Below, piece by piece: positions 1 to 64,000 of a DNA stretch of 64,000 nucleotides; within the stretch, counting starts at the first letter, position 1, and the number at the start of each line of letters is the position of its first letter. The stretch is from Zingiber officinale. Its lineage: Eukaryota; Streptophyta; Magnoliopsida; Zingiberales; Zingiberaceae. The notes under the pieces are model-generated. The model ran no database searches. It was not told the origin of the DNA and saw only the letters and a list, made by a program, of their open reading frames with translations. A program made the translations under genes and the position numbers. Location: contig NC_055996.1 in NCBI RefSeq assembly GCF_018446385.1, forward strand, positions 126,019,750 to 126,083,749, read 5' to 3'.

Positions 1-1551
1 TTTATAAAAAGGAAATTCAATAAATTAAAATCTTTCTTTTAACATGTGGATAAAAAGAAAGTTATCTCTAAAAATTAAAATCTCTTTTAATCTACAAATA
101 AGGAAAGATATCAAATCTTTTCTTAATCTTTTGTAGAAACTTATAAAAGAGAATATTTAATTTTAAACTATCTTTTAAATCATGAACATGGTTAAAAAGG
201 AAAGTTTTCTTAAAATTTAAAATCCTTCTTTAAACAACAAATAAGGAAAGATTTCAAATTTTAAACTCTTTTTTAAACATGTAGATAATTTTACAAATAA
301 GGAAAGTTTTTACCAAAAAATTAAAACCATCCTTTTAAACTACAAATAAGGAAAGAGATTAATCTCTTCTCTTAATCTTTTGTAGAAAGTTATAAAAGGA
401 AATTTTTAATTTTTAAACTCTCTTTTAAAATCATAATATCCACATAAGAAATAATTTTAATAAAAATCCTTTTTAATATTCTAGTGGCCGGCCACCTAAG
501 CTTGGGACCCAAGCTTTGGCCGGCCACCTACATGGCTCATCCACTTGGTCTTGGCCGGCCCTAGCTTGGGTTCCAAGCTAGCTTGGCCGGCCCCATTGGA
601 TGGGTAAGAAGGTGGGTATGCGGTGGGTATAAATCTCTATATACTAGAGGCTACGATAGGGACCGAGAGGAGGAATTGGTTTTGGTCTCTCGATGAAATT
701 AAGCATCCCGTGTTCGCCCTGAACACACAACTTAATTTCATCAATAATAATTCATTCCACTAAAGAACTATTATTGAACTACCGCACCAATCCCAAATTA
801 CATTTTGGGCTCCTTCTTATTATGAGTGTGTTAGTCTCCACGTGTTTAAGATAACAAATGTCCACTAATTAAGTAAGTTAATGACAACTCACTTAATTAA
901 TATCTAGCTCAAGAGTAGTACCACTCAACTTCATCATCATGTCGGACTAAGTCCACCTGCAGGGTTTAACATGACAATCCTTATGAGCTCCTCTTGGGGA
1001 CATTCTCAACCTAGATTACTAGGACACAATTTCCTTCTATAATCAACAACACACACTATAAGTGATATCATTTCCCAACTTATCGGGCTTATTGATTCAT
1101 CGAACTAAATCTCACCCATTGATAAATTAAAGAAATAAATATCAAATATATGTGCTTGTTATTATATTAGGATTAAGAGCACACACTTCCATAATAACTG
1201 AGGTCTTTGTTCCTTCATAAAGTCAGTATAAAAGGAACGACCTCAAATGGTCCTACTCAATACACTCTAAGTGTACTAGTGTAATTATATAGTTAAGATA
1301 AACTAATACCTAATTACACTACGACCTTCCAATGGTTTGTTCCTTTCCATTATGGTCGTGAGCTACTGTTTATAATTTATAAGGTACTGATAACATGATC
1401 CTCTGTGTGTGACACCACCCACCATGTTATCTACAATATAAATTAATTGAACAACTACATTTATCATAAATGTAGACATTTGACCAATGTGATTCTTATT
1501 TCTAGATAAATGTTTATACCAAAAGCTTGGCTTTTAGTATACACTCTAACA
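1..1551 (-). mobile_element. Partial LTR of long-LTR copia family A, cut by the window start
   Basis: This stretch aligns base for base, with few differences, to the last 1.55 kb of the two LTRs at 5952-8634 and 13159-15845 and stops at the same terminal ACTCTAACA. After base 1551 the sequence becomes the LTR tail of copia element B (ACCCAGGTCAACC...), so this copy sits inside the left LTR of B, 35 bases from its end. Its other end is outside the window, so it may be a solo LTR or the end of a whole element. It holds a 12-base palindrome at 484-495, a 19-base palindrome at 498-516 and a long hairpin at 692-742. Confidence 0.9.
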
Positions 1552-1586
1552 ACCCAGGTCAACCTTGACCTAAGGTTGCACCAACA
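1552..1586 (-). repeat. Visible end of the left (3') LTR of element B
   Basis: These 35 bases match the last 35 bases of the right LTR of B (16526-16560) with a few changes. The rest of the LTR lies to the left, beyond the inserted A-family LTR and outside the window. Confidence 0.75.
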
Positions 1587-2010
1587 ATTTTCCCCTTTTT
1601 GATGTTTGACAAAAACCATAATCAAGTTAGGTTAACCCGATAACCTAACTTAGGTTTTCCAATAGTTCTCCAATGTTCTTCCTTGAACATTCTCTGAACA
1701 TTCTCCCCAAACTCCAATGTTCTTCCTTGAACATTCTCTGGACATTCTCCCCCTTTTTGACACACATCAAAAGGAGTGAATCAAGGTCAAGAGTTTCTTC
1801 CTAATGAAAGTCTCATACCTTTCATTGAAACCCTTAATTTCCCCCTAGATACTAAAATCAACAATCAACTTAGTGATAATCACTTATTAAAAAAAACTTG
1901 ACGAGCAAAAATTCCCCCTAAAAGTCAACTCCCCCTTGACCATTAGGTAAAACTCCCCCTAAAGGTCAACTCCTCCTTGACCATTACACCAACAATGTCT
2001 TGGAGAGTTT
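1587..2010 (-). other. Primary and repeated purine-rich tracts of element B
   Basis: On the minus strand, CATCAAAAAGGGGAAAAT (1604-1587) directly precedes the 3' LTR and is the expected plus-strand priming tract of an LTR retrotransposon. Several similar tracts follow within about 400 bases, seen on the plus strand as TCTCCCC, TCTCCCCCTTTTTGAC, TTTCCCCCTAG, TTCCCCCTAAAAG, ACTCCCCCTTGACC and ACTCCCCCTAAAGG between 1690 and 1960. Two roughly 40-base units around 1669-1752 are direct repeats. Confidence 0.6.
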
Positions 2011-2087
2011 CAACCATTTAGAAATCTAAAACACTAACTTCCATAGCTGAAATTTCAAACAACAGTCGAAAATCAACATTTTGGCAC

Positions 2088-2216
2088 GCTCTGATCGGTC
2101 ACCAGACCGATCAGGACTCCACTGGATCGGTCACCAGACCGATCCACACTGCCCTGGATCGGTCCAGTGACCGATCCAGACTTCCCTGGACCGATCAGAA
2201 TCTTCTCTGATCGGTC
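2088..2216. repeat. Four hairpin-forming GATCGGTC...GACCGATC units
   Basis: Each unit is an inverted repeat with an 8-9 base stem (GGATCGGTC and GACCGATCC) and a loop of a few bases, at about 2093, 2124, 2157 and 2190. The same motif occurs five times in the LTR of the same element (5551-5760). The units lie in the non-coding tail downstream of gag. Confidence 0.85.
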
Positions 2217-3330
2217 CATAATTCTCTGATAAGAATTTCTGATTTTTCTCCCGAAATTCAGAAACCCCTAAAAAATTACAGAAAATTCCAAAAATTATAA
2301 AATTTTGATGATACATTCCTCATAACATATATTATCATGGAAAAATAGTTTTCTATGAAAATAACTCCCATTTTTTAATCTTGATACAAAGTTCGAAAGA
2401 CTTTGAAATAGCTCAAGGTTAATCCATCTTTGTATCCACTTGCTCAATGATGAATGCTATCACTAGAAAAGCTTCATCAAGGTTTTTCAAATCAATTTTG
2501 AAATGATCTTAAACCATTCAATTTAGGACCACAATCTTAGGGCTAAATGTACATGACTTGTACGCAAGTTTTCCCTATGATCCTCAATTTCGAATTAGGC
2601 TCATCTAGGTACAAAAACTATGCACCTTGATCCTAACTCATCATCCTAATATCTCACACACATCTAAGGTGTATCAAACACATCCAAGTCAATTTTGATG
2701 TGAGATATGGGTTTAGGTCATCTTAAGCTAAGTTCTGATGCATTTTCTAAACAACAATTAGATCTCCATATCAAATTGTGTTTTTATCCTTAAATCAATT
2801 TAATTGATCATAAATGCAAGAGATGATGACATGACATAAAATAATATCATAAGTGGAAATATGTGCCAATGTCATGATGTCATGACATAAAGTATGAAAC
2901 TTAAATAAGGCATGACATATAACTAACCTAAGTATTATCATGACATTTCAAATGATAATAAGTTAAATATGATGTCATGGCATGGCATATGGCAAACAAT
3001 ATATGACAAATAACATATAAAAGTATAGAAAATACCTAATTCTAGCCTTAGTTGTTATTTTTGATAATTTTGATCATTTTGCCATAAATTTTATATTCCT
3101 AAGTGTAATAGACCTAAAATCATATACTAAAGATTTTTAGATCACTATGTGCCAATTAGATTGATCCTAGAAAACTCCTCAAATGTGGTTGGCACATCCT
3201 AATCACCTTAGGAATAATTTTTAATTTCATTTTCAAGGCTTGATCACACCTTGAAAATTCCTAAAATGCCACCTTTTGCCATGAGTAGGTTAACTACCTA
3301 TCCAATTAAGGTTGACACACCCTAAACCAT
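2217..3330. other. Non-coding tail of element B
   Basis: AT-rich sequence between the hairpin units and the end of gag. It repeats short motifs around ATGACAT/CATGACAT (2830-3000) but I see no coding frame or domain. In an autonomous copia element this interval would hold pol; none is recognisable here on either strand. Confidence 0.6.
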
Positions 3331-4805
3331 CTAGCGTGAAGTAATCACGCTCCTAGCAACCCAATACCTATTTGAGCTCATTGGGTTCACTAAATATTCA
3401 CTAGGGATGACTTCCCTAGCAACCCTCCTAATGACCCTCCTAGGTTTTAAAGCCTTGGTCATTTGGGACTCATCAAGATCAACTCTAGGGGTGACTCCCC
3501 TTGTGACCTTGGTGATGGTCTTCTTAGCCCTAGGTCTTGTTCCATAATCGAATGGAACATTATGATAAGCGGGCTTGACCACTTGAGACTTAGGTTTGTG
3601 ACCCGAACCTCTCATGTCCTTGGGCTTTGATTTTTGACCCTTAGACCCTAGAGTTGACTTCTCCAAATTCTTAAGAGCATTTTCTAAAGTGTCAAGTCTT
3701 GACCTCAAGACTTGATTTTCCTTCTTTAATACCTCAAGCTTTAATTTTCCATTTTTCTTTGAGGTATTCCTAGGCATATGTCTAGTTGTTTTGGGATTCC
3801 TATCTAGGTTTTCCTTAACCTTAGATGAGTTAACTCTAGGGTTGACATTTCTAGCATTGTCCTTATCTAGGCTAACATGTTTGGCACCTAAGCACATGTA
3901 TCGGTTTCTATGGTTATCATGCTTATCATTATTGACAATTGCAATAAAACTACTAGCATGTGTCTTATTAGAATTGCAAGAATGTGCCTTAAAGGATACC
4001 TTAGGGTTTACCTTAGCTCCCCCCATAGATGTGCTTGGTCTCTTGTCCTTGTGAGGTTGCCTCCCCCTTGGACATTGACTCCTATAATGTCCCCTTTGCT
4101 TGCATTGAAAGCACACCACGTGCTCTTTACCCTTGCGTATCGGGACTCCGGCTTCCTTGACTTTTGGTGCCGGTGGAGTCTTCTTAATCCTCTTTGGACA
4201 TTTACTTTTGTAATGCCCATATTCCCTACACTCAAAGCACATTATATGTAATTTACTTGAAATTAAGTTGCTTGAGTTACCTAGGGTTGAGGATGGATAT
4301 AAGTTCTCTCCTTCATCCCTTCCGGAGGTAGAGGCTTCTTCTTCTTGCTCCAGTCTTGAAGAAGAACTCTCCTCCTCTTCTTCCTTAGATGTTGAGTAGC
4401 CCTCAACTTATAATTCCATACCTCCATGATGTGAGCTACTTGGCTCACTTGACTCCTGTTCATGACATGAATTGGAGCTCTCCTCATGAAACTTAGCCAA
4501 GTTGTTCCACAACTCCTTGGCATTGTTGTATCCACCTATCTTACACAAGATATCATTAGGTAATGAAAATTCAAAGATTTTCGTTACCTCGTCGTTGATT
4601 ATGGATTGGTGGATTTGTTCCTTCGTCCACTTCTTCTTCTCGAGAGGTTCTCCTTCTTTATCCACCGGAGGAATAAAACTACTTGTACACAATTCCAATT
4701 TACTAGGTTAGTCATAAGAAAATACTTCATTCTTACCTTCCGATACGCGAAGTCATCGCGATCGTAGAAGGGTGGAATCGTGACGTCTTTTCCAAGTTGA
4801 TCCAT
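3331..4805 (-). pseudogene. copia-type Gag with two CCHC zinc knuckles (frame-broken)
   Basis: Gag of element B, which would form the particle and bind the element's RNA. The likely start is at 4805 (MDQLGKDVTIPPFYD), followed by a UBN2/copia-gag-like region with the motif LPNDILCKIGGYNNAKELWN around 4500-4570, and two zinc knuckles of the form CX2CX4HX4C at about 4240-4200 (CFECREYGHYKSKC) and 4125-4080 (CFQCKQRGHYRSQC). The basic, coiled C-terminal part runs to 3331. The reading frame changes near 4700 and again near 4280, so at least two frameshifts or a deletion break it. No catalytic domain follows. The gag assignment is firm; the exact original start is less so. Confidence 0.82.
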
Positions 4806-4853
4806 TCTCTAGCTCGTGCTCCCTCGGGTGTCAATCCGACGAAGAGCGACCTC

Positions 4854-4865
4854 GCTCTGATACCA
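4854..4865 (-). other. Primer binding site of element B
   Basis: The minus strand reads TGGTATCAGAGC, the standard copia site complementary to the 3' end of initiator methionine tRNA. It lies two bases from the LTR boundary (TGTTAGG at 4868), which fixes the element's orientation. Confidence 0.92.
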
Positions 4866-5469
4866 CTTGTTAGGACCTTCGGATGGCTAGAGAGGGGGGT
4901 GTGAATAGTCGACCACAAATTCACGTTTCTTCCTACAATTTTAGTTAGCGCAGCGAAAATAAAAGATAGAAACGAAACAGGAGAATATCAAACCTCAAAC
5001 GCGACGATATAACGAGGTTCGGAGATGATACTCCTACTCCTCGGCGTATCCGTAAGGTGGACGAATCCTATCAATCCGTTGGTGGATGAGACCCTGGAAA
5101 ACTGGCTAATAAAAACTCCTTCTGGGTGGAGAAACCTCGCCACAATCTCTCTTGCAACAGCAAGATCGGAGTACAAAGATAAAGCAAGAAGCCAAGAATA
5201 ATATGAATGTAAAAACACTAGTTTGCTTGTCTTCTCGTCGACTGGTGATGAAGCAACCACTTCACGGATGCCAACAACAACAGCAACTGATCAGTTGGAG
5301 TCCAGCCGAGGGAAGCTCACACGAAGCTTCAGCAGTGGAGAGCTCAACAAAGCTCAGATCGCAGGAGCAAGAAGAAGTCAACCTACCTATAGAGGCCCTC
5401 CACCTCTTGATTTATATGAACCTGCGAAGAAGAAGACACAGACACAGAAATCTAGCCGTTGTGACTCAA

Positions 5470-5760
5470 CGGCTAGACCTGGACCGATCAGGCTCCACCC
5501 TGATCGATCCAGGACGGATCTGATCGATCAGGGGACCGATCAGGACCTAGGCTGATCGGTCCCCAGACCGATCAGGCCATAGGTGGATCGGTCCACAGAC
5601 CGATCCCTCCTATTCCTTCTCCCAATCTTTTTGGTTACTGATCGGTCACCAGACCGATCAGATGACCCACAGTGAGAATCAGTGCATCACTGGATCGGTC
5701 AGCAGACCGATCCAGATACCCATAGTATCACTGGATCGGTCAGCAGACCGATCCAATTTC
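5470..5760. repeat. Cluster of GATCGGTC...GACCGATC hairpins in the LTR of B
   Basis: Five clear inverted repeats, at about 5551, 5582, 5637, 5691 and 5730, each with a stem of GATCGGTC/GACCGATC and a 2-4 base loop. They are preceded by looser GATC-rich repeats at 5485-5550. The motif is the same as at 2088-2216. Confidence 0.85.
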
Positions 5761-5779
5761 CTAGCCTTAAACCCTAAAG

Positions 5780-5951
5780 TCTTCCTGATCTAGAGAACGA
5801 GCTACCGAGTCCTCTCTGGCCTAGTCCGGAGAACGAGCTACCGAGCCCTCTCTGACCTAGTCCGGAGAACGAGCTGCCGAGCCCTCTCCGACTTCGTCCG
5901 GTCCAGAGAACGAGCTACCGAGCCCTCTCTGACCTAGTCCGAAGAACGAGC
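5780..5951. repeat. Minisatellite of about 36-40 bp (left half)
   Basis: Tandem units beginning GAACGAGCTACCGAGCCCTC and continuing TCTGACCTAGTCCGGA, with variants reading CCGACTTCGTCCGGTCCA. The array was cut in two by element A and resumes at 15846. Confidence 0.88.
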
Positions 5952-8634
5952 TGTTGGTTGCTACTCGGAAAACCTAGAGGTTCCACTGTACAAAAATTTT
6001 GTACAAAGGTCTGAACCTTTTCCTAGCTACCATGTGTTCTTTTAAATTAAATTTTGGATCGCCTGCGGAACTTAACACGTTTGATCCAAAACTTAATCTA
6101 TTCGTTCTTTTAGGTTTTGACTTGGGTCTCCTGCGGAACTTAACACGTTCGACCCAAATCACCTTAAGTTATTAATTCCATTAAATATTAATTTCCATAA
6201 TTGGTTCCCAGTACTAACGTGGCGAGGCACATGGCCTTCTTGGATATGGGAGCAACCACCACCGACTAGACAAAACCTTTTATAGAAAGGTAATATTTAA
6301 TTTCCTAAAATAACTTTAGGTTAACCGAAAAGAACAATCAAATCACAAGGAAAAGAAAAAACAAAAGAACACAACATCGAAAAACATATTCAAAATTCTA
6401 GAATCGTAAGCCTCTTGTATTTGGTATTATTTCCATAAATAACTAGCATGATGCAGAAAGGAAAAATTACTAGTTATACCTTCTAAAAGACCTCTTGATC
6501 TTCTACCGTATTCCTCTTCTAACCTCGGACGTTGTGTGGACAACGATCTTCCGAGATGAGAACCACCAAGTACCTTCTTCTTCCTTACAAGTTTCGGCCA
6601 CCACAATTCTCCAAGAGAAGTAGAGGTCCGGCCACCACCACCAAGCTCCAAGGGATGCAAGAAACAAAGCCACCTTTCTCTCCTTCTTCTCCTAGCTAGA
6701 ACCGGCCACCATCAAGAGCTCCAAGAGAGGTTGCCGCCGGCCATAAGAAGAAGAGAAGAGGAAGAAGCTAGGGCCGGCCACCAAGGAGAAAAAGAGAGGA
6801 GAAGAATAATAGAGTTGATCACCCATGAAGGCACCTCTACCCCCTCTTTTATAATCCTTGGTCTTGGCAAATAAGGAAATTTAATTAAAAACTTCCTTAA
6901 TTATTTTGTCATGAAAAAGAAAATTTTATTTAATTAAAAATAATTTCCTTTTACAAATACAATGGCCGGCCACACTTCTCCACAAATCAAGGAAAGTTTT
7001 AATTAAAACAAAATTAAAACTTCCTAATTTGTTTCTAGAAATTTATAAAAATTTCTCCAATAATTTTATCCCTTCATGATTGGTTAATAAAAAGGAAATT
7101 TTATAAATTAAAATTTTTCTTTTAAACATGTGGATAAAAAGAAAGTTATCTCTAAAAATTAAAATCTCTTTTAATCTACAAATAAGGAAAGATATCAAAT
7201 CTTTTCTTAATCTTTTGTAGAAACTTATAAAAGAGAATATTTAATTTTAAACTCTCTTTTAAATCATGAACATGATTAAAAAGGAAAGTTTTCTTAAAAT
7301 TTAAAATCCACCTTTAATCAACAAATAAGGAAAGATTTCAAATTTTAAACTCTCTTTTAAACATGTAGATGATTTACAAATAAGGAAAGTTTTTACCAAA
7401 AATTAAAACCATCCTTTTAAACTACAAATAAGGAAAGAGATTAATCTCTTCTCTTAATCTTTTGTAGAAAGCTATAAAAGGAAATTTTAATTTTTAAACT
7501 CTCTTTTAAAATCATGATATCCACATAAGAAATAATTTTAATAAAAATCCTTTTTAATATTCTAGTGGTCGGCCACCTAAGCTTGGGACCCAAGCTTTGG
7601 CCGGCCACCTACATGGCTCATCCATTTGGTCTTGGCTGGCCCTAGCTTGGGTTCCAAGCTAGCTTGGCCGACCCCATTGGATGGGTAAGAAGGTGGGTAT
7701 GCGGTGGGTATAAATCTCTATATACTAGAGGCTACGATAGGGACCGAGAGGAGGAATTGGTTTTGGTCTCCCGATGAAATTAAGCATCCCGTGTTCGCCC
7801 CGAACACACAACTTAATTTCATCAATAATAATTCATTCCACTAAAGAACTATTATTGAACTACCGCACCAATCCCAAATTACATTTTGGGCTCCTTCTTA
7901 TTATGAGTGTGTTAGTCTCCCTGTGTTTAAGATAACAAATGTCCACTAATTAAGTAAGTTACTGACAACTCACTTAATTAATATCTAGCTCCAAGAGTAG
8001 TACCACTCAACTTCATCGTCATGTCGGACTATGTCCACCTGCAGGGTTTAACATGACAATCCTTATGAGCTCCTCTTGAGGACATTCTCAACCTAGATCA
8101 CTAGGACACAGTTTCCTTCTATAATCAACAACACACACTATAAGTGATATCATTTCCCAACTTATCGGGCTTATTGATTCATCGAACTAAATCTCACCCA
8201 TTGATAAATTAAAGAAATAAATATCAAATATATGTGCTTGTTATTATATTAGGATTAAGAGCGCACACTTCCATAATAACTGAGGTCTTTGTTTCTTTAT
8301 AAAGTCAGTATAAAAGAAACGACCTCTAATGGTCCTACTCAATACACTCCAAGTGTACTAGTGTAATTATATAGTTAAGATAAACTAATACATAATTACA
8401 CTACGACCTTCCAATGGTTTCTTCCTTTCCATTTTAGTCGTGAGCTACTGTTTATAATTTATAAGGAAACCGATAACATGATCTTCTGCGTGTGACACCA
8501 CACACCATGTTATCTGCAATATAAATTAATTGAACAACTACATTTATCATAAATGTAGACATTTGACCAATGTGATTCTTATTTCTAGATAAATGTTTAT
8601 ACCAAAAGCTAGGCTTTTAGTATACACTCTAACA
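5952..8634 (-). repeat. 3' LTR of element A
   Basis: A TATA-like box on the minus strand (ATTATAAAAGAGGGGG, about 6848-6862) is followed by a CT-rich stretch, giving a U3 of roughly 1.8 kb. The LTR includes an A/T-rich block of repeated ACAAATAAGGAAAG units (7080-7560), palindromes near 7565-7600 and the hairpin at 7773-7823. No coding sequence is recognised. Compared with the other LTR it is nearly identical except for a patch at about 6830-6985. Confidence 0.93.
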
Positions 8635-8645
8635 ATCTCCCACTT
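8635..8645 (-). other. Polypurine tract of element A
   Basis: The minus strand reads AAGTGGGAGAT directly before the 3' LTR, the position and composition expected of a copia plus-strand primer. Confidence 0.8.
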
Positions 8646-11600
8646 ATACTAAAAGACTATGCTGCCCTGCCATACATCTGATTCCCAACCCTTCAACATG
8701 CCCATCAAAAGCTCTTGCCTTAAGGACCTTAGTGAAAGGATCTATAGGTCATCACCTGATGCAATCTAGGCGGCAACAACTTCTCCTCGTTTATACGATT
8801 TCTCGTATTGGGTGGTACTTGCGCTCTATTGTGTTTACTTGCCTTATAGACTTATGGTTTCTTCGAGTTTGCTACTGCACCAACATTATTACAATAAATT
8901 GTAATAATCTTTGGACAAATCAGAAATCATTTCTAAGTCTATCTTGAGGTTATTGAGTCATTCAGCTTTTATGGCTACCTCAGAGGCTTGTCATATACTA
9001 AACTTCTATGGTGGAGTCCAGAAAAACACCTATGCTTATCACTCTTCCATAGTTATGACTTTACCTCCTAAAGTAAACACAAAACCCCGAGGTTGACTTA
9101 TTATTGTCCCTATCCGATTGGAAGTCAAAATCCATACAACCCACAAGGACCAAATTAACTGCCTTGTAAGCTAACATATAATCTCTAGTACCTCTAAGGT
9201 ACTTCAATATATGCTTTACTGCAGTCCACTGTCCTTGTCTAGAGTTACCTTGTTATCTGCTAACTATGCCCTTGGCAAAACAGATTTCTGATCTCGTGCA
9301 TAGCATACATTAGGCTTCTGTCAGCCGAAGCATAAAGAACTGCCTTTATTTCCTTTATCTCCTTTGATGTCTACAGAGACATATCTTTAGATAAAGTTAC
9401 TCTATCCTGAAAAGGTAAGAAACCTTTCTTGGAGTTTTGTATGCTTAAAACGAGCAAGGATTTTTTCGATGTATGAAACTTGGGATAAGTAAAATATTCT
9501 TTTCTTGCGATCCCTTATTACTTTGATCTCAAGAATATATACATTCTCTCAAGTCCTTCATATCGAATTGTTTGGACAACCATACCCTTACTTCTGACAA
9601 CACTTTGATATTGTTTCCAACTACCAAAATGTTATCTACGTATAGTACAAGAAATACCACCACGTTTCCATCACGCCTTTTGTATACACAAGACTTATCC
9701 GGTTACTAAATAAATCCATAGGTCTGGATTACTTTGATAAACCGGATGTTCCAAGACCTTGAAGCTTTGCCTCAGTCCATAGATTGATTGAGCTTACACA
9801 AGATGCTCTTAGCCCTTTGCAATGAACCCTTCTGGTTGCTTTATATGGATGCTTTCTTCAAGACTTCCATTAAGGAATGCTGTCTTGACATCCACTTGCC
9901 AAATAGATAAAAGAATCCGGATAGATTTTAGCATGACTACCAGTGAAAAAAGTTTCCTTTTTCATCAAGCCTTGCTCTGAAGGTTTCTACCTTCCTGTCT
10001 ATCCTTCTTTTCCTATTATAGACCTTTTACACCCAAAGGCTTTTACACCATTTGGTGGTTCTACAAGCTTCCAGATTTTATTAGAATACATATATTCTAA
10101 TTCTGTTATTCATTACTCTTTGCCAAGATGCTGCATCTTTATCTTGGAGTGCTTCATCATATGAACGGAGATCAGGTTCATGTCCTTCAGGGATCGAGTC
10201 CAAAAACTCTCCCAAAACATGAATCTTTTTAGGTTGCTTAACAACCCTCCCACTATGACAAGACACTTTCTGTAATTGTGTATCATTTGTGATACGTGTT
10301 GCAGTTTCCTTGTGGTATCTCATCTTATACAGTTGGTACTAGATTAGACATATCTTTTATTATTTCCTTAAGAACAAATTTACTTATGAGCACGTGGTTC
10401 CTAATATAGTCATTTTCTAAAAATCAGTCATTGATGCTAACAATGACCTTCTGATTTTTAAGACTATAAACCTTCTTTTGTTTATCTAGGATAACTTACA
10501 AACAAGTGAACTCCTATCCAACTTATCATTGTCTCTCTTTAACATATGTGCTGGATTACCCGAATCCGAATATGCTTCAAAAATAGGTTTTCACCTATTC
10601 AGCAATTCTATATGAGTAGAGAGTTCTAACTTGGAAGGTACTATGTTCACTTTCGTTTTCAGAGTTTATCCTTAAAACAAATTTGATAATTTTCTGAATA
10701 ACTCATCATCTATCTAATTATTCCATAAGAGTCCTTTACCTTCTTTCTACTACACCATTCTGTTGGGGTGTACCAGATGCAGTTAGTTGGGATTGAAATC
10801 CAACTTCTGATAAGTGACTCCTAAAATCTCTCAAGAGGTACTTGCCACTACGATCTTCCATAGTGACTTTTTACTTTAACATTTCTCCGCATCAACCTTG
10901 TACTCTTTGAACTAATCAAAGTACTTAGTCTTGCGGTACATTAAGTAAATTTATTTGTATCTTGAATAGTTGTCTATAGACAAAATATTCAATACTACCT
11001 CTTGTCTGGATAGTCATAGGATCACACAAATCAGAATGAACCGATTTCAACATATCTTTGACTCCATACCCCTTGGACTTAAAAGCTTCTTGGTTATTTT
11101 CCTTCCAAGTAAGACTCGTAGGTTGGAAAGATTTCCACTACTAATGAACCCAAAAGTTCATCAGCTACCAATGAATCCTACTCAAGTATAACCTAGCTTT
11201 TAGATGTCAAAGATATAATTGGTTCATTTCCGAAGGTTGCTTTCTCTTAAAATTAGAAGATGTGTTACTAATTTCCATTTGTTGCATCGTGGGAGTTATT
11301 GGATTATAAATTGTCAACCACCATACCAGAATAGATAACTTTCCTATTTTTCTTGATAACAACTTTGTTATCAAAATAGACACAATATCTATAATAGTTT
11401 AGAAACTGAAGTCAGGTTCTTTCTAAACTTGGTACGTAAAGATAATTACTTAAAATCCATATTTTATTCTTATCAAAGGATAAACATCTCCCACTGCAAT
11501 AGCTACCACTTTTACAGTAGTGCCCATGTGGACGGTGATTTACCTTTCATTTAGTTGTCGGGTTTCCTGGAACCCTGCAATGAATTGCAGACATGATTAA

Positions 11601-13144
11601 TGGCATCTTGTATCTACACTCCAGGTTCTGGTAGATAACACCACTAGACATGTTTCAACTAATGAATTAAATACACCTAAATTGTTCTTAGTTCTAAGAA
11701 GACAGTCTACCTTAATGTCCAAGTCCTATTTCCAATCATTACAATTGGGACTACTAAGTCTTTTCTATAGTATGACTACTAGGGATTGACAAACATATCC
11801 TAAGAATCATTAGTCAAGATCAACTTCTTAAAATCTCCATAAATTTTGCGTATACAAAATTGAAGAGGAGATTTCATTAATTTTATTATCTCGTCAACTT
11901 TACTTTATGATGAATAAAATTAATAGTTGGTTTATCTTTAATCAAATATTTGGTCAAGACTCTAAATTTAAAATAATATTGATTCCTCTAACAATACTAT
12001 TTAAATTTACCAACACCTCAAAACACCGTGAATTTTGCATGCCACGTTAGTGTGGACGTATACAAAATCAACATTTGTAAGAGGAAGGTTTTACCCATTA
12101 ATTATCTTGTCAACGTAACTTTATGACAAATAAAATTATCTCAAACACCGTTAATTTTGTATGCCACGTTAGTGTGGACGTATACAAAATCAATCATTTG
12201 TAAGAGGGGTTTTAACCCTTTAATTTTATTATCTTGTCAACCTAGTTTTATGACAAATTAATAGTTGGTTTCATTTGGTCACACAAATAATAGCAGTGAC
12301 TCCGATGGGGAGGATACTATTAGATGTGTCTAAGTGTATACCATTACTTGACACTAAGTCCATTAATAAGATTATGCCCCTTCCGTTGGGGAAGATCACA
12401 CGCTCTTAATTAACTTCCTATAGTCATCCAAAAATGGAAGTCAGTTCTAGTGATCAACAAACAAGCTCATCCGTTATGGAGGAAGGCACTCAGAGCCAAC
12501 GCGCAAGCTTGTTTGCATCACTTACAAACCAGTAATGGAGACCATGTGATTTACTTAAAAATTCCTCTCTCACTTAGTTATTTATAAATGAGGAATTTTA
12601 ACTATGCTAGCCTACTAAACTTGTAAACTAACATGCACACACATCACATTATAAAAGCAATAAATAGAAAATCTAATTTTCAACTATTATGGCTTTTATC
12701 TCTAGTTGTCCTCCGTGTGTTGTCATCCCAAGCTGCTGCCATATTTGGCCAACGCCACCGGGTCCAGCTGTCGCATCCATCTTGCTCCTAGTTCCGCTGC
12801 GCCTCTGGTCCTTAGAAGGTTCCACGCTTTACAAGATTCGATCCGCGACATAAATAGAATTTTACATTTTTGATCCTATATTCCATAAAAGGAATGTACA
12901 TGTATCTAGATCAAAATAAAATCCTAATAAATCTAAATACAGCTCCCTGTATTTTAATACAATCATGCACACATATAAATGCCCTTGACATGTCCAAGGG
13001 TCCAATCACACACATAATAACTAAAAGTCATAATAGTTGGATCCTGCATCCACAAAGTTAGCACATCCTACTATTATCCTGCCTAAATTATGTATGACAT
13101 GTGCATAATTAAACTAATACCAAATACACAGAGGCAAAACCCTA
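8646..13144 (-). pseudogene. Decayed copia gag-pol of element A
   Basis: Scattered but clear copia pol motifs on the minus strand: the integrase signature GTPQQNG at 10774-10754; the start of the reverse transcriptase region at 10323-10081 (YDEALQDKDAASWQRVMNN); and the catalytic strand as LYVDN near 9648-9630, where functional copia elements have YVDD. Motifs are in several frames with many stops, so no full protein can be made. RNase H would lie towards 8800-9300, but I can only place it by order. Gag would lie around 11500-13100; I find no intact zinc knuckle. This copy could not move on its own. Confidence 0.8.
11830..12275. repeat. Degenerate tandem repeat of about 130 bp inside element A
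   Basis: Two clear units start at 12018 and 12143, sharing GCCACGTTAGTGTGGACGTA and a following stretch ending near TTATGACAAAT. A weaker third copy occupies about 11838-11945. Confidence 0.75.
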
Positions 13145-13156
13145 GCTCTGATACCA
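13145..13156 (-). other. Primer binding site of element A
   Basis: The minus strand reads TGGTATCAGAGC two bases from the LTR start at 13159, complementary to initiator methionine tRNA as in most copia elements. Confidence 0.93.
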
Positions 13157-13158
13157 AT

Positions 13159-15845
13159 TGTTGGTTGCTACTCGGAAAGCCTAGAGGTTCCACTGTACAA
13201 AAATTTTATACAAAGGTCTGAACCTTTTCCTAGCTACCATGTGTTCTTTTAAATTAAATTTTGGATCGCCTGCGGAACTTAACACGTTTGATCCAAAACT
13301 TAATCTATTCGTTCTTTTAGGTTTTGACTTGGGTCTCCTGCGGAACTTAACACGTTCGACCCAAATCACCTTAAGTTATTAATTCCATTAAATATTAATT
13401 TCCATAATTGGTTCCCAGTACTGACGTGGCGAGGCACATGGCCTTCTTGGATATGGGAGCAACCACCACCGACTAGACAAAACCTTTTATAGAAAGGTAA
13501 TATTTAATTTCCTAAAATAACTTTAGGTTAACCGAAAAGAACAATCAAATCACAAGGAAAAGAAAAAACAAAAGAACACAACATCGAAAAACATATTCGA
13601 AATTCTAGAATCGTAAGCCTCTTGTATTTGGTATTATTTCCATAAATAACTAGCATGATGCGGAAAGGAAAAATTACTAGTTATACCTTCTAAAAGACCT
13701 CTTGATCTTCTACCGTATTCCTCTTCTAACCTCGGACGTTGTGTGGGCAACGATCTTCCGAGATGAGAACCACCAAGCACCTTCTTCTTCCTTACAAGTT
13801 TCGGCCACCACAATTCTCCAAGAGAAGTAGAGGTCCGGCCACCACCACCAAGCTCCAAGGGATGCAAGAAACAAAACCACCTTTCTCTCCTTCTTCTCCT
13901 AGCTAGAACCGGCCACCATCAAGAGCTCCAAGAGAGGTTGCCGCCGGCCATAAGAAGAAGAGAAGAGGAAGAAGCTAGGGCCGGCCACCAAGGAGGAAAA
14001 GAGAGGAGAAGAATAATAGAGTTGATCACCATGAAGCCTCCTCTATCCCCTCTTTTATAATCCTTGGTCTTGGCAAATAAGGAAAAATTAATAAAACCTT
14101 CCTTAATTCTTTTGCCATGAAAAAGAAAAATTAATTAATTAAAAATTAATTTCCTTTTTCCATCTTATTTGGTCGGCCACCTACAATCCACAAATCAAGG
14201 AAAGTTTTAATTAAAACAAAAATTAAAACTTCCTAATTTGTTTCTAGAAATTTATAAAAATTTCTCCAATAATTTTATCCCTTCATGATTGGTTAATAAA
14301 AAGGAAATTTTATAAATTAAAATTTTTCTTTTAAACATGTGGATAAAAAGAAAGTTATCTCTAAAAATTAAAATCTCTTTTAATCTACAAATAAGGAAAG
14401 ATATCAAATCTTTTCTTAATCTTTTGTAGAAACTTATAAAAGAGAATATTTAATTTTAAACTCTCTTTTAAATCATGAACATGATTAAAAAGGAAAGTTT
14501 TCTTAAAATTTAAAATCCACCTTTAATCAACAAATAAGGAAAGATTTCAAATTTTAAACTCTCTTTTAAACATGTAGATGATTTACAAATAAGGAAAGTT
14601 TTTACCAAAAATTAAAACCATCCTTTTAAATTACAAATAAGGAAAGAGATTAATCTCTTCTCTTAATCTTTTGTAGAAAGTTATAAAAGGAAATTTTTAA
14701 TTTTTAAACTTTCTTTTAAAATCATGATATCCACATAAGAAATAATTTTAATAAAAATCCTTTTTAATATTCTAGTGGCCGGCCACCTAAGCTTGGGACC
14801 CAAGCTTTGGCCGACCACCAACTTGGCTCATCCACATGGTCTTGGCCGGCCCTAGCTTGGGTTCCAAGCTAGCTTGGCCGACCCCCTTAGGATGGGTAAG
14901 AAGGTGGGTATGTGGTGGGTATAAATCTCTATATACTAGAGGCTACGATAGGGACCGAGAGGAGGAATTGGTTTTGGTCTCCCGATGAAATTAAGCATCC
15001 CGTGTTCGCCCCGAACACACAACTTAATTTCATCAATAATAATTCATTCCACTAAAGAACTATTATTGAACTACCGCACCAATCCCAAATTACATTTTGG
15101 GCTCCTTCTTATTATGAGTGTGTTAGTCTCCCTGTGTTTAAGATAACAAATGTCCACTAATTAAGTAAGTTACTGACAACTCACTTAATTAATATCTAGC
15201 TCCAAGAGTAGTACCACTCAACTTCATCGTCATGTCGGACTATGTCCACCTGCAGGGTTTAACATGACAATCCTTATGAGCTCCTCTTGAGGACATTCTC
15301 AACCTAGATCACTAGGACACAGTTTCCTTCTATAATCAACAACACACACTATAAGTGATATCATTTCCCAACTTATCGGGCTTATTGATTCATCGAACTA
15401 AATCTCACCCATTGATAAATTAAAGAAATAAATATCAAATATATGTGCTTGTTATTATATTAGGATTAAGAGCGCACACTTCCATAATAACTGAGGTCTT
15501 TGTTTCTTTATAAAGTCAGTATAAAAGAAACGACCTCTAATGGTCCTACTCAATACACTCCAAGTGTACTAGTGTAATTATATAGTTAAGATAAACTAAT
15601 ACATAATTACACTACGACCTTCCAATGGTTTCTTCCTTTCCATTTTAGTCGTGAGCTACTGTTTATAATTTATAAGGAAACCGATAACATGATCTTCTGC
15701 GTGTGACACCACACACCATGTTATCTGCAATATAAATTAATTGAACAACTACATTTATCATAAATGTAGACATTTGACCAATGTGATTCTTATTTCTAGA
15801 TAAATGTTTATACCAAAAGCTAGGCTTTTAGTATACACTCTAACA
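13159..15845 (-). repeat. 5' LTR of element A
   Basis: Near-identical partner of 5952-8634. It keeps the TATA-like box (about 14049-14064 on the minus strand) and the hairpin at 14984-15034. The stretch 14028-14185 differs strongly from the corresponding part of the other LTR. Confidence 0.93.
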
Positions 15846-16190
15846 CGAGCTGCCGAGCCCTCTCCAACTTCGTCCGGTCCAGAGAACGAGCTACCGAGCC
15901 CTCTCTGACCTAGTCCGGAGAACAAGCTGCCGAGCCCTCTCCGACTTCGTCCGGTCCAGAGAACGAGCTACCGAGCCCTCTCTGACCTAGTCCGGAGAAC
16001 GAGCTACCGAGCCCTCTCCGACTTCCACATCCGGGTCAGAGAACGAGCTACCGAGCCCTCTCTGACCTAGTCCGGAGAACGAGCTACCGAGCCCTCTCCA
16101 ACTTCGTCCGGTCTAGAGAACGAGCTACCGAGCCTTCTCTGACTCCATTCAGTTCAGAGAACGAGCTACCGAGCCCTCTCTAATCTACCA
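15846..16190. repeat. Minisatellite of about 36-40 bp (right half)
   Basis: Continues the array of 5780-5951 after element A, with the same GAACGAGCTACCGAGCCCTC units alternating between CTGACCTAGTCCGGA and CCGACTTCGTCCGGTCC endings. It starts with the second copy of the CGAGC target duplication. Confidence 0.88.
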
Positions 16191-16560
16191 TGTCAAGCTT
16201 CCATACTTGGACTTTTCCCCGTGCCCAGCTCCCTGCTTGGACTTTTCCCGTGCCAAGCTCCCTGCTTGGACTTTTCCGTGCCAAGTCTCCATACTTGGAC
16301 TTTTCCCGTGCCAAGCTCCCTGCTTGGACCTTTCCGTGCCAAGTCTCCATACTTGGACTTTTCCCGAATCAGGTCAACTCAAGTCGGGTCAACCAGGTCA
16401 ACCTTGACCAAAGGTTGCACCCACAATCCCCCAAGTTCCTATTCTTGTCAAACATCAAAATATAACTTCTCCATTCTTGTCAAACATCAAAATATACCTC
16501 GAGTCAGGTCAACTCGAGTCGAGTCACCCAGGTCAACCTTGATCTAAGGTTGCACAAACA
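16191..16560 (-). repeat. End of the 5' LTR of B with a roughly 28-36 bp tandem repeat
   Basis: Six imperfect units containing CTTGGACTTTTCC and GTGCCAAG lie at 16196-16375. They are followed by two copies of a block with CAGGTCAACCTTGA and AGGTTGCAC (16388-16425 and 16530-16560). The LTR ends at 16560, where the hAT coding sequence resumes. Overlapping plus-strand frames here are translations of the repeat, not genes. Confidence 0.78.
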
Positions 16561-16678
16561 TCTTCTACATTTATAAATTCTAAGAAATACTCTTCTATTT
16601 TAATTGGAGTCTCTGAAACATCTACACATCTTAATATGAGTGTCATTTGTTCTTTGTGACTTGCATCCGGTGTACAAT
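16561..16678 (-). pseudogene. hAT transposase, downstream fragment between two insertions
   Basis: On the minus strand these 118 bases, read from 16678, continue the transposase frame that stops at 25533: after the ACAAT/ATTGT duplication the frame gives [18 protein letters not shown], typical of the DUF4371/hAT region that follows the conserved Asp of the catalytic core. The frame is open to 16561, where element B interrupts it. The rest of the transposase would be beyond B, outside the window. Confidence 0.85.
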
Positions 16679-18266
16679 TGTTACGCTCCGCAAGTGTACG
16701 GAAATGTCGCAAGTAATATAAAAGATTATCGTATCCACAGGGACTGGAATAAGCACTAGAAATGTCTCAATGCGAATTAGCTAAACAACTATCCAATCGT
16801 TTCAAATGCAAAGTGAAGGTAAACAAATCTAATATTAAAGATCAACAAACAAGAGTTTAGTGTTTTGGGTTATGATAAAGGGAGATTCTAGGAGTTTTGG
16901 TCTCTTTGTAAGGTTTCTTGAATGTAAATGGTTCACCAATTCTTATCCCTCAATTGCCAAACACTTGTAGAAAGTTGCTGGTTCTCTCTTGCAATAGATA
17001 ACCGGCTAAGGACTGAGAAATGTATCTAAATATGATCAATTAGACGTGAACCTACGTTGTCCTTATACAGAAGCGCACCTATTACTATGCCTTCCTCGGA
17101 TATCAACATAGAAGCCCACAACTTATTAATCTATCAAGATACAAGAAACTAATCACAAGATCCATCATACTCTCTTGAATATTCCTATTTCCTCTTCAAG
17201 ATTATCTCTCAAACGTCCTTACACGGGCTTGCACCTGTCACGTGGATCCCTCGGATGATCGAGTGAGAGTTTATCTTTACAAAGTCCACAAGAAATCCAA
17301 ACAATCAATCAAGAATGAGAATTAAGCACAAATCACCATTAATCATTCAAGATCTAATTGATACAAGCAAGACAATGTCATTGAAACAAGAAAATGGCAA
17401 ATCCATAAGAGATTACATCAATCCATCATACAAATACTCCCTTAATCCTAGAATACAAGATCTACTCCATGAATCGAGGAAGAAAACCCGAAGAAATAAA
17501 GATTACAAGCATTTCTTAAATCCCCAATCCAAGAAACCAAGAAAAGGGGGAAAGAGAAAACTTATCTACGAAGAAGCCTCGTCTTGGATCCAATCCTCGC
17601 TCCGAGTCGAAATCGAGAACTCCTCGAATCGTCCAGAAATCCTCCCAAGAATGGGAGGAAACCATCAAATCTTGCCTTCTCCCAAAGGGGAGAGATCCCT
17701 TTCAATTCATGAAGGAGGGTTTAAATAGAGGAGGAAATCGGGCGCCACACCGTGTGAGATTCACACGCCATGTCCAGCCTTCTCTGCACTGCAGTAGTGT
17801 GACTCACGGCCGGGACCCTTCTCTCGGAAATGCTACACGTGTGGTGCACACGGCCACCACCTGCTTGGCCACACGGCCGTGTAGATCTACATGGCCATGT
17901 AAGGCTTCTGCTCTGATTTCTTCAAATCAAGACACGGCCGTGTGAGATTCACACGGCCATGTCATCTTCCTCTTCTGTTTGTGCCAAACTCCACACAGCC
18001 CGAGCTCCATACCAGTGCAGGGCCGTGTGAGGTACACGGCCTGGTGTTTTCTCCCTTTGTTTCCTCCAAGGTTTGCCCAAAGATGTAGATTCTTCACCAA
18101 ATCGACTCCTGTGTACAGAAAATGTACAAAAGCAGATCTCCGAACCAAAAGAGTAAATATGCTAAAAGGAAAGCTGGAAGTATAAAAATGCATAGATCAA
18201 GCATGCTCAAAGTATGTAAATGTGCGTAAAAACATGCATAAAAGAGTATATAATCTATGCACATCA
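16679..18266 (-). repeat. 3' LTR of the ATHILA-like element
   Basis: 1588 bases. It carries a TATA-like box on the minus strand (CTATTTAAACCC, about 17717-17731) and a block of CACGGCCGTG-type palindromes at 17740-18045. About 300 bases at 17437-17740, including the TATA-like box, have no counterpart in the other LTR. The plus-strand open frame at 17315-17728 shows no known domain and I do not call it a gene. Confidence 0.92.
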
Positions 18267-18301
18267 CACCCCCAGACTTAAACCTTTGCTTGTCCTCAAG
18301 C
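18267..18301 (-). other. Polypurine tract with upstream hairpin (LTR-proximal)
   Basis: The minus strand reads GCTTGAGGACAAGC (hairpin, 18301-18288), then a short spacer and TTTAAGTCTGGGGGTG (18282-18267) abutting the LTR. This is the plus-strand priming site expected for the element. Confidence 0.85.
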
Positions 18302-19324
18302 AAAATGCTGCAGTCTAAATTCATATGTTTTACAACACATTCATAAAACCTAGTGCACTTTCCTAACTCTATCAAAAAGTTTCATTAACAAGCGTGATCA
18401 TGGAAACAAGTAAAGTATGGTTCAAGCATAAGAATCTTGTGCACAGTGTAAAAGTAACTCAACACCCTTCAAGTTTCAATCCATGTCCTAGTCAAGTCGT
18501 CATCAAATTTGAATTCCTAGTGTTTCCAGTGAAAGACAAGTAACCAGTGATAGGCACTTACTCACCATTCACTTGGTTCATATTTCTCAACTAACCCAAG
18601 GTCTCAAAGGTGTGCTCAATCTCAAGGGAAGCTAAGCAGTCATTTCCCCAGTAACCTAACTCGGTCTCAAAGGGGTGACTTGCTAGATTCCACTCATGAC
18701 AACTGTTTTTTATATCCTTTTTTTTTTTTTATAAGTGTTTGCATTGTGCAAAACTTATTCACAAATGTACTTTTAGCACACATGTTGGGATATTTTGATT
18801 TTTCCAAATGAGCTTTAATGATTTGAGCCTCATCCAGTAACCAAAATGAAAGTTGAGAAATCACCATGGAAACCAAGTACTAAGCAAACAAGATGAATCA
18901 TGACTATTTCAATGACATCAACTATTCAAGCATCAAGCACAAGTGTAGTGAAGATAAAATCCTTAAGGTTGAACCAAAACTAAAACTCATCACCATAAGA
19001 TTTTTAGCTTATTAATGCTTCCCAAGATAGAAAAAAGAACTACACAAAGTTTACTACTAGCATCATTCGAACATCATGAATCAAGACAATAATCGTGCTA
19101 ACATTTCACTTGAATCCAAGAAAGCATATAAGTGAAGATTTGATGTTCTCAAAAATTTTTGCCATGATTATTTCAAAAACAAGCAAAATAAAGCAACAAG
19201 CAATGAAAATAAGAACCAACATGAAAAACTAACAAAAACTAAAAAAATGAAAACCAAAAACATGAAAAACTAACAAAAACTAAAAACTGAAAACCAAACT
19301 AAACAGTACATGACACCATACATG
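18302..19324. other. Spacer between the two purine tracts
   Basis: AT-rich and full of CAAG/CATGAAAAACTAACAAAAAC-like short repeats near 19200-19290. No coding frame or domain is seen on either strand. Confidence 0.6.
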
Positions 19325-19360
19325 ACACCCCCCAGACTTAAACTTTTCATCGTCCCGATG
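19325..19360 (-). other. Second hairpin plus polypurine tract
   Basis: The minus strand reads CATCGGGACGATG (hairpin, 19360-19348) followed by TTTAAGTCTGGGGGGTGTC (19343-19325). It copies the arrangement next to the LTR about 1.06 kb away, with a different hairpin sequence. Confidence 0.75.
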
Positions 19361-19417
19361 AAATCAATATGGTGGAGGAGGTGGAGGTGGACGAGGAAAA
19401 GGGGGTCTACGACGTGG

Positions 19418-20863
19418 TTAGCCAATAGGAAAACCTGGAATCTCACCCAAGGATCTATGATACTCATATAAAGCATCTACTTGTTGGCTAGTAAGTGTCA
19501 TGCTCTGCATAAAATCTCTCATCCTAGCCTGATCAGTATCATAATCCTGCACAAACTCAGCCACTTGACCTTGAAAATTCCTCGTAAACTGAAAATGATT
19601 TTGTACCTCCCTAAACTGATCATCAGATAAAGAGAAGCGACCCTCCAACATTTTTCGTTGGGCATCTTGCTTCTCATGAAGTGATTCTAGAGACGTACGA
19701 AAATCTGAAAAATCAAACCTAGAAGATCCCGTGCCATATGAAAAAGAATGCCTAACAGGCTCCATAAAACTAGAAGGCTGCGGGTGTCCAAATGACTAGG
19801 GCTCATGATGTGGCTCAGTGTCTCCAGGTATAGAAGGGTTATCCTCAAAATCTAACTCAGAAATTACCCAATTAGCCGGGTTACGAATAGTAGTTCGTTC
19901 AGGAAAAGGAAGGGGTAAAGGAGAACCACTCCTCCTAGGAAACGCGAAACCATTCTCATTCCGAACGATCATTTTCATAGCAAGACATGCATCAATGTCA
20001 ATCATGTCATTACCATGAATTATTTCCAACCCATCAACATCAAGATTTAAATTATAAGCTATTCGGGTAATCAAACCACCAAAAACAATTGATCCCAATG
20101 ATGCCCTAGCAGATCTTAATAAGGTTTGAACAAAATGAAAACCAGAATCAAATTCAACCTTATAGAGCATAGCCCATAAAGCATAAAGCTCTATCTTTTT
20201 AACTACCCCATCACTCTCTCCCCTACCAAAAATAGTTTTACTCATGACTCTATGTAGATACCTAAAGATGGGGTTTTGCATATTGGAGGCCTTAGCTCTT
20301 GAAGGCTCATAAGGTTGATCTAACCCAGTTATTGCATTCCAAAAATGATTCCAATTAAACCTTGGATCAAACCTACGAGGGCTCCCGGTGGTTAATCCAA
20401 AACAAGAATTAAAGTCACTAAATGTCCATAGAAATTCTTAATTCATTAGTCTAAATAAGATTTTTCCAAAATAATCATCTTCATTAGTAAAATGGACATC
20501 CAATGAACTTAAAAATTCCAAAACAAGACGAGGATATGTAGGCAAATATGTGTACATAATATCACTCCAATCCAAAAACCCAATCATCAAATCTACATCT
20601 TCCCTAATTCCAAGCATATCAAGAACAGTTGGGTCCATATATCTAGTACACACTATCTTTCTATTGACAAGAATTGCAAATCTAGTTACTTGATCATCAT
20701 TTCTAAGCACAATATTGAATTCATTGTCATTACCTTTGTTGCGTGAAGTCCTTTTGCCTTTTCCCTTCACTGGTTGTTTTCCTTTGTCCCTTGATGGCTC
20801 CTCCTCTTTGTCCCCACTGGATCCACCACCTCTTTTGCGAAGTTTCTTCAAAATGTTGGACAT
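19418..20863 (-). pseudogene. ATHILA ORF-1-like protein, two in-frame stops
   Basis: One continuous frame of about 482 codons running from 20863 (MSNILKKLRKRGGG) to 19418, interrupted only by a TAA at 20440-20438 and a TAG at 19798-19796. The first part is a basic, Gly/Lys-rich tail. The middle (about 20600-19900) resembles the ATHILA ORF-1/plant transposon protein family, with stretches such as YLHRVMSKTIFGRGESDGVV and ALWAMLYK. The last 115 codons are Gln- and Glu-rich and probably coiled. In ATHILA elements this ORF lies after pol; its function is not established. Here pol is absent and the ORF follows gag-protease directly. Confidence 0.72.
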
Positions 20864-21059
20864 CTTAATGAGTTTAGATAGGGGAAGAATTATCTAGGGT
20901 TGGAAGAATGAAACTCAAAGAACAAAACTTCAAAGAGCAAAGATCTTAGGTTAGGAGAATGAAAAGTTCAAGTCTTAGAGAGGAAAAGAATCCAGATCTA
21001 AGAGATCTTGAGAGATTAGAGAGGAGTTTTTAAGAGATTGGGAGAGAAAGAGATGTTTT

Positions 21060-21450
21060 GGAGAGTTGGGGGTGTGCGGAACACGGCCAAGATCTGGCCG
21101 TGTGAGGTAGTAAGAAGACTTTAATAGCTCCCCTACACGGGCCGTGCAGATCCACACGGCCTCCCCCTCTTCCTTCTCTGGACTCCAGACACGGGCCGTG
21201 CAGATCCACACGGCCTCCCCCTCTTCTTTGACTGGTTTCCTCGCACGGCCGTGTCTGGGACACGACCTCTCCATCTTTCTTCTCGGGATTCTTTACACGG
21301 CCGTGTTTGAGATACGGCCTAGGCCCTTTTCTCCTCGGGAAATCCTACACGGCCGTGTCTGGATGACACGACCCAAGCACTTCCCTTCTCTGCAACTTTT
21401 GCCTGGCCGTATATAGCACACGGCCGGGCTCTGTTTTGCACCTAACCTGA
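21060..21450. repeat. CACGGCCGTG palindrome cluster
   Basis: Repeated CACGGCCGTG and close variants (ACACGGGCCGTGCAGATCC, CACGGCCGTGTCTGG) spaced 30-60 bases apart. They occupy the place between gag-protease and the ATHILA ORF where pol would be expected. The same motif fills part of both LTRs (17740-18045 and 24960-25300). Confidence 0.85.
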
Positions 21451-21575
21451 AAACAAAATCAAAAGAATGCATCAAACTAAAAGAAATTAAAATACAAATC
21501 AAAACTAACTAAAAGAACCCTTGGGTTGCCTCTCAAGAAGCGCTTGTTTAAGGTCTTTAGCTCGACCAAACTTGA

Positions 21576-24050
21576 TCATTCGCTTCTTTTCCTCGCCCTT
21601 GGAGGACAGATATACTTTTCGTTTTTGTTGGGAGATCTTCTCCCAACATCTTCCACCACATTGTCTCCGTTTGGTGGCCTTCCATGAGGATGGAAATTCC
21701 ATTCCTCAAGTTTATAAATGTTTGTCCTGCTACAAGCATTTAAAAGAGACGAGACATGGTTAGGGATATTAGATAAATCATATTCCAACCTTTCCTTACC
21801 AATTACCAAAAAAAGCTTATGATTTTTGACATCAATTATAGCTCCAGCTGTAGCAAGGAAAGGTCTTCCTAATATGATAGGAATCCTAGGGTCCTCTTCC
21901 ATGTCCAACACGACAAAATCTGTGGGAATAACATTCCCATCCACCTCCACTGGCACATCTTCTATAATACCCAAAGGGTACCTGCAGGAATAATCGGCAA
22001 GTTGAAGTGCCATAGTAGTAAGTTTAATGTTTTTGAGACCTAATTTATTACAAATTGAATAGGGAATGAGACTAACACTTGCCCCCAAATCACAAAAAAC
22101 TTTTTCAAAAAATTCTTTTCCTATGTTGCAAGGAATATAAAAGCTCCCTGGGTCCTTTAGTTTTGGGGAAGTGTTCTTCTCCAAGATAGCACTACATTCC
22201 TCACTAAGCGTAATGGTCTCAACCTCTCCTCTTCTTCTCTTGTTTGACATGAGATCCTTCAGGAATTTGGCAAATCTAGGCATTTGAAGAATAGCATCAA
22301 TAAGAGGTACCTCTACACAAATTTCCTTAACTTTTTCTAAAAACTTGCCAAATTCTTCATCTTTCTTGAGCATTGTAAGTCTCTGAGGAAAAGGGACAGC
22401 TTTGCTCTGATGGTTCAGTGGAAGAGTCTCTTCAACCTCAATGGTACTCTCCTCATTAGCTTGAATCTGATTTGGTATAAGAGGAGAGAGCTCTTCTTCT
22501 TTTTGTATCCCTTTTGGAGCAGTCACTTGGGAGTCTCCCAAGGTCCGTCCGCTCCTAAGCTCAATCCTATTGCAATGCTCCATAGGATTCACATCAGGTT
22601 TTCCTGGAAGTTGTCCTGGTGCTCTGGATGATGAGGAAGCTAGTTGGGCAATTTGACTATCCTGGATCTTTTGATGCTTTTCAGAATTATCCATTCTCTG
22701 ATTGAGCTTTGCTAAATCTTGCTTCATTTCATTCTGACTTGAGATAATTTCTTCAAGCATCTTTTCAATATTTGACTTTGGTAAGTCTTGAGAAGATAGA
22801 TGTTGAAAATTTTGTTGCCCAGCTTGAAAATTTTGTCTTGCCCCCATAGATGGTCCTTGATCTTGATTATTTCTGTAAGAAAAATTGGGATGGCTCTTCC
22901 ATCCAGGGTTATAAGTATTTGAGTATGGGTTGTTCTGCCTTTGATTGTAACTCATGATTGCATCACATTGTTCCAGTTGATTGATTTGTGCAGTGATAGC
23001 TCCCAATGGACATGAGTCATTTGAATGCTCTGAACTCCCACATACTTCACAAGATGTACTAATAGCATTGACCATATTAGCACTAGTCCCCATATTCTCA
23101 AATTTCTTTGTAAGAGCGCTCAATTTTGCAAACAAAAGAGTGACCGCATCTACATCAAACTTCCCTGATGCTTTAATTGTTGGGTTTACAGAAGAATAGC
23201 CACCACTTCTTTCATTTGCCCATTGACGATGATTTTGTGCTACACTGTCAATAATTTCTTCAGCTTCATCTAAACTTTTGTTCATAAGTGCCCCTCCCGC
23301 AGCTGAATCAAGGGATACTTTGGTATGATAGTTGATACCATTATAAAAAGTGTGCAACACTAACCATCTTTCTAACCCATGATGTGGGCATTGTCTGAGC
23401 ATACTATTATATCTATCCCATGCTTCAAAAAAAGATTCTGAGTCAGTCTGCTTGAAGCTTGCAATTAAATTCCTCATATGAGCTGTTTTGCTTGGTGGAT
23501 AGAATTTATCAAGAAACTGTTGCTCACACTGCTCCCAAGTGGTGATGCTATTAGGGGCCAAAGAATTCAGCCATTGCTTTGCCCTATCTCTTAGAGAAAA
23601 CCCAAATAATAATAATCTAACTGCATCTGAAGGAACTCCATTCATTTTCATGGTACCACATATTTCATAAAAGACCTCTAAGTGTTGATTGGGGTCTTCA
23701 TGAGGTCCTCCACCAAATTGGTTCTGCTGCACCATAGATATAATTGCGGGTTTGATCTCAAAGTTATTAGTTTCCACTGAAGGTCTTGAAATACTAGATC
23801 GAAAACCTCTTGCATAAGGTGCTGCATAATCCTTGAGTGGTCTATTCGCCATGTTCAAATGTTCTTGTTCTTCTATTTGCCTTTGCAGAATTCTTCTTTT
23901 ATGGAAAGTTCTGTCAATCTCAGGGTCAAAAGGAAAGAATTCCCCTGCAAAGTTAGATCTTCGCATACACAAGAACAAGATAGCAATTGACAATTCAACA
24001 GAAAAAAAGAAAAATAAAAGAATCAAAAATGCAGAATTGAATTTGTACAA
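21576..24050 (-). CDS. Retrotransposon Gag-protease polyprotein (ATHILA-like gypsy)
   Basis: An intact 824-codon frame. After a hydrophobic N-terminal stretch that may be untranslated, MRRSNFAGEFFPFD (residue 29) is a good alternative start. The gag core is around residues 125-260 (WLNSLAPNSITTWEQCEQQF, then RYNSMLRQCPHH and FYNGINYHTK). A single zinc-binding box CEVCGSSEHSNDSC follows near residue 335. Near residues 655-740 is a retropepsin-like protease with DLGAS in place of the usual D-S/T-G-A and the flap/end motif ILGRPFLATAGAIIDV. The protein ends about 80 residues later with no reverse transcriptase. It would form particles and process Gag if expressed. Complete coding capacity in this one frame suggests a fairly recent element, although the downstream ORF already has stops. 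Confidence 0.88.
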   Translation of the reverse strand: MYKFNSAFLILLFFFFSVELSIAILFLCMRRSNFAGEFFPFDPEIDRTFHKRRILQRQIEEQEHLNMANRPLKDYAAPYARGFRSSISRPSVETNNFEIKPAIISMVQQNQFGGGPHEDPNQHLEVFYEICGTMKMNGVPSDAVRLLLFGFSLRDRAKQWLNSLAPNSITTWEQCEQQFLDKFYPPSKTAHMRNLIASFKQTDSESFFEAWDRYNSMLRQCPHHGLERWLVLHTFYNGINYHTKVSLDSAAGGALMNKSLDEAEEIIDSVAQNHRQWANERSGGYSSVNPTIKASGKFDVDAVTLLFAKLSALTKKFENMGTSANMVNAISTSCEVCGSSEHSNDSCPLGAITAQINQLEQCDAIMSYNQRQNNPYSNTYNPGWKSHPNFSYRNNQDQGPSMGARQNFQAGQQNFQHLSSQDLPKSNIEKMLEEIISSQNEMKQDLAKLNQRMDNSEKHQKIQDSQIAQLASSSSRAPGQLPGKPDVNPMEHCNRIELRSGRTLGDSQVTAPKGIQKEEELSPLIPNQIQANEESTIEVEETLPLNHQSKAVPFPQRLTMLKKDEEFGKFLEKVKEICVEVPLIDAILQMPRFAKFLKDLMSNKRRRGEVETITLSEECSAILEKNTSPKLKDPGSFYIPCNIGKEFFEKVFCDLGASVSLIPYSICNKLGLKNIKLTTMALQLADYSCRYPLGIIEDVPVEVDGNVIPTDFVVLDMEEDPRIPIILGRPFLATAGAIIDVKNHKLFLVIGKERLEYDLSNIPNHVSSLLNACSRTNIYKLEEWNFHPHGRPPNGDNVVEDVGRRSPNKNEKYICPPRARKRSE

Positions 24051-24189
24051 AAAGAATTAACAAGAAGTAAAAGTTATACAAGAAAGTAAAAAAACAGAAA
24101 TCTAATGATTAGCTACAACTATGCAATATGAAAGGAAAACAAATGTTATGTTTAGTCTAACTCAATTGATAGTTCCTAATGTTATAGCG

Positions 24190-24207
24190 CAATCCCCGGC
24201 AAAAACT
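24190..24207 (-). other. Primer binding site of the ATHILA-like element (diverged)
   Basis: The minus strand reads GTTTTTGCCGGGGATT next to the LTR boundary. It resembles the TGGCGCCGTTGCCGGGGA site of ATHILA-type elements, with the first half diverged. Confidence 0.65.
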
Positions 24208-24208
24208 T

Positions 24209-25532
24209 GTTACGCTCCGCAAGTGTACGGAAATGTCGCAAGTAATATAAAAGATTATCGTATCCACAGGGACTGGAATAAGCACTAGAAATGTCTCAAT
24301 GCGAATTAGCTAAACAACTATCCAATCGTTTCAAATGCAAAGTGAAGGTAAACAAATCTAATATTAAAGATCAGCAAACAAGAGTTTAGTATTTTGGGTT
24401 ATGATAAAGGGAGATTCTAGGAGTTTCGGTTTCTTTGTAAGGTTTCTTGAATGTAAATGGTTCACAAATTCTTATCCCTCAATTGCCAAACACTTGTAGA
24501 AAGTTGCTGGTTCTCTCTTGCAATAGATAACTGACTAAGGACTGAGAAATGTATCTAAATATGATCAATTAGACGTGAACCTACGTTGTCCTTACACAGA
24601 AGCGCACCTATTACTATGCCTTCATAGAATCCATGAAGCCCACAACTTATTAATCTATCAAGATACAAGAAACTAATCACAAGATCCATCCTACTCTCTT
24701 GAATATTCCTATTTCCTCTTCAAGATTATCTCTCAAACGTCCTTACACGGGCTTGCACCTGCCACGTGGATCCCTCGAATGATCGAGTGAGAGTTTATCT
24801 TTACAAAGTCCACAAGAAATCCAAACAATCAATCAAGAATGAGAATTAAGCACAAATCACCATTAATCATTCAAGATCTAATTGATACAAGCAAGACAAT
24901 GTCATTGAAACAAGAAAATGGCAAATCCATAAGAGATTACATCAATCCATCATACAAATACTGCCACACGGCCCCACGACACGGCCGTGTGAGATTCACA
25001 CGGCCATGTCCAGTTCCTTCTCTGCCAAAGCTGCACGGCCGTATGACTCACACGGTCAGGACCCTTCTGTTCTCTGTAAATGCTACACGGCCGTGTGGTG
25101 CACACGGCCACCACCTGCTTGGCCTCTGGAAACCTCACACGGCCGTGTAGATCTACACAGCCATGTAAGGCTTCTGCTCTGATTTCTTCAAATCAAGACA
25201 CGGCCGTGTGAGATTCACACGGCCATGTCATCTTCCTCTTCTGTTTGTGCCAAACTCCACACGGCCCGAGCTCCATACCAGTGCAGGGTCGTGTGAGGTA
25301 TACGGCCTGGTGTTTTCTCCCTTTGTTTCCTCCAAGGCTTGCCCAAAGATGTAGATTCTTCACCAAATCGACTCCTGTGTACAGAAAATGCACAAAAGCA
25401 GATCTCCGAACCAAAAGAGTAAATATGCTAAAAGGAAAGCTGGAAGTATAAAAATGCATAGATCAAGCATGCTCAAAGTATGTAAATGTGCGTAAAAACA
25501 TGCATAAAAGAGTATATAATCTACGCACATCA
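24209..25532 (-). repeat. 5' LTR of the ATHILA-like element, shortened
   Basis: 1324 bases, homologous to 16679-18266 but lacking about 300 bases after position 24960, including the TATA-like box. It carries CACGGCCGTG palindromes at 24963-25300. Confidence 0.92.
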
Positions 25533-26651
25533 ACAATCAAGAATTACTGAAAAATATTTTGCCTCTTTTACTTTTTTAATTATTGCATTCCTGACTTTGG
25601 AGGCTAAAATAGATATTAACTCGTTTTGAATTTTATGACTAAGATAATGATAATGAATCTTTTTATCTTGAATGAGTCGAAAATGTTCTTGCATTATTGG
25701 ATCAAAATCTGCAATTATTTCAAGTAGACCCAAAAAATTACCATTACTATCTTCATAAATTTTGTCATATGTACCACGAAATGCCAAATTATGTATAGCA
25801 AGACATTTTACAACAACAACTATTATTAGCATAATGTGTTTCCAATGTTTTGTGTCCTTTTTAATTTGTTCTTGTATTTCCTTATCAATTGTCAATGTTT
25901 TCTTTAATCTCATTTGTAGTTCAACAAAAGCTCTTAGATTAGTGAGGTGTTCAACACTATTTTCATGTTGTTTAAGTTTGTCACATAAATGTTTCCAGTC
26001 ATTAACTCCTTCTCTTGCTAAATTACTTTTGGTGTGTATTACTTTAAACAGCTTACAACAAATACAAAATACTCTGTCTAACTCCTTCGAGTACACTAAC
26101 CATTTTCGATCACGAGTCTCACCATTTGGTAACATTTGAACATAATAAGTATGAGAAAAGTGTCGAGATTCTTTATCTAAAGGAAACTTAAGAATATCTT
26201 CTCTTTTAGGACCTCTTTCCACAAGTAAATTCCTCATTTTTGTATCAAGAGTATCCCAAACTCGTGGATCAAATATGTTCAAATCATATTTAGGTGTCGA
26301 ACATTGATATTTGTTTGTATGCTCATCATCACAAAACTTATCAATATCTTTAGTTTTGTCAATTTCAATTTTATCCAAATTATTAACATCTACATTATCT
26401 TCGTTCTCATTTTCTACAAATTTCTCATTCTCATCACTTTCATTTCTCACAAATTCTTTATTTTCATCATTCTTGTTTTCAACAAAATCTTCATTAACAT
26501 TTGATTCATTAGTTAAAATATGAACTAAATTTTCTGTTGTGTTATGTGATTCTTTACCAAAATATTTGTTTAATGAACCTCTTAAGCTTTGGGCTATCTC
26601 TTCTTCTTTTTTCTTTTTTTGTCTTTTTTGATATCCAGAGAGTTGTTTCAT
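25533..26651 (-). pseudogene. hAT transposase with TTF-type zinc finger, N-terminal part
   Basis: The frame starts at 26651 ([15 protein letters not shown]), a typical start for the zinc-finger MYM/TTF class of hAT proteins. It has an Asn/Glu-rich low-complexity spacer (residues about 50-110), then [10 protein letters not shown] and a TTF-type finger region with [10 protein letters not shown] and [10 protein letters not shown] (about 165-215), then DUF4371-like sequence ending at KYFSVILDC. There it is cut by the gypsy element at 25532. The frame resumes at 16678 with a single copy of the duplication, so the gene was open when hit. The protein would bind the element's ends and cut DNA, but this copy is split by two insertions and cannot be made whole from this locus. 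Confidence 0.88.
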
Positions 26652-28259
26652 GATAATAGATAATTATGAACAAAAAGCAATAAACAAAGAACAATAAAAC
26701 CTGATATGGAGAATTTTCTTTTGATTCGAAATCCACTTATATAAGACCTTATACAGATATCCTGCAAGTTTATAAAAAAAACATAATTCAATTATTTAGG
26801 AGTTAAGACCTTATTCGTATAATTAAAACAGTAGTAAAATAAGGTTTCAAAAAAAGATAACACTAAAGTCAACTAAATTTCCATGGTTAGGTTGCTATAT
26901 TATATTGTTTGCTATTTGATTTTAATCAATAATCAATTAATTATGAAAGAAGTATTCTAGCTACTCAGTGAAGTTAACTAGGCTATTTATTAAAACAATA
27001 TCTATCATTTCAGAAATTATAAATAAAATAAGATTTTCAAGCAATGCTAATTTCTTTATATTAAGCTTGAATAGTTAAATACAATAAAAAAAATTAGAGA
27101 GCTATTGTGTGAAATTATGAAACATGCATCTACTTTAATATTAAATTGTCTTTATGTTCAAATGCCTAAACAAGGATTATAACTCCTAATGATTGAGAGT
27201 ATATACTCTCACCAAAAATTATCAATTTGTACCTAAGGATTATAACTCCTAATGAAACATTCCACCAACAATCATCTTGTAATTGAGAGTATATACTTGA
27301 TTCATTTAATACATATTATAACTGAGAGTTATAAGACTCTGATTGCAGCATATGATTCAATTCGTTCCTATCAGCTTGCTAGGAAATAGGAATAACTCCT
27401 TATTTAAGTCATTTGCCCTAACATTCTATATCATTGTTCTCATTGTTATGTTTAATTGTTAAAATTGGCCCTATGGGAGTATAACTGCACAAGCTCTATC
27501 TTTAATTCAAAGTTGTACAGTTTGATTGAAACAGGATATCAAAATAGGATTTTTTTTTATAGATTAGGTGAAATGGCTCGCACAAATTTGGAATTGACAT
27601 GGTGCTTTGATATCCTACATTTATCCGCATAAAATGTTTTACATATAAAGTATAAACATGATAAAAGTGGATCGCAGACTGTGAAGGGGAAAAAATCACC
27701 AGAAGAAAGGGAAGTGAGACATGACAGGAAGAATACCAAATAGATGGGTTTCACAACAACTGCAGTCCACAGCAGTAACTTACGGCTATAAGTCCTTCTG
27801 TCCTTGGCGCTATTTGCCTGATTTGTGTGTTGGACGTGAGCTCACAGCCACCCCCAATTCACGGCGCTCTCCTGCAGTCGTCGCAGCGAGAGAGGGAAGG
27901 TGCGGCGAGGAGGGCTTCAGTGGGGATTGGGGAGAGGGAGAATCGCAAGGCGTGGTGAGGAGAATCGCTGAATCGGCGCTTCGACGAGGAGAATTGTTGG
28001 CGACTGGCGCTCGGCGAAAGCGGCGAGGGTTTTGACGAAGGATGAAGAAATTAGAAAAACGTTTATAAAAAATAAGAGAAAAAAACCCGTTAATAGATAT
28101 ATATATCTATAACATTTATAAAAAATAAATTAAGAGAAAAAACGTATATATGTATAACGTTTATATATATATATATTATATATATAAAAAAAATGGGCCC
28201 CTAAGAGTGTTTGGGTCCTGGGCAGGTGCCCTGGTAGCCCTGGTCCAGGGCTGGCTCTG
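26652..28259 (-). mobile_element. 5' region and end of the hAT element
   Basis: Upstream of the transposase start on the minus strand lie about 1 kb of AT-rich sequence, a GC-rich stretch (27830-28035) that could be the untranslated first exon or promoter, TA-rich subterminal sequence (28085-28190) and GC-rich subterminal repeats of CCAGGG/CCCTGG. The end is CAGAGCCAGCCCTGG at 28259-28245, typical of this hAT group. The next eight bases, AGTCGGAG (28260-28267), would be one copy of the target duplication. The 104-codon plus-strand frame at 27721-28035 shows no domain and I reject it as a gene. Confidence 0.75.
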
Positions 28260-29470
28260 AGTCGGAGTAAGTTGCTTGGTTCTCTTTTTGATTTATCCTA
28301 GTAGTTGATGGAAACATTTTATATGACTAAATTGATCATCTAAACATTAATTGATTTAACTTGGATAATCTGATACCAACTTAAAACAAAATAAATACTA
28401 ATTAAAAAACAATGGTGCCTTTTGAAATTTGGATAATTTAGGTCCCTTTTGAAATTTGGATTATTTAGGTTAATTTTATTCAAAATTGCTATATAGAATC
28501 AAATTTTAAAAATAGGCATAAATGATTCCTAATGTCTAGGGAACACAATAAATGATTCATTTGTGAAATTTGACCAATTTATACCTATATAGTAATTTTT
28601 TTTTTTATCAAAACTGCTAAATGACCTCTTAACTAAAACGATAAACGTAAAGTATAAAATGACTCTAAAAGCTTTGGGAAATACAATACAAGACTTAATT
28701 TTTTTTTTAAGATTGTTGTCAATTTAGGTTCATGTAACAATTTTGATAAAACTACCGTATGAATCTAAATTAGTCAATATAATAAAAAAGAGAGGATAGA
28801 GCAACTTTACGAGATTTAGAAAACACAATAAGGGAAGTTATTTATGAAATTTGAGCACATTAGATCCATGTAACAAGTTGAACTAAAATTTTACATAGTC
28901 TTTCTTAGCCCAAATTAAATAACATAAATAATAACATAGAATGACTTTAAGAGCTTTAACAATCACAATAGAGGGGTCAACTTAGGTAATTTGATCCATC
29001 TAGTTCTTGTCGAAAGTTAGTACAAAAATCTAAAGTAGTTAAAATTAGAGAATAAAGATATAGAACAGCTATAGAAAGTCCATAGAATATTACAATGGAG
29101 TCATTTGTAAAATTTAGAGAGTTTAATTTTAGGTTTATATAATAATTTTGATCAAATTTGTTACATAGTCTTCTAAGACATAAACAATAAAACTAGGAGC
29201 ATAAAATGATATCAGAAACTCGAGGAAACATAATAGAAAGTTATATTTGAGATTTGAATAGTTAAATCTAAGTAGTAATTTTAGCAAAAATTATTATATT
29301 GAAATTGGAACAACTTATTTTCAAATAACAATTTCGAGCAAATTTACTATATATATTTAATTAAACTATTCAAAATTGGGCGAAAATAAAAATGGAATGA
29401 CTCTAGAGGATATATTCAAATAATAATTTTGACCATATTTATTATGTAGATCTAAACTATTTAAAAAAAA
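28260..29470. repeat. Old tandem repeat of about 140 bp, strongly decayed
   Basis: AT-rich sequence in which the same succession of phrases recurs: ATGACTCTAAAAGCTTT..., a short ACACAATA block, AATTTGAC/GAGCA, then TAACAATTTTGATAAAA and ACATAGTCTT. The AxxGACTxTAxxAGxTTT landmark recurs near 28657, 28802, 28939, 29065, 29206 and 29395. No open frame of note. Confidence 0.55.
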
Positions 29471-30780
29471 AAAAAATAACACGTTTGTGCTGCTTGAAAG
29501 TACATATGGAGTATACTTTTGTTTTTAATTTTAAAAAAATTAAAAAATGGAAAACAAATAATAACCCTAGGGTTGACACTGTTACTTTCTTGTTATTCTT
29601 ATTATTTTGAACTCTTTAGATAGAACTACTGCTACTTATTACAAAATAAGGACGGCCTTTTATCTCAAAGTCATGTAAAAAAAATAATAAAATAAACTTT
29701 TTATATTCATAGAAAAAATAATAAAATTAGTATTATAAAAATAATTTTATTAACAAACACCCAAACTATATTTATATTTAGATGATTGGTTCACCCTTTA
29801 TATTTCCGTCAATTTATTTCTAAACTAAATAGATAAATTATGAATGACTATTAATCTTAGATAATTGCATAAGATTAAGACATAGAAAGGACGGATGCAT
29901 TTAAAGTTTTTAGTAGAAATAGAAAAATATTTATAAGAGGAAAAGGTCGATATTCTTTTGTTTTGGGACACTTTTACCAAACAAAATCTATAATATTTTA
30001 AAATTTATAATTAGATTTTTTTAATTTAATTATATACATATTTCAACTTCTAATATTACTAATAATAATAATCATATCGTCCTAACCGGTATCCAATTAG
30101 TTAGAGAATGATAACTTTATTATAATAGGATAGGAGGTCAATTTCTGATGGACCATCGGACAAAAAATACTCTCACTTTTTAATCATTTAATTTAGTGGT
30201 CGGGTATAAATTAATCTTATGATTTATTCGAGTTATAAAAAATATATTTAATTTTTTTACACATAATCTAATGACAGATTAAGACAGATATCTGACTAAA
30301 CATCATCACTTTTTCTGCCTCTAATAATAAGTATATCACGTGACAAACCTAGATGGCTAGATCTAAACTACTATACATCTTTTGAAAGTTCTTCGTCATT
30401 AAGTAAAACACTAAAACTTAAAATATAAATATTTTCCACTACTTTTGACTAATTATTCACAATACCAAAGATCTCCTTTGCAAATAATCCAAAGATAACT
30501 GCAACGCGGCAATGAGCAGTGAACGATGAATGATTTTCATGATCTTTTTAGATTTAAAGGTTACGTATGACTTTTCACAATTGGAAGAAAGCACTTTTTT
30601 TTAATGATAATTTAAATAAGTGCGCAGACGAATTTTTGTCGTTCTATTATTAAAGCAAAAAGGCTTTACGTCAAAAGTATGTCCGTACGAAAGATTCCGA
30701 AGAGACGATGGTGTTTTCGTTATTTCACTCCAACGCAAGGGTCGAAACTCACCGTGAGACTCGCTCTCCACCTTCGTCTT
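29471..30780. other. AT-rich spacer, nothing recognised
   Basis: Long A and T runs and no coding frame or domain on either strand. From about 30660 the composition shifts to GC-rich, marking the promoter side of the MYB gene. Confidence 0.6.
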
Positions 30781-30837
30781 TGACTATGCGGGCCCCTTCG
30801 GAGTCGGGGACCCCTGCCCCTTTGTTGAGGCTTCCTC

Positions 30838-30911
30838 CACGTGACGCTCGCGGGGTCGCGTGATTTTCCACGTGGCGAACGAATAATCGTGCAATTCTTC
30901 TGTTACGTAAC
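30838..30911 (+). promoter_or_regulatory. Two G-boxes and a GTTACGTAAC palindrome upstream of the MYB gene
   Basis: CACGTG occurs at 30838-30843 and 30869-30874, and the 10-base palindrome GTTACGTAAC at 30902-30911, about 250-320 bases before the MYB start codon. ACGT-core palindromes of this kind are binding sites for plant bZIP and bHLH factors that act in light, abscisic acid and sugar responses. The sites are seen directly; their use is inference. Confidence 0.6.
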
Positions 30912-31156
30912 GGGTGGGAGATGATCCAGGAAACGGACGGTGGTCCTTTTTTGCTGATGTTTCAATAGGGATAATCTCGTAATTAAGGGCAATGTCGTGG
31001 GGGATTTTATCTCTATGAAAGGACGTGCTTTAATAAGAGAAGCGCTATCGAAGGACGGCGAGGACAACGCGACTCCCCTCGGAGAGAGAGAGAGAGAGAC
31101 TCCGGCGAGGGGGAGTTGAGTTCTACGTGTGAGGAAAGGCGTGAGAACGGCTCCGG

Positions 31157-33618
31157 ATGACGAGGCGGTGTTCGCACTGCAGCAACAACGGGCACAACTC
31201 GCGGACGTGCCCTGGGCGGGGCGGTGGCGTGCGGCTCTTCGGCGTGCGGCTGATGGAAGGGGTGGGAGCGATGAAGAAGAGCGCCAGTATGGGGTGCCTT
31301 CCATCCGCCTCACCCTCGGTCGATCCACTTGGTGATGCCCACCTCCACAGCCCCGTGGCCGCCGCCTCCGGTTACGCCTCCGATGACCCCGCCCGTGTGT
31401 TTTCTTCTAATTGCCGGAGCGAGCAAAAGAAAGGTGATGAAGCCTTTTCTCTTTCGAGTTCAAATCGATTCCTGGCATGGAGATTTAATGGATTGTTGTT
31501 GCTACGTCGCATTTATCCTCCACTCAATCAATTAAGCTTTGAAACTTCTTATTAATTTTATCAAAAAAATATAAATAAAATTCAATTGAGGTGCTTTGAT
31601 TGTTCACCCAACATATATTTGTTTTTGATGAACCCTATCTGAAATAATGATCAATTTTGGAAAAATTGCTGGGATCAGTACTATTTTTTATATAAATTTT
31701 TCCTCGTACTGATCTCTTCCTTGTTGATTTTAATACATGGTATGCTAATAAAACATATTGGAATCCTCTGTTTTTTGTTAGGTATTTTGTTTCTTTAGTG
31801 TCTATTTTTCATTCCTTGTTTCTGGTTTCTTGCAACCGTTCGAATTGTGCAATACTTTGAAGCATTGCAACCGTTTAAAGCTTTTATTTAGCATGGCATC
31901 TAAATTTGGAATAACAATGGAAAAGTAATGACTGCTGATGGATAATGGTTCCAAAATTTTGGCGGCTTCTTAGCAGTTCATGGTGTGGTTAGTCTTAGTT
32001 TGTGCCATTGGTGCCGATAGGTCAATAAAGTGCGCCTTGAGACAAATAGGGTTTGCTTTTAAGCCAATATTGCTAATTTTCTGTCATTAACTTTTTAAAC
32101 TCGTGATTCATGTGCCTTCTTTTCTTTCTTTTTCATAAACTAATTATACGCCATCCTTTTGCTTGTTGGTGATCTTTGTTTTCATTCTAGTGTGTTTTAG
32201 GCACAATGATCTGTACCCTCAATTGCACTTGTTGCATGTCTTTAGCAAGTATATAAAGTTGTCTTGTATCAAAATATTTTCATGAAACATATACTTATCA
32301 GTTCATTCGTTGTGGCGAAACATATTCTTCCTTCTTGTTTATTGTTGTATTTAAAGATTACTCTTGGGACACTTAAGTATAACTTGTGTCCATTAATTGC
32401 ACTGTCCTAGTTGTTCCAGTTACAAGCCTTTTAAGTTTATTCTCTAAGTTCTTGGAATCTTGGAATATCTAACAGCATTTCAGCAATGTTAGCATATCAT
32501 TTCATATGTGGTTGTTGTTAAAAGAATCATTTAAACATAGATGAACATATAGTAGGGGATCGGACCCAATAGCGTGAGATGATCCATATAGCCAAACCCC
32601 ACTTAATGACATAAAAGCTTGGTTGTTATTATTGTATCATGTTAAAGTTTGTTTTATCTACGGTTTCTCAAAGGATCTGTTTTAATTACTATTGGCATGT
32701 TTTTTTAAAAGACATCTGACCAATGTAAACACAATGAGTTATATCTTGATAGTGTTATAATACAAAGAAATAGTTTTTTTCCCCCCTGTTTTGCAATGAT
32801 TACTTCACTTTCTGGATGCTAAGATTCTCTGGATTCAGGGATCCCATGGACCGAAGAGGAACATCGAATGTTCTTAATGGGTCTTCAGAAATTAGGAAAA
32901 GGTGACTGGCGTGGAATTGCACGGAACTTTGTCATGTCTAGAACCCCAACACAAGTAGCAAGCCACGCGCAAAAGTATTTTATTCGACAAAGTAATGCTT
33001 CACGAAGGAAGAGGCGTTCAAGTTTGTTTGACATGGTCCCTGAAACGGTAGCTCCTTTCCCCTTATTTTTAACCTTTCTTGCTCCTTCAGCAATATAAAC
33101 TCTTACAAATTCATATTCAACCACCAATTGAACAGGTTCTCACTCATGATCAGCAGTTGTTTCTGCAATCCCCTAATGAATTAGAGGTCAACTACCTTGG
33201 TCAACAAAGACCTGAGCCTGATGAGCCATCACGAACCAATAGTGTTGTAGAATCAAAGAACATTCAATTCAAGGATCCAATTACAACAATGCTACCAACA
33301 ATTTATCCAAATTTCGTAACCGTGCCCGTACCCTCCTGGCCATGGCCTCCGAATTTAGCTACCAGTTCCATTGGCCAAGTAATGGTTGAACCCTACAAGA
33401 TTGTAAAGCCGACGCCATTGTTCCCAAAAGAGCCTGTTAATGTGGATGAGGTGGTTAGAATGTCAAACCTCAGCATCGCTAGTCGCATGGAGCTTACTGA
33501 TCTCTCCCTCAAGCTAATGGGATCCTCTAGTCCAACACAGTCCGCCTTACCTGCCGACACTTCCATTGTCGTGCCTGATCTAAACAAAAATAATAACAGC
33601 CCTATTCATGCAGTTTGA
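31157..33618 (+). CDS. SHAQKYF-class single-MYB transcription factor with zinc knuckle (KUA1/MYBS3-like)
   Basis: Three exons: 31157-31433, 32839-33047 and 33136-33618, with GT-AG introns of 1405 and 88 bases, giving 322 residues. Residues 5-18 form a CX2CX4HX4C knuckle. RLFGVRL at 26-32 is an RLFGV-type repression motif, followed by the conserved KKSASMG. The MYB-like domain spans about 94-146 with [25 protein letters not shown] and SHAQKYF (134-140). The C-terminal half keeps [28 protein letters not shown] and the LxLxL motif LSLKL (285-289), another repressor-type signature. The protein should bind TATCCA-like elements in the nucleus and repress targets. Family members control cell size, leaf ageing and sugar responses. 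A (GA)8-like run lies in the leader (31082-31099). Start choice: MTRRCSHC is the family's invariant start. Confidence 0.93.
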
Positions 33619-35638
33619 GGAAAACGGCATGCGTAAGGAATTCATTATCATGCTCTTTGAGATCTTAATTCCCATTTAAATGCCTGCAATTATATATGCT
33701 TTCTAATTCTTGTAGCTTATCGTTCTTTTTGTGTTAATATTTGTAACTGAAGCACCTGCTGAGTATAGTTTCTAGTATTTATCCAGCAAGGATGTATTTA
33801 TATGGTCATCTGTATCATCGTTGTAGAACGTTATAAATGTTTCCAAGAAACATGAAACCTAGAAAAGGCCTGTTTTGCTATCGCCTAATGGGTATGCATT
33901 GCAGTAACATTATATTGTTTAATTCAACCATTTGCGGATAAACCTTGATAATTTGTTCATTTGACTATATATATGTAATTAAAGCTTAAATTATTTCATT
34001 AATACTGGTAATGATGCGAGCATCATGATGTGAGGAGTTCGTTCTAACATCATCTTGAGTTTCCATCTCCTATTCAGATATGCTTATTAAATTTTGAGGG
34101 TGTCAGTTAGTGCCTTAAAAGTTCTGACAAAGGTTTTGAATTTGAAATTCGTTTTTATTTAAATCTGAATTTTATTTTCATCAAAGTATGAATATTTAAT
34201 ATTGATCCTGTCGGAAAACGAGGCGGATGATATGCTGGCTAGGTAGTTCCTATGTTAACTACAAGAAGACGAGGACTCTGATGTCGCTAATGAGCCTGCA
34301 TAGTAAAAACAAGAACTAGGAGAAGAAAACGTCAATAATCAAGTCATGGAAGTGTCCTCAATATAGATACTCAGACGCTTAAGTTAGGCAAGTGGCGAAA
34401 GAAGAAAATGAAGAGCAGGGATGGATGATGAATAGTAAATTCTGATGGCGAAGTTTACTTGTGTCGGTAGATGAAGACCCCTTATATAATGTTACTTTTC
34501 CATTCTACACCAATATTGATGCATTACCAAAATAGGATCGACTGGTTTGACATTTTGACAACTTTCCTAAAATGGACCGATCATTTTTGTGCTTTACAGG
34601 ATATAAGCTTCCGTCATACGACTCACATGGAATATATCCCCATGATTCCTTGATAACGGTTACACAAGATACCAAAAAGGAATATTAGACTATTGAGCCG
34701 ATGGACCCTTATTACGCTTTGCTGGTAGGTCGACTGAGTCCCCTACAACGTTCGGTTGGACATCGTACTCTGACAAGGTTGGGTCGGTTAAGGAGTGTTG
34801 ACCATTCTGAGAACTCAGTCTCCTTAAGGACTCGACGTTTGCTCAGACAAATAGTTCGGCCGAGCTTAGAGAACTCAGTTTGAGATTCCACTGAGCTGGA
34901 AGGATTCAGCATCCGCTTGGACAAGTAGTTCGATCGAGTTGAGAGGACTTGGCTCGTGATTCCATTAAGCTGGAAGGACTTGGGATCCAATTTGACAAAA
35001 GGTTCGATCGGTCGGATGATTTTGTTCGTCCAAGTGATCGTGCCACTTGGTTCTGAATTGAATTAGGTCTCGGCTCGGGATTACGTCATGCCGAAAGAAC
35101 TTGAGGATCCGATCGACCCGACTATTCAGCCGAGCCGTATGCTAGTGTCGACCCCAAGTGTTGACCCCTCTTTAACTTTGATCGTCACATCAGCTTGTTT
35201 CCTGACTTCGACCCTCACTTCAAACATCCTACCTTATTCGCTATATATATATATATATATATATCCTTAAAAGAAGCATTATACCCGAGCATTTAAAATT
35301 TTTAATCTTGAACATTATAACCAAAAAAAAAAAGTCTGAACCTTAGAGAAAAAAATCTTATTAGCTTAAATTCATAATAACTCAACCTTTAAATCCTAAA
35401 ATCATAAACTCTAAATACATATAATATATCCCGTGAGCATCTAAAATTTATAATTTTGAATACTATAATTTAAGAGGGAAACCTGAACCCTAGAGAGAAA
35501 ATCTTATTGGCTCAAACCTATTATAACTCAACTCGTAAATTTTAAAATCTTAAATGCTAAGTACATGTAATATACCCTAAAAAAATAAAACAATAAAAAA
35601 AATAAAACTAGTGTAGATTCACTCAAGATGCCCCGAGT

Positions 35639-35639
<1 letters not shown>
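33619..35639. other. 3' flank of MYB and repetitive spacer
   Basis: The first 500 bases are AT-rich and probably include the MYB 3' untranslated region. From TGTCGGAAAACG at 34209 to about 35230 the sequence is more GC-rich with repeated GACTCGGCT/TTCGATCG phrases, suggesting a retrotransposon LTR or similar repeat, but I found no matching second boundary. A TA run lies at 35241-35264. No gene seen. Confidence 0.5.

Positions 35640-35734
<95 letters not shown>
35640..35734. repeat. Compound (AC)n(AT)n microsatellite
   Basis: About 22 AC units run directly into about 25 AT units. Confidence 0.97.
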
Positions 35735-35737
<3 letters not shown>

Positions 35738-37297
35738 CTTTTAGCATTAAATTTTTTTTTGGTAGCTATCTTTTAGCATTAAATTATTTTTTTAGCAGCT
35801 TGATAAATAATATCTTATATCAAATTAAATTAGGATCCAAGACTTAGTGAAAGCTTCATATGATCGAAATGGATAATTTTTATCACAAATGTTTTAACCA
35901 AAACACCTTAATTTCTTAGAACATCTTATACTTAATGTGAGGTATTGGATAACCAATTTGGACAATTTAAGTATACCAAGACGAGCAAAACACCTTAATA
36001 ATTGAAAGAAAAATCAAAGTTAAAAGACTTGAAAATTAATTCATAAAACTAATAAGGATGAAATGATGCTAATACGAGACGGTTTTGATTCTTTTGGGTC
36101 ATTAATATGTTTTGGATGGAACATTTAATGGATTTTCAAAGGGGTAAAAATAGGAAAAACTAGGCTACGGGTGGTCATGCAATTATGTTCTTAAGTATAT
36201 AGTTTGAATATGCATGACTAAAGATTTAAATTAAGAATATATTGTGATTCTAGATATCATTTACTTGACTTGACATAAATATTATAGGTGCAATGAGAGG
36301 TATTTAACTAGGTCGAGGATATAATATTTAACACCTCCGGATGTAGTTGAGTTGATATTTGGATCGAGTTTATCATCAAAGAAATATGATCGGGCTTATC
36401 ATCAAAGAGACATGCATGGTTCGATTTTCAAAAGACATAAATGCCATTTCAAGTTATCTCATATCCATGTCTATGAAGGCAGCTCGGCTAAAGATGAATA
36501 AATTTCTATGATTTATCTCCTTTTAAAATATATAGGATCATTATCAAAGGATAGGACTGTACTTTTTACCACCCGAGGATAGAATATTGGACATCTTGAA
36601 ATCTTTAGGTTAAAGTGGGAAAGATATTTGCCTTATCAAAATTTCGATTGTTTAAAGTTGCTTTAAAGTAATGTAACTTTGGTTAAAACTTTTCTTTTTT
36701 AAAAAATATTTTAGATATTAAATTATTGATGGAAAGATTTTTTTTTTAAAAAAAGGATCTTTTTGACAACACGAAAATTAGTAGTGTCATTTTAATTTAT
36801 AAATTGTTGTTTAAAACTGATATATATCCGTTAATGCTATATATATTTTAAAAAGCTATGAACCCCATAAAATTACCGTAATAATTAATGAGCATGCCAA
36901 GCTCAAGTGCTCTGGCCAAAAGAAGCATGACGCTTTTATTTCTTGGTCATCTTTTCCTTTTTTTTTTCTCTTCTTTTGATGGATAGTTAACCTATAAATT
37001 TTAGGCCTACAAGCAAAGTGGATCACAAGTCCTTTTGCACCACCAAGGAGATGGATTATGATCTTAGATAAATTTAATTATCTAACTATTTAATTTAAAA
37101 TTATTATTATTATTATTTTTAATATTGTTTATCAACCAAATATTCACTTTAATATGATGAAATATGATTCATATTAAAATTTTCACGTACATTGTGCGTT
37201 CCATCCATGTAAATGGATTGTTCTTCATACATCTCTTCAGTAGCGCGTGACTGATTTTTTTAATTTAATCAACAATTAAACCCTTAATCCTTCAACA
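35735..37297. other. AT-rich spacer
   Basis: No coding frame. The part at about 36300-36600 (phrases TTATCATCAAAGA, TTATCTCATATCC, CAGCTCGGCTAAA) recurs in diverged form near 59170-59400 and so belongs to a dispersed repeat. Confidence 0.5.
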
Positions 37298-37921
37298 TCA
37301 AGAGCGGCGGCCGTCGAACTCCGGCGTCGCCGGGACGCTCTGCTGCAGGCGCAGCTGGTCGTAGAACCGCCTGATGAAAGCCTCCGCCTCCCGATCCACA
37401 CGGCCGCCGTCGTTCTCTTCCTCCTCCCTAGCCGGAAACGGCGAGTCCGTTATCCTCAGCTGCCGCGGCGCTGCCAGGCTCTTCCCGAGCCGCCCTGCCG
37501 GCACCGGCGACGCCAGGGTCACAATCTCGAACTCCTTCGCCAGCGCGGCCGCCGCCACGTGGACGTCCAGGGGCGATTCTTCTTGTCTGCGTCGGCGACC
37601 GCTCGTGAGGCGCTTGGCGGCGGAGAGGAAGAAAGCAGGGGAGGGCGTGTTGCTGCAGCTGAACTCCACGTCGCCGGGAGCGTAGAAGAAGAAGTTTAGT
37701 TCCTCCGGCGACATGCCGGTGATGTCGGCGCTGGGATGGTGGCCGTGGTGGAGGAGTAAGTTGGTGAGAGCTTTTCCGGCCAGCTTGCCGCGCTTGAGGA
37801 GGAGGTGGAGGTTCATGATCATCAGTTTGTTGCGCTTGGCGAAGCCCTTGCGGAGGACGCAGTGGGCGGCTCGTATCATGCGCCAAAGCCGCTTTGCCAA
37901 TGCCAACGAGGGATCCATCAA
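37298..37921 (-). CDS. DUF761 domain protein
   Basis: A one-exon frame of 207 residues starting MMDPSLALAKRLWRMIRAAH. The N-terminal part is basic and helical (RKGFAKRNKLMIMNLHLLLKRGK spread over residues 24-46), the middle carries the family phrase FSCSNTPSPAFF near residue 90, and the C-terminus has the DUF761 box VDREAEAFIRRFYDQLRLQ (about 175-193). Family members are plant-only, often expressed in roots, fibres or in pathogen responses, and their biochemical role is not known. I see no signal peptide or membrane segment. A CGATCGATCGATCGAT run sits in the leader (37945-37960). The second Met (37918) is an equally possible start. High GC contrasts with the AT-rich flanks and fits a real gene. 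Confidence 0.88.
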   Translation of the reverse strand: MMDPSLALAKRLWRMIRAAHCVLRKGFAKRNKLMIMNLHLLLKRGKLAGKALTNLLLHHGHHPSADITGMSPEELNFFFYAPGDVEFSCSNTPSPAFFLSAAKRLTSGRRRRQEESPLDVHVAAAALAKEFEIVTLASPVPAGRLGKSLAAPRQLRITDSPFPAREEEENDGGRVDREAEAFIRRFYDQLRLQQSVPATPEFDGRRS

Positions 37922-39379
37922 CTCAAGCTGGGAAGCTAACTGTACGATCGATCGATCGATTTTGTTCAGAAGGATTTGGAATTTGGAGGAGGAGAGATCG
38001 CTTTGCTTCTTGCCGAATGAGAAAGGGGGAGAGGAAGGGGGGAATTTAAAGAGCGCGAGAACCGCAGCAATAATCGATGATGATATAATTGAATGCCGTG
38101 GGCCGGCAAAGAGGGAACGGACTGTTGTAAGTGCGTGGAGTGATTAATTACTTAATGGCCAAGGGATGGACTTTGGCCTCTTCTTCTTGGCTTTTGTCTT
38201 GCCAATGCAGAGTTTAATTTTGAATCACGTTTCCTGTGGCTTTCATTAAATTAATGGCGGCAAAAAAGACGAATACTTTCGTCCCTGACGTCCCTGTCAA
38301 CTCGTCCAGAATTAACACGGAGAAAGGAAGACTTTCATTAAATTAATGCACACTGTTTAGCTTTCGAATTATTAAGCTTCAGCGTGCACGATTCGCATGA
38401 GGAATAGTGATGCATGGGTAGTTTATATTAATGCTCCTGGTAGGTAAGGAATATAAAGGTAGATATTGAATAGCAGGTATCGTTGTGCCATGGTTCAAAA
38501 GTATGAGAAAATAATTAATGAATTCATCCGTTGAAACAATGTGATAGAATTATTGAATTTTTTGGGTACTGAAATTAATCAAATTGCAATTGCGCGGAGC
38601 ACAGTTTTGGAAACAAATATAAATGATTGGTGAGGTTTCTTATTCACTTTCTTTCTCCAAAAACAAACTCGCTGTTTCATCATCGCCTTATTGATTAGTT
38701 AATATCCTCTATCCCAAAAATAATATGTCCCCGTATCCCCTCATCAATCGGATAATTATGATTATGAACATTATATCCTTGAGATATAATTTAATTTGTC
38801 TGATCGTACTAAAAGATAGAAGGACACATTAATTTCAGGACAGAGGATGTCAAGCTCGTTATTGACCTGTCAGCAGGGTCATGCATGAGCAAGGACGGTG
38901 ATAGATTTCACAAGATAAAATAGTTGATTTCACATACAATCAAACACTGGAAGAAACGACACGACCGCAAAGTGATTAAAAATTTCTCACAACAACTAAA
39001 TAAAATACTACATAGATTTTATCCTAAATATAGAAAAGACTAAAATATCTTAAAAAATTAACTCCATGAAATAATAAAATTATTCTTTCATTCTCACATC
39101 ATTCTCCTGGAGAAAATTCTCCACTTCAAAACCTAAGATATAAAAGAAAAAAGGAAAAAAAAAAATCCTAAAATTCTACATATACTAAAAATTCAAAATA
39201 CCCTAAATAGACTAAAAGTATAAAATAAATTATCAAAAATACACTAAATATTAAACTGGACAAAAATAATAAAAATCAAGACTAAAATTACTATTTTCCT
39301 GCTTAACAAGCCCGATTCAAACTCTTATCGATTCCAATTTATGTTGGTACAATTAACCTTTTGTAAAGGTTGATCAGAG
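37922..39379. other. Spacer upstream of the DUF761 gene
   Basis: The 200 bases next to the gene should hold its promoter (TTTAAATT-like motif near 38043-38050 on the minus strand). The rest is AT-rich with no coding frame; 38930-39300 is A-rich and looks like old repeat sequence. Confidence 0.5.
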
Positions 39380-40690
39380 ATTCGAGGGGTGATCAGTGGA
39401 TGCTATGTGGATAAGGAAAGATTGATAAACCTGCTAAGATGGTTTCGGCAAAGGGGAAGTCGATTCAACGCCCAACTATTGGCCTCTCAGCTCCTTAGCC
39501 ACTCGGCTCTCGGGCCTCTCAATTCCTTGGCCTCTTGGCTCTTAGGCCTCTTGGTTCCTTGGCCTCCCGACTTTTTGACGACGTGTATTGGAACATAAGA
39601 CCATTTCAGGAAAAGGATAATTATCATAGATATCAAATTATTTCAAGAAAAAGATGATCATTACGCAAATCTCATATTATTTCGAAAAAAAGACAACATA
39701 AATAAGTCTTGCATTATTTAAGGAATTAAATAATGATAACATGAAGATGAGAATAGAAGGAAAAAAAATTTGATATCTTTCTATAAAAGGTGACCATTTT
39801 TGACATTCAAAGTACATACACACACTTATGTATGTCAAAACCTTAATATTGTTCTGTTTCTCCTTCATCCTCTAATTTGAGTATCGAAATGACTTCACTA
39901 GAGAACCCCTGGTCGTCATTTTAATCTCTTTTCCTCTTGTTTTGCTGTCATATAAGCTCGCAGAAAAACATAATCCTCGTTGCCATCTAGCAATTGTCGA
40001 TTAAGTTGACAACAAAGCCAACTCACTGGTGATTCACTCGTCGACCTTCGTGGGCAAGATCAAATTGACATTGTTTGTGGAAAAACTGAGTTAAAGACCT
40101 GAACCAAGACATTAAGATAAATGATGTCGGAAGACCTAATGTCATCCTCATGGCAATGAAGGATTTCGCCAAATTGGTAACGACGACAGTGTATGCGGTT
40201 TCAAAGGGGTAACCCTGTATCCTCCGTCAACAATAAATTCCTCAACCAAACTGCCTTCTCGGTCGATTGAAGCAACACCGGTGTACCAGAGGGTACCTTA
40301 GCCTACATGAACACCGCAAATTGCTTCTTTCATACTGATCGATAAATCTGTCACGAGAGAACATTTTGTAAAATCTTTTAGTGACACCCCTCATCGAGAT
40401 TATCCAGGAGAAAACGGTCTCGAAGAGCTCTTCGAGTTCCTCCATTTTCAAGAGATATCCTTCAAGATGAGTTGCCGAGTCATTTTCGAGTGTTGCAGAT
40501 CAAAAAAATATAATGACATCACAGATCCCAAAGATTACATCTACAAATTCGAGAGCACTTCTTTATTACATCAATATAGAATGACGTCAAGTGTCAAGTT
40601 TTTAACCACAATCTCGAGCTTGACATGGAGATCGTTTAGCCGATTCACTGCTATTTGAACTTTAGAGAAGTTTAAAGCTGTTTTCATGCA
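39380..40690 (+). mobile_element. Decayed Ty3/gypsy LTR end and gag
   Basis: A GGCCTCTTGGCTCTT-type short repeat (39480-39580), a TATA-like box CTATAAAAGG at 39781, and a TTGCCATCTAGCAATTG stretch near 39989-40004 that looks like a worn primer site suggest an LTR on the plus strand. After it, frame pieces at 40400-40680 resemble gypsy Gag: DPKDYIYKFESTSLLHQY, VKFLTTI and SLTWRSFSRF, separated by stops. Boundaries are not defined. Confidence 0.6.
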
Positions 40691-40705
40691 GCACTTGCAA
40701 GCAAC

Positions 40706-41350
40706 ATGGCCAACAACAATGACAAAACTCTCAAGGAACTTTCGACGCCAGATGTGACTTATCAACCCTTCTTCACCCAGTATCCTAATTTAGATGTGGA
40801 CTTCGAATTAAGATATGAATTCATACACTCGTTGTCGAAATTTTATGGTCTTGTTGGTGAGGGTCCTAGTTGACATCTGTGAGAATTTCATGTGGTATGC
40901 TCAACCTTGAAGCCGCAAAGCATATCAGAAAAAGACAATAAGTTTCGAGCATTTTCATTTTCATTAGCAGATGTAGCAAAAGATTTGTTGTACTGTTTTC
41001 CCTTTGGGTCTATCACCAACTGGCGCGAGATGAAGAAATCATTTTTGTTGAGATTATTTCTTGCTTGAATCGCAATGATTCGGAAGAGTATCTGTGGTGT
41101 GCAACAGTTGACAAGAGAGACACCACACGAGTATTGGGAGCGCTTCAAAAGAATTTGTTCTAGTTGCCCTCCGTACTAGATCAACGATCAACTACTTATT
41201 CAATACTTCTATGAGGGATTACTTCCCATGAACAGAGGTATGGTTGATGCAACTAGTAGAGGGACTCTAGTCAACAAAACTCCTACTCAGGCTAGTGAAC
41301 TCATAGAGATCATGACTGTTAATTCACAAGAAGTCATATGTTTCAAGTAT
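40706..41350 (+). pseudogene. ATHILA-type Gag remnant
   Basis: Starts MANNNDKTLKEL at 40706 and keeps recognisable ATHILA gag phrases across several frames: YPNLDVDFELR, EFHVVCSTLKPQSISE, GSITNWREMKKSFL, EYWERFKRIC and LLIQYFYEGLLPMNRGMVDA. Stops and frameshifts prevent translation. It is from the same broad superfamily as the gag at 21576-24050 but clearly a different lineage. Confidence 0.82.
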
Positions 41351-42619
41351 TGAGCCGGCGAAGTACTACCAATTCCAACAGCAGTGCATGCATGATCTAG
41401 TTACCATTACCCATATTCGTGATTGAAGAGACCATCAACAGTTTACTGAACAACATAAAGCATATATTCCTAATTGGGCACAGTCGTTACAATGGAGAGC
41501 TAAACCTTTCTCAGCATATCAGACTCCATTGCATTTTAGAATGACCCAATACCTAACTGTCTACAGCCATTCCAACCAGTTAACTTTTGCTCCCAATCAA
41601 TTAGAGACTTCAGTGCATAAACAAGAAGATCTCATACAGTAATTAGCAGCCAATGATTTCAAGTTCCAGCAGAGCAGATAGTCAAAGCATCATTACAGAA
41701 TTATCAGATGCAAATGGATGAAATTGCATTATCCATTAGCCAGCTACAAGCATAAGGCTCCAACCAATTTTAATTTCTTCAGAATGCATTCATAATGGTA
41801 TAGAGATGCTTGAGCATATGGATTGCAGAGTCAATAATTAATATTCATGTCTCTGATTCTGTTGCACTTTGTTTGTTTTTTCTTCATTTATGCACTTTGT
41901 CGAGTTTTGTTAAATTTGGAGTTGAATTTCTTATGCACTCCTTTATACCATCTTGGAAGTAGTAAAAATTAGTTAAATTTGACTGCCAAATTTTAGGATT
42001 TATTGTCATAAATGGATATATATCTTGATTGCATATGGTTAATAGTTTGGTGATGGACTGTAAGTTAGTAGACTGAGTTGATTTTTTTTTTGTTGACCTA
42101 ATAGATTTGAGCTTATTTTTTATTTTTCAATTGCTTGTGTGCGGTGCACTCATGATTATTATTACTCTAGAACTTATTTTGATTCTTCTAAGACTACATT
42201 ATCATAGGTTTGTATGATTATGATGAAGGCTATTTGCTTGTTTCCCTTGCTTTCTTTTATTTCTACATGTTAGTTGAATAATATTCTCATCTTTCATCAT
42301 GCCATTTTTTTTCCTCTTACTTTCATTGATTTCTTAGCATTGTTCTTTTGGATGTGAGATATTTGGATGTTTTATGATGAGTATTTTATTGGGATGGTCC
42401 CAAGTGTGGGGGACTAGTAGTTAGAAGAATAGACCTTAAATATAATTAAAGTATATGCAAGCCATGCTTGATCATTATGGGCAAACCATACTCTTTGTTT
42501 TTTTAGGTGAGTTTGATGTTTGAGCATAGGGGAGAGCATGATATATTTAAAAAAAAAGAAGAAATTAAGCGCCAAAAGAATAACGGTAAAGTAGAGAAAA
42601 ATTCCTAATCATAATCACA
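41351..42619 (+). mobile_element. Non-coding internal region of the ATHILA-type remnant
   Basis: No pol motifs. It contains a purine-rich tract CCAAGTGTGGGGGACTAG at 42401-42418, like those of ATHILA elements. The same internal sequence seems to continue at 45000-45360 after later insertions. Confidence 0.55.
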
Positions 42620-43525
42620 AATTTACATACAGTCCCTAATTACAAAAAACTTTGTTTCCATTCCCTGTATACAAAGTATTACTTGTTTCAACTCCCTCAT
42701 GCAAATATTGTTACCTAAATTGCCCCTCAGATTTTTTAGGTATAAAAAGTCTAAAAACGAGTATATTTCCGGTTAAATTCAGCACTTTACACTAGAATCC
42801 AGTACTTTATGCTAAAATCGAGCATATTTTCTATCAAAATTAATCCTCATATTTTTTTGGTACAAATAGTCTAAAAATGAGTATAATTCCTATTAAATTC
42901 AGCACATTAAATTAGAATTGAGTATATTTTCTATTAAATCGAGCACAACTTTTTTTCTGCTTAATATAATTCCTTATAAATTCAGCATTATTTATTATTT
43001 AAAGAAAATCTAGTATATTTTTCATCCAATTGAGTACCATTTAAAGAAAATCTAGTATATTTTTCATCCAATTGAGGTGAAAAAAGAATCATACTCAATT
43101 TGATAGAAAATATACTAGATTCTAATTTAATGTACTGAATTTAAGAGAAATTATACTGATTTTTGGAATTTTTATACATAAAAATATCATGGGCAATTTG
43201 GTAAATATGTGTGACTAGGGATGAAAATCTAGTATATTTTTCATCCAATTGAGTACCATTTAAAGAAAATCTAGTATATTTTCCATCCAATTGAGGTGAA
43301 AAAAGAATCGTACTCAATTTAATAGAAAATATACTAGATTCTAATTTAATGTACTGAATTTAAGAGGAATTATACTGATTTTTGGACTTTTTATACCGAA
43401 AAGTATCATGGGCAATTAGGTAAATATATTTGACTAGAGAGTGGAAATAAAGATTTTTATAGATGAAGACTACATGCAAAGATTTGTTTACCAATAAAGA
43501 CTGCATACAAATTTTCCCGAAGAAT
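42620..43525. mobile_element. Fold-back element with long imperfect inverted arms
   Basis: The left arm (about 42626-42860) pairs with the right arm (about 43290-43520): for example TAGGTATAAAAAGTCTAAAAA on the left matches the reverse complement of the stretch ending TTTTATACC near 43397, and AAATTTACATACAGTCC matches GGGAAAATTTGTATGCAGTC read from the right. Inside is a direct duplication of about 219 bp starting at 43004 and 43223. No coding frame. It is consistent with a MITE or fold-back element within the ATHILA remnant; exact ends and target duplication are not resolved. Confidence 0.7.
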
Positions 43526-43782
43526 AAAGGCAATATAAAAACTTGACATGCTGTGCAACTTTATGTTTAAGTGTGATAGAATTGTTTGCATGAGTGTTCA
43601 ATATTCGAAACTTGGATTGAAACTGTGCAAGGCAATATTTTATTGTACTTGTCTATCTAACATTTTGATATTCTCGTATCTTTCTTTCATTCCTTTGATT
43701 TCTTTTTATCTCTTTCAATTTCTTTTATTTGACAAATACCCTCATTTCTTTTGATTCTTATTTACCTTGCAATTATAATAAG

Positions 43783-44994
43783 TGTTGGTACTGGAAGCAC
43801 CAGCTAATCTAACTTATGTTTTGATATTTGACAAAAGTTTATAGTTAAGCTGTGTTATGATCTAACAAGTTTAACTGAGTGTGCAAAAAAATCATAAGTG
43901 ATCTTAGACAAGGTGAAAGCCCTAATTGAGGCTAGACAAAAAATTCTAGTAGACACTAGACAGGTGGAAAGTCCTAACTACGACTAGGCAATAAAGTCCT
44001 GGTCCGAGGGACTTGGCAAAGTTTTGGCAGGTCAAGGGCGTTGGATGAAATTCTAGGGTCAAGAATACTAGGTGAAAGTCTTGGAGGTCGCGAAGACTAA
44101 GCGAGAAATTTTAGGGTCGAGGACACTAGGTGAAAGTCCCGAGGTCTCGGATGATGAGCAAAAGTCCAGACGGACTGGAGGACCGATTTGGCAAAAGATA
44201 AACTCTCCTGAGAGGAGTAGATGAGGACGCGTTCCTCGAAAAGGGAACAGTAGGTATCGGTTCGACCTAGAGTTTCAGCGAAACTCAAAGTTAAGACCGG
44301 ACAATCCAAAAACGGTCAAATGTTACCTTGCTTTATATATTATTGCTTGTTTCTAACTCTGTGGTGCAGGTGATTAAGATTGCAAAGTGGTTGGAAAACA
44401 AGTCTTCGAGAGCTCGTACGTCCGGGCACCCAGAGTTGCTCCATGTACCTAGGTAAGTGGCGATGAGGGAGCGCCCCGGGTGGGTGCCTAGATAGGCACT
44501 CGGACGGTCCAGGCGCCCAAAGTTACTCCAAGCGCTCGAACCAACGAAAATCAATCTTCGCTCTGCATTGGAGCATTGGAGCACGACGATTGGCCAAGCG
44601 TCCGGAGGGGGTTTGGGCACCCAGACATAGAGCTCGCTACATCAGCACACTCCACGCACCCAGGAGGAGATCCAGGTGCTCAGATGGGGCTATAAAAGGA
44701 TGGTTTGACCAGTAGCTTCGACACATCAATTCAAAAAAGTCTCTCCTACGCCTTGCTCAGAAAAACTTCTACGACGCCCAAACGCTACTCCGACTATCGA
44801 AGGCTCGCAATCGAAAGTACTCAACGAGTACATGCCTTGGAATAGGAGTCGTCGACTCAGGCTCTGAACCAAGTAAAACCAACTTGGGTCATTGTTTTCT
44901 TTACTTATTTATTCCGTTGCATTTTACTCTAAGTTTTAAACGAACGTGAAAAGTCACGAGCGTTATTCACCTCCTCCCATGCATTGATCCTACT
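43783..44994 (+). mobile_element. Candidate solo LTR, copia-like
   Basis: Starts TGTTGGTACTGG and ends GATCCTACT, flanked by ATAAG at 43778-43782 and 44995-44999. A TATA-like box GCTATAAAAGGA at 44690-44701 gives plus orientation. The terminal CA is not kept, so the right end is less certain than for the other solo LTRs. Confidence 0.65.
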
Positions 44995-44999
44995 ATAAG

Positions 45000-47900
45000 T
45001 CTTCAAAGTCATACCCTCTTATGTTTATAGTAGTAGTGAGTAAAAGATAAGCTAACATATGGCAATGGAAAAATCCTGAGTAGCTTGAATGGAACCCTAT
45101 TGTGAAATATTTTTTTTGAGAGTGAGAGCAACTATCACTTATCTCATGAGGCTTAGTCATTCTTAGCTTATTCAGGATACTTGTTAACTATTGTAATAAT
45201 TGAGTTAATGAATCCTTGAATCTTTGAGAATTGACATTCCTAGAAAACTATTCTTTTACTATCTTCAAATTATGATTGGGTGTTGCTTCAAAGATGAGTC
45301 TTTAGTTGCTTTTTAGTTTTGTTTTACTCGTCCAAGACGTGTAAGAATAAGTGTAGAGAGTTAATAACGAACATTTTAGCACATTATTTTGACTTTTATA
45401 TTTGATGATTTTATCCTCTCATATGATTAATTATTTATTTATATTATGCATTGTGTTGGGATTTATTTAGAGTTTTGATGCGACTTTTCCTATATTTTTT
45501 GGGATTTTATCTAAAAATGTGCATCTTGTTTTATAAGGGAGTGATTTGGACCATTGATGGAAATCTAGAGCATCCTAATCATCCACCTTGATCTAAAGCA
45601 ATATGAGCCCTTGATAGAGATCATCACCATCAAAGCAAAAGTGAGCATCCAAGCGAGAAGAGTCCAAGTTGGACCCAAGAAAGAGGGAAGTCAAACTCAT
45701 CCAAAAGCCCAATTTCACTTTCTTTTAATGGATCCAGATCTCACTCCTCTCATTAACCCAAAATCCAAAACTCGGATCCATATCCATTTTATCTTCCTCT
45801 CTTTTTAATGGATTCAGATTTTGACCTCTCATGAACCCAAAAAGCTGAACCCATTAAGAAACCTTTCTCTTTCTCCCCAACTGACGCCCAAGGACGCTTC
45901 TTTTTCCCAAGCCTTCGACGCCGCCAACCTTCCCCTTACCTCTTGAGCCTCACAGCCAAAAGTCCACCTCCACATCAGCATCATCGCCGGCTGTCCCCTC
46001 TCCATCTCTTCTCCCAATTGGACGACGAAGGCCCGACCACCACCATCCACTAAACCGGAGCTCACCCTCTCCCGATTGAGAGAGGTTTCATCTCCACCGT
46101 CGGTTTCCTTCCACCTCACCTCTTTGGATTCAAGGAGAGCTTCATCACTCGTCAGCATCCCCTATCCTCTTCGAATTCGAAGAGGAAACTTCATTCTCCA
46201 CTCACCACAGCCCCACTTCCACCACCAGTGAGTTCCCATCGAAGAGCTCTCGGATCCGAGGCTCTTTGCTCCATCCACCCTTCTGAATTCAGAGGGGATA
46301 ACTTCATTGTCACACAGCAGCCCCGCATCCTCCACCGGGAGCTCCTCTTCTCTTCGGGTTAGAAGAGAAGAGATCCTTCATCTCATCTGACAGCCTTCCT
46401 TTATCAAATTGATGTCGAATTCACAAGTGCACGATTGTTATCAAGTAATAAAAATATCGATCCCACATGGACTGTTGATTAAACACTAGTTAATTTCGTA
46501 CGATGAATTATCTAAACAATTGAAAGGTGATTCACAAGCGTTTGAGAGAGCTTGAGAGAAGAGAGAAAGACGGAAAGAGAGAATAAAGAGAGAGAGGGAG
46601 CACAAATGAATGAATGTGAAGGTTATTTTGGGGGTGATTCAAAGGTTTCAGTTTCATTATGATGCTAGTTAATATATTTATGAATTGTTCATCTACCCAA
46701 CTCCATGCTTACATTCGTGTAAGGATCCTAACTAAAGTCCGGCACAACCCTGAGCAGGTCACACCGTAGAGTTAACACCAGTTCTAACGTCAAGTAAAGA
46801 AATAACTCTACAAAGTTCAGTTAAAGGGATATCATAAGCCCCCTGTGATACAATCGCTAGAGTTATCTAATGTATTTCCTAACGATAGATTAATGATATT
46901 AAGTAAAAGAGATAACCTAGAGAGTCCGATTAAAGGGATACCCTCTATCATAGGACCTCGGTCATACAATTGCTGATTACACAAGTCACTTCCTAACGTT
47001 AATTTGGAAAAACTCCAAAAACTCTAATTAGCCTCCCTAGTAGAGAATTGATCTCCCGTTTCAAGAGAATACCTTAGAAAATAAGGAATACCCTCTGTCA
47101 TAGGATCCCATAGTCTTATGATCCAAAGCACCTCCTTTATGCGGTGCCCGATCCTCTACATTTAAATGTATTGACCTCACATGCATTTCGTCAAACACAT
47201 ATACGACACAACATACAAGAACGAGTCACAAAACATATCATAGCATAAGAAAATATCCAAGTACATAGTTCATTCACTAATATCACATCAAAACTACTCC
47301 CTACGTCCTAAGAATTAGAGGTCTACTCCATTGTGAAGGAATAACAAACCAAAGACAAAACAAAGTATTTTTACAACCAAAATTCGAGAATAGAGGAGAA
47401 GAGATGCTTAGTGTTGTGTTGTCGATGTCGTCGAAGTGTTTCCTTGCTCTGGAGGACGACAGATCGTTGATGATTTGAAGAAGGAGGCTCTAGGATTTCC
47501 TCTAGAGGATAAAATCCTTCTCGAAGGAAGGGGCGGTGCCCCAAACCAAGGATGTGACCTAAGGGGTGAAAATCCCCTTATATAGAGGAGGGGCACGACC
47601 TCCTCGCTTTCTCTGCTACACAACCGTGCTAGGAGGCACAACCGTGGCATGCTCGATGCGGCCCAAGGTGGCACAGTCGTGCATGAAAGCACGGCTTAGT
47701 CGTGGTGGAAGAAAGAGGCATGACCTTGTCTCTTGCTGAAAAGAGGGACACGGCCGTGCCTTTTGGCATGACTGGGTCGTGTGTCCGGCTAAGAAGAGAG
47801 GCATGACCATGCCTTATGGCACCACCTGCTCGTGGGTTTTGCTAAGGATGAGGCACAGTTGTGCCTTAGAGGCATGGCTTACCCATGGCTTTCTGGTAGG

Positions 47901-48895
47901 AGGCACATGGTCGTGCCGGGAGAGGGCACATGACCGTGCCGAGAGGGGGCACAACCAAATTGATGGATCTTTACAAGTTGTTTCAATTCATTTATTTGCT
48001 CCAATTTACATTCTATCAATAAAAACAAGGAGCAGATCTCCGAACAAATAGAATGGAAGTGCGATTAATAATAAAATATGGTGCAATAAACATAGATTAT
48101 ATTAATGAAATACAAGTAGATGTACGCCAAATAATGTCTACAAACATATATAACCTATGCACATCACAAATCTGATTATCTTCCACTTCGAGTTAGAAGA
48201 AAAGAGGTCCTTCTTCATCTGTGCGCTGATCAACCTGCTTCTAAAGAAACATCCGCAACCACCGTCATCCATTTTGATTGAGGGAGAAGATTTGTTCGCA
48301 AGTTGGGTTTAAGTCTTCGATGTGTTGGGTTGTTTCTTACCTTAGATTGTTAATTGTGTGTTGAATACTTGTATCAAATTTAACTCCCATGTTAAGATTG
48401 CACATACTTAGTTTAATTTGATTCAAGCTTATTAAGTGTTCGATAAATTTCCTTAACCACTTGTGTTCTTTTATTCGTTGCAATTAGGTTAGTTTAAATT
48501 TCGTGTAATGCTTGTTTTGTTGATATTTATTCTTGTCATTAAGTTGGATGCAAGTAGAGTTTATTAGATTATGTTTTTGTTGAATGTTTTAAGATCATTA
48601 AATGTTTAACTTTCTTCATGTTGTCTTTGATGCTTTGCAATTATAGTTTAGGTTAGACTAGATTTCCTTTACTTGTATTGTCATTCATTTATTAAGATTA
48701 GATTTCATTATATGCATTATTATTTCATTTTGTAGTCTTAAAATTCAAAATCCAAACGCCCATTCAAAACATCAAAATCGAAAAGCAATAACATTCATTG
48801 TGAGAGACGACCCGAGTCATCTCTATTCTACATTAGTGTAGAGGTGTTCGATAAATTAATTGTGTTTGATATCGTGCTACGATCCACGGGTTATC
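45000..48895 (+). mobile_element. ATHILA-type 3' internal end and LTR, interrupted
   Basis: Sequence up to about 45361 looks like the 3' internal end of the element that begins at 40706. What follows (phrases at 45420-46409 and 48167-48890, including GAGAGACGACCCGAGTCATC and GTGCTACGATCCACGGGTTA) is like an ATHILA LTR. It is interrupted by the solo LTR at 46410-48166. Frames at 45611-45808 and 45829-46158 have no domain. Confidence 0.55.
46410..48166 (-). mobile_element. Solo LTR of a gypsy element related to the one at 16679
   Basis: 1757 bases with an exact target duplication CAAAT (46405-46409 and 48167-48171). It starts TGATGTCGAATTCACAAGTG and ends CTATGCACATCA, the same ending as the ATHILA-like LTRs at 18266 and 25532. 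A TATA-like box on the minus strand (CTATATAAGG, near 47578-47588) and worn CACGGCCGTG repeats (47620-47950) also match that family. No partner LTR or internal region is next to it. Confidence 0.9.
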
Positions 48896-48899
48896 ACCC

Positions 48900-50059
48900 G
48901 GTAGATTAAGGTTGATGATAGAATGCTAAGCAATTATGAAGTCATAGCAAGTCAAGGTTGACTAGATAATAGCTAACAATGAAGTCCCGACATGTCAAAG
49001 CTGATTGAATGCTAAACAAAAGAAGTTTTGATAGGTTGAAGTCAACCATATACCAAGTAAGGCGAGAATTCAATTTTGGTAAGGTTGAAACAAAGGTATC
49101 AAAACGACTGCTGTGTAGTAGCAATCAACTGACGAACTCCTAAACCCAGAATTTAAGATTTGAGGGTGTTTAAGGGGGTTTATTACACATTAGTCGATTG
49201 ATGAATTTGATTAATCGACTGATGATATTATTGCAGTAAATAAAATGTTTAGAACTCGATTAATGACGATTAATCAATTGATAGTTTGCAGTAGTCGATT
49301 GTTGTCACTATCACAATGAATGAAATGTTCTAATATCGATTGGCCAAGTCAACTAATCACCATCAGTCAACTATGAGTATGATCAGTCGATTGCTTGGAC
49401 ATTTCAGAGAGAACAAAAAATTCTCAATTCAACTATGTGAGTCATTGTTTAGGTATCAGTCGAGTTATGGTCAGGAACAGTTGACAGATGTGGATAAAAC
49501 TGAGTTAGGAAGAGTCATTTTGTCAGTGCAATATTGAAACTCAGTGGAGCAATTAACTAATGGGCGCTATCAGTCAATTATTAGGGTGAAAATCAATTGT
49601 AACCTGAAGGTTATATAAATGGAAGATTTTGACAATAATTCTTGGGAGTTTGGAAGGAGAGTGTTATTGTATTTGCATACCTTCAAGAGACAATTAAAAA
49701 TAACTACAAAGAAGATTCATTTGTGTAAATTATTATTTATATTATATTATATTTTTCAATTTTATTCTTGTTTTCTTATTCATGTTGCTGGTAAAGAATA
49801 GAGAGCTGTAAGAGGTTTCTCGGCCGCTAGAAGGTATTCAACAAGGAGAGATGGTGTTATTACTAGGACGGTAGACCGTGGAATAGAAATTAAGGGTTTT
49901 GAACCATGCAAAATAGTTTATCTCTTATGCTTGTTCTATTATGTATTTGTTATTTATATTATCTGTTGCGTATAACTCTATAAATAAGCACATTGAACTA
50001 CAATCAATGAATCCGCAAATTGTTATTCATCCCCTCTAGCGACGACACCAGTTCCAACA
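48900..50059 (+). mobile_element. Copia-like LTR fragment
   Basis: AT-rich, with repeated AGTCGATTG/TCAATTGATAG phrases (49190-49590). It ends CGACGACACCAGTTCCAACA at 50059, a usual LTR end, directly against the broken lipase-like gene. The left boundary with the ATHILA-type LTR is not clear and no target duplication was found. The small plus-strand frames show no domain. Confidence 0.5.
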
Positions 50060-51230
50060 GTTAGACTACCGGGTCTGAGAATTTGGCCAACAGCGAACAA
50101 AGCGGCCGGGTCCCTTCACACAACCATGCCTGGTTTGCTAGCTCCTTTGAATTGAAACTTTGACAGCACAAGAAAAATAAATGCAGCAACAGCCTATAGA
50201 AGAATACAAGAGTTTGCATAATGACATTTTACCTTTAAAACTATAGCTCCGCCAGTCGAATGACCAAAGAAGGAACATGGAATGATGGAACACATATTAT
50301 GTTCATGTTTGATTTTCTTCAGAAACTTGATCTGTAAACAAAAGAATGTATATCTTTTGTTCAACTTAAATCAACACTAACAAGCATAAACATGTAAGCA
50401 TGAGGATGAGGATGGTAAGGCAAATGACTTACAGTGTCCTCCACAAGAAATCAATCACTACAGCCATGTCCTGAAGATGAAAAATAAGTTAGATTATAGA
50501 TTTTTTTTAAAAAAAAGACAGTCCAGATCCGCCAATGCTGGATCACAAGAAAGGATCATACCACATTGAAGAACAAAATGATACAGGAATGCATGTTCTA
50601 ATTTGATTTAATACTTTCTATGTAACCAAAATTCACGCAACAAATGCTCCAGAATCCAAACAGCAAAGATTTATTTTTAATTGAAAAAGAGCAACAACAA
50701 ATGCAATCGTTCGTTCACGAAGCACAATCACCAAAAAAATCAAAAGAAATTGTCATACAAAGAGTCGCATTTCGTGGATTTCTCTCCTCTGACCAATCAA
50801 ATCAACAAATCGATGCCTTACCTCAAATCGCCGGAAGCAGGTAGCCATGATCTGCAGAAGAGTGAGTTCCCCCGCAGGCCCACGAACACAAATGTTTCCC
50901 GTCAGCAGGTCAGATCGTCGTCCCCTTCCTAGGACGAGGATCCCACGTCCTCGATGGGCGAGAGCCCGCGGCCGCCTCGCATCCTCCTCTTCCACGGCCG
51001 CCGGCCACCTCCGGCCCTCCGCCGTTGGTGTCAGTGAAAAAGGAAGATGTGGCGTTCGTGACCGGGCTCCAGCTTCTGATGAGGAGGAGGAACCAGACGG
51101 AGAGGGAGTGGAGGAGGAAGAGGGCGCGGAAAAGGGTATCCGGAGACGGTACCGACTGCCGTATCTTCCGGATGACCGGGATGATCCTCCCGCTCGTGCC
51201 GGAGGTCAGATCCAGCGTCGCTTCCTCCAT
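50060..51230 (-). pseudogene. Broken monoacylglycerol lipase-like (alpha/beta hydrolase) gene
   Basis: On the minus strand a plausible first exon starts at 51230 (MEEATLDLTSGTSGRIIPVI) and runs to a GT at 50821, with a frameshift near 51000 between the hydrophobic N-terminus and the EEEDARR part. Next come 50470-50433, a shortened exon with GHGCSD, an in-frame stop and FLVEDT; then 50331-50233 (99 bases), with the nucleophile elbow FGHSTGGAIVLK; then 50160-50060, with RDPAAL and, in another frame, LAKFSDPVV. The order matches plant monoglyceride lipase-like hydrolases, which cut fatty acid from monoacylglycerol. The catalytic Asp and His exons are absent, apparently lost where the LTR abuts at 50059. 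It is 670 bases downstream of the HD-ZIP gene. Confidence 0.7.
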
Positions 51231-51899
51231 CTCTCCCCTCTGCGGATCTGCCCTTTCTCTCTCACTCCTGCTGCTCCTCGCTGTGCTGCGTCTTCATCGC
51301 GAGTCGTCACATAAATACAGAGAGGCGAAGGGTAACACTTCCATTAAAACGGTAACAAGGTCCATAACACCCGTTATGAAATCCGTAACAACAGGAATTT
51401 ATTTTAGGGTGCGTAAAAAAGTTTGGATAATTTTCAAAATAAACCCTAATAGTCTATAGAATTTACAACCCCTCCCTAAAATCTAATTAAATATCAAAAT
51501 GCCTCTAACAATTTAGATACTAATTAATGATAAAATAAATATTTAGATATTTTAAAACTTCACTCATAAATTTATTAAGTTATCAATCCACTCTAAATTC
51601 AATTACTTCCAACACATTCTAAACTTAGCACACAATATCCACTGCAACTTGGAAAATGAAAATCTAAACAAAATGAAACTCTTCTCTACCTTCAAAAGAA
51701 TACAGCTATGGCAAATATACAATCAAACAGAGACATTTCTCATTTCTCGTATAACTTAATCTATTTTGTTAACTTTCCATCCATGTTTTCTGATACACAA
51801 ACACTATAATAACTCGGTAATTAGGCAAAGAATATAATGCAGTTTATATGAACATCTCAGAAAGCCATGCTTACTGACATCTCTCCCTTTGGAAATTCT

Positions 51900-54800
51900 T
51901 CAAACAATGTGACACCAGTTAACAAACATAAAGCAGATGCATTGAGCATTGCCTCCCTCATCCAACACTTTCCAAGCAATTACTTTCTCATAGGAAATAG
52001 ATCTGCCATTGCTTGAAACGCATAAACCACCTTGAAGGCAAACAAAACCCTGTGAATGAAAAAAAAAATTCACAGAAATTATTAGGATTAAAACCTTGTA
52101 ACCATAGATTTTCACGTTATTAGCGTAGTTACTGGCCAGTCCACTGCCTGTTGAATGGTATGAGGAAACTCTCTGCAGATAGCCTTCCTTCCTTCCTCCA
52201 TGAAGATACTTTCAAGAGTTGTGTTCTGCAAGTCCACCAGTGTTGTCTGGAGCATCTCGAGACCAGCTTTGTTGGCAAAGGTAAGAACTGGAATGGCCTG
52301 CACAAAATTGAACAAGTAACTGAATCTATTCGAAGAATCACCAGCAAGAAGTGATGACACAGTTATGACCTATGCCGATAACTGGTTAGTTCAGGTCAGT
52401 ATGAACACTACTTCTAAATAGTTATGACCTATGCCGATATATTTCGATCATTTGTCCGACATGAGATTTCAATTTTCAAACATGTGTAAGGGGTATTCCT
52501 TTTCTATGCATGAAATTAGCTCATTAGTTCATGACAGAAATGGAACAAGAGAGAAGACAGTAGTAGAAAGTATATCATGAGAAAAAAGCGATCTTGATAG
52601 TTGATTCTGAAATTAACAATAATGAAAGAAAAAGGTAAAGTGCAAACCGTCGTAGTACAGCACAGAATTGCATTTGAGTGGTGCCAAAGCATCTTTAGAA
52701 GTGAATCACTGCCATCAGTGGAAGATTCAAGCAATTCTGATCCTGAATAAACCCTGTGCAAAGTAGCAAGGACATTTACATTATCAGATGCCACAAAGAA
52801 GATATTGTATAAATGATTAGAAATGACAAATAAATTTGAGTAACCATTTAATTACTAAAAGTTTTTTCTGAACAGATGTATATATATATATATATTGGAA
52901 AACATTTGAAGCTGCAAAGAACACAGAATAATACGACTAGAAATATAACTTACGTTTGAATAATAAAGTCTTTTTCCCTCAATTAGTTAAGATCTTGAGG
53001 CACATAATGGTGACAGTGGACCAATTGGTCATTTGTGCTTGCCAAAGTGAAAAAAGACAAATCTTTGATGTAAATTAGTTGAAAATGTTACTTTAGAAAA
53101 TCGATTGGATAGATAGATATGCAATATCATTGGTTTTCCCTTTTCATATAAAAGAAGTTCATGCAAGACTCAACTTGTTAGAATATATACTTTGACAAGA
53201 ACAAATATCTTCAGGATTTAAACTGGTGTATGTAGTGCAAACAGTTCAAAGTTCATCTACTGTCTACCATATTATGGCCGAAAACATATTTAAGGAAAGT
53301 AATTGCTTATGGAATTAAAAACCTGTAGCTTTCAGAAATGCACCGAGCAAGTGTGTCGCCTTCCGTGCTTCCGTGTGGCATGCAAAGGTTATCATGAGAC
53401 CCGAGATGTGACGGTGAAAGAATTAATGCTAGTTTTTTAACAGAAGCTTTGATGTTGTGAATGTATTGCTTAGCCATGGATACCACTCTCTCTATGTGGT
53501 GGTTCTCAAAAGCAAATTGGAATGCTATAGTCATGACAGACTTGCCGCTGCCACAATTATGAGAATATTCATCGGATGCTTGAATTCCCATCGATTCAAC
53601 TCCAATTGCAGAAGCAAGGTCCAAGGTTCGATTAGGAGTACTCGTGTCCTGAAGATAAAAACATAATAAAGAACAAGAAAATCTATTAGTCTATGTATGA
53701 CATTTAACACATGAAAAACAAAGAATAAAGAGGTTTATTGCTTAAATAACAATGTTTAGCTTCGGCATGCTTACCATATCAGAGTCTAGAGAAATAACAC
53801 GAAAACCTGACGGCAACAGTGGAGCATCATCAGCACAAGATGCATCTACTGGGGCAAATATTAGCTCAGAGCAGGTGCCAGTGGAATTCTTATTCAATCC
53901 ATTGCAAAGCTGTCGATGTCAATTTGTTTTGTCACAAAAGAAACAAAGTTGCTACTTACAAAAGAAGTATACAAAGTATAGTCTCAAAACATGCATCGAC
54001 ATAAAATCATTAGCACATTTCCTTTTGCGATGAGAATACTGAAGAGAGAACAGAAAATTGACCTGCAGGAGGTATAGCTGTGATGGAAAAAGAGTTTCCT
54101 GTTGATAGCAAATACCTTCCAACTTAACCACTTCCAAGTACTGAGAAAAAAAATAAATAAATAAATGTCAAACATAGAGAAACTTAGAACAATGGGATGC
54201 ACATGAATGCTAAAACAAAATGGATAACTTACTTCTTCATGGCATAGAGTGGGAACCGGAGTTAATATCACTGGACCAACAGAGCTTCCACAGTCAGATG
54301 CAGCTGAAGTCCTTGGGGCAGCCTTCACTGCAGCAGCAGAATAGGCATCTATGTCACTATCTGCCCACTCTGATCGATGCTCTCGTAAATATGATAGGAG
54401 AACAGGTGGAGATATATTCTGCATGTTCATACAGACAGAGTAACATTGATAAGAATGTCAATTTAAATCAGCCATGTAAAGTCAACACCAAAAAATACGG
54501 CAAATGTAGCTGAAATGTTATGCTGTGATTATTAGCATCAAGCAAGAAGGTTCATATCCAAGCTAGGGCCAGGCAGCTTGCTATTATCCCTTTAAGCCAT
54601 TTCTAGCCATTTTCTAGTAGTTTTACTATGAGGGAAAGAACAAACTAGAATGTAAAAGACCACTTGCAAGTTCTATCTTAAGAGTTTCAAAACACTCTTC
54701 TAAATTGACAAAACAATATCAACCAGATAAGAATTTCATTTTCCATATAAGCTCTTACTTTGCATAAAATACCTAAGTCCCTCATTCCAGTGGCCCTATT

Positions 54801-57431
54801 ACATCACATCATTTGATAATCATAAAGAGGTTATGCCATACAAACCAAGTTCTTTTTTCCATAACTTTTCCTGAGATATTTTGTGCATCTGTATACAAAA
54901 AATGGTAAATACATGAAAGCACAGTTCAGCTTCACTCACCAACCTGTAAAAGGATAGATGCTGTTGCACAGAGAACAGAACTGCTTGATGAGGATGATCC
55001 ATCAGTATTACCAAGATTTAAAGTCATCATTTTCCTAGGAGATGAATTTACTAGAACAGTGACATCATCCACAACATCGTTAGGGATTATAGACCATCCA
55101 TCATCTGGAAACCCATTCACAGCTTCATTGAAACCCCTGCACACATACACACATATATATATACATATATATATCAATGAATTCTTGGTACGATGTATCA
55201 AAAAAAAACACAAGGAACAATATCTAAAATATAAGTTAATACCTACTCAGCCTGTGACTAAGTGCTCTTAGAGCTGCAGGTTGCCTGCCCCATGGGGTAA
55301 AGGTAGTAGGATACGAACTTTCATAGGAAATCTGTCTTAAATGATGTAGAGCCTAAATAAACCATCAAAATTTAGTATATGAAAAAAAAAGTAAATATAT
55401 TCTTCCTTTTGCCAAAACACTTATCGGTCAACAACAATCAATTTAAATAATGATGATACATTCAGAGATACTAAAAAATGGAGGGGAAACATACTGTTAT
55501 TGTTGTATTCTGAGCAAGTCTTGTTGATGATTCATATAGGGGTCTTATAACTTCTGGCATACTACTAGACTGATATATGGAGAAGATATGTCAGAAATAC
55601 TATATATTCAATGAATGCAATGCTAAGGGAGGGAAACTGTATCAATGAACAACATAAAATAATCCAATAAAGATAAAAAGGAATAATTTACCTGAAAATC
55701 AAAATGATCAATGATATAAATCATAGAGTCACCATCGTCACATGGTCTTATCAAATAACCACTAGGCAACATTTCTGCCCTTACAAAATGTTCCATGGGG
55801 GGCATGCTTGGGGCACCTTGCATGCTATTGACTGATCTTTGACAGACCTTGTCAGATATAATTTAGATTGTGAAAGGGAAAAAACTTATCAAGCATACAT
55901 TGAAGTTGCTGAACTGTTGCAGATTGTGGCCAAACTAGGGATCAAGTGCTTACCACAAGACTGTTGTCTTCAAGAATTTTTGTATATCTTAGCAGCCAGA
56001 AGTCCTGAGCAGGTGCCAGAGTCGTTGGAGCATAGACCTTCATTCCAGCCATTTTAGTTTGACAGAAAAATGTCGCCTACAAGATTTAACAAGCTGCGAA
56101 TATATATGAAGTCTAACAGACATGAATACCTGCATGTACAGCACCTCAATGGTTTCATTATTTGCAGTCAGCATCACATTGTTTGCCTCCAAAGATCGAC
56201 AGTCACGACACCATGATAGTCGATCTTTCAAGATTTCTGCAACCTGAAACAAACTATAAAGTCAAGCAAAACAAAGAGAATTGACTATTTATCCAGCACG
56301 ATAAATCATACCTTTGTGGTTTCTAGACCAACAAAGGCACAAGCCCGCGCAGCGACGACGCCAGTGCAACCATGTGAGATAGCAATGGTTCCAACAGAAT
56401 CCGGACCAGGCTATACAGTTAACCAACAGATAAGTTCAGGATGTTGCACTTAAGCCTAAGGATTATTCACAGACGCAAATAACATTAGCTTATTTCCTTT
56501 TCCATATTTTATCTCATCTAAAATGTTTACAAAAAATTCAATGTGTATAATGAGAAGAGGAACAAATCTATGAGGGATGTCAACACCTTCATCCCGGGCA
56601 TTTGAATCCACTCGAAAGTAGTTCCAGTAGCCTTCGACAGAAACTCTGTTAAAGTCTCCTCTGCAATGGACATTAATCTGTAATAAGCACAATCAATAGT
56701 TAGCTACCACCATGAAATTAGCAAATTCAACAATGTGAATGCCGGAAAGAAGGCCAATCTTTCTCATTGCCCTTGGAACAAAAAAAGAACACGGATCTTT
56801 TGACATACCCAACAGGGGTAGAATCTCTTGGTTTATGCTGAGATATCAAATGGTGGTGAAAATTCGTCACAACCGACTCACAATATGTGTGCATTGTCGC
56901 TAATGCAACCTGCCGAATTTAAAGACCATAACTAAGAGCAAAATAGCAGTACCACAATGATTCTTGGAAAAGAACAACAAAATCTTACATTTTGGGTTCG
57001 TTGACGTAAGTAACTATTATCATAGACCAACTGCGTGACCTGCTTCTGCAGTCGAGTATTTTCCTCCAACAAAAGCTTATTCATCGACATCAGCTTCCTG
57101 TTCACGGTCTGAAGCTGTGACGATTCCTTTCGCTGTTTCTCTCGGCACCTAAAGCCACAAACTTGTGAAGAAATGCGTACAGATGAACAAGTGCTGATTC
57201 CATTGCAGAACATTGATACCTCCTATTCTGAAACCAAACTTTAATCTGCTTCGGCTCGATGTTGGAGAGGATGGGACATTCCCTGATGAGCTGCTGCCTC
57301 CTCAATGAGCTCGGTTTGGGGCACTCACGGTAGACTCTCTCGAGGGCTTCGACTTGCTCCGGTGTGTACCGGACATATTTTCCCTGATCAGTCGCCATAT
57401 TCCCTTCGTTTCGAGAAGTCACAGCTATCAT
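51900..57431 (-). CDS. Class III HD-ZIP transcription factor, ATHB-15/ATHB-8-like, 18 exons
   Basis: Exons (high to low): 57431-57220, 57148-56989, 56909-56809, 56677-56587, 56410-56312, 56243-56130, 56037-55954, 55847-55692, 55569-55495, 55352-55243, 55136-54944, 54418-54233, 54140-54063, 53909-53775, 53648-53323, 52753-52648, 52297-52148 (or to 52133), 52049-51900. All join in phase, giving 841 (or 846) residues, the usual family length. Homeodomain at about 18-77 (KVWFQNRR then CREKQRKE), leucine zipper about 85-124, START domain about 155-370, MEKHLA domain about 690-841. It should act in the nucleus as a dimer controlling vascular and meristem or leaf polarity. The C-terminal phrase AQCICFMFVNW and GGLCVSSNGR place it nearest ATHB-15/ATHB-8. 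It is unusually diverged at conserved sites: RLSWCRDCR for RPSWFRDCR, CHIV for SFV at the end. Start 57431 (MIAVTSRNEG) fits the family; 57398 has the better start context. Confidence 0.94.
56401..56597 (-). promoter_or_regulatory. miR165/166 target site, split by an intron
   Basis: The minus strand gives CCGGGATGAAG (56597-56587) at the end of exon 4 and CCTGGTCCGG (56410-56401) at the start of exon 5; after splicing these join into the 21-base site that pairs with miR165/166. It encodes PGMKPGPD in the START domain. The core pairing bases are kept, so the transcript should be cleaved by miR166 as in other HD-ZIP III genes. The site exists only in spliced RNA. Confidence 0.9.
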
Positions 57432-58520
57432 GTGCCAAACAACAGCGCAAATAAAGGTCATTTACCAGCTGTAGAGCACCTTCAATCCAGAGATAGGAAA
57501 TCTATTATCTTTTGTTTTTTGTTTTGTTTTGTTTTCCTTCCCTTACCATTCGCAACAAAAAGGAGAATTCTTTCATCTCATTCATCAACCCTTGGACAAA
57601 AACAAGCGAAAGGCTGCGAAATTTAAGCCAAAACCGTGTCAAGTCTCCAATACCGGTGGCCTTTCCTCATATACCACGACAACAGCAAGCACAAGAAAGA
57701 GGTGGCCTTTTCGAGATTAGAGATCCCCTGGAAGACATTAACGCCGAGGGTCAGTGTTGTTAACTGGTACAGTAGTAGGCACAAGGAGTTAGCATACGAC
57801 GCTAAACAAACAAAGTAGAATAAAACGAAACCTCAAACTATTGAAGCCTTTAATAAACGTCTTTAAAGCTTCTGAGAAAATTTTCTTTCCCTTTCACTTC
57901 TGACAGGAAGAATCGCCACTCTCTTTAAAAGAAAAAGGATTTAAAATTCTGAAGATTTGAAGTCCCTCTAACCGAGTCGAATAGGCTCGTACCTGAATTC
58001 CTCGATATCTCTGTGACAAGAAAGCCAGAAGAAGCAATTCCTCGGCATCCGGAGTTCGATTAAAGGCCGGACGCCAGATGCCGCCCCAACATCCACCAGC
58101 TTTCCTCGGATCGGCGCCGAAAAAACAAATCTTTCCCAGCAATTCGACGAAATAAATATAAGAAATAGAAAAGGACCGACCCCTGGCAACGATTCGTACC
58201 CGTGATCTCGATCTCCTCCTTCGCACCCGGAGCAACAGTCGTCACAGCGGTCGTACGACAAAGCAGGGACGTCTTCTTTACGACTTATCGGCGGGGCGCA
58301 GTTCCCAGTCTCTGCGACACCCCCCCTAGGGTATCTGACAAAGTGTGAACCAACCAATGGCGTCGAACTCTAGCAAAAGAAGGAAAAGATGCGAGCTTTC
58401 CTCCGAATCCGACCTCTGTTCCTCGAAATCCCTGCAATGGCGATTTGCCCTGCCAGATTAAAACAAACTTCCGAGTTCCGACTGCTACTCCCTCTTCTCC
58501 TTCGAGCTTGAACACTGCAG
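57432..58520 (-). other. Long 5' leader of the HD-ZIP III gene
   Basis: About 1.1 kb between the likely start of transcription and the start codon. A possible donor CAG|GTACGAG near 57993 and acceptor CTACAG near 57471 suggest a leader intron of about 520 bases. Several short upstream frames exist in the unspliced sequence but none shows a domain. Long intron-bearing leaders are usual for this gene family. Confidence 0.5.
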
Positions 58521-58547
58521 TATCAAGCGAGTAGCAGAAAGAGAATT

Positions 58548-58556
58548 GTTTATATA
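58548..58556 (-). promoter_or_regulatory. TATA box of the HD-ZIP III gene
   Basis: The minus strand reads CCTATATAAACAATTC, followed by a CT-rich stretch. Transcription would begin near 58520, and sequence beyond 58560 turns AT-rich at once. Confidence 0.6.
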
Positions 58557-58559
58557 GGA

Positions 58560-60628
58560 GAGAAATCAAACCTCGTAAGTTTGCTAAATCTAAGCAAACA
58601 ATTGCAAAATGATCAAATAAATTCGCATATCATGTGGTGTGACGAAGAAAAAATTTCATTGATATTTATTAAAATTAATAAGTTTATATATATATATATA
58701 TATAATTTATAAACATAATAACAAATATAATAAATTTAGAAATATTATTTTATTACTATCTGATTCATATCGATTTTGATTATAATATATTATGATTTTT
58801 TTATCATCATTAATAATGAATGCAAATATTTGATCTTAATTGTCGAAATATAATTTTCAAAAAATGTAAAAAAAAAATAGCCTTTCAGAGAACTCTAGGA
58901 AGGAAAGAAGAGTTACATATGGATTGAGTAAATAATTTTAATTTAGACATTTTTGGTTGATTTTTTAGTTCTAATGAAACCTGGGCTGATATTAAAAGCT
59001 AGCTGGATATGCAAAAATGTTATTGAACTTTCTAAGAATATTATATTTTCTCGAAGGAAATAGGTTTTCTCACTAATGACAATGGTGAAAGCAAACCTCC
59101 TTCGAGAGGAAAAGGACTATATGGGAAATTGTTTTAGAGCCAATTACCTTTTAATTTGATATGATCATAAGGAGTGAAAAGATGAAATATGCCTCTATGA
59201 GTGTAGTCGAGTTGGTACTCGAAAAGATTTGTCATCAGAGATGCATAGGTACAAACACTACTTCGGATTATCTCATGCTCCTTATCTAAAAAAAATCGCT
59301 CGGTTAAAATTGAATAAGCCCCCATACATGATTTACTCCTTTCAGAGTGTGAGAGACCACTAAAGTGACGAGTTCATTTTTTTTACTATAAAAAAATGGT
59401 AAAGTTGGCTTGGGATGTAAAACTAAAGATAGAATGGAAAAAAATCTTATTTTGTCTTGATTGTTAGGGTCAATTAAAATTAAACAGCAAATCTAATGGG
59501 CATCCTAGAAATACTATTACAAAGACTAAGAAACTAGATAAAATTGATTTTCAAAGAACATCTATTTTAATTTATTTTAGGTTCTAAAATCTATATTTTT
59601 ACTATTTTAGATTGGGTTAGGGGTATTAAGGAGCGAGGGAAGAATGTCAATTCATTATACAGGACTTTACACATTATTTGAAAGGAAGATAAATCATGAA
59701 AAACTTTACACACCCACTAAGAATAGACCATAAATTTATTGACAATAATACACTTGGAGATTTACTAAATTTATGTGAGGTGGATGATTAAGATGTTTGA
59801 TTGTTTATCATGTATATATAATATTTAAATGAACGGTCACCTTAGGTGGAAGAGATTTCATTCTCTAAGAAATTATTTTCTCAAAATTCGATCTTTATTC
59901 TCATGTGATAATCTATTATCTAAGTACCAACTTTACTATACTCATGGGGCATATGATTGTACCATCATGACAACATATATATTAGAAAAATTGGCAATTT
60001 ATATATATTTGATTGATACGCTACATGCTTGGCACATGAAGCACGTTATTAACATTAAGTACTATTAGAATATTAGAATCCTTATAATTATCGGTTATGA
60101 TCTTGGACAAATAATTTAATGATTTAAATGTTTAGGAGTTAGGCAATTTATCACTTTCATGTTTTTATGATACTTTGTTTGAAATTTAATATATATATAT
60201 ATTATATGTCGCCTAAAATATTATTTTAGAATTTGAGAGTTTATCATGATGCCTTATATGATACATTATATGCTTTACATAAGGAAATCTTTTAAATGGG
60301 ACATGTGTCATGTTGACATAAATATGCATGAAGTATTGCTTACTTTCTTAATTATATGCATTGATCACCATGCGGAATTGATTTAAGTGATTACTTTGTC
60401 ATGTTTGTATGGAGAAATATTGAGATTTAAGTGATTATCTCTCCCGTTCAAAAACATACAGTCACCTCAAAGATAATTAGGGTGGTTAACCTAAAGGTTA
60501 AAGGGTAGCTTTGGGTTCTTCTAGCCTTCTCTACCAATTCCATGCAAATAACTAGGGACTAAGGTCATTATTTAAAGGGCAATAATTAAAAGGATGTCTC
60601 ATCCCACTAGTCTCTCCTTCGTAAAATA
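58560..60628. other. AT-rich spacer upstream of the HD-ZIP III gene
   Basis: No convincing coding frame. A TA run is at 58684-58702. Around 59160-59400 and again 59820-59960 the sequence shares phrases with 36300-36600, so a dispersed repeat is present. Distal promoter elements of the HD-ZIP gene may lie here but I cannot point to any. Confidence 0.5.
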
Positions 60629-60633
60629 ATAGG

Positions 60634-61707
60634 TGATTTTGTCTGGAATTTTAGTCAGACGAAGATCGGATGAGTTGTCGTTGGTGTTGACGGAGAGACG
60701 ACTATGACACCCTTATCGTATATGCCCCCGATAATGGACCCCCACGTGGCGCTGACGAATGACGGTAACTAAGCAAGCGGTACTTGAGCTCTGCGCGTAC
60801 TCAAACAAGCACACAGAACGTTAGAGACTAGAAACCAAGGGAAAAGTCCCCGAAGCAAGCCTTCCGACTCTTAAGTCAGGTACTTTTTCCTCAGAAGAAA
60901 AGGTGCACGAAGGAAAAAGAACAGTAGAGGTCGAGGCCGAAAGCAAAAGTGCGCGTACCTGCTCAAGATAGAGGACCTCCCTTTTTATATGACCGTGTGT
61001 ACCTCTGGAGCCTAACCGATGTCAGAGAATGTCGGGTGTCAGTCCTTGTAGAGTGATGAAGGGCGCGTGACACTCTTCTATGAGACGGAAGAAAGTTCTA
61101 CTCACAGATGATAGCCGACCCTTGGAATATTCTCTGACATACAACAGTTATTTTTTGACAGACAGTTACGATTCCCTGACCTTGTTGTCGCCTAGTACCT
61201 TTTGTCCCGCCCGGGTATGATTAGGGGCAACTCGGGATGATTTGTTAGGCATGACGCCTGACTTGAGTCTTGAGGGGCAGGGAGAGTTGTGGTGAGATCG
61301 CTCAAGAGCTGACCGGGAGTTGGCCTACTGAGAGAACCAGACATAGATATAACCAAGCTGTGGAAACCCGACCAGTCAGAGCAGGTCAGGCATCACCCCG
61401 ATTGTACATCCTGATTCAGATCTGGGATCCTGATCTGTAAGCACCCAATCGGGCATCATGCTGCTGATGACACTAGGCGGTGCTACCTCTTCTTTCCCTA
61501 ACTGTTGACTGTCACGTTCTCTTGACTTTTGACTGTCACATCTCCTTAACTCTTGACTGTCATATCTCCTTGACTTCTGACTGTTATGTCTCCTTGACTT
61601 CTGACTGCCACGTCTCCCTGACTTCTGACTGTCACATCTCATTGACTTCTGACTACCACGTCTCCTTGACTTCCGACGGCCGACCCCTACCATTATGCAC
61701 CATATCA
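60634..61707 (-). mobile_element. Solo LTR with target duplication ATAGG
   Basis: 1074 bases, starting TGATTTTGTCTGG and ending CACCATATCA, with ATAGG at 60629-60633 and 61708-61712. A TATA-like box on the minus strand (CATATAAAAAGGGAGG, about 60980-60995) gives the orientation. No partner LTR or internal region is adjacent. Confidence 0.88.
61506..61681. repeat. 24-bp minisatellite inside the solo LTR
   Basis: About seven units of TGACTGTCACGTCTCCTTGAC followed by TTC, with point changes between units. The frames that read through it on both strands are repeat translations (QKSRR-like and SLTSDCHV-like) and not genes. Confidence 0.9.
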
Positions 61708-61794
61708 ATAGGATTACCCTCTAGTATATTATTTTATATTATTATCTTCTGCCACCTGGTTCCATCAGTTATTTGTATAAACAAGATAATTTCA

Positions 61795-62135
61795 TGTTGT
61801 AATAGTTACAAAATCGTAGTTACTACAATGCATACTCAACATGTTCAAAAATATTCATGTTATAGTAAGTACAATTTCGTAGTTGCTACAATACAGTTTT
61901 GACAAGTTCACCTAACATTTATATTATAGTAACTACAAAATCATAGCTAATATAACTCAAACTTGTTCACCTAATATTCACGTTATAACAGTTACGAAAC
62001 TGTAGTTATTAGAACTTGAACTTATCATATTCAACAATATTAATATTGTAGTAACTAAGAAATCATAGATACTATAATGTTATATTATAGTGTAGCTATG
62101 ATGTAGTTGTTACAATACTGACTTATCATATTCAT
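61795..62135. repeat. Tandem array of roughly 60-bp palindromic units
   Basis: Five to six units starting near 61799, 61862, 61925, 61984, 62046 and 62090. Each has an inverted repeat of the type TAGTTACxAAATCGTAGTTA flanked by TTCA and CATATTCA-like spacer. AT-rich, non-coding. Confidence 0.8.
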
Positions 62136-63267
62136 GCAATTGACTGATGTGACCATGCGACAAGAGATAATAATATCATACAGTGCACTGGAGGATAGCC
62201 CTATCATTTTAAAGGGGCTAGTGGGGTGGGACGCTCTTTTGATTAAAAAAATTGGTGTCTCTTTGATGATTCCAATAAAATGAGATGTTTTTTTTTTTTT
62301 TTTTTGCCCTTTATTTGAACATTATAATGGGTATAATTTGTAATTCTACATGGAATTTTTATCTATGTTCTTTTTACCATATATATAATGATACGGTGAT
62401 GAAAAAGGGCCCACAAAAAATGGACCAAAGTGGGAAAGAACGGTTGGTATGGACGTCAAAGTCAAAGAGAGACAGTCCACAAGTCAAGCAAAGTCAGTCG
62501 AACAAAATAGCAGGGTTGAACGGATGACCTGCCAGGTCTGAGCTGACAAGCAAAGTCGAACGGTATGCCCAAACCCTGAAAGTTTGTGAAGGAACGATGA
62601 AGACATCATGAAAATCCCCAGACCATCAGCTCGGTGATTGACTGGATGGCATGTCCGATCGGATGAAAATCAGCCCTCCGACAATAGGGACAGCCGAGTG
62701 AAGGGAGATTGCTTTTATTAGTATGACCGAGCAAGGGTGTCTCGACCGAGCGACCATCGGTCGGCCTATAACGAGACCCACCTACGTATCTCATCGTACC
62801 TTCTTGAAGGTTTGTGCTACTTACTAACAGAGTATGTCTAGCAATTATCAAATCGTACTTTGGAAGCTTCCAACCTGTCATATCAGGATTTTGCATACTT
62901 GCCTATGGAAAATTGTTAGGGACACTTTTTAACTTGTCTTTTCTAGGTTCCTTTGGAAAACGTATGCACGCTTTGAGATGTGTGCGTAGACACTACATTG
63001 ACATTATAAAAGGGGTTCACATCTACCGACGAAGGTATGCGCAATTTTGTGATTCTGCATACTCTTTGTTATTGCATTCTCATTACTCTCACTTCGTCGA
63101 AAACTGACTTGAACGTCAGAGGATCAATACCGAGAACCCATTCCTGATCCGATACTAACACCTCTAATTATATTACAAGATCGTTAGAGTCTTCGCTTCG
63201 TGTACCCTCAAATCATATCTCTATCTTATCATCTTCTTCGTTTTCGGATATAAACGTCTAATCATAG

Positions 63268-63988
63268 TGTTGACCCCCGGGTAGCTTCTCGAGTATGCAA
63301 ACTGATCGTCGAAGCTAGTGTTCGACACTATCTCCGTAAACGATATTGCTCCGCTACGGTGCTTAACGGATTGTTGCAATTCGTTCCCAAGATACAACGA
63401 CGACGAACGTCTCGGAATCGTAGCACTCGTGAATTGAGTGAATTTTCCATCATCTGGAGGGTTCTATTTATACTGAAAGAAGAGGTTGATTGTCCTTTGG
63501 GTGAGTGGATGTGTTCCTTGGGCTGGATTGATCTAGATCATCCATTCTGAAGTGCAAAGTGCGCCTACAAAGCGCCCATTGCGCACGTGCGCACGTGGCG
63601 GGCTCACAGGTGCGAGCACCTGCTCGCCCTGGGCTAAGGGGTAACCTTTCCTTTTATTTTTGTGTTAACTCCATTAACACATCTTCATTAATAAGTAGAG
63701 AATACACATCGAGAATTTCCGATGTAGGACTATTCTCCCATGCACTTTATTAATGAATAATAAATGTTATTTTGGGCTGACTTTAAACATTAATTTCTCA
63801 TTCATCCTTAATCGGTTTTGAGCAAATTAATAGTCTAAATCTATCTACGCGGTTTTGAGCAAATTAATAGTCTAAATCTATCTACGCGAATCGTAGATTT
63901 CAATTTTAAAGTCAATTACGACTTTCAACAATTGATGACTTCCTTCTTCTAAATCATTTTGGTCTATTTAAAATCCCAATATCCAACA
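63268..63988 (-). mobile_element. Solo copia-like LTR with target duplication CATAG
   Basis: 721 bases, starting TGTTGACCCCCGGG and ending CAATATCCAACA, with CATAG at 63263-63267 and 63989-63993. The minus strand has AGTATAAATAGAACCC (about 63461-63476) as promoter core. It includes a 37-bp direct tandem duplication (63814-63850 and 63851-63887). No internal region is next to it. Confidence 0.9.
63814..63887. repeat. Perfect 37-bp tandem duplication
   Basis: The unit beginning GGTTTTGAGCAAATTAATAG and ending ATCTACGC occurs twice in a row without change, suggesting a recent slip or a duplicated functional block in the LTR. Confidence 0.95.
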
Positions 63989-64000
63989 CATAGTTGAAGG

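Follow-up and report, generated by a model that had tools for sequence, protein, structure and literature searches.

The left part of the 64,000-nucleotide stretch of Zingiber officinale DNA analysed here (the window) holds a stack of transposable elements whose base is a 5.7-kb hAT DNA transposon on the minus strand, lying between copies of AGTC(T/G)GAG and ending at -23080 and 28259 (negative positions lie to the left of the window). As read from the sequence, the stack comprises seven elements, one hAT and six retrotransposon copies, here called the gypsy element, A, A2, A3, B and D. The features within the window are the following:

1..1551, minus strand: right LTR of A2, the second A-family element (96.5-96.8% to the A LTRs)
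1552..1586, minus strand: final 35 bp of the B 3' LTR (33/35 match 16526-16560)
1587..4867, minus strand: internal part of B, 3281 bp (zinc-knuckle-bearing, gag-like ORF at 3331-4407)
4868..5951, minus strand: inner part of the B 5' LTR, start TGTTAGGACC (96.7% to the B 3' LTR at -17548..-16471)
5947..5951, unstranded: left copy of the A duplication CGAGC, from sequence
5952..15845, minus strand: element A, Ty1/copia, 9894 bp (LTR pair; RVT_2 in two ORF pieces)
15846..15850, unstranded: right copy of CGAGC, from sequence
15846..16560, minus strand: outer part of the B 5' LTR, 710 bp plus the CGAGC copy, end ...CACAAACA (matches the B 3' LTR at -16434..-15754)
16561..16565, unstranded: right copy of the B duplication TCTTC (left copy at -17553..-17549)
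16561..16678, minus strand: middle hAT fragment, between B and the gypsy element (40 scored genome matches, 97-100% identity, own copy included)
16674..16678, unstranded: left copy of the gypsy duplication ACAAT, from sequence
16679..25532, minus strand: Athila-like Ty3/gypsy element, 8854 bp (Pfam domains, LTR self-match, TG...CA ends)
25533..25537, unstranded: right copy of ACAAT, from sequence
25533..28259, minus strand: hAT 5' part and right terminal repeat, end ...GGCTCTG (similar to 8/8 longer hAT loci fetched)
28260..28267, unstranded: right copy of the hAT target duplication, AGTCGGAG (sequence and empty C12 site)

The gypsy element has LTRs at 16679-18266 and 24208-25532 and Pfam matches above the cut-offs to ATHILA (PF03078), Retrotrans_gag (PF03732) and Asp_protease_2 (PF13650); its four longest minus-strand ORFs, when scanned, gave no reverse transcriptase or integrase domain. 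Element A, with LTRs at 5952-8634 and 13159-15845, carries a copia-type reverse transcriptase, seen as RVT_2 (PF07727) matches with E = 7.6e-9 and 9e-8 in two distinct ORF pieces; two other pieces (10736-10870 and 10925-11137) are integrase-like by eye and had no Pfam match, and the segment at 13145-13156, also read by eye, is presumably the complement of an initiator-Met-like primer site. The gag-like ORF of B contains zf-CCHC (PF00098), the inner part of its 5' LTR includes a tandem array at 5793-5951, and no pol domain was found in the two B ORFs scanned. D, related to B and oppositely oriented, has a zinc knuckle and a Retrotran_gag_2 match below its cut-off (E = 0.0018), with no pol domain in the two D ORFs scanned.

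The duplications ACAAT, TCTTC, CGAGC, ACCCA, GAGAG and GTTCA are each perfect (5/5) and accompany TG...CA element ends. B, which ends at 16560, splits the hAT: in the left flank TCTTC is followed by hAT sequence from -17549 leftward, which places B inside the hAT. A is inserted in the 5' LTR of B and A2 in its 3' LTR; A2 spans -15753..1551, with its partner LTR and ACCCA duplication in the left flank, and B resumes at 1552, right after A2, the first five bases of 1552..1586 being the right ACCCA copy. Assignment of 1-1551 to B is refuted by its A-type LTR sequence, its own partner LTR and its own duplication. D is inserted in A2 (GAGAG), and A3 is an A-family solo LTR in the hAT, outside the window (GTTCA, right end -20157), so that the hAT is directly split by the gypsy element, B and A3. 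Taken by itself, CGAGC is less strong evidence than the other duplications, since it lies within the tandem array, whose units contain CGAGC. With A removed, the B LTRs are collinear and of near-equal length (1794 bp versus 1795 + 30 bp), and the clean insertion of A is better shown by this collinearity than by CGAGC.

The terminal inverted repeats of the hAT share CAGAGCC, a perfect 7-bp match, at the two element ends and agree at 12 of their first 15 bases. The left copy of its 8-bp target duplication, AGTCTGAG at -23088..-23081, matches the right copy at 7/8 bases, as against 8/8 in five of six other hAT copies.

Uninterrupted hAT copies and the transposase frame

A genome search with 16561-16678 yielded 490 first-look candidates, of which 40 were scored and 30 fetched. 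The initial annotation had proposed that the hAT frame joins 25533 to 16678 across one ACAAT copy and is cut again at 16561 by B, and had suggested looking for uninterrupted copies. Both window sites are intact in all 29 other hAT loci fetched (own copy excluded) and join exactly as predicted: point changes allowed, the gypsy site reads ...TGTACAAT followed directly by CAAGAATTACTG..., and the B site ...TTGTA followed by TCTTC.... The site of A3 is likewise intact in 8/8 longer hAT loci, in six of which the match extends to 28259/28260. An uninterrupted target is known for each insertion, namely the other hAT copies for the gypsy element, B and A3, the other LTR of B for A and for A2, the internal region of A for D, and chromosome C12 for the hAT itself.

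The first 373 transposase codons lie within 25533..28259, where the frame from the ATG at 26651 is stop-free up to the gypsy boundary; when one ACAAT copy is counted the following codon starts at 16673, from where no stop occurs up to 16561 (37 open codons at 16673-16563, plus one codon split by B). The C-terminal dimerisation domain (PF05699, E = 3.2e-17) is in a 99-aa piece beyond an in-frame stop, the 5' part has a PF25431 zinc-finger match scoring below its cut-off, and no Pfam match was obtained for the 37-aa or the 354-aa piece. Continuation in frame says nothing by itself, because leaving out an insertion together with one copy of its duplication restores the frame automatically; what is informative is the absence of stops. 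The claim that the gypsy element hit an open frame stands at both window sites and is qualified by the one stop further on, beyond both of them. Ten of the 29 other loci likewise lack stops over 371 or more codons leading up to the gypsy site and from there across the B site.

Insertion order and LTR divergence

The order of the stack can largely be read. Because of the nesting, the hAT came first, the gypsy element and B next, in either order, and A after them; at its deepest the nesting is four levels, hAT > B > A2 > D. The order of A relative to A2 and D is not set by nesting; LTR divergence outside two clusters of differences, described below, favours A as the youngest. Four-layer nesting, as first annotated, appears only with the left flank included, the window itself holding three levels (hAT > B > A). 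In the leftward extension the other end of B, flanked by TCTTC, lies in hAT sequence, and the cut of B by A is upheld by CGAGC on both sides and by the collinear LTRs. The proposed order survives for the hAT, the gypsy element and B, and the placing of A last survives among the in-window elements recognised earlier; with A2 and D beyond the edge, divergence outside the clusters speaks for it and the raw value against it.

Kimura two-parameter (K2P) divergence between LTRs is 0.030 for B (0.0298 over its full length; outside the array, 0.0271 in one part and 0.0178 in the other), 0.022 for the gypsy element outside its repeat array (0.0218; 0.0398 with the array aligned apart), 0.010 for A2, 0.009 for D and, for A, 0.019 raw and 0.005 outside the two clusters. 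A single global value of 0.047 for the gypsy element was dropped as inflated by the repeat array. Were the difference between the A LTRs (K 0.019) simply its age, A would be older than A2 and D, as the raw values suggest (0.0189 +/- 0.0027 versus 0.0102 and 0.0089). We consider this unlikely: 38 of the 50 differences are confined to two tracts, A positions 871-1060 and 1610-1760, which make up 341 of 2682 bp, 26 of those 38 are transversions whereas all 12 outside are transitions (the cluster limits were picked after viewing the data), and the last 933 bp are identical, a gap of a length seen in 0 of 5000 uniform placements. Raw K was rejected as the age of A on account of this clustering; dating by LTRs, which the initial annotation had recommended, puts A before A2 and D on the raw value and after them once the clusters are omitted. 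We infer that the clusters arose by ectopic gene conversion.

The hAT host differs from six other copies by 0.020-0.024, and the right flank from C12 by 0.020; these six are from the eight copies fetched, L036 and L038 having been excluded because their right part is interrupted or cut by the locus end. The whole-LTR divergence of B nominally exceeds both values, which counts against stepwise insertion, since the host has to be older than B. Once CG and CHG sites are omitted, B (0.0144 and 0.0135), hAT (0.0127-0.0173) and flank (0.0176) agree within error.

The empty site on C12 and alternative readings

The stack lies on C11, within 125996000-126048500. Its apparent homologue, C12, has an unoccupied hAT target within 139927900-139929400, with a single AGTCTGAG and no scar, and the 51.3-kb stack is therefore absent there. 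The left flank beside the hAT matches C12 at 87-90% over about 0.4 kb only; in the 246 bp closest to the hAT, K is 0.147, much higher than in the right flank. Pfam scans of ten ORFs to the right of the stack found DUF761 only.

The stack was almost certainly built, on this sequence evidence, by successive independent insertions. The hAT inserted between the copies of AGTC(T/G)GAG; the gypsy element, B and an A-family element entered the hAT, the last presumably reduced to the solo LTR A3 by LTR-LTR recombination; A entered the 5' LTR of B, A2 its 3' LTR, and D entered A2. The entire stack probably grew after the two chromosome copies had diverged at this locus. The divergence excess of B, the diverged left flank and the one mismatch in the hAT duplication stand against this history, and all results come from one assembly.

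hAT elements transpose by cut and paste, and C12 might formerly have carried the hAT and lost it by excision, making its empty site non-ancestral; excision usually leaves a footprint, however, and C12 has exactly one AGTCTGAG with none, so that we hold this to be quite unlikely. It is very improbable that the joins are assembly errors, with same-family repeats mis-stitched into a false nesting. The elements are high in copy number (3698 first-look candidates for the A LTR end, besides the 490 for the hAT fragment), but the junctions coincide to the base with six 5-bp duplications and TG...CA ends, where a chance match has a frequency of about 1 in 1024 per join at equal base use; the hAT pieces total 5677 bp versus 5667-5802 bp in six uninterrupted copies, and there is no N in the window or the four left loci. 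That the LTRs at 1-1551, 5952-8634 and 13159-15845 are a single multi-LTR array, produced by unequal recombination rather than by two separate insertions, is barely conceivable: they are near-identical and share an orientation, and A-family LTRs do occur elsewhere in rows about 7.2 kb apart (C14 near 7.98 Mb), but A and A2 each have both their own LTRs and differing paired duplications (CGAGC, ACCCA), B sequence rather than A internal sequence lies between them, and their LTRs differ by K of 0.066-0.067.

Relation to other nested stacks

Stacks built by successive insertion are well known and ordinary in large plant genomes, and only the present instance is new. Nested retrotransposons are known in maize and other large plant genomes, for example in a 22-Mb maize region (PMC2773423); what differs here is that a hAT DNA transposon, of which many uninterrupted copies exist, forms the base and that an apparent homologous chromosome supplies an empty site for the whole stack. 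In a second study (PMC7251063), nested pairs with anomalous LTR ages are attributed to gene conversion; there, as here, the LTRs of a nested element give a misleading divergence, and omitting suspected converted regions shifts the estimate. Conversion within one element is described there as much more frequent than between elements, whereas the two clusters of excess differences here point to import from another copy. A third report (PMC6911290) likewise describes nesting of copia and gypsy elements within other elements, with 5-bp duplications dominant; it states that LTRs are uncommon targets, whereas here both A and A2 are inserted in B LTRs (2/2, too few for meaning). A literature search returned no report on nested LTR retrotransposons and hAT in Zingiber officinale, which does not prove absence.

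With an empty homologue, intact hAT copies and five datable LTR pairs, the stack might serve as a haplotype-private, internally ordered clock, and in the boldest form of this idea the A family (3/6 insertions) would prefer such targets and actively rewrite the LTRs of its family by conversion. This reading is improbable; if the clock were real, ectopic LTR conversion and the faster mutation of CG and CHG sites would become measurable against a known order. The locus serves as a clean worked example rather than a discovery, with exact junctions, many uninterrupted relatives of the base element and an empty site on the apparent homologue. In it, the LTR-LTR divergence order of A versus A2 and D flips once two suspect clusters are omitted, and it illustrates how about 51 kb can be added to one chromosome copy and be missing from the other.

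Architecture of the nested stack

The initial annotation had described transposons nested in a hAT gene, a reading that stands as far as it went, but the stack is larger than it saw, positions 1–1551 being the LTR of a further element, A2. The window spans C11:126019750-126083749 of a 3.09-Gb assembly (211 contigs), which was searched, and extension to the left (negative coordinates, counted leftward from the window's first base) reached the other end of B, where TCTTC is followed by hAT sequence, as had been anticipated.

Elements of the stack and segments of the transposase frame
-23080 to 28259, minus strand: hAT DNA transposon, ends CAGAGCC...GGCTCTG; 51,340-bp span, 5677 bp its own
16679–25532: gypsy, Athila-like LTR element in hAT; duplication ACAAT
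-17548 to 16560: B, LTR element in hAT, which adjoins it on the left; duplication TCTTC
5952–15845: A, copia element with RVT_2 match, in B's 5' LTR; duplication CGAGC
-15753 to 1551: A2, A-family element in B's 3' LTR; duplication ACCCA
-11136 to -3613 (L033–L034): D, element in A2; duplication GAGAG
-22841 to -20157: A3, A-family solo LTR in hAT; duplication GTTCA
ATG at 26651 to gypsy site, minus strand: transposase segment 1, 373 codons
Gypsy site to B site: segment 2, 37 codons, then a codon split by B
Beyond B to one in-frame stop at -18617: segment 3, 354 codons
After that stop: segment 4, 99 open codons, matching the hAT dimerisation domain (PF05699, E 3.2e-17)

The 5-bp duplications are perfect for all six LTR-element insertions, and each has an intact counterpart of its target: gypsy, B and A3 in other hAT copies, A and A2 in B's partner LTR, and D in A's internal region. 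The hAT sequence left of B is 97.6–98.3% identical to four other hAT copies. The deepest chain is hAT > B > A2 > D. For the elements it covered, the insertion order originally proposed, with hAT first, gypsy and B later and A last, is correct, and the checks suggested alongside it succeeded. The hAT target duplication, AGTCTGAG / AGTCGGAG, matches at 7 of 8 bases in this copy and at all eight in five of six others. At another hAT locus (L042, C9:7979821-7988938) a second left end lies near the first in opposite orientation, and the flanking 8-mers fail to match each other.

B's 3.3-kb internal region contains a gag-like ORF; no pol domain was found in the two ORFs scanned. The end of the D LTR resembles, by eye, the start of the B LTR on the opposite strand, and B's internal region is matched by two short stretches of D (73.9 and 74.8%). 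With D, a B relative in opposite orientation, inside A2, the chain from B downward switches between B-type and A-type elements. The gypsy left LTR carries ~290 bp absent from the right (window 17439–17749 versus 24963–24984), at the edge of a GC-rich palindromic repeat array. On C14, three A-family LTRs in one orientation (near 7977479, 7984684 and 7991907, ~7.2 kb apart) are arranged like a tandem LTR-internal-LTR-internal-LTR array.

Uninterrupted relatives and the empty site

Among 490 first-look candidates for the 118-bp middle hAT fragment, 40 were scored (97–100% identity) and 30 fetched, one being the window itself. All 29 others are uninterrupted at both the gypsy and B sites, some with point changes, which together with the perfect duplications bears out the nesting. 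In ten of them the frame is open across the B site as well as for 371 codons or more ahead of the gypsy site (the window's copy has 377 codons between stops), and five of these ten are also open for 492 codons after the gypsy site; the remaining 19 have a stop in this stretch in the same frame, two of them missing the length narrowly at 355 and 363 codons. The frame is therefore genuinely open at the gypsy site and, because stops are gained more often than lost, very likely was so already at the time of the gypsy insertion. Common to about a third of loci, it is no proof of a functional gene.

The right flank of hAT matches C12:139928364-139929339 at 96%, with further stretches as far as window 34201 at 95–97%; for the left flank the match to C12:139927926-139928171 is at 87%, with one more stretch at 90.5% and no long match past these two in the 30 kb fetched. 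The C12 junction, the intact target for hAT, reads one AGTCTGAG then TAAGCTGCTTGG, an uninterrupted target without footprint; therefore hAT and all its contents are absent at this site. From this local match we infer that C11 and C12 are homologues. About 170–180 bp right of the hAT site are missing in C11 or added in C12. A diverged A-family element (C12:139914142-139918895; L051, L049) lies ~9–14 kb left of the empty site, with LTR parts at 82–87% and internal parts at 77–84%. A 281-aa ORF at window 37298–38143, matching DUF761 (cotton fibre expressed protein), is probably an ordinary host gene.

Divergence and the LTR pair of A

K2P between the B LTRs is 0.0298 overall, or 0.0271 and 0.0178 for two parts that lie outside B's array, against 0.020–0.024 between this hAT and six other copies; read as a date, the overall value would make B impossibly older than its host. 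Other LTR pairs gave 0.0218 (gypsy, outside its array), 0.0189 (A), 0.0102 (A2) and 0.0089 (D), and C11 versus C12 gave 0.0203 on the right flank, with uneven parts (0.0331 and 0.0154), and 0.147 over 246 bp on the left. Leaving out CG and CHG sites makes B (0.0144 and 0.0135), gypsy (0.0135), hAT (0.0127–0.0173), right flank (0.0176) and A (0.0169) equal within error, and A2 (0.0068) and D (0.0066) are lower than the rest. No relative order of gypsy and B is obtainable.

The A LTR pair (window 5952–8634 versus 13159–15845) is not clock-like. Two short clusters, whose limits were set after the data were seen, hold 38 of the 50 differences in 341 of 2682 bp, 26 of them transversions; outside the clusters all 12 differences are transitions (K 0.0052 ± 0.0015). 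The final 933 bp are identical, a gap matched in none of 5000 uniform placements. Among the four other stretches tested, A2 (0.13), D (0.51) and the first gypsy segment (0.15) are not clustered, and the first 0.9 kb of B shows weak clustering (0.015). Compared with A2 and A3, neither A LTR is simply ancestral in the tract. The pattern points to ectopic gene conversion as the likeliest cause, although the clustered differences may be an assembly error in an AT-rich tract. PMC7251063 reports LTRs more divergent than their hosts' for about a quarter of nested elements, and proposes gene conversion.

Large plant genomes commonly contain nested stacks as a standard feature (PMC2773423, PMC6911290), and the interest of this one is therefore low.
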